Position numbers and translations under genes: made by a program. Below, piece after piece: positions 1 to 64,000 of a DNA stretch of 64,000 nucleotides. The DNA comes from Asterochloris sp. CNOR1. Its lineage: Eukaryota > Chlorophyta > Trebouxiophyceae > Trebouxiales > Trebouxiaceae. Below the pieces are notes generated by a model. The model was not told the DNA's origin, ran no database searches, and saw nothing but the letters and a program-made list of their open reading frames with translations. Positions within the stretch are counted from its first letter, which is position 1. Each line of letters begins with the position of its first letter. The stretch spans positions 1,984,001-2,048,000 of the forward strand of contig OZ017750.1 in the NCBI GenBank assembly GCA_963969365.1. The letters run 5' to 3'.

Positions 1-287
1 ACAGAGCCATCATGAAATGCAGGTCCACAGAAAGTCAAGGGAGTCTCTAGCGGTCAAAGAGCCACAGTGCAAAAGCAAGCATGTCTGAGAGACGCAATAA
101 TTTGCAAGAATAGCGATTAGACACGCTTAGCCCAGCAGACGCCTGTGCTCAGCCTCAGTACAGAAAATATACAAATGAATGCACTGTGATGTGACAGCAA
201 CAGACTGAGGACAGGACTAGAGGGAGGGGTGTGCATGTTTCAAAATAACTCTCAAGCCGCTGCCTCCAGGGCAGGCAGCAGCCATTG

Positions 288-3200
288 TCATGATGTGGTA
301 TTGCGGCCACTAAAGAAGTTGCGCCAACCCGCACTTTTGCGCCTCTGATGCCGTTCGCCAGCTTCCGTGCTGCTGAAAGTGGATGACCGTGGAGTGGTGG
401 GCCTGGGGGAGTCACTCCCCTCACTGCTCAGGCCTGCAGTGGTGAGCATATCCATTACATTGCTGCATTGGGTGGATGGCTCCGCAAGAACAGCTTCAGG
501 AACACAGCCTGCACTAATACTGCGCTGCTGAGACTTGTAGTCAGGACACCTGCTTGTAAGACCTAGGTTGCAGGCCCAGGGCAGCAGCTGTGAGGCAAAG
601 ACGTGCGCACCTGGTCAGCATGTTTGCAGGGGGCCCTGTGTGTCAAAGCATCCCATCACCACACATCCTGCCCACCTGCAGTGTGTGACCGCCTGAAGCG
701 CCCTGCAATGGGGCTCTCCACAGAGTCTCGTTGCACTTCCACCTGCTGCTCCTTGCCGTGCTCCACCTGCAGCCAGGTGCACTGCTGCCTGGTACATGGG
801 CAAGCTGGCAAGCTGCAGCATGGCATAGCATGTGATAGGTGTCGCTGTGTGCCAACCAAGGGCACAGCAGACAACTGGTTGAGAGGCCGCAGCTGCACAC
901 TGTCTGACAGTAGACTCAGGGTGAGGCGGATACAGCTGCAAATGAGAGAGCAGGCTTGTAAGGGGTCCCGCAACCCAGCCTTCACAGCGTGCACCCCTGC
1001 ATCACAAGCACCGCACAGCATGCACTGAGCCCGAACCGCAGCCCTCAGCGGAAGGATGCCATGCAAGCACAGCCCTGGCTGCAGGTGTGCACCATATGCA
1101 ATGTGCCCAGTGCAGCCTACATCCCAGGCCTCTAGGTAGGGCTAGTGTCTGCTCAAGGGGAGTGGCCTAGTACGGCTTGCTCAGCTCACCTGATGGGCTT
1201 CCCAACAACAGCAACCTCCCTGCTGCACTGAATTCCTGCTGCATGGAAGCAGGTGCCTGCTGCATGCAGGAAGGTGTAGACTTTGACTGCTTGCTTGGGT
1301 GCAGTGCACCTTCATTAGCTCCATGTAGGCGTGGTCTCTGCTGCTGAGCAGGTCCTCCAGCTCCTTTTGCTCCACCTCAAAGCGCTCTGTCAGCTGAAGG
1401 AAGCGCTGCTTGACCTGCATGAAGGCAACATGAGTCAGATCGTGCCCAAGAATTCAGCCAGGCCACCACCAAACCCTTGCAGCTGCCGCAAGCGCTGCTC
1501 AATCTGCAGGAGGGGCCCTTTGTCACTACAGTACCAGTCCAGCTGCCGCATGCCCAGGTCTTTCACCAGGCTGCCCAAGGAGCGCTATGCATGAGGAAGG
1601 GCTGCTTGACCTGCAGCAGGAAGAACTGCCTCCTTCTGCAAATACCAGCTCAGCCCCATGCACATACCTGATGTACCCCCGTCTGTACTACTCTGCTGCA
1701 CACTGCCACGCCAGCCTGACAGGGCCGGGTTGTGATGTGACAAGCACCTGCGGGGTGTTGCTGTCTGGCACATGCGCAGCCACAGGTGATGCGCTCCAGG
1801 CAAGCAGCCAGCTGCAGAGCCTGCAGCACCACCTGGGTTGCCTTGCTCTCAAAGGGCTGCAGCGCCTCATTGGTGCTGACCAGCTGGCCTCTGCGCCCCC
1901 ATGGGAGTGCTGCAACCCAGCCCCCAAACAGGTCAAAGCACTGCAGACCTGCCTGACGCCTGCCTGCACCCTCCTGTCATAGCGCCGCACTGCCCGCTGA
2001 GGCAGCAATGGAGACAGGACCAGCTCACCTGCATATACTCGGTCTCAAAATGCTGCAGGGCCTCCTTCTTGTTGACCAGCTGCTCCTCCAGGCTGCGCAG
2101 AACCTCTGTGGGCGGCGCCAGGGGCCCATAGTCTTGCGAAGGGAACAGCGCCTCAATGATGTAGTGCACCTTCTTGAAGCTGTAGAGGAAGGGAGCCAGC
2201 GGTTGGGGCGTTTGCTCCTAGAGCTGGCAAGATGGGGGCAGGCAGGCAGGCTGCAGCACATAAAGCAAGCTGCAAGGACACCCAGACATCTGACCGCATC
2301 CCTAGAGAGCATCTCACTCAGCACCTCCAACAGACACCATACACATGCATGCACAGAGCCAGGGTGTGCCACAGAGCATTCTGCATGGCGACACCATGCA
2401 TGGCACCATGATGCGCTGGCATCTGCGCAGAGCATCTTCCCAGCACCTTTGATTGCCCTTCCAGGGTCAGCCCGCTGTTTGTGCCATGCACCAGCACACC
2501 GCAGGTCACTTTGACTCTACACCAAGTTTATTGCTTGGCAAGCTTGGCATGCGAGCCACTCACTAATTGTCCCCGTACACAGCCACCATGATGCGCCCCG
2601 GCTTGAGACTAACTTGCTCCCTCTGGCGCAACCCCTGCAGGCGCTTGAACAGCACCGCCTCCGGTCCGCCGTCAGCTGTCTCCAGGGGGCTCGGCTTGGG
2701 GCCCACAGAGTAGGTGGCAAAGGGCAGGAAGAAGAGGCCAGCCACATGGGTGTGCTTCTTAGCCTTCACGCTGTCCTCCTGCAGCCAGATGTGACACACG
2801 TGCAGCCAGGCCACAGCCAGCATCTAAGACAGCCAGCCACGTGGGGCTGCCGTACTTCTGCACGCAACAGAGTGCGTCAGCGGTCACCAAGCAGGGAGAA
2901 GCAACCAGCTAGTTAGGTGTGGTTAGTGGCTTCACGCTACCATTCTTGCTGCCCAGGCAGTGCAGATACTCAGCAACCCACATGGCATCCTAGAGTGGTA
3001 GGCAACAGATCTGGCACTTGCCACTGCCACTGCAAATGCTGCTCTGAGTCAGCGCAGGCTGCTAGTGCTGCACATCAAGGGTTGCACCTCCCGTCTGCAA
3101 CAGCCAGGCTGTCACCGCAGGCTATGGCAGTGCACAGCCACAGTGGACAGCTGCATGCCTCCTGCTGCAGTCCCTCAAGAGAGCGCATTCAGTCACACGA

Positions 3201-5350
3201 TCAGTGCCCTATTGCTGGCCCCCAGCAAACCACAGCACAGGGTCACAGACAGCACAGAGCGCTGTCACTTGCAGGAGCAGCTCCCACTTGCTGCCCATGC
3301 AGCTGCCCCAAGGGAGACTGCCCCAAGGGAGACTGCTTTTGAGACGTCACCTGCAATGCTGCCACCAATGACTGCACAGTGGCAACGACGCGGTGGCTGC
3401 AGGCCCACCTGCAGGAGCAGCTCCCACTTGCTGTCCTCCTGCTCCTCGAACAGCAGCAGCTTGAAGCGGCTGCCCTGAGTGGAGTGTGCGGCCACCAGGA
3501 AGCCCTCGTCAATGTGCTGCTGGCTGACATACAGCTCATAGAAGTCAGCCGCTGCCTTGTCTACCTGTGCGAATGCAGAATTGTTTCCGTGAAGAGCCTG
3601 CAGGCTTGCCATGGTGGTCTGTATGGCAAACCCATGTGGTTGCAGCAAGGATGAAGTGCCGCAGCAGAGGTGGCCTTGAGATGGCCAGCTGGCAGAGCCC
3701 TGCTCATGGCACAGGGGGCTGCTGTGCACATGCGAGGAGGCAGGGCTGCTTACCTGGTTGGTGAGACTGCAGCACCCACCTTGTGGGAATGCGCCTGCCC
3801 AAATTGCAGGGGCTGAGAGGTGAAGGTGTTGTCGTATGCTGCATCCAGGACATGCTGCGGCACAGCAGTTTTGATGGGCACACCTGCAGACAGGCTGACA
3901 GCATGAAAGGCCTGCGCCCCTGCTGGGACGGTGTGCAGTGTACTGGCAAAACCAGACTCACCAAGACGGCTGAACATGGCGGCAAATGCAGTGTTGACCA
4001 CCCCTGCAGGTACATTGCGGGTCAGTTGGCTGCAGCCTCCATCTGAGTGAAGGTCACGTGGCGATCATGTGGCGACTTTGCCAGGAGCAGCTTAGACGAT
4101 GAGAGTAACACGCCACACTGTGCCCAGCTTGAAACAGCAGCCATAGGTAGCCCCCCACCCCCGCCCCCCTTCCTTTCCCCTCCCCAAGTGATGCAGGCTG
4201 CTCAGGCCATGCACTAGGCCAGAGCAGCACACAACAACATCACAAGATATGTTGCTGCAGCAGCAAGCCCCTTGCGCTCCACACTTTGCCATGCATGGTG
4301 TCAAAGTTAGCACAGTTGCCCAGCAACCCTGGACCCCTTTCTCAGCTCACCCAGGCTGCTGAGATCCACTTGCACCTCCAGGTCGCTGGGGTTGAGGCTC
4401 TCAAAACCCCCCATGTCATACTTTCGCTTCTTGTCAGGGTCTGACAGGATGGCATAGGCCTGAGCCACCTCCTTGAACTTGTCAGCTGCCTCCCCTGCCT
4501 TGTCGCCCTGGTTCTTATCTGCAGCACAGAGAGAAAGGAGCAGGGTGAGCACCCTGCAGACAGCGACTGGGTGTGTAGTACCTTCTGGCTCCCGAGCCTG
4601 CTCGCCATGTTTCGTCTGCAACATCAGGTGGTGTGCTGAGCACATTGCAGACATGTTGTTATAAGTTGGCGTCTTCATCCTCCTTGCCTTGCTTCAAAAA
4701 GTAAAGCGCAGGGGTCAACAGAAGGTTGGCAACAAGCAGTCACCACTACAGGTGCATTCCTGCAGAGCTGTCACTTCTGCAGAGCATGGCAGAAGACAGC
4801 AGCAAAGGGGATGCCTCTCGACCTGCTGTAGGCACATAAGGGGGCTGTATTTCTGTTTGCAAATCCTATTGGATGCTTCCATCAAATGTTGGATGCAGGG
4901 CAGGCAATGCGGGACTTGGGAAAGGTGCATCGCCCCACAAAGTCTTGCTGGGTCTTGTCTGCAGCGCATTGGCAAAGGCAGTGCTGAGGATTTGGCCAGC
5001 TTGATAGCCAGTGTATCTCGCCCTGGTTATGCACCACATGCCATTGCGTTTTGCAGCTGACAACGTGACCAGCTTGCTAGCCAGCCATTTCACACCAACC
5101 TACACAGCTCATGCGGTGCGGTGTGCCTGACAGCACAGAGCAGCGGCATTCTTCTGCATCCGCATTCAAGACAAAAAAGGCACTGCTCTGCAGTCAGCTT
5201 CGCCTGTAGCTGCCCACCTGGGTGGTAGCGCAGGGCCAGCTTGCGATAGGCTGATTTGATTTCCTCAGGCGTTGCTTCCCGTGCAACACCAAGTGTCTCA
5301 TAGGGGTCTGTCGGCATGTCATCAGGGGTGACGGCCATGCGACGGCTCAT
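288..5350 (-). CDS. ARG1: ARG1-type DnaJ-domain protein (Altered Response to Gravity 1 family)
   Basis: In plants ARG1 is a membrane-associated J-domain co-chaperone that acts with Hsp70 in gravity signalling; its algal role is unknown. Ten exons keep phase: 5350-5218, 4518-4351, 4003-3962, 3883-3780, 3564-3409, 2778-2564, 2179-2029, 1414-1310, 766-676, 433-288 (436 aa; Arabidopsis ARG1 is about 410). The J domain lies at about residues 14-80. Its HPD motif is split by intron 1 (CACCCAG, then AT AAG AAC gives HPDKN). The ARG1 core follows ([36 protein letters not shown]), then a charged coiled coil ([30 protein letters not shown]) and a basic tail ([18 protein letters not shown]), which matches the family's C-terminal arrangement. 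The start is the first ATG before the J domain. The last two exons are supported mainly by phase and tail similarity. Family identity is near certain. Confidence 0.9.
1385..1630. repeat. Three degraded copies of the ARG1 exon-8 acceptor junction
   Basis: The start of ARG1 exon 8 with its acceptor, read on the plus strand around 1400-1426 (AAGCGCTGCTTGACCTGCAT), recurs inside the same intron at about 1489-1515 (AAGCGCTGCTCAATCTGCAG) and about 1596-1620 (AAGGGCTGCTTGACCTGCAG). Spacing is about 90-107 bp. The copies lie in the intron between exons 7 and 8 (1415-2028) and are not needed for the protein. Confidence 0.65.
3271..3433. repeat. Copy of the ARG1 exon-5 donor junction inside the next intron
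   Basis: Bases 3411-3433, the end of exon 5 next to its donor, are repeated identically at 3271-3293, an offset of 140 bp. The shared 23 bases begin GCAGGAGCAGCTCCC. The copy lies in the following intron. A 15-bp unit (CCCCAAGGGAGACTG) is also tandemly doubled just beside it, at about 3306-3336. Confidence 0.85.
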
Positions 5351-5470
5351 GGCGCAGACAGCCTGGGCCTCTCAGCTGTTTCCTGAAACGCCTGCTGGCC
5401 AGTAGGCAAGCTGTGTACTGTGAGCTTGGTTTGGAATCATGCTTAAGCTCTGAAAGTGGCCACAATTAAC
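5351..5470. promoter_or_regulatory. Short divergent promoter between ARG1 and the LRR gene
   Basis: Only 120 bp separate the ARG1 start codon (minus strand) from the first plausible ATG of the LRR gene (plus strand). Both 5' UTRs and both core promoters must therefore lie here or overlap the genes. I see no clear TATA box. Confidence 0.5.
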
Positions 5471-8100
5471 ATGAAAATAACCTCAGCAACGCACCTTGAT
5501 GTCCTGATACCAGTGCCAGAGCTGTGCCTGTCAGTGAAAGGACTTACAAGGCTGATTCCAGTCCTCTCTGAAGCTCTTAAGCTTGATTTACAGTGGCAGC
5601 CAGCCGAAACAGCTCTGCAGTCGGCCTTGTTTGTCAAGCTCTTCTGGAACCCCATGGTCAAACCATACCGACTGTCAGAATCCGGATGTGACATCAACAA
5701 GATGCTGCAGCAATCAATGCCTGGTCTCAGAAGAACAGGCCTGTTAGATGATGCAGCCCAGGTGGCCCTGCTCTCATTTGAGCCCAATCTGAGCAAATCT
5801 GTTTTCAAGGTGGCGCCAGGTCTGTCCAACGGACTCACAGCAATACTTCGCGTCCCAGGCTGTACCTCATCAATCGATTCTTTGGCATGCAGGGTCTGAA
5901 CCAGCACAGCACAACTGCAGGCTCGACCTGGCGCAGCTGCAGCTGTCAGTCCTGCCCAAGCTGCCCGCAAAGCTGCAGGAGATACATGTGACTGGGAACT
6001 GTCTCAGAGACCTCGATTCTCTGCAGCAGGCTCCCAGACTATGCGAGCTGTATGCCGCCGTCAATAGGTGACGAGCCACAGGGCATCAACAAGCAGTTGC
6101 CTTGCCCAGCGGGAGTCAGGCAGCCTCCAGTTGTGCAACTGCACTGCTGTGAGAGGACAATGCAGTACTCCATGCCATGTGCTAAGCTGTTGCCTGGCGC
6201 CACTGCAGGCTGACCTCCCTGGCAGGGCTGCAGGCAGTCAGCCACCTGCTGCATGCTGGCCTGGCCTGGAACCAGCTGCGCAGCCTGGGCTGCATTGTGC
6301 CAGCATCTCTTGTCAGCCTGGACCTGGCCTTCAACTGGTTGGAGGATCTGCGGGGCACCCTGGCCGGCCTGCAGCAGCTGCCCCAGTTGAGGTACCTGAG
6401 GCTGCAGGGCAACCCGTTCTGCCTGGTCGAGGGGTACCAGGCAGCGGTCCAGCAGGGCCTGCCCCAGCTGCAGCTGCTGGATGGGAGCGAGCTGCAGCGG
6501 GCTGCTGAGCAGGCAGCCCCTGCAGCCCTGCAGGGTGCACCATTGGACGCAGCAGTGGGCGGCGAGGCTGTGAGGCCACTGCGGGGCGCAGCAGCGGTGC
6601 AGGTGGTTGTGCAGCTGTCAGGCTTGAGCGTGGACAGGGATGTGGTGCCGATTGCGCTGTATGGGGAGGAAGCCAGCACCCCAGACGCCAGCAGTGGGCG
6701 CACCCCACCCAGCACAGCAGGACGGCCGCTCTCACCCAGCATGAGCAGCAGGCCAAAATCGCCAACAGGCAAGTTGAAGGCCACAGAGCCGGCGCAAGCT
6801 GCAGGCAGCGGGAGGGCCACTGACTCCCTAGCAAGGGGGGCCAGCAACGCAGCCATGCTGAGGGCCGATCTCGCTCGCAAACCCAGCCATGCAGCAGCGC
6901 CGGTGGCAGCTCAGGCAGCTGCAGAGGCTGTGCAGCCTGCGCCTCCCCCTGTGCAGTACAGCTACACAGTCCAGGTGCAGGTGCACGATGACAGGGTCAT
7001 CAGCAGCTTCCCTGTCACTGCACTGCCAGTGGAGGCTCAGCGTGCAGCAGCAGCTCAGGAGCTGCCACCACTCCCTGGTGAGTCTTTTGCTACCATGCCT
7101 CCTGTATATCTACTTTGCAGCCCCATGAACCCTCAGACGCCTTGGGGGAGCTGAGGCTGCTCAGCGCACAGTGGTGCTGCCTGGTGATCCTGCAGTGCAA
7201 CTGCTGCTGCAGAGCCCAAGGTAAGCAAGATTCCTGCAGCCAAGAAGACAGGCAAGGTGGAGGCTGAGGCGCCAACCCCTGTCAGCGCTCGGCCTAAGGT
7301 GTGTCGCTTTGTGAGGCCATGCAATGCTCACACACACTCTGCCTGCCGCTTCACTTTCTATCTGTGCTCTCAAGGAGGATCACCTGTTCAACTCTGGATG
7401 AAGGGACCACTTTGCATTCCACAGGCTCCAAGCAGACATGCGTGTGAGCTCGTCCCTGCCAACAGAGACTCCATCTAGGGGGTCTGCAGCATGATACTGT
7501 GGCTGGGGTGGGGGCCACTCAGCTCCTCTTAAGCCCTGCACAAGTGTCACACCTCTCACTCTGCGCAGCATGGCAGCATGGGCATCCTTGCCGCAGCAGA
7601 TGCCCTGCCAGCAGCTGTGATGATGCCTGGGTGCAGGGCAGCCTGAAGGTGGTGCTGGAGGCAGCTGCAGATGTGCAGCTGCGGGACTGGCTGTTGGGTG
7701 GAGTGCACCTTTCAGTGCTGCGCACAGCCAGGCAGCTGCCAGCTGCTGGGGCGCTAGGCACAGCAGCTGGGCTAGAGGCTGGCGCAGTCGCTCAGCCCAG
7801 CGCAGTGCGGCAGACAGTGGTAGCAGATGCTTTGTTTGCAGCTGATGCCTTAGTGGACGGAGTGACCAGGAACCTGCAGGCCTGCGTGAAGCTGATGAGC
7901 CGCACGCCCCTGTTCACTGCTTCAGGAAGGCGCACCAGCTGGCAGGAGGCACTTGCAAATTTGGAGCAGGTGACTTGCCCAGGCGGCCCTGCATCTGTGT
8001 ACCGCATGGCTGCGTTTGTGCTGCATTGAGCTGTTGTTTTCCCTTGCAGGTGGGCAGTGTGCAGTGTAGCCTTCAGATCAGAGCAGGGTCCAGAACCTGA
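5471..8100 (+). CDS. Leucine-rich repeat protein, LRRC43-like
   Basis: The clearest part is a run of LRRs at about 5930-6480: LPAKLQEIHVTGNCLRDLD, then (across an intron at about 6068-6209) LTSLAGLQ, SLVSLDLAFNWLEDL and LRYLRLQGNPFCLVEGY. The LRR cap 'GNPFC...GY' resembles LRRC43-type proteins. A long Ala/Gln-rich exon runs to about 7076. Later exons include VVLEAAADVQLRDWLL (about 7640-7972) and a last exon (8050-8100, GSVQCSLQIRAGSRT then TGA). The acceptor TTGCAG at 8049 joins in phase after ...ANLEQ. The start ATG at 5471 (MKITSATHLDVLIP) is tentative, and the splice around 5810-5930 is unresolved. LRRC43 orthologues are tied to cilia in animals. Whether this alga has flagella cannot be judged here, so I call only a probable LRR scaffold protein. 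Confidence 0.6.
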
Positions 8101-8235
8101 CATGCTGCGCTGTGCCAAATCGTCCCAAAGTTAAACTTACCCCAGGAACCCCTCTCTCTTGCCCAGCCTGCAACACTGCAATGACAGAATACCAGTCTAG
8201 TTACACACAGTCTTGCCCGTGATGTGGAAAATCGA

Positions 8236-8271
8236 TGTAAGACCTGGCATGGCCAGTCTTTGTCAGTGTAA
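8236..8271 (+). terminator. Two TGTAA poly(A) signals after the LRR gene
   Basis: TGTAA occurs at 8236-8240 and 8267-8271, about 140-170 bp past the LRR stop codon. UGUAA is the established chlorophyte polyadenylation signal. Its use here is inferred. Confidence 0.45.
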
Positions 8272-9264
8272 GATGTTGTCAACATCTATTGGGCTGGCTC
8301 AGATGAAGCTGCGTGCTGCAGGGTAATGTCAAGCAATGGCCACCAAGTACTTTTGAGCTCTGCAGGCCTGCCCTGACACTACGAAGCAGCTGCCCAGGGT
8401 GGCTGTGCCCTCAACAAAGGCAGCGCCTGCGCTGCTGCTGAGATACAACAGCAATGCATGGCTAGATAGCCAGCCATCAGTGTGCAACGGGCCACACACT
8501 GCAAGGTCTGCAGCTCTGCATTCATTGCAAGAACATGCAGTGTTGATCATGCAGCTGAGCTTGCTGAAACATTACAGCCATCCTTTCGAGACTGATGCCA
8601 CAGAGGGAAAGGTAGCAGTTGCTGGCGGGCAGAGCCTAACATGGGAGGTCACTGGTCTGAGCTGCACAGCAACACCCGTCTGCCGTGGGGCAAGCCATTT
8701 TAGACGGTCTGATGAAGCGCCGCCAGCTGGCCCTCCGCCCAGGAGCATTGCAGGTCATGAGGTTCCATGTTGCAGCCATGCTGGTGTGCCCACTGCAGAC
8801 TGCCAAGTGAACTCCAACAGCAGCACCGTTGCAGATCACTGTTGCATTGATGTTCAGGTGCCCAATGCAAAATTTAAGGGTTGGCCTCCACCAGCAGCAG
8901 CATGGCATGTTGTTTTCTGTGTCCCAGCCAACTTGCATTATTTCCAAGTCACATCTGCTGACTGCCTTTGGGCAGGAAAGATGTGCTGGGCACGAGGATC
9001 TGCACTAATGACCTGCTGCATGGCAGGAAGAGCTTAGGGGAGCATGTCGTAGAGTGCAGCTGTGCAGTTGAGGCGAGCTGCAGCATTACGTAGTTTTCAG
9101 CGAGTACAGTGTGAGTGCAGCATTTTTCTCCCTGATTCATTACCCCTGAGGTGATGTGCTGGACCTAAAAGATGACACATGAGTGCAGGTCAAGCATTGA
9201 ATGCTCAGAGCAGAGCGGTGTTGCAGCACCAAGCACCCCCTGCGGCATACAGATCAAGCGCAGC
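8272..9264. other. Intergenic region without a supported gene
   Basis: This 1-kb stretch lies between the LRR poly(A) signals and the TatD start codon. A 212-codon open frame begins with GTG at 8399. It has no recognisable domain and its composition is like the surrounding non-coding DNA. I see only the probable 5' UTR and promoter of the TatD gene. Confidence 0.5.
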
Positions 9265-12200
9265 ATGAGAATGCTGATCGACATTGGCGCCAATCTCTTA
9301 GATCCGATGTTTCAGGTGAGGTGGTGCTGATGCTGTATAAGCTTGCCCAGCTGCTCGTGCCAGAGGTTGCAAAGTGCCATGACCAACACGTCCCGGCCAG
9401 ACATTGAAAGCTTGCTTCTGCTTGATCAACAAGCAGTCTCATGACTGCAGGGTGAGTACAACCACAAGTGCTATCACAGCCCAGACATAGGTGCCGTGCT
9501 GCAACGCAGCTGGGACGCAGGTGCGGCATGCCTATCAATATGCACTTGTGCACCATTACGCAGGCTCAATCCTTGTCTCACATATTGCGCCTAGCTGGTC
9601 TGCTGCTGCAACTGGGAAGAGCATCAATCCCACATCGGCAGCAAGAATCATCACTACCCGGCAGCATTGCTGTAGGCGTGCAGCGCATCATCGTGACGGC
9701 AGGCAGCCTGAGTGAGGCAGAGGCCGCCTTAAAATTTTCTCTTTCTGACGGTGAGACCAGTGAATTGCAAGATGCAATATGGCTGCACATTGCCCGTTCA
9801 AGGGGGTCTGCTTTTGAAAGGGGAGTTTGCTCTTGTTCCAGTTTGGTCTTGGGCTTGTGCTGTGTCTGCTGGACCAGCCGTGCTGTGACAGCTTGCATCC
9901 GGCCCGGGTGTGTGACTGTGGCACATTCAGCGCAAGGCGCATGCTGAAGATGCCATCTGTGTTTTGCAAAGGCTCTACATGTTGGTACAAGTTGGCTGCT
10001 AGCTACTGTGTCTCAGGAAGGCTGCTCTTGCCCTGTGCAATGACTTATGTGCTGCATGCAAAGGCAGTGCTGCAGGCCTACACACAAACTGCCTTGCTGA
10101 CTGGGCGTCTACTTCATTGGATCATGCAGCACTATTGTGCTGGCTTGGTTCAGCAGCAAGGTAGTAAAGTACCACTCCTCACCTGCTGTGAAGAGCTGGC
10201 CTGCTCTCAACCCCGCATCAGCAGCATTGAAGGGGACCCCTGGGGGCCAGACAACATTAGTTGCTGAATGTTTGCCCACCTGGTTCTGTTTGGCAGACAG
10301 GCAGTGTTGCAGTGTGGGCGGCGATGAGCTGCCTACAGCTGCTGGATAGCTGGGCATCGTGCAGGCCGGACAAGGCAGCGTCTGCAGACACAGCGTTTGT
10401 GGCTTTGCCAGTTCATCCAGTTCTGTGCACACAGGCGGCTCTGCAGGGTGGGCAGCCACCCAAAGCCCTCCAAGTGAAGAAATTTCTATCTGGAGGGCTT
10501 TCACCCAGAGGCTGGACAAGCTGTTTGCAGTGAATGTGTCCGCACTTGCATTTGCTGCACTGGCAAAATTCCTTGCTGACCCTTGATTATTGTGCAGAAA
10601 GGTTGTTCTGCACAGTGGGCATTCACCCGACACGCACCGGAGAGATTGAGGGCCATGTCCAGGGGGCAGGCGCCTACATGAGCGCTCTGGAGGCAGTGGC
10701 CCGCCGCGGGAAGCGGGCTGGCAAGGTGGTTGCTATAGGAGAGTGCGGTCTAGATTATGATAGGTAGGCTTGAGCATGGCGCTCTGTTACGAGGGTGACG
10801 GGAACTGTAGCTGGATGCACAATAGGTGCTAAACTCTGCTCAGATCAGCAGAACCAAGCAGGCACAGTGACGCTCTGGCCACTGATGGTGGTTTCTCCAA
10901 CTTGCCTTAACTGTTTCAGTCCACACCACATAATGGGGCAGGGTCTCACAGGTTTCAGTAGCCTGTAGCCGCCCTCCCGCCCCCCGCAAGCTGCAATCTG
11001 CTGTTCAGGACGTGCAGAGATGCTGGATCCAGCAGCCTCTCCAGCTGGCTGCACATGAGAGCTTACAAAACTGCTGCAGGCTGCAGTTTGCCGACAAGGA
11101 GGTGCAGAGGCGCTGGTTCCAGGAGCAGCTCAAGCTGGCTACAGCCACTCAGCTTCCCATGTTTCTTCATATGAGGGGGGCAGCAAGTGACTTCATTGAC
11201 ATTCTGTGTAAAGAAATGTGAGTGTGCAGGGCAATCATTGTTCATGCTGACGCGCCCTTCACCTAACGGACTGCATCAACACTGCACTGGCAGAAGTCAA
11301 GATATTGGGCCTGAGCCGGCAGGAATGTATGCCTCCTCGCAGCGCAGAGCTGGTGCTCCTAGTTTCCAAGTATTGGCTCAGCCAGCATCCTGTACAGGTT
11401 CAGCTCACAGCTGAGGCTCGCCGCTGTACAAGCACCGTAAGCGCTGGCAGCAGTGCCAAGCTACTGATGTTTTGCTGGACCTGCACAACAGTCCCCTTTC
11501 ATTTATGTGGGCAGCACGGCATTGCTGGCTGGTGGTGTACACCAGCTTCCACCACCTCTGCGCACACGTCTGCTATCTCTCTGCTTTGGCAGCATCCAAT
11601 ACTGTTGAGAACACACCATCACCTGCAAGCCATACCTCACTGCGTTTGCCTGGCTCTGCAGCTCAGCTACTTCAAGTGCTGCCTTCTTCAACAAGCACTG
11701 CCCTGCTGCAGCCAACATTTTACCAGCGGTGTGGTGCATTCCTTTGACGGCAGCCAGGAGGAGCTTCAGCAGCTGCTGCAGCTAAAAAACATTGCCATAG
11801 GTAGGCCACCCCCTTGCTGGGGTGTCGGGCCCTTTGGTGATGGATGTGGTCACTTGCCACAGCTGCAGGGCATTGCCCTGGGTGGTTCTTTCTATGCCTG
11901 TAAATGATAGCATGATGCTCAGCAGTGTATACCGACAGGGGACACTTCAGGTCTCGCCCCTGGGTGGCAAACAAGCTGACTCAGGATGTAACTTGGGCGG
12001 TGCACTCAGCAGCGCTTGGCTGCTGCAGGTTTGAGAATGCGTGAGCAGCTTGTGTGCCTTTGAAATTGCATGCTGCAGCCACATCATCCTCGCTCACCTG
12101 CACAGGCCTTTTCAGCGCGCCTTCTATTTCTGTGTTGTTCCCAGCAAAGCTGTGAGCAGCTAGTTGCCTTCCATGGCAGCATCATGCAGCCTGCTCATGG

Positions 12201-12620
12201 CCAGACATAAGGCAGGCCATTGTGTGTACGTCAGCACCCAGCACTTGTGTTTGTTGTTGCCACGCCTGCTGTCCAAGAATGCATGGCTGCTGTGCAGGAA
12301 TCAATGGATGCTCCCTCAAGACGGAGGCAAACTGCCAGGTAGCAGCCAGCGTTCCTTTGGACAAATTAATGCTGGAGACTGATGCCCCTTGGTGTGAGAT
12401 ACGACCCTCACATGCCAGCCGCAAGCATGTGAAGACTGCTGGCAGCGCTAAGGACAAAAAGAAATATGAGGCTGGCCACTTAGTGAAGGGACGCAATGAG
12501 CCATGCAATATGGTGCAGGTTCTGGAGGCCATGGCTGGTCTGATGCAAGAGTCTGACATGAACAGCCTTGCTGATCAGATCTTCAGAAACACAACTGCCA
12601 TGTTCTGGCCTGACGGTTGA
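9265..12620 (+). CDS. TATDN1: TatD-family metal-dependent deoxyribonuclease (TATDN1-like)
   Basis: TatD proteins are TIM-barrel metallo-nucleases (3'-5' exonuclease/endonuclease) linked to DNA turnover and repair. Exon 1 (9265-9315) encodes MRMLIDIGANLLDPMFQ, the eukaryotic TATDN1 start. Later exons give GEYNHKCYHSPDIG (from 9451), VQRIIVTAGSLSEAE (about 9680-9750), CTVGIHPTRTGE and VVAIGECGLDYDR (about 10598-10767), LQFADKEVQRRWF and LPMFLHMRG (about 11080-11220), VVHSFDGSQEELQ (about 11735-11800) and NGCSLKTEANCQ, KLMLETDAPWCE and KGRNEPCNMVQVLEAMAG (about 12297-12617). The metal ligands are visible: Glu of GECGLD, His of HMRG, His of VHSFDG and Asp of ETDAPW. As in TATDN1, the first strand has DIGAN rather than the bacterial HxH. 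The gene is complete, with TGA at 12618. Confidence 0.92.
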
Positions 12621-13102
12621 AGTGAAGCACAGTTGCACCTCCTGGGTCTTCATGCCTGGGCACAAGGCTTCCAGCAGCTTGCACTCAGGCACACGTGGGC
12701 CACCTGCGCTGCAGATCCCAGCTGCACAGGACGGCAGCATCAGCAGGCAGTGCCCCAGCAGACCAGCTAGTCCGCGTCAATTGCAGGGCATCAGGGCTGG
12801 CCACACTGTCGGCACTGCGCCAGACATGCACAAGCGCAGGCCGGCAACCCTTTCAGAGCAGCCTGACAAGCAATCCAGAGCTTAGGACTTGGCAGGGGGT
12901 CCTGTGCCAGGTGCTCTTGGCACCAGCCCCCTGCCACAATGCAAGCCTGTCCCCGATCCACCTGGTAATGCTTAGGCGCAGTGCTCAGCGCGGCGACCAC
13001 AGGAGAATGTTGAGTGCCAAGCAGACCGTTGGGATGCCGGGGGACAGAGGCTGCTTTGCGCCACTGTGAGGCCCTCAGCGCCCCACTAGGTCACGACCAC
13101 TG
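12621..13102. other. Spacer between TatD and IBA57
   Basis: About 480 bp hold the TatD 3' UTR and the IBA57 promoter. A GTG-initiated open frame (12695-13069) shows no domain. I see no RNA gene or repeat here. Confidence 0.5.
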
Positions 13103-14908
13103 ATGTGGCTACCACCAATGTGGATCGGCCTGAGCAGGCACTGCAGCGCACTGTCCAAGGCACGAGAGATCGTTACTCAGATTGCCAGTCTTGACGGGGT
13201 CCGAGGAGTGCTGAGACTGGCAGGTCCAGACATCATTGGCTTCCTCCAGGTCAAGACTGCAGCACTGTCCTGCTCCTCATCTAAGCACAGAGACAGTCTG
13301 TGAGATGGCCTTTGCAATCGCAGGGTCAGCTGACAAATGATGTGAGGCTGCTTGCCGAAGATGGGGCGCCACCCATGTACGCAGCCATGCTGAACTCACA
13401 TGGCCGCTTCCAGCATGACATGTTCCTCTATCGCCAGCCAGGTGGGAGGGCTCTTGTTGTGCACTGGACTGCAATCAGGAATGCTGCCTGCTGCCTGTGC
13501 GCCCCTGCTCCCAAGCCTGCAGAGCAACAGCAATAGAGCTGCTGCACTGTAGGCAACAAGCCTGTCATCCTTGCTGATGTGGATGCAGCCAGCGCAGACC
13601 GCCTTCTGCAGACACTCAAGCGGTAAGACTGTCCTGAGCGCTGCTTGCCGAGCTGCATTGCCATGACACAAGGCAGCCCTCACCACGCTCCCTCTATCGT
13701 CCAGGTCCAGATTACGGGCCAACATAGAGCTCCAAGACCTCTCACAGGACTTCAAGGTCTGGACGCGGTTCGGCAGCGGGCAGCTGCAAGAAGGTCCGTG
13801 GTGCAGGTTGCAGGTGCATCTCCATCCCAAGTGCAGCTGGTTTGGGGTGTCCTTCTGGGCAGTCAAGTGCTGCAGGCATACCAGTGGTACATGCTGCCTC
13901 CATGCTATGCGTGCTGCTCTGCTTGAACTACTGCCTGCAGATGCCAGCATCCCCATCTCGCCTGCACAGCCTTATGCAGGGCTTGGCCATCAGAGCACAC
14001 ACAGCACATGCTGCCTGCAGTCGCCTCCATATCCACATCACCTGCACTGCCTCACGCAGGGCATTGGCCATCAGATCCACGGCTGCCACTGCTTGGGCAG
14101 CGTGCGGTGCTTGGCGCTGAGGATAGGCCTTCCTTTCAGGGGGACGAGCAGCAGACAGATCCTGTTGAGTACAGGCGATGGCGGATAGAGCAGGGTGTGG
14201 CAGAAGGACGGGATGAGATAGAAGGTGGGCAGCTCTGAAGCGCCGTTGCACTGCCATCGATGCAAGTCAGGGCTCAGTGGGGTTCTGGCTGCATGCAAGC
14301 CGGTCACAAAGCGCTGTGCGGCCTGCAGTGGATTCAATCCCCTTTGCCTATAACATGGACGGCCTCAACGCCATCAGCTTTGACAAGGGCTGCTACCTGG
14401 GCCAGGAGCTTATTGCCAGGACACACTACACAGGCGTAGTGCGCCGGAGATTGGTACCCTTTGTTGCTCAAGAGGGTGGGTCTGTCTGGAAACTGTGCTG
14501 CTTGAGCCTGAATGATGCATGCTGGCATGGACTTTGCACAGCCTGCCCAATCTGGCCTCCCAACCGTCACTACTGCAAGTGCCCCTCAAAAGGTAAGTGT
14601 GTGGTGTTGATGTCACTCTCGGCAACAATCATCGAGCCTTTTGCCCGTCTGCAGGGGACCTTGTTCCCGGCCGCCCCGCAGTCGAAGTGCAAAGTGCTGC
14701 CGGCGGCAAGACAAGAAAAGCTGGCAACATTGTAATTTCTGACAGAGGTCGCGGGCTGGCAGTCCTCTTTGTGGACTCTGCCATTCAAGCAGAGCAGGGA
14801 GAAAGCAGCCTGCAAGTTGCTGATGGGGGGGCCAGAATTACTCCTTGGATTCCACAGTGGTGGCCTGAACGATGGCGCAAACAGATGACTGATACTCAGC
14901 CTTCCTGA
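13103..14908 (+). CDS. IBA57: IBA57/YgfZ-type folate-dependent Fe-S cluster assembly factor
   Basis: IBA57 works with ISCA1/ISCA2 in mitochondria to mature [4Fe-4S] proteins and belongs to the GcvT/YgfZ fold family. Exon 1 (13103-13249) begins MWLPPMWIGLSRHCSALSKA, a plausible mitochondrial presequence, followed by GVLRLAGPDIIGFLQ. Exon 2 (13324-13441) gives GQLTNDVRLL and MLNSHGRFQHDMFLYR. Later exons give ILADVDAASADRLLQTLKR, ANIELQDLSQDFKVW, SDPRLPLLGQRAVLG, YRRWRIEQGVAEG and PFAYNMDGLNAISFDKGCYL, with GQELIARTHYTG next. The diagnostic motif KGCYLGQE is intact. The protein ends WPERWRKQMTDTQPS. The start could also be the second Met (13118). Exon edges between 13740 and 14060 are uncertain. 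Confidence 0.9.
13931..14079. repeat. 80-bp tandem duplication across an IBA57 splice acceptor
   Basis: The acceptor used at 14059 (CTCACGCAG, then GGCATTGGCCATCAGATCC) has a degraded twin 80 bp upstream at 13979 (CTTATGCAG, then GGCTTGGCCATCAGAGC). Similarity runs back through CTGCCTGCAG and CACCTGCAC or CGCCTGCAC in both copies (13931-13999 and 14011-14079). Confidence 0.8.
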
Positions 14909-15045
14909 CAGCTCAATACTTGTTCAACCTGAAGCTGCAACGGGTCGATTTCATTGTGCACAGAGGTCTCTGACAGATCACTGCTGGAAGAGCTTATGTG
15001 TCTCCACCATGTTTCATGTTGTCCAGACTGATGAAGCTTGGAGCA

Positions 15046-15348
15046 TCACTGCTTCTGCTGTGGAGTCTGCTTGAGAGGGGAGCTGGCCTTTCTCACAGGC
15101 TGTGCTCCCACAGGCCTCTGAGCTGCAGCCTCGCGAAGCACCTGTGCTGTATGCTGCTCCTGTGCGCGTTGTCGCCGCCTATTGGCCTTTTGACACCTTG
15201 AGGGGCTGGGCAGTCCCCAGGGCTTGTTCCAGAGCCTGCCGCCTGTGGTCTTGTACACTACCATCAGCGTTCTTGAGACAAACACCATTGGATGAGTTGG
15301 ACTTTTGAGGGTCGGTGGCTGCAGCAAGGGAGGACATCTGTTCATCAT
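15046..15348 (-). CDS. Possible small basic protein, unrecognised
   Basis: An ATG-initiated frame of 100 codons begins MMNRCPPLLQ, contains MVVYKTTGGRLWNKPWGL and ends in a basic Arg/Gln-rich tail (RRRQRAQEQHTAQVLREAA to KQTPQQKQ). It starts 60 bp after the bL33m stop on the same strand and ends 138 bp from the convergent IBA57 stop. Another frame is also open over part of it, so it may be the 3' UTR of bL33m. I do not recognise the product. Confidence 0.22.
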   Translation of the reverse strand: MMNRCPPLLQPPTLKSPTHPMVFVSRTLMVVYKTTGGRLWNKPWGLPSPSRCQKANRRRQRAQEQHTAQVLREAAAQRPVGAQPVRKASSPLKQTPQQKQ

Positions 15349-15408
15349 CAGGATGCACTGCACACAGGCCACCAGCAAGCAGGCAGCCTGGACTCACCTC
15401 AGGATTAA

Positions 15409-15665
15409 TCAGCGCAGCTTAGTCTCGGAGAAGAGAACATGTTTCCTGACTTTGGGATCGTACTTGACAAACTGCAGGAGCAAGCATGAGGGTCACCCAG
15501 GCAGGTTCACAATGCCAATTTAGCACTGAGGCCCCGGACTGAGTGCTGTACCTGCAGCTTGTTGGGCAGCTTTCGAGGATTCTTCTTGGCAACGTAGAAG
15601 AACCCGGTGCCAGCAGTGCTGATCAGCTTAACAAGCAGAGTGGCTCCCTTCTTGCCTCCTGCCAT
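15409..15665 (-). CDS. MRPL33: Large ribosomal subunit protein bL33, mitochondrial type
   Basis: This is a 58-residue ribosomal protein of the bL33 family. Exon 1 (15665-15552) encodes [20 protein letters not shown], then [18 protein letters not shown]. Exon 2 (15471-15409) encodes [20 protein letters not shown] and TGA. The motif [22 protein letters not shown] and the ending VRKHVLFxETK are typical of mitochondrial and proteobacterial L33, and the length matches the family. The zinc-binding cysteines of other L33 forms are absent, as in mitochondrial versions. There is no cleavable presequence beyond the basic N-terminus. A single 80-bp GT-AG intron ends in CTGCAG. Confidence 0.93.
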
Positions 15666-15842
15666 GCACTGGACTTGTAGGTCTGCTTCAGATTGACCAG
15701 TACTTAGAAGTTGACCAACAGGACTCCCAAGCCCGCTCATTGTGGCTCACGGACCCCTTGTGATATCTCATCCATCTATGTGCAGAGGGGCAGGCTTGCA
15801 GATCGTGTGAACGCGCAGAACTTCACAGCATGGGCTGACTCA

Positions 15843-16328
15843 ATGAAGATGATGCATGCACTGGCTGCTCCTTACATGTGGCATGCAGGGCAGCTGGTGC
15901 CTGGCATGATGGACGCTCCTGGCAAGATGACGAGCTTCCTCAACCAGCATGCCACATCTCCTGTCGCGCACAATGGCACAGGCTGCACGCCCCCAGCAGG
16001 GCTGCCCCCCTGGCTCAGCACAATGGACTCACACCTGCTTCTGGGGTGACTTGCCATTGGCAGGCTTCCTAGCTTGCTCCTTGTGCTCTGTAGCTCCGGT
16101 GAACCCACCAGCTCTTGATGCCTCAGTCATGATTTCTGGTACAGCTGCCCTGATGTGTTGGAGTACAACATCTATGTGACTGATGGCAAGTCAGACATGC
16201 AAAAGAGCATTTGCGCACGGCATCTAGCTATGTCACAAAGGCTAGGCAGGGTGTATGCAGAAGACACCTTCTCAATGGGACAAGTGCAGCAGTCTGCTGG
16301 TCTGGCATTGGGGCAGAAGCTGACATGA
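15843..16328 (+). CDS. Unrecognised two-exon protein
   Basis: Exon 1 reads MKMMHALAAPYMWHAGQLVP, then GMMDAPGKMTSFL, and ends SHLLLG at 16045 before GTGACT. The acceptor CCTCAG at 16127 restores phase. Exon 2 gives GHDFWYSCPDVLEYNIYVTD, then GKSDMQKSICARHLAMSQRL and VYAEDTFSMGQVQQ, ending GQKLT then TGA at 16326. The frame is open upstream to about 15711 but has no ATG there before 15843, so a further 5' exon is possible. No family comes to mind. Phase agreement over the intron and the coding-like second exon support a real gene. Confidence 0.5.
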
Positions 16329-16424
16329 CGAAGAGGAACACCTTCCTTTGCTTAGCATTGCATTCAAAGCCGAAGCTTTGGGCTGGCCAGCCCGCACTCA
16401 TCTGCTCTCAGCCCAACTGGAATG

Positions 16425-16447
16425 TTACATGAGGTCTGAAGTTGTAA
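16425..16447. terminator. Crossed poly(A) signals of two convergent genes
   Basis: TGTAA on the minus strand (TTACA at 16425-16429) lies 47 bp past the tubulin stop. TGTAA on the plus strand (16443-16447) lies 115 bp past the stop of the unrecognised plus-strand gene. The signals cross, so the two transcripts should overlap at their 3' ends. Confidence 0.55.
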
Positions 16448-16475
16448 CAATGAAACAGTGAGGGGGTGAAGCAGA

Positions 16476-19681
<3,206 letters not shown>

Positions 19682-20158
19682 AGTGGCTAAGGGGGCTGGA
19701 AGGTAGGAGAGCTGGGTGCAAAGGGAGCAGCCGGACCGTGAGTCCTGCGAAAGCTCCGAGCAAAATGTGAGCTGGAACGCAAATGGAGCTATTTATTCTT
19801 TCTTCACTTCACGCTTCTGGGATTTGAATTGTGCCAGTGCCACCTCGCTGTGCAGCACAGAGAGGTGTCACTTGAGCTATGGTGCTGAGCTCATGGCATC
19901 TGGAGAGAGACACAACTCACCCCGGTGATGTGATTGCAGTGTGCAATACGAAAGTCAGTGCAGCATGCTGCATGTGGATATAGGTAAGCCCAGCCTCTGG
20001 CACAGGCTGTGCTCCCTAAATCTTGAAGAGCCCACCAGGCCTGCATGTGTGAACGACAAAGCCACAGCCCTCCACCTGAGCTGGGCTCAGGGCAGCCATG
20101 CTGGCAATGCTTGGTTGCCAGACTTCAGTCGACTGTTTATCTTCTGGGGAGCATTCTC
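19682..20158. other. Upstream region of alpha-tubulin
   Basis: About 480 bp hold the tubulin 5' UTR and promoter and probably the 3' UTR of the doubtful small gene to the right. I see no TATA box I would defend and no conserved coding exon. Confidence 0.4.
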
Positions 20159-20607
20159 TCAATGTCCAGAAAGAGGGAGTCTGCTGAGCCAGGAAGCACA
20201 CCTGGCAGGCCACTCAGGTCTGGCAAACACCTGGCATGGATGTCTCCTGATTGCCTGCTCTGGGCTTCAGATTACCACCAGGAGGGCACTGAGAGTCGCT
20301 CTTACCTGAGGACCTCACATGGTGGAGCCAGGAGGCCTCTGCAAAGCTTGATTTCGGTGTCCTGGAATAACAGGACAAATGAGTGATAGGCCAAATTGCG
20401 GGCCGGTCCCTGTAGGGATGCAGCTGGGATGGGCAGCGAGGCCTGCAAATCAAGCAATGCTGATAGTCCTTCCCCATCATCAGGTCCCGCCCTTTCCGTC
20501 AAGTGTGGATAGACAGGCCTCATGTTGCCAGGCAGACCTAAAGCTCCTAGTCGACCTAAAGCCTCCTTTGACTGCCCCTGCTCTAGAAGCCATTTTGGTG
20601 CAGACAT
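20159..20607 (-). CDS. Doubtful small two-exon gene, unrecognised
   Basis: An open frame from ATG (20607) encodes MSAPKWLLEQGQSKEALGRL to CRGLLAPPCEVLR and reaches a good donor (CTCAG then GTAAGAG at 20306). A possible acceptor at 20220 joins in phase and adds 19 residues (RPEWPARCASWLSRLPLSGH) before TGA. The product would be about 120 aa with no recognised domain. It lies 75 bp head-to-head with ELP2. It could instead be 5' UTR sequence of an alternative tubulin transcript, or chance. Confidence 0.3.
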
Positions 20608-20681
20608 GCATGGATGTCTGAACAAGCAGTTGACCCAGCTTGCTGATCACTTGTGAGGGCAATGCCCAGTCCAAAGCTCTG

Positions 20682-23600
20682 ATGCCTGTGCAAATCCGAC
20701 AAGAGCATGTTAGTGCTGGCTGCAACCGCAGCGTTGGAGCCCTGGCCTGGGGAGGCTGTGGACTCGTTGCCTATGCTGCCCACCATCAAGTGGTGATATG
20801 TGATGTACAGGCAAGCCATCTCGACCAAGGTTGGATGCTCCATGAGCAGGTGCACTGACCTGACATTAGCCTTCTGTGTGCAGGCAGCGGAGGTCCAAGC
20901 CGTTCTTGTTGGCCACAGCAGCCCCGTCAATTGTATTACTTGGTTGCCACAGCCAGGTAGCCCCAACTCCTGAACATGCACCGCAGGCATGTGCCCTCCC
21001 TCAGCATACAGTGTTGTTGGCGAGACGCGCGGTCAATGGTGAATGTCATGCTGCTGCAGCTGTGGAGGAGACAGCCCTGTCAGACGACACGCACGCACTT
21101 GTGTCTGGATCTGCTGACGGCACTGTCACTGTCTGGCTTGTGACCCTCCAGCAGGAAGAGCAACCCTGGAGCCTGCACTCTCAGTTTCAGGCGAGCATGC
21201 AGGCCCTGGAGTCATTCAGCCATGCTGTGGACACTGCTGTACAGTCCCATGTTCTGCCTGCATGAGCTGCGGAAGCTTGGTCAGGGGCACAGCATGCCTG
21301 CTGCTGCTGCTGTGTACTTTCGGATTCTGCCTGCAGTCCTTCTGAGTCTGCCCCTTGCAGCAGCACCACACCTCCTGAATGAGCTGCTGCGCACTCCCAT
21401 ATTCTGCCAGCATCGTCTGTGTCTGCTCCCTGCAGGGCCATGGTGCCGCAATCACCTGCCTGACAGCCCTGCACCTCCAAGAGGAGCAGCAGCTGCTGCT
21501 CATCAGTACAGGCGGAGATGCCTGCACCCAGGTCAGGCATGCCAGCCTGGGGCGGCAAGAGGCTGCCAGCAGTGAGCAGCAGCAGGGGCCCTTTGCGGCT
21601 TGGCAGCTGGCTCAGCAGATCCGCACTGGGCTGCAGATGCAGCAGGCTGCGGCTGTTGCGCGGCTACCTGACGAGCCAGAGTGGTAAGGGAGTATGCTGT
21701 GTACGTGGCCACCCACAGCACGAGGCTCGGGAGCACTTGAGATGCCAGGCAGCCTCATAGTGGTTGCAGTGCGCAATCTCAGTTGCTGCCACTAGGATGT
21801 GACGTCCCCTTTGGCTGCAGTCTCCTTCTGGCCCTGGGTGGGGTGGACCTGGCCGTCAGGCTGCTCCTGAGGGAGCCTGGGCAAGACTTCCAGGAGCAGT
21901 GCCTCCTCCCTGGACCTGGCGACTGGGTCAGGTCTCTGACATTCAGCCCTTCCCAGGCTGACTCTGTCACAGGTGGGCAGCATCTGTGCTCATGTGTACC
22001 AGGGAGCATGTATGCAGGCAGGCTGCTGCTAAACTTGCAGCTACATGGCATGCCAAGAAGGCAGCGTGACCCAGCAGACAACTGTGCCCTGCAGGCAGGC
22101 GCCAGCTGCTGCTGGCCTCTGCTGCCCAGGATAAATGCGTTCGTGTGTGGCAGATAGAGCAGGAGCGGTCCGCCTCAGACGTGGCCACAGGTGGCAAGCA
22201 AACAGCAGATGCAATGGCAGGCAACATTGCCAGGTCAGGCATGTCACAGCACGGCAGCCCCTGAGTGTCCAGCTGCTCCCTGGACTTGTGATCCTTGCTT
22301 CACACTCCAGGTGTTGCCGCAATGCTTCACAGTGCCGGCAGGCACACAAATCCCTTGCTGTGTGCATGTGGCTTGCGCTACGCCAGGCTTTTGTCACAAT
22401 GAAAAGGATAGCTCCCATGTACAGATATGCTCCGCGGTCAAGGCTGCGCACCAAGCACAACATGTACCAGGCAGGGCTGCAGGGCCTCCTGGTAGGTCAC
22501 GAGGACTGGGTCCACTCCGTCATGTGGCAGCCAGGCGTGGGCCACCAGGAGCCCTGCCTGCTGTCCAGCTCCATGGACCGGACCATGATGCTGTGGCGCA
22601 GGGATGCAGACACAGGTGAGGCGTCGGGCAACCAGGCAGGCAGCTGTCAAGCATGTTGGGTGGGCGATCAGCATGTGCTGCTTGAAGAGGGCAGCGGAGA
22701 AGGGCACAGGTACGGGAGAGGCTACCCAGGGCAGGTGTGAAGCAAGCAGAACCACTGTTCTTCTACATGGGCAATGCAGCGTGAAGGTCGGGTCCCTGTT
22801 GCCGGGATGCCAACATATATGCGAGGAAATGCCCCTGAAGGAGGCTGAGAATCTTTGGGCATTGGTGCCAGTAGGCCCACTCAAGTGTCCCACTTCATCA
22901 AACATGCTCTGCATCCGCAGCTACACCCCTGACTGGGCTCTGCCCTGCCACCTCCATGCATCTGCTGCATCTGTGGCTGACTTCTCTTGCAGGCCAGCCA
23001 CCTGACTGGCACATTGTCTGTGCAGGCTTGTGGACCAGCGAAGAGAGCGTGGGCAATGCAGGCGCCACTAATCTGGGATACTATGGAGGGGTGTTCAGCC
23101 CTGACGGCACTGCCATCCTGGCACATGGGTTCACTGGTGCCCTGCACCTGTGGCGCTCAGCAGGTCAGCAGGGTTGCCCTCCTGCATATTGGTGCCAGTC
23201 ATGATATCAGGCAATTGGGACCATCCCTGCTGGACATCATCTGTGCTGCCTGCACTGAAACCTGCAGCACTTGCAGATCCCTTGCTCGACATCATCTGTG
23301 CGGCCTCCCCCATGTGGTGACCTAAGCTCCTGCAAGAAAATGCTCCTCATGAGTATGGTCCAGGCTGCCTATGCAGCAGAGCCTTGTCACCAGTCAAACA
23401 GCATCTGGCAGCCCACAGCTACTCGCTTGAAGGGCGTGCAGGCCATTCAGGCCTCACCTGCAATTGAAGTTTGCAAGAGCCCGGCATTGAGCGTTGTGGG
23501 GAGCTCCACCATGAACTTGACTGATCACCTGCAGATTGGCTTTGCCAATAGCACTTGTGGCACTGACTGCAACAGCTTGCCCCTCGCTAATGAAGCCGTT

Positions 23601-26172
23601 CCCAAGCCCGGCATGGGGTGGCGCGGCGAGCCCCGCATGAGGTGGCCATACAGGGGCCACAGACTGACTGTTGCTGCGTGAACTGCTCCAGGTGGCGCTG
23701 TTGCTCAGCCTGGCATGCAACAGGGCTGGGAGCCCCAGCATGCGCTGGGTGGCCACACAGGAGCCGTGGTGGACATGGCCTGGGGGGTTGACGGGAAGTG
23801 CCTGCTCAGCGCGAGTGCCGACCAGACCCTGCGCATCACGGCGCAGTGCCAGAGCCACTGGTGCGAGCTGGCCAGGCCGCAGGTGATGCTCCGGGGGAAC
23901 ACCTGGGCTGGCTGCTACTTGAAAGGCTGTCATGTTGTCGGAGCCCCACTTCGCTACTGATTTGTACCGAAAAAACGCTCCAGAGACCAATCAGATGCTG
24001 CTGCATGGTTCTCGGGCGACAGACAGGCATCCACTCTGCCCTACAAGGCTGCCAAAGACTGCTCCTGAACAGAGTCAGTTTGTGTATGGTGCAGAGAGCA
24101 CCTGCTGGGCTGCTGTGTTGCAGATCTGGTGCCTGCCTGGCCGTCCTGCCCTGGGCCCCTGCTGCAGAGCAAGTCTGGCAGCCCTGCCCTACTCCGTTCC
24201 TGCAGATCAGGTCTACAGTGAGACTGCCCTGCAGGATTATGGGAGCACTTCCAGCTGCCTGGCCTCCTTGCCCTGCAGCCCCAGCATGCAGCATGAGCCT
24301 GCAATGACGGCCCGTGCAGGTACATGGGCACGACTTCAGCTGCCTGGCGTCCCTGCCCTGCAGCACTGGCGGCCAGCACAGGTATGCCAGCGGGGCAGAG
24401 GAGAAGGTCATCAGGGTCTTTGAGGCCCCTCAGGCCTTCCTCGAGTCCCTGGCCAGCGCCAGCGGACAGGACATGCCAGAGCCTACTGTGCAAGTGAGCT
24501 GCCTGCCTGTATCTGCAGTGACAGGCCAAGCTGTTGGTGGCCGCCTGTACAGGTGGATGAGAGCATCTTGAAGGCTTCCTCTGCCTCCTCGTAATCCAGG
24601 GAGGTATACCTACAGACCTGCCTGAGGGCAAAAGAGAAACTTTCTGGCTGCCAGATTGCAGCCTAGCTTTGTCAAAGTAATTGTCCGCAAAGTCGCACGC
24701 TGCAGCACCAGTTACTGTCAGGCTGTACATGCAGGGCTTGCATCAGAGGCCTCTGGGGGCTGCTGTCGCTGCGCTGGGGCTTTCCAACAAGGCAGTTTAT
24801 GAGGACGATGATCCAGCTGGCGGTGCAGACAACCCGGGTGGCTACACAGAGGGGCCTGACCTTGCACCCACTCCTGCCCCCTCTGCAGTGCAAGGTGAGC
24901 CACCTGCCTAGACTTGGAGAGCTCATGGGGGGTTGATGAAGATCTCAGCTTGCCTTTGCATGCAGTCGAGGCACTGCAGCAACTGTCCCTCTGCAGTGTG
25001 CGTGCCCGCAACCCTCCAGCCTGTGAGTCACACAGGAAGCCCAGCCGCTGTGTGCTGTCAAGGACTTCCCTAAACCCAACGTGACTGGTGAACACATGCA
25101 GGCCCACCTCTGGAGGAGCACCTCGTGCAAAATACCCTGTGGCCTGAGATTTGCAAGCTCTATGGGCATGGCAACCAGCTCTTCTGCATGGCAGCAGACC
25201 CTCAGGGGAAGCTGCTGGCCTCTGCTTGCAAGGCACAGAGCGCCAGCAGTGCAGCCATCTGGCTATGGGACACGACCACATGGGCTCCAGTGGGACAGCT
25301 GCTTGCGCACACCCTGACTGTTACGCAGCTGGCCTTCTCGCCTGATGGGTTCTGGCTGCTCTCGGCCAGCCGGGACCGGACTTTTGCCCTGTTCAAACGA
25401 GATGATGCAGTCCCAGGTGTGTCTTGACTTGCTGCTTGCTGCCACCACCATACTGCTGACGGTGACGGGGGCAGCTCAGCTGCTGCCCTGGCTAGTGGGA
25501 AGGTGCAGTGCACAGTGTGCTCAGCTTGCCTCTTGCTGCCACCACCATGCCCTTGATTTGGGTCTTGCCTATTCAGCTGCTTCCCAGGCAGCAGCACAGG
25601 CGAGGTGATTGGCCCTGTGCCCATCAGCAGGTGGTCAGCATGCTCATCGTCGACACTGCCGTGCTGAATTGCACATACACTGAGGCTATCGACTCATGTG
25701 TGCAGGTGGTGCGCCCTTCTCCCTACATGGTCGTGTGAAGGCCCATGCACGCATCCTTTGGGGCATTGCCTGGAGCAGCAACAATGCCCTCTTTGCCACC
25801 GCGGCCAGGGACTGCACCGTCAAGCTCTGGCGCCCCAAAAATTGTGCAGGAGCAGGCAGCAAGGCCCTGGCGTGTCTGCCAGCATTTCCTTCTGCTGCAA
25901 CAGCATTAGCCATGGCGCAGGGTGCCCATCCTGAATCCCATCTGCTGGCTGTTGGTTTGCAAACTGGAGAAATCACCTTGTGGAGTGTGTCAGCTGCAAT
26001 TACTACTGTGACATGCCTTTGGCGGGCGCCTGTGCATCTGCAGCACGGTGCTGCCGTGCGCAAGCTGGCCTTTCAGGAGCTTGATCAGCAGACTGACAGT
26101 GATTCAAGGACGCTGCATCTGGCTTCATGTAGTGATGACCACACTGTGAGAACTCTCTCTGTCAGACTGTGA
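20682..26172 (+). CDS. ELP2: Elongator complex subunit 2 (WD40 protein)
   Basis: ELP2 is the twin WD40 propeller subunit of Elongator, which with ELP1 and ELP3 makes the cm5U-type wobble modification of tRNA. The start MPVQIRQEHVSAGCNRSVGA, then LAWGGCGLVAYAAHH, is the family signature. Repeats in order include VLVGHSSPVNCITWLPQP (20890-20955), LVSGSADGTVTVWL (about 21060-21190), LALGGVDLAVRLLL (about 21825), LLLASAAQDKCVRVWQIEQE (about 22105), GHEDWVHSVMWQPG and LLSSSMDRTMMLWRRD (22495-22612), GHTGAVVDMAWGVDGKCLLS (about 23750), GHDFSCLASLPCSTGGQHRY (24327), KLYGHGNQLFCMAADPQGKL (25157), SASRDRTFALFKRDD and ILWGIAWSSNNALFATAARD (about 25752). The C-terminus ends CSDDHTVRTLSVRL. More than ten introns are present, and several contain decayed tandem copies of exon edges. 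Exact exons were not all fixed. Confidence 0.93.
24126..24375. repeat. Decayed tandem copies of an ELP2 exon start
   Basis: The exon that begins after CAG at 24319 (…GACTTCAGCTGCCTGGCGTC, CCTGCCCTGCAGC) has a close copy at about 24243-24290 (CTTCCAGCTGCCTGGCCTCC, TTGCCCTGCAGCC) and a weaker one at about 24128-24160 (GTGCCTGCCTGGCCGTCCTG). All but the last copy are intronic. Two other ELP2 introns hold similar pairs: 23225-23252 with 23278-23306 (GACATCATCTGTG shared), and about 25433-25455 with 25532-25552 (CTTGCTGCCACCACCAT shared). Confidence 0.75.
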
Positions 26173-26276
26173 CCAGTGACATGCATACTGAAAGTCTGAA
26201 AAGCATATGAAATGAAGCAAACCCCAGCAAGCAGGCCATGCAAGCAGCAGGCTATAAGCAGGGATACAGTCTTGTG

Positions 26277-27355
26277 TTACTTGACAGGTGTGTCTGCCGT
26301 GGGCCTGTCCCACTGGACCTTCTTGGTCTTCGTGTGCCAGAAATATACACGGCCCTGGGCATCCTTTGCCTCTGACCAATTCTCAGGCAAGGCGCCAGCT
26401 CCTGCAGAGAGTAGATGCACGACAAGATCAGTCCCTGACAGGAAGCTGTGAGTTGCAAGCACCCTGCTGCGTGGTCACAGGAGTCGTTACGCAGGCAACG
26501 TCAATGGGTGAGCACTGATTAGAGCAGATGAGGGCGAAGGCAGACAGGTGCAGCAATGTATGCAGCCCTTGCACAACAGGCTGTGCTGTGTGAAGTTGAG
26601 GGCTGTGTGAACTCAAGGGCTGTGAGCACTCCATACGCACTTCCTGCTGGGGCCCACCTGGGTCTGGCTTGATTTCCTTCTTGACAGGCTGTTTGGGATT
26701 GGGATTTACAATCTCCTGAAAGACAGTCTGCCCTGCGCACACTGCCTCATAGTCCAGCCCTGCTGCAGCACACTTCTCCTGCAGCAGAGGCATAAGCATT
26801 GCTTGGAATGCTTGCCAGCAGCAGTGGCATTTGTACTGCTTGGGGTGCTTGCCAGCAGCAGTGGCACTGAGAAGTTGGTGTGTGGGATGCATCTGCGCAG
26901 CTGCCTTGCAGGGCCTTGTGCAGCAGGCCCATTTGATGCAAACAAAACCCAGTCATGCTGTCTGTCACATTGCCGGGCAGCAGTCGCCGGCACCATGCTG
27001 CAGACAAGGTGCACTGCAGACTAACTCGTTTTTCAGAAAATGGACACCGCCCTGCACCAGACCTCGGCAATGGGCGGCATTGTCAGGTTGTGGCAACAGC
27101 AAGTGCAGGCAGATCAGATCAGGCACCACAGCGCACCTATGCATACCAAGCAGGCGCTGCAGACTCAGCAGCACCGCGCACCTTTGCATATGCAGTTGCG
27201 CGCTCCAGAAGGTCCTTCTGGTCCACTTTCTTGGCTGCCTCCATTGCGTAGACCTCAGAGGGAAACAGGACACCCTTGACCTTGAAGGCGTTTTCTCCAT
27301 ACAGCCCTTTCCAGTTGATGCTGCTGTTGGTGCACTGTGCTGCCTGGTGGCCCAT
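26277..27355 (-). CDS. Small WW-domain protein
   Basis: WW domains bind proline-rich ligands. Three exons keep phase: 27355-27182 (MGHQAAQCTNSSINWKGLYG, KVKGVLFPSEVYAMEAAKKV, LLERATAYAK), an exon beginning after CTGCAG at about 26784 (EKCAAAGLDYEAVCAGQTVF, then KKEIKPDP), and a last exon (about 26410-26277). The last exon carries the WW domain: LPENWSEAKDAQGRVYFWHT, then KTKKVQWDRP, with both signature tryptophans and the closing proline. The product is about 140 aa. The phase-1 donor after KPDPG (CCAG then GTGGGC) is needed to enter the WW frame; a stronger-looking GTGCGT donor further on would not. KKEIKP is a possible SUMO or acetylation-like motif. The family of the N-terminal part is unknown. 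Confidence 0.72.
26800..26866. repeat. 33-bp tandem pair in a WW-gene intron
   Basis: GCTTGCCAGCAGCAGTGGCA, preceded by TGCTTGG, occurs twice in tandem (about 26805-26830 and 26838-26866), close to the acceptor of the second WW-gene exon. Confidence 0.75.
27131..27193. repeat. Copy of the WW-gene exon-1 donor junction
   Basis: The donor region on the plus strand (GCGCACCTTTGCATATGC, 27176-27193) is echoed 45 bp away in the intron (GCGCACCTATGCATACC, 27131-27147). Read in the gene's direction, both present …AAAG|GTGCGC-like or …TAG|GTGCGC-like donors. Confidence 0.65.
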
Positions 27356-28025
27356 CTGCAGCGATACAGGGAAGAGCTGAAGCAAACTTTCGTCCTGCCA
27401 TCAGTGGGGCTTGCAGAAAGACAGGGGAAACGGTTAGCCAGGCAGGGCTTGGCATAGTATATCGTCCAAATCGAAGAAATGCTGCTATTTGTGCAGTGCG
27501 CTGCCTGCTAGTCCTTCTGCAATGGGATGAAACCCTCTTGGGAAGCTCTCAAGGCTTGCCGCGGTTGCCAAACAGCTGTTGATGTAATGCTGTGCTCACA
27601 GCTCCACAGAGATTGCAGGCATTTGGATGCCAGTTTGGGTCCCTTCGCAGCTTATGATGCATGTCCATGCTGTTGGCGGCGAGGCTGAGTTCGCCCTGCC
27701 CACGCAATCCTGTCTGCAGGACTCTAGCGAAATGGACCTGCAACGCATGTCAAGTGTGAGTTCAGGAACCGTCAATATCAGCAGCCAGAATACAGTCCAT
27801 GCAGACAGGTGCGAGATCCAGGCAGCTCTGCCTACCTTCCAAGGATTAAGGCGGACTCAGTCGTCAGGCGGGAGACCTCCTAGCCTTGTGGCAGAACGAC
27901 TGTGCTCTAAGAGACAGTGCTGAGGCAATGAGATGCAGGTCAATGTGCACGTCCTCTTGCTTTCTTCTCAGAAGTTTCACCAGCCTTCTGTCTCTTTCCG
28001 GTCGGGGGGTGCACAGCCTCGCAAG

Positions 28026-28838
28026 ATGATGAAGCCAGGTGACTGTGCTGCTCATGCATCAAGTCACTGCAATCAACGCCCTGAGCAATGCACAGCCATC
28101 TGCCTATCGCTGCAGGTGGCTTGGTGCCTTTCCAGAAGGTGAGTGCCACTGCAAGCATTGATAGTCATTGTGCTGTGCACCAGCGCCATGCTGGCTGACA
28201 CTCTCCTCATTGTACAGATTGCTATGCCTATGCTTGGCCTCTTTGGCGCAGCCTACGTCTTCTTCTCTGCACAGCAGGTCTGCGCAAGTCACTTGCACAT
28301 GTCCTGCACCCTCTCTGTACGCACTACCTGCTCTCTGACACCAGCCTCGTTGCATCAGAACTTCAAGATTCTGGGGGGGACAAAGCTCCACGACATGCCG
28401 TCCTGGGCCCCAGAGTACAGAGAAGCTCTGCAGAGGCGTTTTTTGAGCAACGTGAGCTTATAAGCTTGGCCATGGCTTTTGTGCTGAGGTGTCAGATCGG
28501 GCACTGTTGCTGTCCACTTGCTTCCACAGCAAGTTGTGTGCCGATTGATGCACACAGGCAGACTCCAGCTTGCTGCTGTGCTTGACAATCATGCAGCAAT
28601 TGACATGGCGGCTGGTGTCTGCAGGACAGGGAAGGTGCTCCAGACCAGCCTGTGCTGCTCAACCCCTTTCGCTCTAACATGCCAGCCGTAAGTGCTGGCT
28701 GCTGGCATTGAGTGCTTCCTTGCAGTGAATGGCACATGTTGACTGTGTCACGACATACCCGCAGATTTTCATGCAATCGAGCATGAGCAGCATTCAAGGG
28801 TGACAGCACTGTTGCCTTGCCTGCAGCCCGTTTCCTGA
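28026..28838 (+). CDS. Small single-pass membrane protein
   Basis: Short exons join in phase. They read MMKPG, GLVPFQK (about 28117-28139), IAMPMLGLFGAAYVFFSAQQ (after TTGTACAG at about 28218, a clear membrane span), NFKILGGTKLHDMPSWAPEY with REALQRRFLSN, DREGAPDQPVLLNPFRSN with MPA, and PVS then TGA (28827-28838). The total is about 87 aa. One membrane helix, a polar tail and the small size recall accessory subunits of organelle respiratory or photosynthetic complexes, but that is inference; I do not recognise the family. The exon holding the start is open upstream (KFHQPSVSFRSGGAQPRK), so the N-terminus may be longer. Confidence 0.6.
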
Positions 28839-29502
28839 GTGCATTGATGTCTGACTGGAGCCAGCCTCGCCATCCTTGACTAAAGGGTCCCCATCCTGCT
28901 GCAGACCATCAGGAATGCAGCTGACCTGCCTTCCCTGGAGAGCGAAGAGTAGTGGAGTCCTCTGCTGTGTAGAAGGCTGCAGAAAAGCTTCATGCATGGT
29001 GCTGCAATGCACACTTGACTCTGCCAGGCCAACTGCCCAATTGTTGTCTGAATGTGATGTCTACCGCCCCTCTTGAACCAAGTTCCAGCAGGACTAAGCC
29101 AGTAGGCACACAAACAAGGAAAGTCAGATCCAAGGAAAGTCAGATTGGCTGAGATAGGGTTGTATCACAGACCCAACATCATTGAAATTGAATGGATTTT
29201 AGCCAGGGCCTGGAGAGGTTCCCTTTGTCCTGCATCAGCAGTAGGTCAGGACTGCTGCAAGCTTGACTGCCCTGTTTTCTAGTCAGGCTGCAAAAGCTTA
29301 GTCCCCATGGTGCAGAGCAACAGAAGTTCAGCCCTTCACGTATGTCACAAGCAACACTGTTCCTTATGATGAGCAAGCCCTGCTTCTCAGGGATGTGCAA
29401 GGCTGCACGTGCTCTGGAATTGGGACATCGTGAGCTTCCCTTGCAAAGTTGATTGTGAGCCAGAGCTATATGCAAATGACCAGACTCATACTTGCACTGC
29501 AG
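28839..29502. other. Spacer upstream of the SET gene
   Basis: About 660 bp lie between the membrane-protein stop and the first SET-gene exon I can support. The start codon and first exon of the SET gene are probably here. I found no pre-SET-like exon, and the 198-codon minus-strand frame (29179-29775) looks like chance. Confidence 0.4.
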
Positions 29503-30755
29503 CTGTGCCATTGGGCAATGCCCCTGCGGCCTGCTGCCCAACGGGCAACGTCTGTACCTGAATGATGGCCGCCTGCAAGCCCTGCAGGTACAGCTGCTGC
29601 CCTTCCTGCTGGCTATGGGCAAACGAGGTGCAGGCCTGCCAGGAGGACCTGTGTTGACAATCACAGCACTGTGGATGCACCCTCTGTAGCCCTGTGTCTG
29701 CAAACGACGTGAAAAGCATGACTGGGAGCATTGAGGGGCAGAAAGCTTTGTGGTACCACAGAACTCTTCATGCATCTGAAGTCCACCACCTGAAGTGCAG
29801 GCTCAGGATGAAGTGCTGTACCCTGTGGTGGAGTGCGGCCCAGCATGCACCTGCCCGCTGACCTGCCCCAATCGAGTCACTCAGAGGGGCCTGGCAGTCC
29901 CTCTCCAGCTCCGACACAGCAACAAGGTCAGGCAGGGCAGCCCGTCAATGGCTTGTTCTGCCGACCTCATGTCGTTGCTACAGTTGCACGACGGCTTTCC
30001 ACTGCGCGTCCCCATGGCAGCAGGGAATGGACTGCCTTTGCTCAGCAGCATCCTCCTGCGGGCGCTCAGCAGCATGGTCCTGTGGATGCAGGGGTGGGGT
30101 GTATTCACAGCATCGGCACTCCTGGCTGGACAGTTTGTTGCGCAGTACGCGGGCGAGCTGCTCAGCAACCAGGCTGCAAATGCGCGCCTGGCCGCATACG
30201 ATGTTGAGCGGCCACCTCAGGGACATGCTCTCCTGGTGATAGGGCCCATGCTGATTTGTCCAGCGCCTGATGGTGGCCATGCTCTCAGAGCTGGATTGCC
30301 TTGATCCTATGCAAGATGCTGCCTGTGATACTACATGCCTGAGATGTTGACCGCTGTCTTCTGCACTTGTAGGTTGTGAGAGAGCTGCTTCCCTCCCGCA
30401 CAGCCAGCCTGCGCCTGAACATTGACGCAACATGCAAGGGTAATGTTGCCCGCTTTTTCAATCACAGGCAAGTGCGTCCTGCTGCTCTCTGGCCTTTGAC
30501 ACCTCGTCCTCACACAGTCAGTGACCTCGTGTTTGCTGCAGCTGCAATGGCGGAAATTTGGAGGCTGTGGTGGTACGAAAGCAGGGCTGGGCCATGCCAC
30601 ACGTGGCCTTGTTTGTCACGAAAGACACCGATGCTGGCGCAGAGCTCACATTTTGCTATGGTGCTCCCAATTCCGGCTCGCCGGACCTGCACCATGTGCC
30701 CTGTGCTTGTGGCTCAGAAGCATGCCTCGGATACCTGCCTACAAATTTGGCGTGA
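29503..30755 (+). CDS. SET-domain lysine methyltransferase with pre-SET and post-SET (5' end unresolved)
   Basis: This is probably a histone H3 methyltransferase of the SUV39/SETMAR type. The first supported exon carries pre-SET cysteines (CAIGQCPCGLLPNGQRLYLN). The next gives VECGPACTCPLTCPNRVTQR and GLAVPLQLRHSNK. The SET domain follows: GWGVFTASALLAGQFVAQYA with GELLSNQ, then LRLNIDATCKGNVARFFNHS with CNGGNLEAVVV. It closes with ELTFCYG and a zinc-binding post-SET (PCACGSEACLGYLP) before TGA at 30753. Intron 30468-30541 is GC-AG: only the donor CACAG then GCAAGT restores the invariant NHSC motif. The usual ELTxDY is ELTFCY here (Asp to Cys), while the catalytic Tyr is kept. The N-terminus was not found. 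Confidence 0.8.
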
Positions 30756-30775
30756 CGGCTCCGTCCACAGCAAAA

Positions 30776-31234
30776 TCACGTTACAAGTACAAAAGCATGA
30801 CTCCAGTATCTCTCAGGCGCTGGCTATGGCCAGTGCATCATAGCAAAACACAAGCAATTCTTGAAGCTATTTTAAAGCTGACATTTCATGAAACAGGCAA
30901 ACTTGATGGCCGTGCAGTTGGCGTGACTGGCTCATGTTCAGCTCGCTGGATTCTTTGGTGGAGTGGTCAGATGCCCATGCCGGCGAAATCCTGCACCCAA
31001 GGGAGCATTTTGCTCACACTTGCAGGAAAGGTGGCCAGGCAAGCTGGCATACAGCATGAACCGTGGAGCCATGGATGGCCATGATGGCTGGAGGCTCATA
31101 GGCAGGCACCGGCAGTATAAGCAGGTTCGGCAGTGCACTGGCTGCTGCCTTGGCATACTCCCTGGCACATCAGGCAGCCCCCACATCAGGTGTGAGGCGC
31201 TCTGAGCTAAGTGGGGCACTGACAGCCCACTCAC
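30776..31234. other. 3' ends of the SET and CBS-type genes
   Basis: This stretch holds both convergent 3' ends. The CBS-type frame stays open on the minus strand to 30938, so part of it could be coding. TTACA at 30780-30784 gives a TGTAA poly(A) signal on the minus strand. Confidence 0.45.
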
Positions 31235-34200
31235 AGCTGGCAGCCACTCCTTGGCCTTGGCCTTCAGGTCAGCGGCGGGGACCATCCTGCGCTCCGTCAT
31301 GGCATCCGAGGTGAGCTGGGTGCCAGCGGACGCTGGCTGGGCAGAGGGTTTCTGGTAGGGCTGATCGATCAGGTGGGCCTGGGGGTCAGGGGACTCAGGG
31401 TCGAAGCCCTGCAGCACCAATGCACACATGTCAAAATGAATATATAGGCGGCTGTGCAAAGAGGCCTCAGGCACACAGGCAGGCCCAGACGGCCACCAAA
31501 GCTGGCTGAAGCTGGGTTGGGCTGTACAAACGAGGCTGTAACTGAGCGCGCTGGCAAATGCAGCACCACCAGAGCTCAGCAAAACACAGGTAGCTTGGGG
31601 TGTGTGACAGGTAGGCACAAGAGCCCAGGCCTGGACAGAGCTGTCTGCGCGAAATCAGGCACACAGAGCCTGCACAAGCGTCAAGTGACCAACACTTGCA
31701 CCCAACGAGTTCTGTTCAAGCTACTGACCTTGGACTTGATCCAATCCTCATTATAGATTTTTGTCAAGTACTTGACACCATTGTCGGGCAAAATTGCAAC
31801 AATGACGCTGCCATGCGCTGCACGCTTGGAAAGCTCCACGGCAGCATGCAGGTTCAGGCCGGCAGATCCGCCAACTAGCATGCCCTCCTTCTGTGCAAGC
31901 TTGCGGCACATCTGCGGTGCAGGCAGCCACAGGCGTCAGGACTTCATGTGACCTTTCAGCATGCCCTCTGACTACACCAGCCTGATGCACATCTGCAGGG
32001 GCAGAAGCCACAAGTGCCAGGCTGGTGTCCATGGAGGGATAGGAGGATGAGGCATCTCGTCAGTCTGCACAGGCTGTTGCTAACGGCACGGAGCCGCTGC
32101 ATGATCCACTCCATAGTAAGTGCCTGTGCAGTGCAAGCTTTGCTGCAACGTTGCCCTCACGAACACACTGTGCTGGTGTCAGCGCACGCAGACATCAGGT
32201 CATTGCAATGGAGGATTGACGCGCAGAGTGACACCATGTGCATGATAAGCTCTCAGGACAGGTGCAGTATAGGCAGGCTTACCAGGAAGGACTGTTTGTC
32301 AGTGACTTGGATCATGTCATTGATGATGTCAAAATTGATGGCGCCTGGAATGGAGTCCTTGCCAACACCTTCACACTGCAGACACATCACAAAACCTTGA
32401 GACCCCTGCAGCAGTCTGTTGCCCGCCAGAGCCGAGTGGAATGTCAGCCAGCCGGAAAGCGTGCCAGACACGGCCAGCGCTGGCAGCCCAGAGAGGTTGG
32501 AATTTATCTCAGACAGCAACACACTTGCTCAGTGCGTGGCAGAGGTGAGTACCATGCACACACGCTTTGCATGCTCCTGCCCCACTGGATGCTTCTCTTA
32601 CCTGGTAGGAATTGGCCTTCAAGTCTTCCTCCTTGATGCGCTTTGCCCAGAAGTCCCAGAATACGCTGCCCACGGGATCAGGCAGCATGACAAATATGTC
32701 AGGGTTCATGTCCTTCAGGAAACGGCCGGTGCCGCTGATGGTGCCGCCAGTGCTGCCGCCCGCCACAAAGTGCGTCACCTTGCCCTTGGTCTGCATCCAG
32801 ATCTGCAGGGAGGCACAGGACCCGTAAGGTGAGGTGCGCTGCACAGGAGCTTGTCAAGGCAGCGCATCATGCCTGTGGAAGCGAGGTAGGCAGCAGCCAG
32901 CATTGTGCCGCACGCTGGGCTGGATGCCCAGCCCAATGCCCTGGCACACACGGTTGCCACCATTGATAAGTTCCAGTTCAACAGAGCCTCTCACCTCGGG
33001 GCCCAGTGTCCTGTAGTAAGCCTCAGGGTTGTTGGGGTTGTCGTACTGGTCCACATCAAAGTAGCCTGCATTGTCCTTGCACAGGGTGACAGCCATGTTC
33101 TGGTAGTGGTCCGGGTGATCCGCGGGGACACCTGACGGGCCGATGATGACCTCCCCACCATAGGCCCGCATGGAGTCACACTTCTCCTTGCTGGTCTTCT
33201 CATTGGTGATGACTGCGGGGCAGAACAGGGACACAAATGAGACAATAGGGCACAAAGGACCCTGCACACCATCCTGCTGGGCTTTCACTCACCTCGTTGC
33301 AGGCACGCAGGCAGGCAAGTAACCACTGCAGGCCGCAGCTGGCTGGCCCATTACAGCAGTGCCACACTCCTCTACTGCAAGTGGCCGTGCATTTATACTA
33401 GCCCTTGTCATTGGGTGATGACTGCAGGGCAGGGCAAGCCCACAGGTGGGCACTTGTGGCGCTGCAGAATCCTGCAGCAAGCTGCTGCGTCATTCTGCAA
33501 GGCATGGCAGCACAGCATCTGGCACCACATGAGATGAGCTGTGCCCACGCAAGATAAATCAAGCAGCAGCCTCCTGCAGTTCACAGGCCGCCACCGCATG
33601 GCCTCACTGGAAGGTTTGGTGGGCAGGTACACAGGCACAGCCAGCTGCACTCCCAGCCAGATGCACCTGCAGGGGGAGCACCTGGTTTGGGACTGCACTC
33701 ACCAATGTAGTGGTACCCCTTCATGGCTGAGATCATGGCCACAGAGGCACCAGTGTTGCCCGATGTGGCAGCCACCACTGTGCCGCCAGGCTTAAGTTTG
33801 CCCTCCTGCTCTGCACGTGTCAGGATGTGGTCAGCAATGCGGTCCTTGATGGAGCCCGAGGGGTTGGCGAATTCGCACTTGCCCAGGATCTTGACCTGCA
33901 GGGGGAGAATGCAGGCGATTCAGCTCCAAAATGTGCTGATGCGGTTGGCAGGAGCCACCACTGGTGGAAGTAAGCTTCCATCATGCCAGCAGCTTAAAGT
34001 GCACTGGTGCCACCAGGAGCTGAGCTGACGTGCACAGCAGTCAAGTCCACCACAAGATGCTAGCAGCACGCTTTGAGGTGAGCACTAATCACCCGGCTGG
34101 ACCCTGGCTGCCGTTGGCAAGGTGCTGGTGATGCCAACAAAGCTTGGCTGCTCACCTGCGGGTTGGCGCTGAGGGAGGACAGGTCCACCATGGGAGTATT

Positions 34201-34715
34201 GCCAATGAGCTGCTTGTACAGGGGCGTCTTGAGCTGGTTTGTCAGCTCCTGCCCAATGCTGGGCCCCTGGTCAGCGCCCTGCAGCAGCACAACGCTTGAT
34301 GTGGGTCCCCTAGCCTGCAAGGCAGCCTGCTGCCTGTAGCGTGTCAGCTGGGCAGTGCCGAGAGGTGGCAGCAGTGTGAAGTGATGAGCTGATCCACCTG
34401 ATTGGGAGCTTGTGTGACTGCGGGAGGTGCAAGGACCAGGTTGTTGATGTGGCCCGGGGAGACCCCATTGCCATTGCTGGCGCCGGCAGAGTCCTCCCCC
34501 TGGTGGTTGCGGCGCAGCAGCTGCAGCTGGCCGACATCCTCATATCTGCAGGGCATGTCAGCTGCTGCACGAGGCACCGCCTTGAAAGAGCATGTGCCGA
34601 GTCTCTCCCGTAGTGGGGTCAAGGTGCAGCACGCAGCTGACTCCGACCTAATTGGGACCTGGGGGTTGCCTGAGCTACAGAGCCAGCTGCTGATGGCAGC
34701 ATGGGGGAGAGGCAT
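31235..34715 (-). CDS. CBS-type PLP enzyme of the cysteine synthase/cystathionine beta-synthase family
   Basis: These fold-type II PLP enzymes make cystathionine from homocysteine and serine, or cysteine from O-acetylserine. Exon 1 (34715-34398) encodes a Ser/Ala-rich leader (MPLPHAAISSWLCSSGNPQV), possibly an organelle transit peptide. Exon 2 (34314-34156) contains TPLYKQLIGNTPMVDL. Exon 3 (33895-33703) has NPSGSIKDR with the PLP lysine, and ATSGNTGASVAMISAMKG. Next come VITNEKTSKEKCDSMRAYGG, VAGGSTGGTISGTGRFLK, LPDPVGSVFWDFW, VEGVGKDSIPGAINFDIIND and LVGGSAGLNLHAAVEL. DPVGS and VEGVGKDxIP favour the CBS branch. No C-terminal Bateman (CBS-pair) domains are seen, so the enzyme would lack AdoMet control. 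A last exon (GFDPESPDPQAHLIDQPYQK to KEWLPA) ends at a GTGAGT donor at 31235, or may read on to 30938; the C-terminus is unresolved. Confidence 0.88.
31880..32025. repeat. 81-bp tandem duplication across a CBS-gene acceptor
   Basis: On the plus strand, GCATGCCCTCCTTCTGTGCA … GCACATCTGC (about 31880-31944) spans the exon start (31911) and its acceptor. A decayed copy, GCATGCCCTCTGACTACACC … GCACATCTGC, lies 81 bp away (about 31961-32025), inside the intron. Both keep a CTGC(A/G)G acceptor. Confidence 0.8.
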
Positions 34716-35683
34716 ACATTAAAACAGGGCAAGTCAACTTCAAGTTTGAGTATATTGCAATGCATCAGTGAGACACATGCGTTGGTACGACAACAGCAAG
34801 GCTTGCCTGTTAGCACGATCGTAGTCTGCATCTGAGACAGCTTTGCAGGCACCCGGCTGGCCCTGCAGCAGTCAGAGCAATTTGGCATTACAATACTTCC
34901 ATGAGCTCTGCCGCCTTGGCAGAGCATGCATGCTGCTCCTCTGGAGCCAGGCCATGAGCTGCAGTGAGTTTGCTGCAGGAGCGCTGGGGCAGCTTTGTAC
35001 ACATGGCAGCTGCAGCGCACCTGGCCAGTCCTCAATATGTGGGGCACAAAGGTCCCTGCATAGCACCACAGTGGGCTTTAAGTCTGTTGGTCAGGCGCAC
35101 GTGACGTGCCAACGATATCTACCTTGGTGAAAGGCCTTTCTGATCGACGCCATCTGAGCTGTGCATGACCTCAGGCCCTTGAGCTGGCAGCAATGGGGCT
35201 TCATCATGGCGTCTAAGCAGGCGTCGCCCTGCTATTCGGGCACTGTATCTATATTGGGTTGCAGCAATAGCAGTGAGAGCAGTCGGAGCACTTCTGCAGC
35301 GCTGAGTTGCGACTTTACAACAAGCAGGGATGGAACCCTTAGTCAACTGCTAGGTTTCAACATTCAGCGCAGCTTGAAGCCAAACCATTGGGCTCCTCAA
35401 ATCGTTTCAGCTGTGCTGGAGTTTGTACAGGTGACACTGTTGCGCTTCAACCAATGTCAACCACCTTTTCGCCAGTGAAAATTGTGCAGGCTTGCAGTGC
35501 AGGCCTGTTGATTTGTATAATCTGCATAGATCATCGCATGATATCTGCGGGGCATTCCACAAGCTGACATCAGCACATTTCTGCTGCCTTTCCCGCCTGC
35601 CTGACGTTGTCCAAGCCCCTTGTTGACATCTGACAGCTCTATTCTGGCTGCAGGATGCTCAGTGACTCTGCAATGGCACAGTG
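34716..35683. promoter_or_regulatory. Divergent promoter region, about 970 bp
   Basis: This region lies between the CBS-type start codon (minus) and the membrane-protein start (plus). Frames at 35161-35478 (GTG start) and 34619-35047 have no recognisable content. It is the longest divergent spacer in the window. Confidence 0.4.
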
Positions 35684-38098
35684 ATGATGAATGGACAGCA
35701 CGCTGCAGCCATGGAAAAGCCCACTTCAGCTGTCACAGGCAGGGCTATCAGCAAGCGGCCGCCAGTGACTCGGCTGCTCCCTCAGCACTGGGCGTACCTG
35801 GTCGTGCTGTACAGCCTGGGCGCATGTGCGATAGCAGGGGGCGTCAACTTCGCCGTCGCGTATGGTGAGGCAGCCGTCCTTCAGGCACCCACTCCTGTGT
35901 GCAAGCTCAGGCCACAGCCAGTGGCGCGCTGACGCCTCAGCGTGCACCCTCCTGCCGGCAGTGAGCGGGGCCGTTGTCAGCTCCCCGAAACAAGAGTGCC
36001 TGATGGCAAGCTTTGGGATGCAAAGCTGCACTCTGTTTCTCATTTCGCTGGCACACCCTGCCATGGCATGAAGCCTGGACTTCACACCTGAGTTGGCTAT
36101 TCTGTTGTTGGTGCTGCACACCGAGCCTCAATCTCCTTGATGACCCTGTGTGCAGGAATGTATCACCACAGCAAGCACCCCATGCGCCTGTGGAGCATCA
36201 ACAACAACACCCTGGCAGGCGACTTTGGAGTGACAACCATTGTGGAGTGCATTGTGTGCTGGCTCATCTCCACCATGCTGGTCTGCCAGGCAAGCACATG
36301 GTGACGGCAGCAGCAGCCCTGCGGGGGGAATGTGGCTGGGTGCCCACCATGCTGGTCTGCCAGGCCTGCACATGCTGACACACTGCGCTGGAACAGCAGC
36401 AACGGCTGCTGGTGAGACAGGACATCGCTTGTTGGGCTCTCCACCATGCTGGTCTGCAAGGCAAGCGCCTCATTTGCATTCTGTTTGCCAGCAACTGCTG
36501 GGGAAGGGTATCGCTTGCTGGCTCACTGACAGCAGCTGCTCACCATCATCACCCAGCGTCTTTGTCCAGGGGCTGCAGCAACAGCGGTGCCGTGAGGGCT
36601 CTGCTGGCCCATGTTCACTGTGCCGTGCCCCCTTACCAGGACTGGGTGGGAGGCAGCAACCCTTACGTGCATCCCCTCCAAATGAGCATGCATGACACCC
36701 ATCATCTGCAGGCGCATCACCACCATGTAGCAAGCAGTACTCACTCAGCGCTGGCAGCTGCTAGGCATGCGGCAATTTCCCTCCTGCCGCAAACTTTGTA
36801 AGATGCTCCTGCCTGTCCATGATCAGCCCATTGCGCTGCCTGCGCCACGCCCCCACAGGTGGGTTGCGCGCTCATGTCTGCTGCACTGGCACACCAACTT
36901 TCACTGCCCAGCAGCAGAGCTGCTCGCGACCATGCTCAACCGGGCAACAGGCTTTCTGCTGCATCATGTGCGCCAGAGGGTCCGACAGACTCTGGCCTGC
37001 TGCCAGGCACGGCATCCGGCCCTTTGACAGCACGCCCCTGCTGCAGAATATGCATGAGGCGCTGGCCAAGCCATTTCCTTGCCGCGCAGCAGGCTGCCGC
37101 CCCGCAGAACCACACAGGAATGACGTGCAGCCCACCCCAGCCCCGTTCCTGCTGCAGGACGTGCGCCAGGGGGCCTATGGCGCCTGCCCCCTTCTGCCCA
37201 ACAGGCCACCACCCCCTGGGGGGTCCTTTGGCAACAAGTTCATGCGCCGCTATGCATCAGTGGAGGGCATGGACCTGCTGGCCCCTGGCATCACCTTTGC
37301 GCGCCGCTTCAAGCGCCTCATTGGCTCTGCGATCCGGGGCTTCCTCATCTGCATCCCCACCTTCTTCATCTGGTGAGCCTCTGGCAATGGGTCCAAAAGG
37401 TTGCCTGCTGACCTCTGGCATCTGACTTCTGGCACCTGATCAGTGCTGCACCTCACACCTCAGCAACTAGCTGCACCCCGAGCTACCTCATCTGGTGGCC
37501 TTCTGGCACTTACATGGCGCCTTGCTGCACCTGCCCTCTGCCAGCCAGAGAGCTCTGCTGGACTGTGCGTGCCCCTGACTGCAGCAGGCTACCCAATGCA
37601 GGATGTTGCCTGCCTACGCCCGCTTGCCTGCACTGCTGCACCTGCTTGCTCAGGGCAATGCTCACATGTCAGCATCTCATCTGCAGGTGGCCAATTGGCG
37701 TGGGCATCATGGCTGGCATTGGTACAGACCTCCCCAAGCATGAGTATGGATACAACCACTACCCAGAGCCTCAGGTTGCCAAGCTCATCTATGGAGGTAC
37801 TAAGTCTGTGCTGGAGTCAGCTGCTCCTCTGGTCCCATGCCAGCTGATCAGGCAGATAGGAGCATTGTCCTTGAGCTCTCCTTGAGCGATGCTCAGCTAT
37901 AAAGCTCAGGGCTCTGTCATGTGCGCAGGCACCATGGCGCTGGTTGTGAACCCCATAATAGCCTACCTGGCCCTGTTGGCTAAGGGGCAGGAAGTGCAGG
38001 AGTCCACAGGCGCTGTGCAGCATCAGGTGCCTGCAGGTCAAACAGTGCAGCTTCAACCACAGCCTGCTGCTGGCCAGGCCAAGGGCTCCTTAGTGTAA
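35684..38098 (+). CDS. Multi-pass membrane protein of unknown function
   Basis: The start MMNGQHAAAMEKPTSAVTGR (or the second ATG cluster at 35711) precedes a membrane span in exon 1 (WAYLVVLYSLGACAIAGGVN). Next come GMYHHSKHPMRLWSINNN and TLAGDFGVTTIVECIVCWLI with STMLVCQ (to 36289). The next exon begins about 37160 (DVRQGAYGACPLLPNRPPPP) and contains YASVEGMDLLAPGITFARRF and GFLICIPTFFIW. Then WPIGVGIMAGIGTDLPKHEY and TMALVVNPIIAYLALLAKGQ follow, and a Gln-rich tail ends GQAKGSLV. About four to five membrane spans are visible. The intron after STMLVCQ starts GC (CAG then GCAAGC, 36290), the only donor that keeps phase with DVRQG. It resembles an uncharacterised eukaryotic membrane family (possibly DUF2456, from memory, unchecked). 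Confidence 0.7.
36250..36470 (+). repeat. Three tandem copies of a GC-donor junction
   Basis: The exon end with its GC donor (CCACCATGCTGGTCTGCCAG then GCAAGCACATG, 36270-36300) recurs at about 36343-36375 (CCACCATGCTGGTCTGCCAG then GCCTGCACATG) and about 36441-36470 (CCACCATGCTGGTCTGCAAG then GCAAGCGCC). Spacing is 73 and about 98 bp. The third copy keeps a usable GC donor. Confidence 0.9.
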
Positions 38099-38276
38099 CT
38101 GGACCAGCCGCAGCCCGGATTTGATGTTACTTGGAACCGCCCTGCTAGCCTTTCTGCACTTTGCCCAGCACCTGCCCCATGGCCCTTCGCTGAGTTGGCC
38201 CATCTTCAAGTTTGCTGGACAGCTGGCAGTTGACATGTGTTCATTGTCTAGTTCTTGAACTGAATGCACATCTGAC

Positions 38277-38428
38277 CTGGTACACTTCTGCTGCTCTGTC
38301 TGAGCCAGCCCTACTGTAACATTCAGACGCTTCCAGATCAAGTATTCATGGGTCCATCTAGTCTCTAGAGGAAGTGCAAAATTGAGCTGGTACATCTCTG
38401 CTGCTCTGTATGAGCCAGCTCTGCTGTT
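38277..38428. repeat. 110-bp-offset direct repeat in the 3' UTR zone
   Basis: CTGGTACACTTCTGCTGCTC with TGTCTGAGCCAGCCCT (from 38277) is repeated as CTGGTACATCTCTGCTGCTC with TGTATGAGCCAGCTCT (from 38387). Both lie between the convergent stops of the membrane protein and CSN5. The first copy contains the plus-strand TGTAA (38315-38319). Confidence 0.8.
38315..38319 (+). terminator. TGTAA poly(A) signal of the membrane-protein gene
   Basis: TGTAA lies 217 bp past the stop codon at 38098, on the plus strand. Confidence 0.4.
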
Positions 38429-38438
38429 GTATAGTTCA

Positions 38439-41400
38439 TCAGGTTTCCATGGGTACAACTCCTGCAGCAGTGCCTGATGTGGGTGGTTGGGAAAGCTGAC
38501 TGTCTGCTGCTGAGGACGACGAAGTATCTTGCGTTCCTGAAGGTTGGTTGCTGCTGGTGTCTGCAAAGCTCTGGTTGAAGAGCTGATGTTTGATGACCTG
38601 CATTGAACGTGGCTGATCACACAGGCAGGCAGCACTGCAACGCATTGGGCATGCCAGCAGACCATATCCTGATTCCCACATACAGGTTGCAATGCCAAAC
38701 CACTCACTCAGTGCCAGAAGTGTTGCCTTCGATCCCAACGAAATGCACTGCATGTCTTGGGCGCTCCAGCACTTCAAGCCTGCTGACCCACCAGAGTTCC
38801 AGCAAGGCTGTCCCCTGCCCACCTGGCTGGTGATCCCCTTGACCTGCTCCACAGCCACCTTGGAGCTGTCCCTGCACACTTTCACCAGCTTGTCGTCGCC
38901 CGTTCCTGCCTTCTTGTCCCCGAAAGGCATCGAGTAGCGCCCGATCCGCCCGCTGTGCACCAGCTGCGAGTCCACCTGCTCCAGCTTCTCAGCTGCAGGC
39001 AGGACAGGCCCCAGCTCAGATCCCAGGCAGGCAGGCGTTTCCGGCAGGTAGGTGTTGGAGGTGACCATCGGCTGCAGGCGGTCCAGCCTATGAACTTAAC
39101 AGGGCAGCACTACATCTCGGTTGCAGACAGGGCAGCCAAAGCATCTTGCTTGGTGACTCCTGCTCGGACTTTAGCCGCAGGCATAGCAGGAAAGCCTTCC
39201 AGCAGTTGCACTTGAGAGCCGCTCAGGGGAAAGCCACATGAACAAGCTTGGCGCTCCTGCCTTCAGCATCTCTGTTGCAGCCAGGGCAGCTCTGGTGGGT
39301 GCACAGCACTCCAAACAAGCAGAGGCATGCAGGCAGAGGGTCACACCCCGGGTCCTCAAGCGGCAGTGCAACCTGTCTGGGAGGAAACCCCATCAAGGGA
39401 GGCAGATCGCCTGGGCGACTCATCCCGGGGAGGGCGGGGAGGACGTGTTGTGAAAGGTGCTCATCAGAGGGACACCCCAGGCAATGGCTTCACAAGGGAG
39501 ACAGCGCAGCTGGGCATGCAGTATGGTGGTGCATTGCCTGCCCTGGTGTCTGGCCCCGAGGGCAGGCATGCCAGTCCTGGTACAGCGCACACTCAGAAGA
39601 TGCGTCAAGCCTTACCACCAACATCAGCAGTCTATCCCCCGGTCAGGTTCCAGATCCTATCAGGGGCCGCTGCTGAGCTTGTCCATCCTCAATGCCAGGG
39701 CCCAGTGCTGCTCAAAGTGCAAAATATTGCAGCAGTCGCCACTGCTGCACATCAGAGTGCACCAATGGCTGCACCTTGCCAAGCACGTGCCTAGCAGAGG
39801 TCTATTGCTGAGCAAGTCAGCCCAGCATTGTTCTCCGCAGACAAGCACAGTGCAGTGCATGTGGATGGCGGCCTCAGCACAGGGCTCACCAATATCTGCA
39901 ATCTGCCCCGCGGTCAGGTCCCGTGTTCCCAGCAGGGGGCTGCTGCTGAGCGTGTTGACCCAGTACTTGTTCCACAGCAGATCCAGCATGTGGCTGTCTA
40001 GCCCAGACTTGAAATAGGTCATGTTCAGGGGGTAATACCTACACACCGGCAACAGCTCTATTGGCTCCTGCTGCACACGCCCAAGGTTGGCATGATGATC
40101 TGTGCCACAACACAAGCCATATCAGGGACCCGCCAAACACAGCAAGACTCCGCATGCTGCTCTCCTGTTCATGGCATCAGCCCACACCTTGCCAACAGCC
40201 CAGCATCCTGGCAGATCTTGGGGGTGCCCGGCCACATGCCTCACAACAGTACACGCAGGAGGCTGACGGGAAGAAGGCCCTGATGCTGCTGGATGCTATC
40301 CTGCAAGCAGGGCGTGCTGCCAACAGCAATTACCTTTCAGAGTGGACACCGAAGTCCTCGATTTTGTTCAGAGGGATGGTCTGGTACTCTGAGGGGGCGG
40401 CGTCTGGGGGCTTGTAGCCCTGCAACAGGCCGGACGTGGAGTCGGACAGGGATGCAGCGGACCAACGCAGTTACTGAGAGCCCTGCTCGATGGCTGTTGA
40501 TCAAGTGCCACAGTGCAGCCGCTTCCGCTTGACCACTGCTCTGACATTGCAAGCTCCAGCGCAGGACACATGTCCCCTTTCCCGACCATGTCAGAGATGC
40601 TGGCTGGAATGTTGGTGCCTGACTCAGTCAGCAGGCCGTCCCCAAGCTGTGGACGCTGCCAGCCCAGCAGCAGCTCAACCGCGCCCCTGAGCCATCAGCA
40701 GACTTGTCAAGCTGCAGTGCGCGCCTTGGCTTACCTTGCTGAGAGGCATCCACTTGGCTCAGGCTTACAAGGCAACGCACTCAGGCAGCGGACCCCAGGG
40801 GCAGCTGAGGCCTGTATAGCAGCCCTCAGACTGCTGGCTAAGATGATATTTCGGCCGACGAGCTAGTGAACCCAGGCGCGGACCCAAGGTAGCTGGGCAC
40901 CTCACTCCCCAAGGCTACTGCTGAGATACCTTCATCTGCTGCTTTGGGCAAGTGATGACAGCAGCGAAGACCTGTACGTGACCCTGTGTAGGAGGTTGCG
41001 ACAGCTCTGCAGCCCCTGCGCGCAGTCACGCAAGCAGAATGGCAGCGCCCAGATGACACATTGTCTGCTGACCTCTGGGTAAGTTCGAAAGGCGCCAATC
41101 TCGACCTTGCCGGCTGCAATGGTGCGGTGGGGGTCAATCACGATGGCCAGGAAGGGGTCCATGTGCACCTGCTGAGTGTGCTGGGTGCCTACATCGATGC
41201 CCGACAGCCAGCAGCCATAGCCGGGGTGGCTGTGGTACCAGCCCACCACGTTTTCGAGGCGTCCCACTTGCTGCAGCGCAGGGGAGGTCAAGCATGAGAA
41301 CTTCAGAAGATGCTTATCAAGACTGGCCCACCACAACCTCTGGACACCCTTTTGCTGCAGGCTGGGCGAGAAGCACACTGACGCTACCCGCTGGAGCACG

Positions 41401-42372
41401 AGCCCAGGCGACCCGATTGCTGCAGCACAGGGGAAGGGACAGATGTGGATGCCAACCGCCTGAAATGCACACAGCTGGGAGCAGGAGTTTGCTGGGCTCC
41501 TCACCCAGAACAGTGCTGCATGAGCCACAGGCACACTTGAAAAGACTGCAGCCCGCCAGCATGTCTGGAGTAGCGCCTGCCTTGCCTTATTTGTCTCGAG
41601 GTATTGGAACATGTACTCATATGCCTCCTCCTGGGCATTGACGCGGGTCTCTGTCCCCTCCACTGGCAGCGCAAAGACATCAATTATGATGAAAGTATCA
41701 CCCTGCAGGCACAATTGAGGGATGCAGAAGCAGTGCCTGCTGCACACTACTGTCGCACCGCACTGAAGGTGCTTGAGGCAGGCTCTGTTTGCCGGGACAC
41801 CCTGGCCCACCGCCGTTGAACGGCATTCTGTGCAATAGCAGCCCTGAAGCTGTGAAGGCAGCCTGAGGCACGATTGCAACAGACTGATGCATCGTGCTGC
41901 CCTGTGGAGAGCAACTGCACAGCGACGGAAGCACCACCTAGAGATGTGTCTCACCTGGCACTTGCCCTGCAGCATCCCCATGACCTCAATGTTGCCGCCA
42001 GACTTGGCGTGCATTGCCATCTTGAGGAGTGCTAGGGCCGAGACGCAGACACTGCAAAGCACAGCAATATATCAACTGCAGCCTTGCATTGTCCAAGCAG
42101 CCACAGATCTGTGCAAAGTCACACCATGCTGACTTTGTGTGTCAACACGGCTGACAGCCAGCTGCTGCTCTGGACGCGCCATCAACTGCACAGCAGCAGC
42201 AGCGTGCCCCTCACTTCTTGAAGTAGTTTGGATCCTTGGACCATGGTTTTTGCTGCTGCAGAGTGCGATGCTCCTGCTCATCGTATCTGAAGTAACCCTC
42301 CACTGCGTCATCTGCTACATTGTTCTCCAGCTCCCAGCGTTGCTGAGCTGCTTTGCCTGAGCCTCCCGTCAT
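38439..42372 (-). CDS. CSN5: COP9 signalosome subunit 5 (JAMM deneddylase)
   Basis: CSN5 is the zinc isopeptidase that removes NEDD8/RUB from cullins within the COP9 signalosome. The start [20 protein letters not shown], then [20 protein letters not shown] and [11 protein letters not shown], matches the CSN5 N-terminus. [20 protein letters not shown] with MGMLQGK supplies the JAMM glutamate, and [20 protein letters not shown] supplies the two histidines, serine and aspartate. [40 protein letters not shown] with LWNKYW, and [18 protein letters not shown] follow. The Ser/Thr-rich tail ends [10 protein letters not shown]. All catalytic residues are present, so activity is expected. Exon 1 spans 42372-42215. 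Intron edges beyond the first few were not all fixed. Confidence 0.95.
39628..39975. repeat. Decayed copies of a CSN5 exon end
   Basis: The exon encoding [18 protein letters not shown] (plus strand about 39888-39975, with CCGCGGTCAGGTCCCGTGTT and GGGGGCTGCTGCTGAGCGTG) is echoed in the adjacent intron. One copy is at about 39638-39690 (CCCCGGTCAGGTTCCAGATC, GGGGCCGCTGCTGAGC). A weaker one is at about 39783-39835 (TATTGCTGAGCAAGTCAGCC). Confidence 0.65.
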
Positions 42373-42667
42373 CCTGATGCAGAGGGTTTGAAGTGGTTGT
42401 CATGCACGATCTCGGTCAAGTCAAAATCAATCCAGGTTATTATTCATCTCAGGCTAGCTTGAAAACAAGTATACATGCAGGAGCAGTAATCAGAGGTCAG
42501 TGATTAAAAGCAAGAGCCACAACTCCGGGTGGTCTATCGAAGCACATGCAGGACCAGCAAAATCCTGGAATTGAGAGGTGCCTGAGGCTGCATCAGCAAT
42601 CTGCAAGCCCCAAGAGGTGCGAGCCTCCACATTGCAGCAACCATGAAAGGGTGCAGGGGACGCAGAG

Positions 42668-45600
42668 CTAGTTGCCACCAGGGGTCTCCTTGGCCAGCCA
42701 CTCCTTGAGGGCTGCTGCGCAGATGTCCCGGTCTGTGGAGCTCAGGCTGAACTCGTTGCCAATCTCAGCAGCAATCTCCTCGGGGGTATCAACTTCAGGG
42801 TCATAGGTGAAGTCAATGGTGCGTTTGGGCTGGTTGCTGCGGTGCTCGGGGGAGTCATCGTCGCTGCCTTCGTACCGCATGTTGAGGCGGAAGGACAGCT
42901 TCCCATTTTTTATGCGCCCGCTGAACTGCAGTCACAGATTGACAGGCCATCAAGCACAGACAGGCATGCACACCTACAAAGCAACACCCTAATGGTGTCG
43001 AGGTAACAGTATGGCTTGCCAGTCACAATGCGGGGGAATTGGACGGCCTCAGCTGTTGGGTGAGGTGCTATGACGCAAACAAAAATTCACTTGAGCAAAG
43101 GCCTCTTGGTGCAAACGACAGTTTGATGCTGGTGAAGTGTCTGCTGAACTGCCGCCACAGTCTGGGCAGCTCTTCAGCACAGACTGCCACGTTTCTACAC
43201 AACGCATGAGGCACAAATGGGCTTGTTATGCCTGGCTGCTGCTTGTCATGTCCTTTGATTTTTCTGAGATAGAAGCTTGACTGCAGCAGTGCCAGCTAAA
43301 GGATCAGGCCCTGCAGGACCTGGACGATGTTGGTTCCAGCAGCCCAGGACCGGCAGTGGCTGGATTGCATGTACACCCAGCAACACCCCGGCCAGGCCCT
43401 GGCTTTTCCCAGCATCAAGCATAGAAAGGCCTAATGCTTGCGTTGCAGCCCGATCAGGGAAACCAGTCCTCTCCTCTCCAGCATACTGTACTCATTAGGT
43501 AAGTGCCATAGAGATCAAGAGGTAACATGCAAGATACAAATGAAATACCGTGGTTCAGCCTTGCCTTGGGCGGCACCAGTAACGGATGCTGCAAATCCAC
43601 CTAGCATCTGCACTCCTCCCTCCTCCCAAGTGTAACCACAATACACAAATGCGCAGCAGCACACCAGCAAGATGCAGCAAACTTGCAGTGCCCCCCACCT
43701 GAACAGTGCAGTGCCTCCCCACACCGTGCCCTCTACCCACAAAGTGCAGCAGCTCGCCAGCAAGGTGGCGCCATCTTGGATTCCAACCGCCTAGAAGTTG
43801 AGATCCCCCCTCTGAGGGCAGAAAGAGCAGCAGCACGCCATGCACACTTTATGCACCTGGAAGTTGTAGTCCTCCCCTCTGACGGTGCCGACAATGCACG
43901 AGGCGCCCACATCCTCCATGTCCCGCCCGCTGCGAGCAGCTGCAGCTGCATCAGAGGTCTCGCTGGCTGACCGGGCCAGCTCAGTCTCGATTAGCCCCAC
44001 TCCCTTCTTGGATTCCGCCTTTGTCAACCTCCTGCGGCGCAGAGATGTGAGGCCTGAGGTCAGGTGCACACAGCAGGGCCATGCAGGCGGACACCAGTGG
44101 CCGTGATCTGCCCCCTGTGCAGCCACCAGCAGGCCGGCAGATCACTACCTTGTTGACATCTGTTTCTTGGTACTGTCCTGCAGCTGGTTTCTGTTGTGCT
44201 GTGCACCTCCTGCCCGTGCAGGCTGGCAGCCACCGTCAAGGCAGTGCCCACAGGTGTGCCCTGCTGTCTTCTGTGGAGGCACGGCACGCCTGGTGCCGTG
44301 CCTGCCAATGCACCAGCAGCATACTCCATGACGGCAGCACTGCGCTTGCTGGTGTGCCACCCGGCCTCATGCAGAGGCACAGCAGGGGCTGCATGCATGA
44401 GTGCTCCTCACTTCTGAAGGAAGAGGTCCTCCAGCAGCTCCGCTGCTGTCGGCCGCGAGTTGGCAGGCCCCAGGCAGCGCAGGATGAAGGCGCTGGCCTC
44501 CTGGTCCTGGACAGTATCTAGCAGCTGAGGCCAGATCTGGCAGTTGCTGCAGGCAGTGCAAATCCCAGCTCAGGCAACCACCCGGCAGTTGCTGTAGGGA
44601 GCACAAGGTCTCCCATCTCAAGACGGGATCTGGCAGTTGCTGCAGGCTAAGCAGCACCCAGGTCAGATCAGAAACCTGCGCCGTCTTGTGTTCATTAAAA
44701 GCAGCTGGATCTGAAGTCTCTGCAGGCAGCACATGCGCCCCTCTCTGGCAGAGGAGCTTGTCAGAGGTTCAGGAGCGTAGCACAGGCTGCAGCCTGCTGA
44801 GCTCAGTAAGCATACAGCTTTCACAGCTGCATAGCATAGCGGTGCACCAGCTTGACCAATCTGCAGCAGCGCGATCCTGAGCTGCCTTACAGCGCCACAG
44901 GTCCTGGATGGATAGCCAGACCACAACACATGAAAGAAAGGTCCTATGTACCTTCCGGGATCTGACAGCACTCCACAACCACAGCAGGGTGAGGCCTCCA
45001 CAACAGACAACCCGTCGTATCAGCCTCGATGCTCCAGTCCTCTCCCTGCCTGCAGCATGTACCTGCTCTCCAGCTTCTTCAAGGTGGCCAGCTCCAGCAC
45101 GCACAGGCCAAAGGCGAAGATGTCAACGTGCTTGGTGTACTGGTTCTCCTTGTTCACGCCATCGGGAAGGGCCTCTGGAGCAAAGCGCCGCGGCAGCAGC
45201 GTGGCCAAACCAAGGTCCCCAATCTTGACATCCCCGCTGTGGCCGTTGATGTAGATCTGCAGAGATTGTGGGGATACTGAGACAGCAAGGGGTTTGCGTG
45301 GCTTTTCATGTGGGCCTGCAGAAGTCTGGGCCCGAGCCACATCCTCTGTATTGATGCCCCCACTGTGCCTGCTAATTTAGATTTGCCCCATTTGATGGGG
45401 TCTGCTGTTCCAAGGAGTTGATGATGAGTGATGATCAGTATGGGCCTGGCACATGTCCAGCCCGGCCGCCTGTATTGTGTCTGACAGCAACTGCCATAGT
45501 GCTGGGGGCCATCTGTAGCGCTGCAGTACAGACCTGCTTCCCTGTTTGAGGCATCCTGCAACAGCCTGGGGGCAGCACAAGCCAGGTTTGATCTCACAGC

Positions 45601-47714
45601 AAGCAGGGGTGCAACCTCACACCTGCTGGCAGACGCTGGGCCAGCACCTTTGGCCTTCCAGAGGTCAAGCAATGCATATAGACAGCTGCTGCAGCCCTGC
45701 TGCTACCATCATGTAGTGCGGCGCTGCCAAACAAGAGTTTGTCAGAAGTGCGCACCTCATGAATGCGGAGCTGCCATAAGTGACTGATATGCAACTTTTG
45801 TGGCCCCGCGAGCACTGCATGTCACGCATGGCTGCTGCACCCGTGACGCATGGACACGCTCATGACATCAAGACCCTCCCCAGTCCCCACAGGTGTCTGC
45901 ACCTTGTCACAGCGGAGGTCCCCGTGGATGATGGGAGGGGTTTTGCTGTGCAGGTAATTGATGCCCAGCAGGATCTGGCGCGCCCACTTCCGCACAGCCT
46001 TCAGCTCCAGGTGCTTGTGCCGCTGCCTGCAGGCAGGCACAGTTGGGATCAACGCCATGATGAGCGTGCATGCCAGAGGTACAGCAAGGGTGTAGCTTTG
46101 TCTGCACAGCATGTTCCTGGTGTTGCTGCTGGGCCATGTCAACTCTCAGTACTTGTGCTGCCGCCTGCAAGCAGTCATCCCTGAGCCAATCAGGACCATT
46201 CGTCCTCAGCACATTGCAGGCCAATCAGCTGCTCTTGTGAGCATGCTGCAGATGTGCACATGCAGCCAAGACTCTGCCACTGTGCGCATAGGTGCTTCTG
46301 CGGCTGTCTATAAGGCAGGGAGCAGGTGCTCAAGCTCGATGGTGCGCTCCATGACAGCAGCAAGCCGCTTTCGCTTCTGCTGATCCATAGTCGCCCTGAC
46401 AGCAGCCAGCCAGCCAGCCTGCTGTGCCCATACCATGCAAAGATGACGCAACATGCTGCAAGGGGGAGGCTGACGCCACAGCTGCAGCACAGGCTTCACC
46501 TATACTCCCGAAGGTTGCCGGAGGTGAAGTACTCTGTGATCAGGTTGACACAGTGCTGCTCTGTGTCCTCCCAGCACTTATGACACCTGCAGCTGACAGC
46601 GCACAGCTGTCAGCATCGAGGCACAGCAGCCCGTCACTGGACAGGACACAGCAAGCGCTCATCTGCAGGCCTGCAGTCTGTGCAACAGCAGCAGGGCCAG
46701 GATGCCTGCACCGCAGCGGCCATCAATTCAAACAGGCATGTGTGATTGCAGGGATGCATGCCAGCTTGGTGACAGTATCACTCCAAGACAGGCACATGAG
46801 CTGAGCTGCTCTTGTAGGTGCCGACCCCTATGAGCCACAAAGACCCCATGCATCTCTCAGGCATCCTCAATTGCTGATTTGTGTCGCTAAGGCCGTCCAT
46901 GGACTGCTCCCTGGTGTTTCTTGGCAGCATGCTGGCCTTGCATCCAGAGGCAGCCTGACACTTACTTTGGTCCAGGTCCCCCAAGCTGCCCAACATGCAC
47001 ATGCACTGGGCCTGAAGAATGCATCATTGCCCGACTGCCTGATGGCTCACTGCTTACTGACCTGTAACCTGAGCGGGAAGGCAACGCGTCTCAAGCACTG
47101 CTGCCACATTCTGAAGATGCCTGCCTTGGATGCAATTACCTGATGATGTTTGGGTGGTCCAGGTCCAGCCCAATGCTCATCTCTGCCACGATGCGCCTAA
47201 TCTGCTCATCGTCCAACTTCTTGTCAGCCCTCTGGATCTTGCTCCAAGCAATGTCTGTGCCGAGTTTCTCATTGAAGCCTCTGTACACCTGCTTGAACCT
47301 GCCTGTGCCCCAGACCTGACCATAACGGCAAAACCTGCACACAGAAGGATCAGGGGTGCTGAGGGCCTGCTGAAGACAGCTTCTGCATGCTACCAGACTC
47401 TTCACTTGGCTGAAGACACAGTCCCTTGTCGCACCCGCCAGGACCAGCGGCACAGGTGAGATGCACCATTGCTGCCATTTGACAAGACAAACCGCAACCA
47501 TGTGCTTGCCGACCTAGACAAGTGCAGGCCTCTCACTGGCCATGATGTGCGCTAAGGCTGACCTGCCAGATGGGTCTCGTTCTACAGGCTCATCGTCCTC
47601 GTCATCATCTGCATTTGCCTGATGGTGCTGCCTGCCAGCAGTGGCTGCACTGGGCTCCTGTTCTGCTGCCCCGCTTGCGGCGGATCTGTAGCTGCTGCCC
47701 TGCTGGGCCTGCAT
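42668..47714 (-). CDS. WNK: WNK-family protein kinase with degenerate active site
   Basis: WNK kinases sense chloride and osmotic state in animals and have clock-linked roles in plants. Exon 1 (47714-about 47574) is an acidic leader (ADDDEDDEPVERDPSG). Exon 2 (47334-47140) has the glycine loop WGTGRFKQVYRGF, with the WNK-type lysine in strand 2, and AWSKIQ. Exon 3 (46586-46500) gives VNLITEYFTSGNLREY. Exon 4 (46026-45903) gives WARQILLGINYLHSKTPPII with HGDLRCDK. Exon 5 (45256-45063) gives IYINGHSGDVKIGDLGLATL, then LPRRFAPEAL and VDIFAFGLCVLELATL. Later exons give FILRCLGPANSRPTAAELLE, KGVGLIETELARSASETSDA and an OSR1_C-like tail (LSFRLNMRYEG, RTIDFTYDPEVDTPEEIAAE). HRD is HGD, the catalytic-loop Asn is Lys, and the activation segment lacks about a dozen residues. 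One exon between 45063 and 44517 is missing from my model. Confidence 0.85.
44533..44655. repeat. GGCAGTTGCTG triplet repeat in a WNK intron
   Basis: GATCTGGCAGTTGCTGCAGG (about 44535) recurs as CCCGGCAGTTGCTGTAGGG (44581) and GGATCTGGCAGTTGCTGCAG (about 44627). The offsets are 45 and 48 bp. They lie just upstream, in the gene's direction, of the exon that starts at about 44517. Confidence 0.8.
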
Positions 47715-48523
47715 CAGGGCTGTGAGGTGTAGCCCTAGCCCTTCAGCACTCCCTGCAGGGACTGCCTCAGCAGGCCCTCACACTGGGCATGCCCAGTGCC
47801 TGTTTGTGCTGCCAGTTCTCCTGCTCCTTCAATAGTCCACGCTCGTGCTTGAAGGCCGGCTGCAATGAAAGGGAATGCTAAAATTTCGCTCCCAATCGGC
47901 TGCTCACAAGACTGGAACAGGTGATGAACGTGGGACTACCACTTCAGTGGCCTGCCAAGATGTTTAGCCTCTCGGTAGCATATGCGATGTGGGGTTGACC
48001 TACCCTACACCTAAAAGTCAAAGGACTCTTGCCTGATGCAGACCTGCAATGATCAGGACAATGACACAAGCCCTCCCAGGCTGACGAGCAATTGTAAACT
48101 CTAAAGGTGCTATTGCAGCACATTTGCACTGAAATAGAACTGAACTGTGTTGATTGGTTCCTATGCTGGGGCTACTACTGGTACACTGCCAAGGAGAACA
48201 GTGGTGAACCACGGCACATGCAGCACTAGTAAACACTAAGCTAGGTATGCAGGTCAGGCAACAGCGTGGTGGTTTTGTTAAGCGCTGCAGCGTGTGGGGT
48301 TTAGCAGAGGGGGAAGAACAGGGAAGGCAGGACATATCTGAGAAGGTCTAGGCAGCTGACTGCCTGCAGGGGGACTTTGGACATGCCGCTGACTGGCTGA
48401 GGTCTGTCTGCTAAAGATCTGCCAGGCCGCCGTGTCTCTTTATTGGGGGCATCACTTTTTGTTGCTGATCAGGCGCCGCGACAGCTCCCTGCACAGCCAC
48501 TGCCACAGGGTGCCAGGGCCTGC
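47715..48523. other. Spacer between the WNK-like and Raf-like genes
   Basis: About 800 bp hold the WNK promoter and 5' UTR and the Raf-like 3' UTR. Open frames here are short and without motifs. I see no RNA gene. Confidence 0.4.
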
Positions 48524-51500
48524 TCAGCTGTTCTTTCCTGATTCTGGCGCTGAACCCTTCTCCGCCGCCGCTGACAGGTCTGGCAGCTGCTGCTGCAGGA
48601 ACGGGGAGGCTGCTGACAGAGACTCAGGGATCCCAGCAGCAATGTCAGCGCCTGCTGAGACAGGAGCGCTGGCAGGCACCTGGGCCTCCTGTGCCAGCGG
48701 CGCAAAGGGAGATGCCTGTGTGAGGGCATCTGACGCGCTGACGGGGCCTGTCTCGGGATCAGCTGCGAGTACCGGGACTGCCAGACGGGTGGGGGGCACC
48801 GGCGCCTGTTGCGGAGAGCTCAGGGGCGGCTCCTTGGTCGGAGAAACAGCAGTGGATGCTGACTGATCCGGTGGGTGCAGCAGTGCAGGCCTGCAGGGGC
48901 AGTGTCATTCTCGCAGCAACTTGGGCAAAAGGAAGGCACTTTGCTCCACGCTGCAGCAGGCTGACAGGGAGGCATGCAGGCAGCAGGCAGCAACTGGCCT
49001 CCATCAGCGAGGACACACGTCACCCAAACAGCTGCCCAACAAACATCAGCTTGCAGGTGACCAGCTCTTGAGCCATTTCTGGTCAGTTGTGATCAGCATG
49101 ACTCAATGCCAAGGCCTCAAGGTAAAGCCCTCAGCCTCAGAGGCTGCTTCAGGGGTCCTCATCACTGCACCAGCCTGCCCAGTGCCATCACAGTGAATGG
49201 CCTGCCAGCCAGCTCACCTGCCAACCCTCCCCGACGCCTGCCGCTGCGCACCGCTGCCTACGTTGGAGTGGATGCGTGACGGTTGAGACTGCCCTGACTT
49301 CTGTAAAGGCAGCCAATCATGCCCTCATCTGGCTGCTGAGGAGAAGAAGCACAACAAAGCGCACAGGGGTCCTGCTCAAGTTCTGTGGCTACAGGGCAGA
49401 CAGGGTGCCACAGAGCCCAGCTGACACATGTACATGTTGCAAGGCCGCCAGTCCTTGCGCACGGCCCACCTGTGTTGCTGAAGAGGCATCAGACCCCTGC
49501 GTGCCCAGGGCGCCACTGGCTCGCTTGCGCTGTGGCCGCAGGGCAGAGGCCATACCCTTCAGGTGGTGCACAATGTCCCGAAACCTGCAGGGCACCAACA
49601 GGCAATTTGCTGTCAGGCAGCATTCACAGCAGGGCAAGGGCTTAGGCCGCAGCATCCGGCATAGCTCAGGTAGGTTGATTAGGCTGGGCCTCTGGAGCGC
49701 AGCCTGGAGGCCTCATCGCTTAGCACTGCCTCAAGAGGTGCAACAGCTAAGGCATCTTGAAAAAGAGGGGTGCAGAGTAAAGTAGAGGTGAACTGCACTC
49801 ACCCCCTCTGTCAGCAAACTGCCACCGGGCTGAACCTCTCAAAATTCACAGCTACCAGCTATTTGGGGGCGGTCTGCTGCCGCCTTGAAAGAGCACTGTT
49901 TACAAGGACAGCTCAAGCAGAGATTTACCCATACTCTTGGCAAGCCATCACTAGCAATCATGTGGCATGCACACAGCTCACAAACTCACCTTGGACGGTC
50001 CTCTGCCTCCTGAGCCCAGCAGGACTCAATGAGCGCCTGCCACCCAGGGGCCAGCTCTGCTAGCGGTCCATGCTCCCACTCTGGTGACCCTGGCAGAGGG
50101 GGGCGCACCACACCATCGCTGGTGTTGATCTGGTGCAGCAGGGCGTGGTAGTTCAGCCCATCATAGGGCTCCCGCCCAGTCCACAGCTCCCAGAGGACCA
50201 CTCCAAAGCTGTACACGTCCACCTGCAGCCAGGGCTGGAGCTTCTGTAACAACAGGTTCACAAGTGAAGCAACCTCGTAAAAGCTGTGCATGTCTATCTG
50301 CGGCACTGTGAGCCTACCAACAGTTTTGGTGCAAGCAAGCTATCGGCCAGCTGATGCAGCATGTGTTAAGGGGACAGAGCTTGTGTTGCTGTCTCACAGT
50401 GCTGCCTGCAGGCTGACACTGGTAGAGTCCCAGCTCAAGCATATGTGGCTCACAGAGAAAGCATGAAGGTTTGCACATGACAAAGCGTGGGTGCCTACTC
50501 AGGAATCTGCCTGCCACATGACGGCCTGCGCTTCACCTTTTCGGTGGTCCTGTTGGGCGTCCTGATGATTTCAGGGGCGATCCAGGGCAGCGTGCCTCGC
50601 TGGGGAGTCACATTGGTCACATACTCATCCCGCTTGACCTTACTGAGGCCAAAGTCCGCCACCTGGGAGCACACAGGGGTGCATCAGCAACATAGGAGCT
50701 TACAGTAACCCTCAGTGTATTGGGAGCAGACAGTGGCGAGCAGCAAGAGGATGTCCACGGGTTGACTGTGCACGTGCGAGGACCCAGGAGTGCCGTCAAC
50801 ATCCCTGTTGACGTGCACACAGAGCTGTGCACATGTGACATGTGGAACAGCCAGGACTTATGCTTTAGTGTTTGCAGGTACACTTATTGACGAGCTTGGG
50901 TGCAGGCACACCAAGATGGTAGATAAGGCCAGCAGGAGCCTCACTTTGCAGACTGCTCTTCTGTCCCGATAACCCAGCAGGAGGTTGGCAGATTTCTGCA
51001 GGGACAATCAGCAAGTGGTTAGTTTTTCTTGACACCAATGTTGAGTTGCTTGATCATTGATCTGCAAGACACACTACTCTAGGTTATCTCACAGATCATT
51101 GTTACTTGTTGTCAGCAAGCATGCTAGAAGGCTTTGTGTTCTTACACTTCCCCCAACATGAAACCTGTGGATGTTGTGTGCTGTGTCAGGCAGGCGCCAG
51201 CAGCGTGTTGGTAAGCTCACCAGGTCAAAATGTACAATTTTCTTTGCATGCAGGTACTCCATGCCCTGCAGCAGTCAAGAGCAATGATGAAGCCAGCTGG
51301 CAAGCAGACTCCTGTTGCAACGGATCAGCAGGCGCACCTGCTGACAAGTTCAGCCCCAGGCCCAAGCAGAACAGGGCTCCTTTGGGCCAGCACAGCTGAA
51401 GCAAGGTTGCGGGTGCACCACAGGAAAGCCATGTAGAGAGCACAACAAAACAGGACGAGCCCAGGCAAGTGCTGCCACAACGGCAGCCCGGCACCCACAG

Positions 51501-54500
51501 GCCACAACTGCGCCAACAGCGTGCAAGACCACCAAGACAGAGCAGAGCAGAGCAGGCGGGTGCAGTCCCGGTGGCAGGGCAAAGAATCTGATAGTGGCCT
51601 CGTCCAGTGCAGGCAAATCAGCAGGCTGACGCACCACATCAAAGCCAAGCAGAACATGCCTTCTCATCTACAGACCTCACTTGGTGCATCCAGGAAGCCC
51701 AAGGCCCAAGCCAGAGCAGGATAGGCAGCCATCCAGCGCCCAAGCAGAGCGTTGTGATGACCCATGTGAGGTGCCTTGGCAGCGTCACACTGCCCTTGAA
51801 AAGCAGAACAGCCCAGTCCCTGGCAAGATCAGCCCCCAGCCAGGCAAATGCTGCAGCACCACTGCAGCGCAGAGAGGCTTGCACCCACCTTGGCAGCGTC
51901 CAGGGCTATGATGACCCGTATAAGGGCCCCCTGAACAATCTCAGCCTTCCGGCTGAGCGCGCCCTTGAGGGAGCCCTGGGCCATGTACTCCGTCACGATG
52001 GCTGGAGCACGCACGGTGCCCTGCTGGCCAAGACGCCCCTGCTGCTGCATGGCGCCTGCCACCTCACAGGCGTCTGTGCTGTCCACATGGTCGTCCTCTG
52101 TGGCAGAGGCAGACACATATCGAGTTACAAAGGGTGACAGCCAGGGCGTGAAAGGCCCTGACATGGCAGCAGCAGACGACCATACTGTCCAGATGGTAGT
52201 CTGCAGAGCATGCGCAAATGCAGCCATCATGGCAGGTCCCATTGGTAGCTCAGTGTTGAGTGCTAGCTCAAGGCATTCAGCTGTGCACCAGCCTGATTGC
52301 AGGGCACCTGATGGTTCCAGTACATTGCTGCATGAGCAGCTTCAGCAGGTGGCCCACCTTCACCCTCGTCGTCCCCCTCATAGAACTCAGGGGGCAGCAC
52401 CACACCGTACACCCACACGACATTGGGGTGGCGCAGGCGGCCCAGCAGCTCAGCCTCCTTGATGAGCTCATCCATGGCTGCCCAGCTGATACCGTTGTCC
52501 CCACCCTGCAGCCAGGAGTTACATTTTGCCTACCAGGCTACTGAAATAGGGCCACTTGCAACGGCAGAGAGGTCTGTCCGAAGGGCACTGATACTGCTGA
52601 GGTGTACTTGTATCAGCTCCATCCATGACCGCCTGAACACAGCTGTTGTTCCCGATCTGCAGCAAGGTTTGGAGTGTGCTGAGCTGTGTGTGGGTGGGGC
52701 CGGTGGGGGATGTGCTACGTAGGCCCTTTGAGTGCAGGAGTACCTGTTCACAACATCCAGAGCAATGAGGTGGACTGCCTACACAAGGACTGCTTGGTGT
52801 CCACAGACAGGGGACGCTGAGGATGCACACAGCTCTGACTCTGCTGCCACTCCTGCGCAGCCACCACACATGGCACAGCGTACAAGCCTGGCCGCCTCCA
52901 ATAGACAGCTCTGATGATGACACACATGCCAATACTCAGGCAGGGATGCTTAGCCCCACTGTGCTGTGCACAAGGGTCTTGCGATGAACTGATCTTCGAG
53001 TGAGTCTCAGACCCACTGACCCAAAAGAGCTTAAAACTGCTGCATGTCATGGCCCAGTTGCTGCTCTGCCCTTCAGGCAGGCGATGCACGCACAAGCAGT
53101 GACACCACAGGGTGGCGTCCAAGATCATCCTGCTGTTGAGGGACAAGCCATGCATCGCAGCGAGAAATTGGTGTCACCACTGACCTGGTAGAAGAGGCTG
53201 GGGTTGAGGCACTTGATGGCGCACTCGCTGTTCTGCCACTTCCCCAGGTAGACCTCACCATAACCCCCACTGCCGAGGAACTTGACCAGCTGTAGGTCCT
53301 CGCTCTGGATGACCTCCATGCGCTGGCTGATCTCCTGGAAGCGCGACATCCCCAGCTGGCTGGCAGGAGGTGCCTGGCTGGAGGTGGGCTGCTCGGCGCT
53401 GTCAGAGCCTGCACGACAAGTTCAGGACCATGTCAGCACTCTGGCTGTGGATGGCCTGCTTGGCACAGCAGGACCTGCAAGCGGTGGTCAAGACCCGGGG
53501 AAAGGTGGGCTCCACACTGAAGCAGCAGCTCTTGTGATGCTCTGGCTTGGGGGGCCCTGCCGGCTGCTGTTTGCGCCTATATCAAGGGGCCAGGCTTCTG
53601 TGTGAGGGCCTCAAATATCAGGATCTGCCTCATTGGGGCAGCATGGCTGAAGGCAGGCTCCCGGCGCTGCCAGAATGCTATCAGAAGGGCTCTAAACACG
53701 AATGTGCTGCTGCCCCTTGAGTTCGCACCCCAGCGAGCGGCACGCCCCTGAGTCCCTGCTGCCAGATCGGCCTGCCACGGCTCCACGCCGTTGCTACCAC
53801 CCAAGATAGACAGGGAACAGAGCCCAGCCTGGTGGGGGTGGGGGGAAGCTGGTTGCTGCCTCGGATGCAGGGCTTGCAAGGCGTGACAGCACACAGCAAA
53901 CTGGATTCTAGAATTGACATTAGCTACCAGGCGCTGCCACTGGCTAACAAAGGGCACAGAGGCTGGGTCAAAGCGCTGGCAGAGCACTGTAATCATTGGC
54001 AGAGCACTGAAATCAATGGCAGAGGAACATGACTTGCTCACAGGGACTGCTGGGGAGTGGGAACCACTGCAGGGTGTTTGCCATCCCTCCCACAGCCACA
54101 AGTGTCCACGTATGCTGCAGCTCCACCAATAGCAGCACCTGCTGCAGGTAGCGCTGACAAGCGTTTCCAACCTATTAAACCCTGTTTAACCAACTTCTCA
54201 GCCAGGCGTCACCCCCAAGATCTGAAGTAAGGGACCCAGCCAGCTGGCAAGAGGCCAGGGGGGACAGCTCTGACAAGCCTCAGCATAAGCTTGAGTGCAG
54301 TGCCACTGTGTGCATCATGCCATTCCTCCACAGCTCACAAGGGACTTACCCGTCTGGCGTGGGGCTTGGGGCGACAGCTCTGAAGAGCGCGGTCCCGCCA
54401 ACTCGGATGAGCGCGGGCCCGCCAACTCAGACGAGCGCGGATGCACCTCTGCGCTCATGTCTGAGTTCCGGTCAATGCTCCCCTGCTCCATGTCTGCATG

Positions 54501-57500
54501 CCTGCAGCAAGTACCGGATGTGCTTCAGTTCCAGGCGACTGCCAGTTGGAGCCTGCAGGGGGTTTCAGGCGCAAAGGAGCGCCATGCCTGCTGCTAAATT
54601 CGCCCGCTGGTGCCCAAGGGGGCTGAGCATGGGGCTGCAGCCTTTCAGGAGCTTGCTTGACAAGTTGCTGCGAGGCCTGCTGACACTCTGCATGTACATA
54701 TTGACACCCTGGCTGCCTGCAGGGAGCAGCTGCAGATCCAGCTCTTTGCACGGCAGAGCATGAGCAGCATGCAGAGTGTGCTGGCAAAGGACTTGGGCAG
54801 GCATAAGCAACTGCTCCAGCCAGCTGGCCTGCATGCACTTATTGCCTGCCTTGTGCCGCCCACTGGTGACACATGGAAAGAGGACAGCATGTGCATGCAG
54901 CAGGAACTTGCGGCCCATCCTTGGCACCGCTTCAACACCAGATTATTAGTCACAGTGCACATGAGGAAGGGAGGCATGACACCATTTCACGATGTCTGCC
55001 TTGCAAGCCCCATCTGCCCAGATGCCCGTCTTTGTGGGCCCAGTGCGAGACCAGGTCACCTGTCAGCAGTGCGCGCTGAGGAGGGCATGCGCAGGCGGTC
55101 CTCAAAGATGTGCAGCTTTGAGGTGGTTTTGCCCTCACTCTGAACGTAGTCAGCCCACTCCTCAAACATGTTGGTTACGTCTTCATCATTCAGCACGTCG
55201 ATGAAGGTGTTGCCTCCAGGCAGCTGGTACTTGATCAGCTGTGCCTGCAGCAGGACAGGGCATCAGGGGCGAGTGCCACAGGGTTGCACCAGGACAGAGG
55301 CCAAAACAAGGGCCAGAGGCTTCCAGAACCTTGGCCAGGGCGTGAAAGGTTGCAGGGATGATGTGTCGGCACGGCCGTATGCCATCTTGCTGCTGAAGCA
55401 TAATCTCTTGGCGAGCATGTCAGCCACATGGGCGAGGTATAGCAGCTATTGCTGTCCCATGCTGGACCCTCACAGGGCAAAACCTCTAAGCAGACACATT
55501 TTGCCAGGAGGCCCTTGCGACCCACCGTGCCGCTGTTGTGGCTGAGCGTCATGGTGTCTGTAAGGCGCTGCAGCGCCTCCAGCAGTTCCTGGTAGCAGCA
55601 GAAGTTGGGGACGCTGATCAGGCGTGTCTCCCCGCCCTCATAGGTGGCGCCCCGACCGGAAGCAGTCTGATTGAAGTGCCCCGCCACGCTGCATATCATC
55701 TTGACCTGCACACAGGCGGGAGGGGGCTGGGCTGCGGGGTGGTGGGGCTGCAATCATGACATGGTGGGCGCTAAACGCAGGTGCTGCAAGCAGCTGCTGG
55801 GCAGCTGCCTGCAAGGCTCAGGGGCCGGCACAGCATGCCGGTGGACCCCTCATGCCAAGCAGCAGCTTTCCAACTGGCTTGCAGTGTTCCAGTGCTGCAT
55901 GCACAGGCACCCACAGCAGCCTGCCACAGACAGCCACCCAGTATGCCGCTGCCAAAGGTGTTCACCTTTCCGCGGCTACCCAGCTGTGCCAAGCTGATAA
56001 CAGGAGCAGGGGTCGCCCCCGGCCAGTGCTGTACCTTCGCCTGTGAAGGCTGTGATGCGAGCGAGGAGGAGGTCCCCCCAATCCCCAGCCCCGCCAAGCT
56101 GTCCAATGAGCCTGGCCCAAGATGAGGGTGGGATTGAGCGTGATACTGCGGCCCAGGCAGGCCCAGAGGCGGCCCCTGCTGGTAGGGATTGAACTGCATC
56201 TGGCCGCTCATTGCGTAGCCTCCTTTGCTGCCATAGGGGTACTGGGTAATCTGTTGATGCTGCTGCGCTGACAGCGGCAGCATGCCTGCATGCTGATGCA
56301 TCATTCCGCCTTGGGGCAACTGTCCCACCAAACCCGCTGAGGGCAGCGGCAGGGGGGCTGCCTCAGGGATCCTGCCCACTAGGCCTGACCCAATCGGCCC
56401 TGGCAGGCTGCCCGCCATTGGGGCTCCAGGCTGACGGGCCCCCATCATGCCTGCACAGTGTTGCAGGAAGGAGTTGGTGAGCTGCAGCGGGTGGCAGCTT
56501 GCTGGGTGCAGGCCAGGCAGCAAGCTGCATCCCTGAGCAGCTTGTGGATCGCTGAGCATCAGAAGCATGACCCCGTGCAGCGTTATTCCTTGCTGTTGGA
56601 ACTAGCAGACGCAGTCCTGCAGAGTGCAACATGCTGAACACAGCCATGCACACCGTGAGCACCACCTTGGCAGCTGCACATGCATTGTTTGGGCAAAAGA
56701 TGGTCAAATGCAAGCCTGGTCTCCCAAGCCAGCGGCCATCTGTGACTGTCAAGCCATCTTGGGCGGCTGAGCTGATGGGGAGGGCAACCAAGTGCCTGCT
56801 ACTGTCTGAGTTGCTGGCTGGCCAATGGGTTGGGCAGCAGGCGATGCATTGATCCAAAGCATGTGTGCCTGAGAAGCACCTGTATGCCATCTGTAAGCGT
56901 TTGTCTGCGCAGGTCTTGCCATCAGGACGTGCTGCCCTTGCCTGTCTGAAGCGCAGCCGTTTCGATCTGCATGTTGCTCACTCACGCCACTGGGCTGCAG
57001 CCGGAGGGTTTACCACAAGCTGACAACCTCACCTGGCTGCCCCATGCCCTGCATGGCGCCCTGCATCATTGCAGGCATGCCTCCTACGCCACCCATCCCA
57101 ATCCCCATCCCTCCGGAAACCAGCACGCCTGGCTGCATGCCTGCTCCTGGCAGCTGCGTGCTGCTGGGAGGCAATGAGCCGAGTGCTGCGTACTGGCCAC
57201 CCATGCCAGGCTGCTGCGCCATGTGCCCAAACTGCAGGCAGGGACATGTGAGCTTGACGGGGACAGGGCTTTCCAACAATCAGACCAGCAGTGACAGCAG
57301 CTGCGCATGTGTCACCCTTCCTGGAAGAAGACAGGGCATGTTGTCACGCAATGCATGTTGCTCTCTGGATGGCAGGGCAGCGCTTGCCAGCAGGCTCAAT
57401 GTGCTACATGTCAGCGGAAAGCTTTACGTACTGATCCTGGCCTCATTGCAGACCCCAATGGCCTACCTGCTGCTGCTGCTGGCAGAATGCCTGCTGCTGC

Positions 57501-57718
57501 CAGCTCAGGTGTGGTGCAGCATGCCCATACTGGGGTGGTCCTTGAGAGTGATAGCTTGCTGAGCTCAGTCCTTGGTCGCTCTGTCCACCAGACGACTGCT
57601 GAAGAGGGGCACCATTAAAGTTCGGGAGGCTGTTCTGGGAGCTGGCTCCCGAGTTGATGCCAACGTTCGCCTCCACCGGTGGGCTCCCAACAGCGTGCAG
57701 AAAGTCCCCGTCATTCAT
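48524..57718 (-). CDS. Raf-like MAPKKK-type kinase with N-terminal PB1 domain
   Basis: Plant B-group Raf-like kinases (PB1 plus TKL kinase) act in osmotic and ABA signalling upstream of SnRK2. The start MNDGDFLHAVGSPPVEANVG leads a low-complexity Gln/Gly/Met/Pro-rich region (57718 to about 55965). The PB1 domain follows: VKMICSVAGHFNQTASGRGA, YEGGETRLISVPNFCCYQEL with LEAL, then YQLPGGNTFIDVLNDEDVTN with MFEEWADY. After a tandem PRSSELAG linker, the kinase domain begins VKFLGSGGYGEVYLGKWQNS with ECAIKCLNP (catalytic Lys). Next come KEAELLGRLRHPNVVWVYGV, VTEYMAQGSLKGALS, MEYLHAKKIVHFDLKSANLL (HFD form of HRD, as in plant Raf-like kinases), VADFGLSKVKRDEYV, GTLPWIAPEI, VDVYSFGVVLWELWTGREPY and CWAQEAEDRPRFRDIVHHLK. 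A Pro/Ala/Ser-rich tail ends ESGKNS at 48524. Active-site residues are intact. It is the largest gene here (9.2 kb). Confidence 0.92.
53977..54025. repeat. 20-bp tandem repeat in a Raf-like gene intron
   Basis: TGGCAGAGCACTGTAATCAT (53977-53996) is followed directly by TGGCAGAGCACTGAAATCAA (53997-54016) and by a partial third unit TGGCAGAGG. Confidence 0.9.
54378..54442. repeat. Coding tandem repeat PRSSELAG in the Raf-like linker
   Basis: A 24-bp unit is repeated nearly three times within an exon on the minus strand, encoding PRSSELAG twice and then PRSSELSP. It lies between the PB1 and kinase domains and adds serine-rich sites. Confidence 0.85.
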
Positions 57719-57778
57719 TCAACTGGTTTGCGCTGCATTGCGCATGCTTGCGGAGCGTCTACCACTTCCTTGCTTGCA
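57719..57778. promoter_or_regulatory. 60-bp divergent gap between the Raf-like and G-patch genes
   Basis: Only 60 bp separate the two start codons, so the promoters and 5' UTRs must overlap each other or the coding regions. I see no TATA box. Confidence 0.6.
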
Positions 57779-58677
57779 ATGGGTGAAGAACTTGAACAGC
57801 TTGCATCCCAAATCCGGGCTGAGCTGCAGGCAGTCAGGAAGTTAGAAGAGCAGATAGATCCTGAGGAGGTGGACGGCCTGCAGGTGGGTGCACTTCTCAC
57901 AGTCTGTGTTGCCTGTGCTCTGCTGTGCATCATCAATCACGTGTACTGCTAGATGCAGACAGCAGACAGCCATGATAGTGGCATCTCACCGGCGTCACCC
58001 GTGGAGTTGGAGCAGCAACGCCTGGTACTGCGGGCCAGGAAGCACAAGAAGAGGAACCACACAGATTCCAGGGGCTTTTCTCTGCAGGACATCAATCAGC
58101 AGCTGGCTCAGGTGCTCGCTGACCCCTCACAACAGCGCGTTGAGCTTGGCGTCCTGAAAAAGTCGCAGGCCAGGCAGGTGTGCTGCAGGATAAACCTGTC
58201 AGCAAGCTTCTTCTGCAAGTCTGTCCCTGGCAATCCTGCATGCTGCAGGTGAATGCTCTAGCCGCTGTATATGGGTTTGAGAGCCGGTCATGCGGCCGTA
58301 AAGGAAAGACGCTCTTCAAGACATCAGATGCTGCACCCCTCACCCAGCAAGGGCAGCGGCAGGTGTGTTTACAGCTTTGACCAGCAACAAAGCTTGATAC
58401 CGGCCTCGTGAATACTTTTATGCATGCTATACAGGTGCAGCAGTTGCTCGCCTGCAGCTTCTCTGCTCAAAGTGAGAAACAGGAAGCCCACATAGTGCAG
58501 CAGCAGACCCAGAATGGAGCTGCGGCCATTGCCCCGCTGAACAGCAGCAACAAAGGTCACATGCTTCTCACCAAGCTGGGCTGGAGCAGTGGCACCGGGC
58601 TGGGACGCAAGTGCCAGGGGAGGCAGGACCCACTGCTGCCTGAGAAGCGAGCACGCAGGGCAGGACTGGGCACCTGA
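57779..58677 (+). CDS. R3H-like/G-patch RNA-associated protein
   Basis: G-patch proteins commonly activate DEAH-box RNA helicases in splicing or ribosome assembly. Four exons keep phase: 57779-57883, 57953-58177, 58249-58362 and 58435-58677 (228 aa). An N-terminal coiled coil (MGEELEQLASQIRAELQAVR) is followed by a basic stretch (VLRARKHKKRNHTDSRGF). An R3H-like segment comes next (VNALAAVYGFESRSCGRKGK). The G-patch is at the C-terminus: GHMLLTKLGWSSGTGLGRKC, then QGRQDPLLPEKRARRAGLGT. The R3H plus G-patch order recalls the SQS1 type, but this protein is much shorter. The start is the first ATG in frame. Confidence 0.85.
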
Positions 58678-58816
58678 GAGGGCATCTCTGGTCCACATCT
58701 AGCACGTTCACTTCTTTTCATCAGCATAACATACGGCTTGAATTCATGATCTATGCATTAATTGCCATGCCTGGGCCGCTCACGCGCATGCAGGGCCCTG
58801 CTGACACTAAAGTGCT

Positions 58817-58821
58817 TGTAA
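58817..58821 (+). terminator. TGTAA poly(A) signal of the G-patch gene
   Basis: TGTAA lies 140 bp past the G-patch stop, inside the 227-bp gap to the convergent ABCF5 stop. Confidence 0.45.
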
Positions 58822-58904
58822 CATACACACGCAGCTGCCAAATATGAATAAGCAGACAGGATGTGCGCCTGCATCATGGGAAATTGAGCCTACTTGACGG
58901 CTGC

Positions 58905-61900
58905 TCAGTTCCACCTCTTTGCATTCTTTGCAACCTTGCCAGCCTGCTGCTTGCCAAATTCCTTGGCCTTCTGCTTCTTCTGCATGGCTTTCTGTGCCTT
59001 GCTCATCTGCAGGCATCAGCACAAGTCAGCTCAGTCAACAAAGCACCGGGCTTTGCATCTGGCAGCCAGCCTGCATTGTACGCACCTTGCTCTTGGACTT
59101 GGTATTGTCCTGCTGGATTTGCTTTTCGCGCTGCGCCTTTTCCTCCATGATGTTGGCTTCAGCCTTATTGTTGAGCAAGAACTCATCGTAACCACCCTTC
59201 GTGTCCTTCAGCTTACGATCCCCAACCTGCAGGCAGCCTGAGTGTCAGTATCAACTGCGACACACCCAACCTGCGCATGACTCACGCTGACCGTAACCAC
59301 TCTGGTCGCAATCTTGCGAAGGAAGTATCGGTCATGCGAGACCGCAATGATGCTGCCCTCAAAGTTGGAACAGGCATCCTCCAGCATCTCCTTGCTGGGG
59401 ATGTCCAGGTGGTTGGTGGGCTCATCCAGGACCAAGAGCGTGCCCTGCAGGCACGCCACAACTGTTGTCTGCTCATTGCTGCCTGATGCACCGCCAGCAG
59501 ATCAGGGATACTTGGAAGCGTCGCAGGGGCAGCAGCTGCAGCACTAACAGCACCCATGTTCAGCGCGATGCCACAACCTGATTGATCTTGCTGGTGCTAC
59601 CTGCTTGAAAGTCAGTGCACACTGCATCAGGGACAGCAGCTAAAGAAGCCTGCCTGCAGGGGCTGCAAGACTCACTTGGTTCAGCATGAACTTGGCCAAG
59701 GCCAGGCGAGCCTTCTCCCCACCACTGAGCACTTCCACCTGCAGGCAGCAGAGTTTATACATGACCCTGTGCCAGCAACACTGATAAGGGCTGTGTTGGC
59801 CCAAGTCTTGCAAGCCTGACAAGAACAGTGCACAGGGCCAATGCAACAACTGCCTCAGTAGAATTGCCCCGCAGCACCTCAGGAAGCCACCTCAGGCAGA
59901 TGGAGTGACCGCAGGCATCAGCATGGGATCACCCTGTACCACATCAGCAAAGCACTCACCTACTCACCCACAAGCCTGAACGCATGCAAGGCGGAGCCCA
60001 CCTTCTTGTTCACAGTCAACCCTGTGAAGAGCATCCTGCCCAGCAGCGCCTTCACATCATCCAGCTGCGCGTCTGGGGCAGCCTGCACAACAGTTTCCAG
60101 GACTGTCCGGCCTGGCTCCAGAGCCTGCGCCTGGTTCTGCTGGTAGTAGGCTGGCGACACGTTGTGGGGCCCCAGGCTGGCCTGCCCTTTGATGGGCTGT
60201 TCCTCTCCCAAAATGAGGCGCAGCAGCGTGCTCTTCCCGCACCCGTTGGGCCCTGCAGGGAGAGAGACAGCTTTAGCCACGCTCAATAGGCCATGTCTGC
60301 TATGTGGCAACCCATGCTGCAGTAACTGCCCAGGCTGTTGTGATGAGGGGGGTTGCAGACTGTGGCACGCTTGTGGCGTAGTGTCGGCACTGGTGCATGC
60401 CTCTGCAGAGGCCATACTGACGCCACCACTTCCTAGCGCCCAGTGTGCACCCCGCAGGCTGCAGTCACACGTGACAGTCGCCCCTACCAGCACACCACAT
60501 TTTTGCTGAAGCCCACCTATCAAGGCCACACGCTCATTGCGCTCAATTTCCAGACTGACGTTGTTGAATAGGGCCCGGTCCTGGTAGCCGTGGGTCAGCT
60601 GATGGATGCTCACGGCCACCTTGCCCATGCGCTCCTTGGTAGGGAACCTGCGCCAGTCGCACAGCAGCATGAGACCCTGCTGCAGGCAGTGCAGGGACGG
60701 TGCACACATGCCTGGAAGCAGGCAGCGCCGACGCCCTGCCAGCTAGAGCAAGGAAATAAAGATTGCATTGCGGTCATGTGCCTGCCCGCAAAAGGCAGCA
60801 AGCTCAGCTGACCTCAGAGCCAGCCCTGATTTGACCTGCAGCATGACCACGCCCCCAGATGCCCCAGATGCCCCACACCCACCTGAAGACGCGCTTCTTG
60901 GGGATGAAGGGCTTCTCCAGAAGGCCTTCTGACCTGATCTTCTCCAGCGCTTTCTCGGCTGCAGCTGCCCGCCCGCTCTGCGCGCCGCCTGACAGCCGGG
61001 CTATCAGCTCTGTCTGCAGAGATGGTAAGGGCAGGTTGTGCTGAGCCAATGCCACTTCTGGTGCAAGCCACTCCCATGAGCTCTCCTTATGCAAACAGAT
61101 CACAGGGCCTAGGCATCAAGCTTGCGGAATGGCAGCATGAATCACAAATGGGATGCAGGGTCGGTGTGATTCCTGAAAGCTTGGCCAGACTGCAGTGCTG
61201 CTCTTCTGCACCTGGCGTGCGACTTCCTTTTGCTGCTTCTCCCAGGCAGCCCATGCTGCGGCAATATTTTCATCTTTGGCACGGGTAAATGCAGTGTAGT
61301 TGCCCTGCAGCAGACAGAGACAAAGTCCAGGGGTGCCAAGCTGCAATCAGCCAGAGCTTGCAGTGGAGTTGCCAGACAGCAGCCACACCAGACAGCTCAG
61401 GGAAAGGCGTGAATGGTATGCATACTTTGAAACAGCATGCCAGAGCACAGACCTTGTAAGTGGTAGCCACCCCAAATTCTGTCTCTACAATCTTGGTACA
61501 CAGCTGGTCCAAAAATTCTCGATCGTGCGAGACAATGACCATGGGAACATCCTGCTTGCTCAAGTAGCCTGCAGCATCAAGATGCTGACGTCAAACCCTG
61601 CCGCAGAGCTGGAGCTAGCAAAAGGGCTGTCATGCTCACCTTCTAGCCACTGAATGGCATCCTACAGTGACAGGTTGAGAAACTTTCGTCAGCAATTACT
61701 GAGGAGGCAACTTCGTGTTGCTGTACTCAAATGTGCAGCTTTGAGAGGCACTCGGCAGGCACTGAAACATTCAGCAGCCTTGGCCTTGCAAGTGCTTTGA
61801 TGAGGGGCATCGAGCAGGCAAACATCCAGGTAGAGCGGAGCTCACCAAGTCTAGGTGGTTGGTAGGCTCGTCAAGAAGCAGCAGGTCTGGCTCAGCCAGC

Positions 61901-63558
61901 AGAATCTTGCCCAGGCACATGCGCATCTGCCAGCCGCCACTGCAGGCAGAGGAGCAGGATCTGTGAGCCAGAGGCCCCTACAAGGGCTGGCAGACCTCAG
62001 ACAGTGCTGCATCTCAAGGGCCACCACAGCACAGCACAGCCAGTCCAGCAGCATGCTGCTGCCATGCTGACAACCCCAGACGCTGTTACGCTTCCAGCAG
62101 GCGCACACTCACGCCCAGATCTTGCGAGTGACAACAGGGCATTGCAGGCTCATTTATCAAGCTTAACAGAGCCTGTCTGGTCCTCAGGACGCTGCACACC
62201 AGTGCAGGGGGGTGTCTTGCAGAGCTCCTGCCATCGTGCTCTGCAATGTGTGAAGCACGCTGTGGCCCTCCTGGTCAGCCAGGGCCTGCTGAGCCTTCAG
62301 CTGAACCCTCTGCAAGCCTGCGTTTCCCCGCTGGGCTGGCCGGCACCTGGGCAGCAGCACACCTGGCACCTCACCTGTAGGAGGCCACCAGCTTGTCATT
62401 GTCCTCGGGGCCGAATCCCAGCTCTGGCATCATCCTGTCGATGTTGCGGTCCAGCACAGACACGTCCAGGTCGATCTTGGAGTTGTTGAGCACCTCCAGC
62501 TCATCCAAGATCTTCGTCATGCGCTCCATGTCCTCCCCACACTGCTCCAGCTCCTGCTGCAGTTGCTCTGTGCGCTTGAGCACCTGCAGGGCACCACCAT
62601 GCTGACAGTGACGGCCATGTGGCTCAGGCACCAGTGCTGCTCCTGCTGCAGCGTTGCACGCACTTCAGCAGGGGCACGGGCATAGGAGAGAATCTGCGCT
62701 CTATGAGCTCAGAATGCAGAGCACTGCAGCTGCAGTGGCGGCCGCACTGGTGGGGCTGCATCAGGTGCATGCAGCCCAAGCTGGCTGCTCTAGGCAGCGA
62801 TCTGCAGTGGGTGAAGGTATGCCCACCACAACTGTCAGCACTGCAGGGAAGGGGTGCACACACCCCAGGACTCTGACAAGCAATCTCCCAGAAACACCAT
62901 TGATCAGGGCACGGTGCGTAGAGAGTGACCAGCTGGCCCACTGATGGCAGAGCTTGCTAAGGAAGACGCCTCGATGTGTCTCGCCTTTGCCTGCTCCTTG
63001 CACATGGCCATCCAGCATGAGTGGCTGAGTCACAAGCAGTCTGGCTCAGCCTGCTGCCAAGCTGGCCTCACTGCTCCTCATCTCTGTCTCCCCATTGCAA
63101 GCCCACTCAGGCAGCATAGCTGCCTCAGGAAGCATGTCAGCTGGCAGCTCGAGCTATCCACAACCTGGCCCCATGTCTCCCTCACCTCTGCCTGCTCATA
63201 GCAGGCGGCCATGCAATGTAGGCGTCTGAATAAGGCAGTGTGACGGCAGCTCAGCTACACAATAAACACAAAGGGGAGTGCCACCCTCACCTCTGCCTGC
63301 TCCTTGTAGACAGCCATGAACTCCTCGCGCACAGTGTTGGTCTTGGTAACGTCAAAGTCCTGGGTCAGGTATGCGATACGCATGTTGTGCCGGACTTTCA
63401 CGACGTTGCCCGAGTCAGGGGCCAGCGCGCCCGTGATTATCTGCAGCTGCGTGGTCTTGCCTGCGCCGTTGATGCCCACCAGGCCCACCCTCTCCCCCTT
63501 CTTCACATCCCAGCTGACGTCCTTGAGGACCTGCTGGTTCTTGAAGGTGATGGCAATC
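58905..63558 (-). CDS. ABCF5: ABCF5-type twin-ATPase ABC protein (5' end not found; runs toward the right edge)
   Basis: ABCF proteins lack membrane domains and act on ribosomes; plant ABCF5 is probably plastid-targeted. The first clear exon starts at 63558 ([20 protein letters not shown]). It carries Walker [10 protein letters not shown], then [20 protein letters not shown]. Further exons give [38 protein letters not shown] with [52 protein letters not shown] and [20 protein letters not shown]. The second cassette has [57 protein letters not shown] and [11 protein letters not shown]. The tail is basic, with [20 protein letters not shown] and a final [10 protein letters not shown], as in ABCF5. 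Both signature motifs, both Walker B boxes and both switch histidines are intact. The transit-peptide exon is not seen and may lie beyond 64000. Confidence 0.93.
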
Positions 63559-63744
63559 TGCACAGCATTACTGGAAGGGCTGGCCATATGTCTTGCAATG
63601 CCCTCATGGGCCACAAGGAGCTGCTCAGCATGCAGTTCTTCTTGCAGGGTCTGCAAGGGGGCCTGCCTTATGGTGCAAACCCCTGTCCATAAGCAGCTAT
63701 GGGCTGGCAAGGGACATGGCAAGGATAGCATACAGTGGGCCAGT

Positions 63745-63823
63745 GCGCAGCAGGACAGGCACTGCAGTGCACGTGGGAGGGGGGCCCACATAATCGTGCA
63801 CTGCAGTGCCTGCCCTGCTGCGC
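63745..63823. repeat. 29-bp near-perfect inverted repeat (hairpin)
   Basis: Arms at 63745-63773 and 63795-63823 are complementary at 28 of 29 positions, with a 21-nt loop. The single mismatch would be a G·U wobble in a minus-strand transcript, which is the sense of ABCF5. The core arm reads GGCACTGCAGTGCACG. The loop-edge sequence CCCACATAATCG occurs at 63785-63796 and again just outside the second arm at 63824-63835. Confidence 0.85.
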
Positions 63824-63835
63824 CCCACATAATCG

Positions 63836-64000
63836 GGCAGTGCAGCTGGCTGGCACCCAGCAGCAGGGCACCATCGATGGGCATCGCAGCAAAATTGACA
63901 GTCAGCATGAATGCAGTGGCGCAGCAGTTGAAGCCAACGCCCAGGCAAGGGCGCAGGCCCAGAAACTTCTGAAATTCTGTATGCATTGTAAGCCTTACAT
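63836..64000. other. Right-edge sequence, unresolved
   Basis: This is probably a 5' intron or leader of ABCF5. The minus-strand frame is open here (MHTEFQKFLGLRPCLGVGFN from about 63984), but I cannot tie it to the ABCF5 N-terminus. Confidence 0.3.

Follow-up and report, generated by a model that had tools for sequence, protein, structure and literature searches.

Ends of several exons in the window (the whole 64-kb stretch of Asterochloris sp. CNOR1 DNA analysed here) recur, together with their splice site, in the neighbouring intron. Does this reflect a process directed at splice junctions that drives intron gain and growth, as the original prediction implied, or a duplication that takes no account of gene structure? 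The main scan covered 264 kb, composed of the window and 200 kb from the same genome, and a 50-kb contig of that genome served as hold-out, giving 314 kb in total. Ungapped direct repeats with a score of at least 15 were sought at near offsets (20-599) and at far-control offsets (1500-2079). Gene models are HMM predictions made in this analysis from sequence alone, with at least one exon (TatD) missed, and genes were named by Pfam matches of the predicted proteins. The pairs of the window that involve or adjoin junctions, or that were placed in the genes named by the prediction, are the following.

1391-1425, minus strand: acceptor and exon start of the ARG1-like DnaJ gene (exon 1310-1414), source of two intronic copies that both keep AG
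1480-1514 and 1587-1621, minus strand: the two intronic copies of this acceptor block (77% and 71% identity)
1830-1886, minus strand: copy, within an ARG1 intron, of the donor and exon end at 2026-2082 (offset 196, 75% identity)
3266-3296, minus strand: copy, within an ARG1 intron, of the donor and exon end at 3406-3436 (offset 140, 94% identity)
10986-11053, plus strand: TatD-type DNase, copy of the exon start 11076-11143, upstream of the exon (offset 90, 76%)
13931-13982 and 14011-14062, plus strand: pair in the gene called IBA57 by the prediction (offset 80), both copies in one predicted intron
24227-24293, plus strand: ELP2-like gene (WD40 by Pfam), intron copy of the acceptor and exon start 24312-24378 (offset 85, 73%)
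27123-27145, minus strand: WW gene (WW by Pfam), intron copy of the donor 27168-27190 (offset 45), GT kept
31877-31940, minus strand: acceptor block of a CBS-type PALP enzyme (PALP by Pfam), with intronic copy 31958-32021 (offset 81, 70%)
37349-37386, plus strand: donor block of a membrane-protein gene (DUF2456 by Pfam), with intronic copy 37471-37508 (offset 122)
41257-41285, minus strand: acceptor block of CSN5 (JAB and CSN5_C by Pfam), with intronic copy 41406-41434 (offset 149)
44534-44573 and 44627-44666, minus strand: pair in the protein-kinase gene adjoining CSN5 (offset 93), both copies intronic in the model

The prediction named genes without coordinates for each case, and the matching of ARG1, ELP2, WW and the other pairs to it is ours. 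In ARG1, the ELP2-like gene, the WW gene and the CBS-type PALP gene, the end of an exon is copied along with the adjoining splice site, and such repeats are far above chance. The IBA57 pair is real, but its two copies lie within one intron rather than across a junction; the predicted protein has no Pfam match, so that the gene name is the prediction's label. Junction copies are present in the DUF2456 gene and in CSN5, but they may not be those meant because their offsets are absent from the ones predicted. Between the CSN5 copies the model places a doubtful exon of 8 bp. The end coordinate 44655 of the prediction points to the pair in the kinase gene. For the TatD-type DNase, assigned by Pfam on neighbouring predicted exons, the HMM labelled both copies intergenic and the intron-exon placement is a hand reading of the frame. 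The ungapped core of the ELP2-like pair used in the counts begins 17 bp inside the exon. Two ARG1 pairs have offset 196, but an exact 196-bp array in the intron was rejected because identity at this offset is limited to two patches.

Local direct repeats with one part in an exon exceed chance in the main scan, in the hold-out and against mismatched controls. The 264 kb hold 174 direct repeats at near offsets versus 3 at far offsets, and the hold-out 91 versus 1. Inverted repeats stay near background (10 near versus 4 far in the 264 kb, 3 versus 3 in the hold-out). Among introns, 18/398 match their own exon flanks, versus a mean of 0.5 for foreign introns. Mismatches between copies have a transition/transversion ratio of 1.02 versus 0.49 in the background, an excess which argues that the copies share common descent. 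Low complexity and biased words in CTGCAG-rich sequence could produce similarity by chance, an idea prompted by the apparent abundance of CTGC and GCAG words. It has practically no standing for the whole set, as controls of the same composition are nearly empty (the 3 far pairs, 1/2790 mismatched junctions, the mean of 0.5/398 mismatched introns), while single low-scoring pairs may be chance. The predicted excess over low complexity thus withstood the comparison with mismatched exon-intron pairs. Segments with one trinucleotide above 30%, offsets below 25 and near-duplicate diagonals were filtered out, which reduced 174 pairs to 163 and 91 to 68, or 231 combined.

The copies could also belong to a dispersed repeat family or to an introner-like element residing in introns. 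Some non-local match within the 264 kb (E <= 1e-3) is found for 29 of the 163 cores, and the C1 and C4 blocks have one dispersed repeat in common. However, only one of the 36 pairs in the window belongs to this group of 29, and a genome-wide search, which skips very common words, returned a match to itself only for all four window loci searched (ARG1 stretch 3240-3460, TatD, the IBA57-labelled pair and the ELP2-like locus). This makes a dispersed family very improbable.

A process specific for splice junctions, or channelled to them, would predict that junctions are copied more often than the DNA around them. A copy spanning the junction is found in nearby non-exonic DNA for 48/930 junctions (donors 22/465, acceptors 26/465), against 266/6000 control points in intron interiors, an odds ratio of 1.17 with p 0.31 (Fisher; these p values are rough, neighbouring sample points being treated as independent). 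At scores 15, 18 and 22 the comparison gives p 0.31, 0.83 and 0.30. The clear tie to junctions in the original prediction is therefore unsupported, the junction rate not differing from that of intron interiors. The same repeats span 194/6000 intergenic points and 101/6000 points of exon interiors. The rate is 5.2% at the junction and drops to 0.8% at 60 bp into the exon, as would be expected if exon DNA can be copied without harm solely by units that reach beyond the junction.

Figures in favour of a junction-specific process come from rolling the annotation along the sequence and from gene-body points. Junctions copied into non-exonic DNA number 47 versus 22.5 ± 4.9 in the rolled null at score 15, 23 versus 14.7 ± 3.7 at score 18 and 12 versus 9.1 ± 3.0 at score 22. 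Junctions also exceed random gene-body points, 48/930 versus 80/3000, or 38/930 versus 65/3000 with the splice consensus masked. The depletion of exon interiors accounts for much of both excesses. Taken alone, the roll test is ambiguous for junctions because its null pools introns with exon points, which are depleted, and it was supplemented by the point-wise rates. Its first version (163 pairs, copy location free) gave 35 junction-spanning pairs versus 24.9 at score 15 (p 0.04), 18 versus 17.4 at score 18 and 11 versus 11.6 at score 22. For the 231 pairs, rolling gives 80 exon/non-exon pairs versus 75.8 ± 7.3, 116 versus 122.2 with both copies non-exonic and 35 versus 32.9 with both exonic. 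Pairs of an exon with predicted intergenic DNA exceed expectation (19 versus 10.7 at score 15, 10 versus 3.5 at score 22), for which our guess is unpredicted exons. Calculated per allowed offset at score 15, junctions reach 8.18% versus 6.34% in intron interiors (1.29 times), and the junction rate forms a local bump of about 1.7 times that found 25-60 bp inside the intron, so that a modest excess at junctions may exist. Introns exceed intergenic DNA on the same scale (6.34% versus 3.51% at score 15, 2.00% versus 1.74% at score 22). Of the dinucleotides said to be preserved, AG/GT is kept in 24/30 junction copies, which is not clearly above the rate of 0.676 for the same dinucleotides elsewhere in repeats (p 0.10).

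Repeats of the same kind occur in introns, in intergenic DNA and, in frame, within exons. Two examples of the window lie away from any junction.

36270-36476, no strand assigned: three copies, starting at 36270, 36344 and 36441, inside one predicted intron, with no junction involved
38265-38317 and 38375-38427, no strand assigned: pair in predicted intergenic DNA (offset 110, 83%)

Offsets between copies in the same exon are multiples of three in 25 of 27 cases (p 2e-10), while those of exon/non-exon pairs divide 20/18/18 among the frame classes.

Intron gain by duplication would leave an offset matching the length of the intron, with AG|GT at either end and similarity in register. These features were scored by junction-anchored alignment of 468 introns. 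A score of at least 16 is reached by 5/468 introns (0.6 expected) and of at least 24 by a single one, C1:541105-541159, outside the window. This is the one strong candidate; the other four are moderate, and no intron of the window reaches 16. An earlier ungapped test, since replaced, gave 3/398 introns at score 10 (0.66 expected) and 1 at 12 (0.04 expected). The first gapped version was dropped and its counts are unused because the contexts of introns shorter than 90 bp overlap physically. With one strong and four moderate cases, gain as the usual outcome is unsupported. Growth of introns by such duplication is plausible: none of 128 introns shorter than 150 bp has an internal pair and pair density rises with intron length, a trend that is partly geometric. 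The C1 intron and the junction bump speak for a junction-specific process, which the rates in intron interiors, the intergenic repeats and the rarity of gain candidates nevertheless render improbable.

Short displaced copies could arise from templated-insertion repair of the polymerase-theta type instead of true tandem duplication. Many cores are short relative to their offset, and flank similarity is below that of simulated tandem duplications of moderate age, as such insertions would have it. The share of core flanks that align better than the null is 17%, 27% and 31%, with 0/4 in the smallest group; simulated displaced copies give about 2-14% (groups not tiny) and old tandem units roughly 20-70%, placing the observed values in between and above the displaced copies. 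Several pairs span the whole offset, for example 86/86 bp and 63/65 bp, which argues against displacement. Templated insertion is expected to draw on both strands and to yield inverted as well as direct local copies, but local inverted repeats are near background. We consider this route unlikely for the set.

The prediction described the process as ongoing and genome-wide. Its breadth is consistent with the occurrence of pairs in genes unrelated to one another and in each of the six stretches sampled. 'Ongoing' is unsupported because young events are nearly absent. Dating used 141 of the 231 pairs, with offsets 60-299, after removal of the C1 and C4 dispersed-repeat blocks and of mainly exonic pairs. 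Only one of the 141 looks young, versus about 37 if events had accumulated steadily (uniform ages to K 0.7), and an EM fit of divergence bands finds few young events with either indel rate. We rely only on this young share because absolute K depends on the indel rate and on the assumption of full tandem units. The deficit calls for a change of rate that we cannot explain. It is conceivable, though rather doubtful, that the algal lineage passed through a wave, by now almost silent, of local direct duplications of 60-300 bp, which placed a spare splice site next to about 1/20 of junctions, seeded intron growth and occasionally gave birth to an intron, the age spectrum recording a change in replication or repair. 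Coding constraint on the copy, expected of a duplicated (alternative) exon, would make mismatch uneven over codon positions; between exon and non-exon copies it is flat (0.179, 0.173, 0.205). This flatness does not prove decay as non-coding DNA, the test having little power because in-frame exon pairs are nearly as flat (0.181, 0.142, 0.185).

We privilege the hypothesis that junction copies are probably just the share of a general, frame-blind local duplication that happens to cover a boundary. Short stretches of about 25-300 bp would be copied locally and in direct orientation throughout the genome, presumably as tandem units by replication slippage or staggered-break repair; the observed rates in introns, at junctions and in intergenic DNA differ by no more than about twofold. 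A duplication wholly within an exon would rarely survive unless its length is divisible by three. In non-coding DNA or across a splice site it would be tolerated, in the latter case because the original site can still be used. The extra piece of exon and its spare donor or acceptor would then stay in the intron and decay, neutral and presumably disused, most events being old.

Tandem duplications reportedly arise from patch-mediated break repair (Vaughn & Bennetzen), and most short insertions are said to be tandem in nature (Messer & Arndt). The copies described here are likewise short and direct, putatively tandem, and scattered with little regard to genes; what sets them apart is the scarcity of young breakpoints, from which the mechanism could be read. 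Duplications within genes that cross exon-intron boundaries (Gao & Lynch 2009), a process treated in PMC4974935, are reportedly also local and involve part of an exon with adjacent intron in unrelated genes. The present copies differ in being mostly decayed and known from sequence alone, and were counted in one genome against intron-interior and intergenic controls, with no clear preference for junctions. Rogers-type intron gain (PMC4974935, PMC2891723) proceeds by tandem duplication of AGGT that carries the splice sites. The C1 intron, one in our sample, fits this scheme, whereas the cases in the window are introns already present that gained a putative spare site. In potato RdRp a duplication crossing an intron-exon boundary formed a new intron (PMC4974935), unlike the copies here, which sit inside an old intron.

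A general mutational process can thus look specific for splice sites when only genes are read. The rate in intron interiors, the frame filter and the inverted-repeat control are simple controls for claims that duplication has created introns. Should the age skew prove true, the genome of Asterochloris sp. CNOR1 would preserve, like a fossil record, a past burst of local duplication, and the putative spare splice sites that accompany about 5% of junctions would form a ready substrate for alternative splicing.

The exon-intron copies predicted for this region are real. Ungapped direct repeats with a score of at least 15 number 174 in 264 kb at offsets (distances between copies) of 20-599, against 3 at offsets of 1500-2079. 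A hold-out of 50 kb of contig C9, outside the training set of the gene finder, gives 91 (offsets 25-599) against 1 (offsets 1500-2074). After filtering, 163 pairs remain in the 264 kb and 68 in the hold-out, for a total of 231 over 314 kb. Where the two copies differ, the transition/transversion ratio is 1.02 (497:488) versus a background of 0.49, as expected for copies diverged by mutation. The mismatched exon-intron control leads to the same answer: 18 of 398 introns match their own exon flanks at a score of at least 15, compared with a mean of 0.5 and a maximum of 3 when foreign introns close in length are substituted; in inverted orientation the count is 1. Copies spanning the junction are found in nearby non-exonic DNA for 48 of 930 junctions, and for 1 of 2790 when another junction's neighbourhood is used. 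All four window loci searched genome-wide match themselves only, and 29 of the 163 cores, one of them from the window, have some non-local match within the 264 kb. Local inverted repeats are near background (10 versus 4 far in the 264 kb; 3 versus 3 in the hold-out). The sole one scoring at least 18 in the 264 kb, at window positions 63745-63823, has near-perfect 29-bp arms around a short loop. A dispersed repeat bearing internal local duplications is common to sampled blocks of contigs C1 (L002:3959-4700) and C4 (L020:5342-6000).

Duplication across exon-intron boundaries is already established (Gao & Lynch 2009, as cited in PMC4974935) and the copies described here are a further instance of this known kind. 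No report of such duplications in this alga was found in the literature, which is weak evidence as subscription papers were mostly outside the search.

The window (C5:1984001-2048000) belongs to a eukaryotic genome with 56.4 Mb in 21 contigs and a GC content of 0.576. The lichen alga Asterochloris glomerata (PMC6652019) is similar in size (56 Mb), GC (56-62% over 98% of the genome) and intergenic DNA (~26%), but is given 9 introns per gene, compared with ~5 per predicted gene piece here; Trebouxia A48, at 69 Mb and GC 49.7% (PMC12712428), is unlike this genome in both. Gene models come from our own small HMM gene finder trained on the window and 200 kb from contigs C1-C4. It learned GTGAGC-like donors, CTGCAG-like acceptors and a median intron of 234 bp, yielding 401 introns in 80 gene pieces (exon 0.32, intron 0.42, intergenic 0.26). 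Nine of ten predicted window proteins have Pfam matches (DnaJ, TatD, WD40, WW, PALP, DUF2456, JAB/CSN5_C, kinase, tubulin). ARG1, ELP2 and IBA57 are labels of the original prediction rather than results of this analysis: its ARG1, ELP2 and CBS-type genes correspond to DnaJ, WD40 and PALP, and the tenth protein, of the gene called IBA57, has no Pfam match. The gene finder missed one exon of the TatD-type DNase gene (window 10598-11220), whose acceptor lies by hand reading at ~11079, within block 11076-11143. The genome's best protein-kinase match (C19:10167-10916) is in a single open 713-aa frame, possibly of different origin; most other matches are exon-sized pieces.

The phenomenon is not clearly tied to splice junctions. 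When gene models are shifted against repeat positions (rolled annotation), exon/exon, exon/non-exon and non-exon/non-exon pairs (35, 80 and 116) are at expectation (32.9, 75.8 and 122.2). Against a reading without preference, junctions are copied into non-exonic DNA more often than in this null (47 versus 22.5, 23 versus 14.7 and 12 versus 9.1 at scores 15, 18 and 22) and exceed random gene-body points (48/930 versus 80/3000; 38/930 versus 65/3000 with the splice consensus masked). This excess arises in large part because exon-interior points are poor in copies: local non-exonic copies are found for 5.2% of junctions, 4.4% of intron-interior points (266/6000), 3.2% of intergenic points (194/6000) and 1.7% of exon-interior points (101/6000), and the rate falls with depth into the exon from 4.9% (4 bp) to 3.5% (25 bp), 2.1% (40 bp) and 0.8% (60 bp). 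The junction rate does not differ significantly from that of intron interiors (p 0.31, 0.83 and 0.30 at scores 15, 18 and 22, rough values since sample points are not independent). Two residues are left, a junction rate per allowed offset 1.29 times that of intron interiors (score 15) and a local peak at the junction, with 2.5-3.2% at 25-60 bp inside the intron; both could stem from a lower rate of change in the exon half and the splice consensus. The duplication process is not perfectly even, since copies per allowed offset are more frequent in introns than in intergenic DNA (6.34% versus 3.51% at score 15, 2.00% versus 1.74% at score 22). Exon/intergenic pairs also exceed the rolled null (19 versus 10.7, score 15), which may reflect exons absent from the gene models.

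Offsets are multiples of three in 25 of 27 single-exon pairs and spread 20/18/18 over the three frame classes in exon/non-exon pairs. The mutational process therefore appears blind to frame, out-of-frame exonic duplications being purged by selection. Duplication across a junction would leave the original splice site usable and the spare copy would be retained in the intron, where it would presumably decay. When an exon is compared with its non-exonic copy, the mismatch rate is flat across codon positions (0.179, 0.173, 0.205); that of in-frame exon pairs is nearly flat as well (0.181, 0.142, 0.185), so this measure cannot decide whether copies were formerly coding. AG/GT is retained in 24 of 30 junction copies versus a baseline of 0.676 (p 0.10).

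The proposed role in intron gain finds one strong case, outside the window. When donor and acceptor contexts are aligned with the junctions as anchors, 5 of 468 introns score at least 16 (expected: 0.6), all outside the window, and one reaches at least 24 (0 of 9360 mismatched pairs). This candidate is a 55-bp predicted intron on the minus strand of contig C1 (C1:541105-541159; L005:1105-1159) in a gene of the FAM135 family (Pfam DUF676 and DUF3657). CAG|GTGGG is present in register at the exon end and the intron end, the intron can be aligned with the beginning of the following exon, and the repeat offset equals the intron length. If the gene prediction is right, it looks to have arisen when an AG|GT segment was duplicated in tandem, which fits the AGGT tandem-duplication model of intron gain as set out in PMC4974935 and PMC2891723.

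Some repeats fill their entire offset (86 of 86 bp; 63 of 65 bp; 62 bp at offset 61 in the hold-out). Many pairs show a short core alone, and simulated tandem duplications at high divergence yield short cores likewise. The flank test falls between simulations of displaced copies and of tandem units, so that a mixture of both is possible. Dated pairs are ~4 times denser in the C9 block (L021-L025, C9:700001-750000) than in the C1 block (40 versus 10 per 50 kb, the C1 figure leaving out its dispersed repeat).

Among 141 non-coding pairs with offsets of 60-299, one looks young, being at least 90% identical along half or more of its offset; ~37 such pairs would be expected at a constant rate. Identity reaches at least 95% in 13 pairs versus 40-58 under the displaced model. 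This deficit leaves the idea of an ongoing process unsupported. The age skew, which would imply a drop in rate, is the single feature that merits specialist attention.
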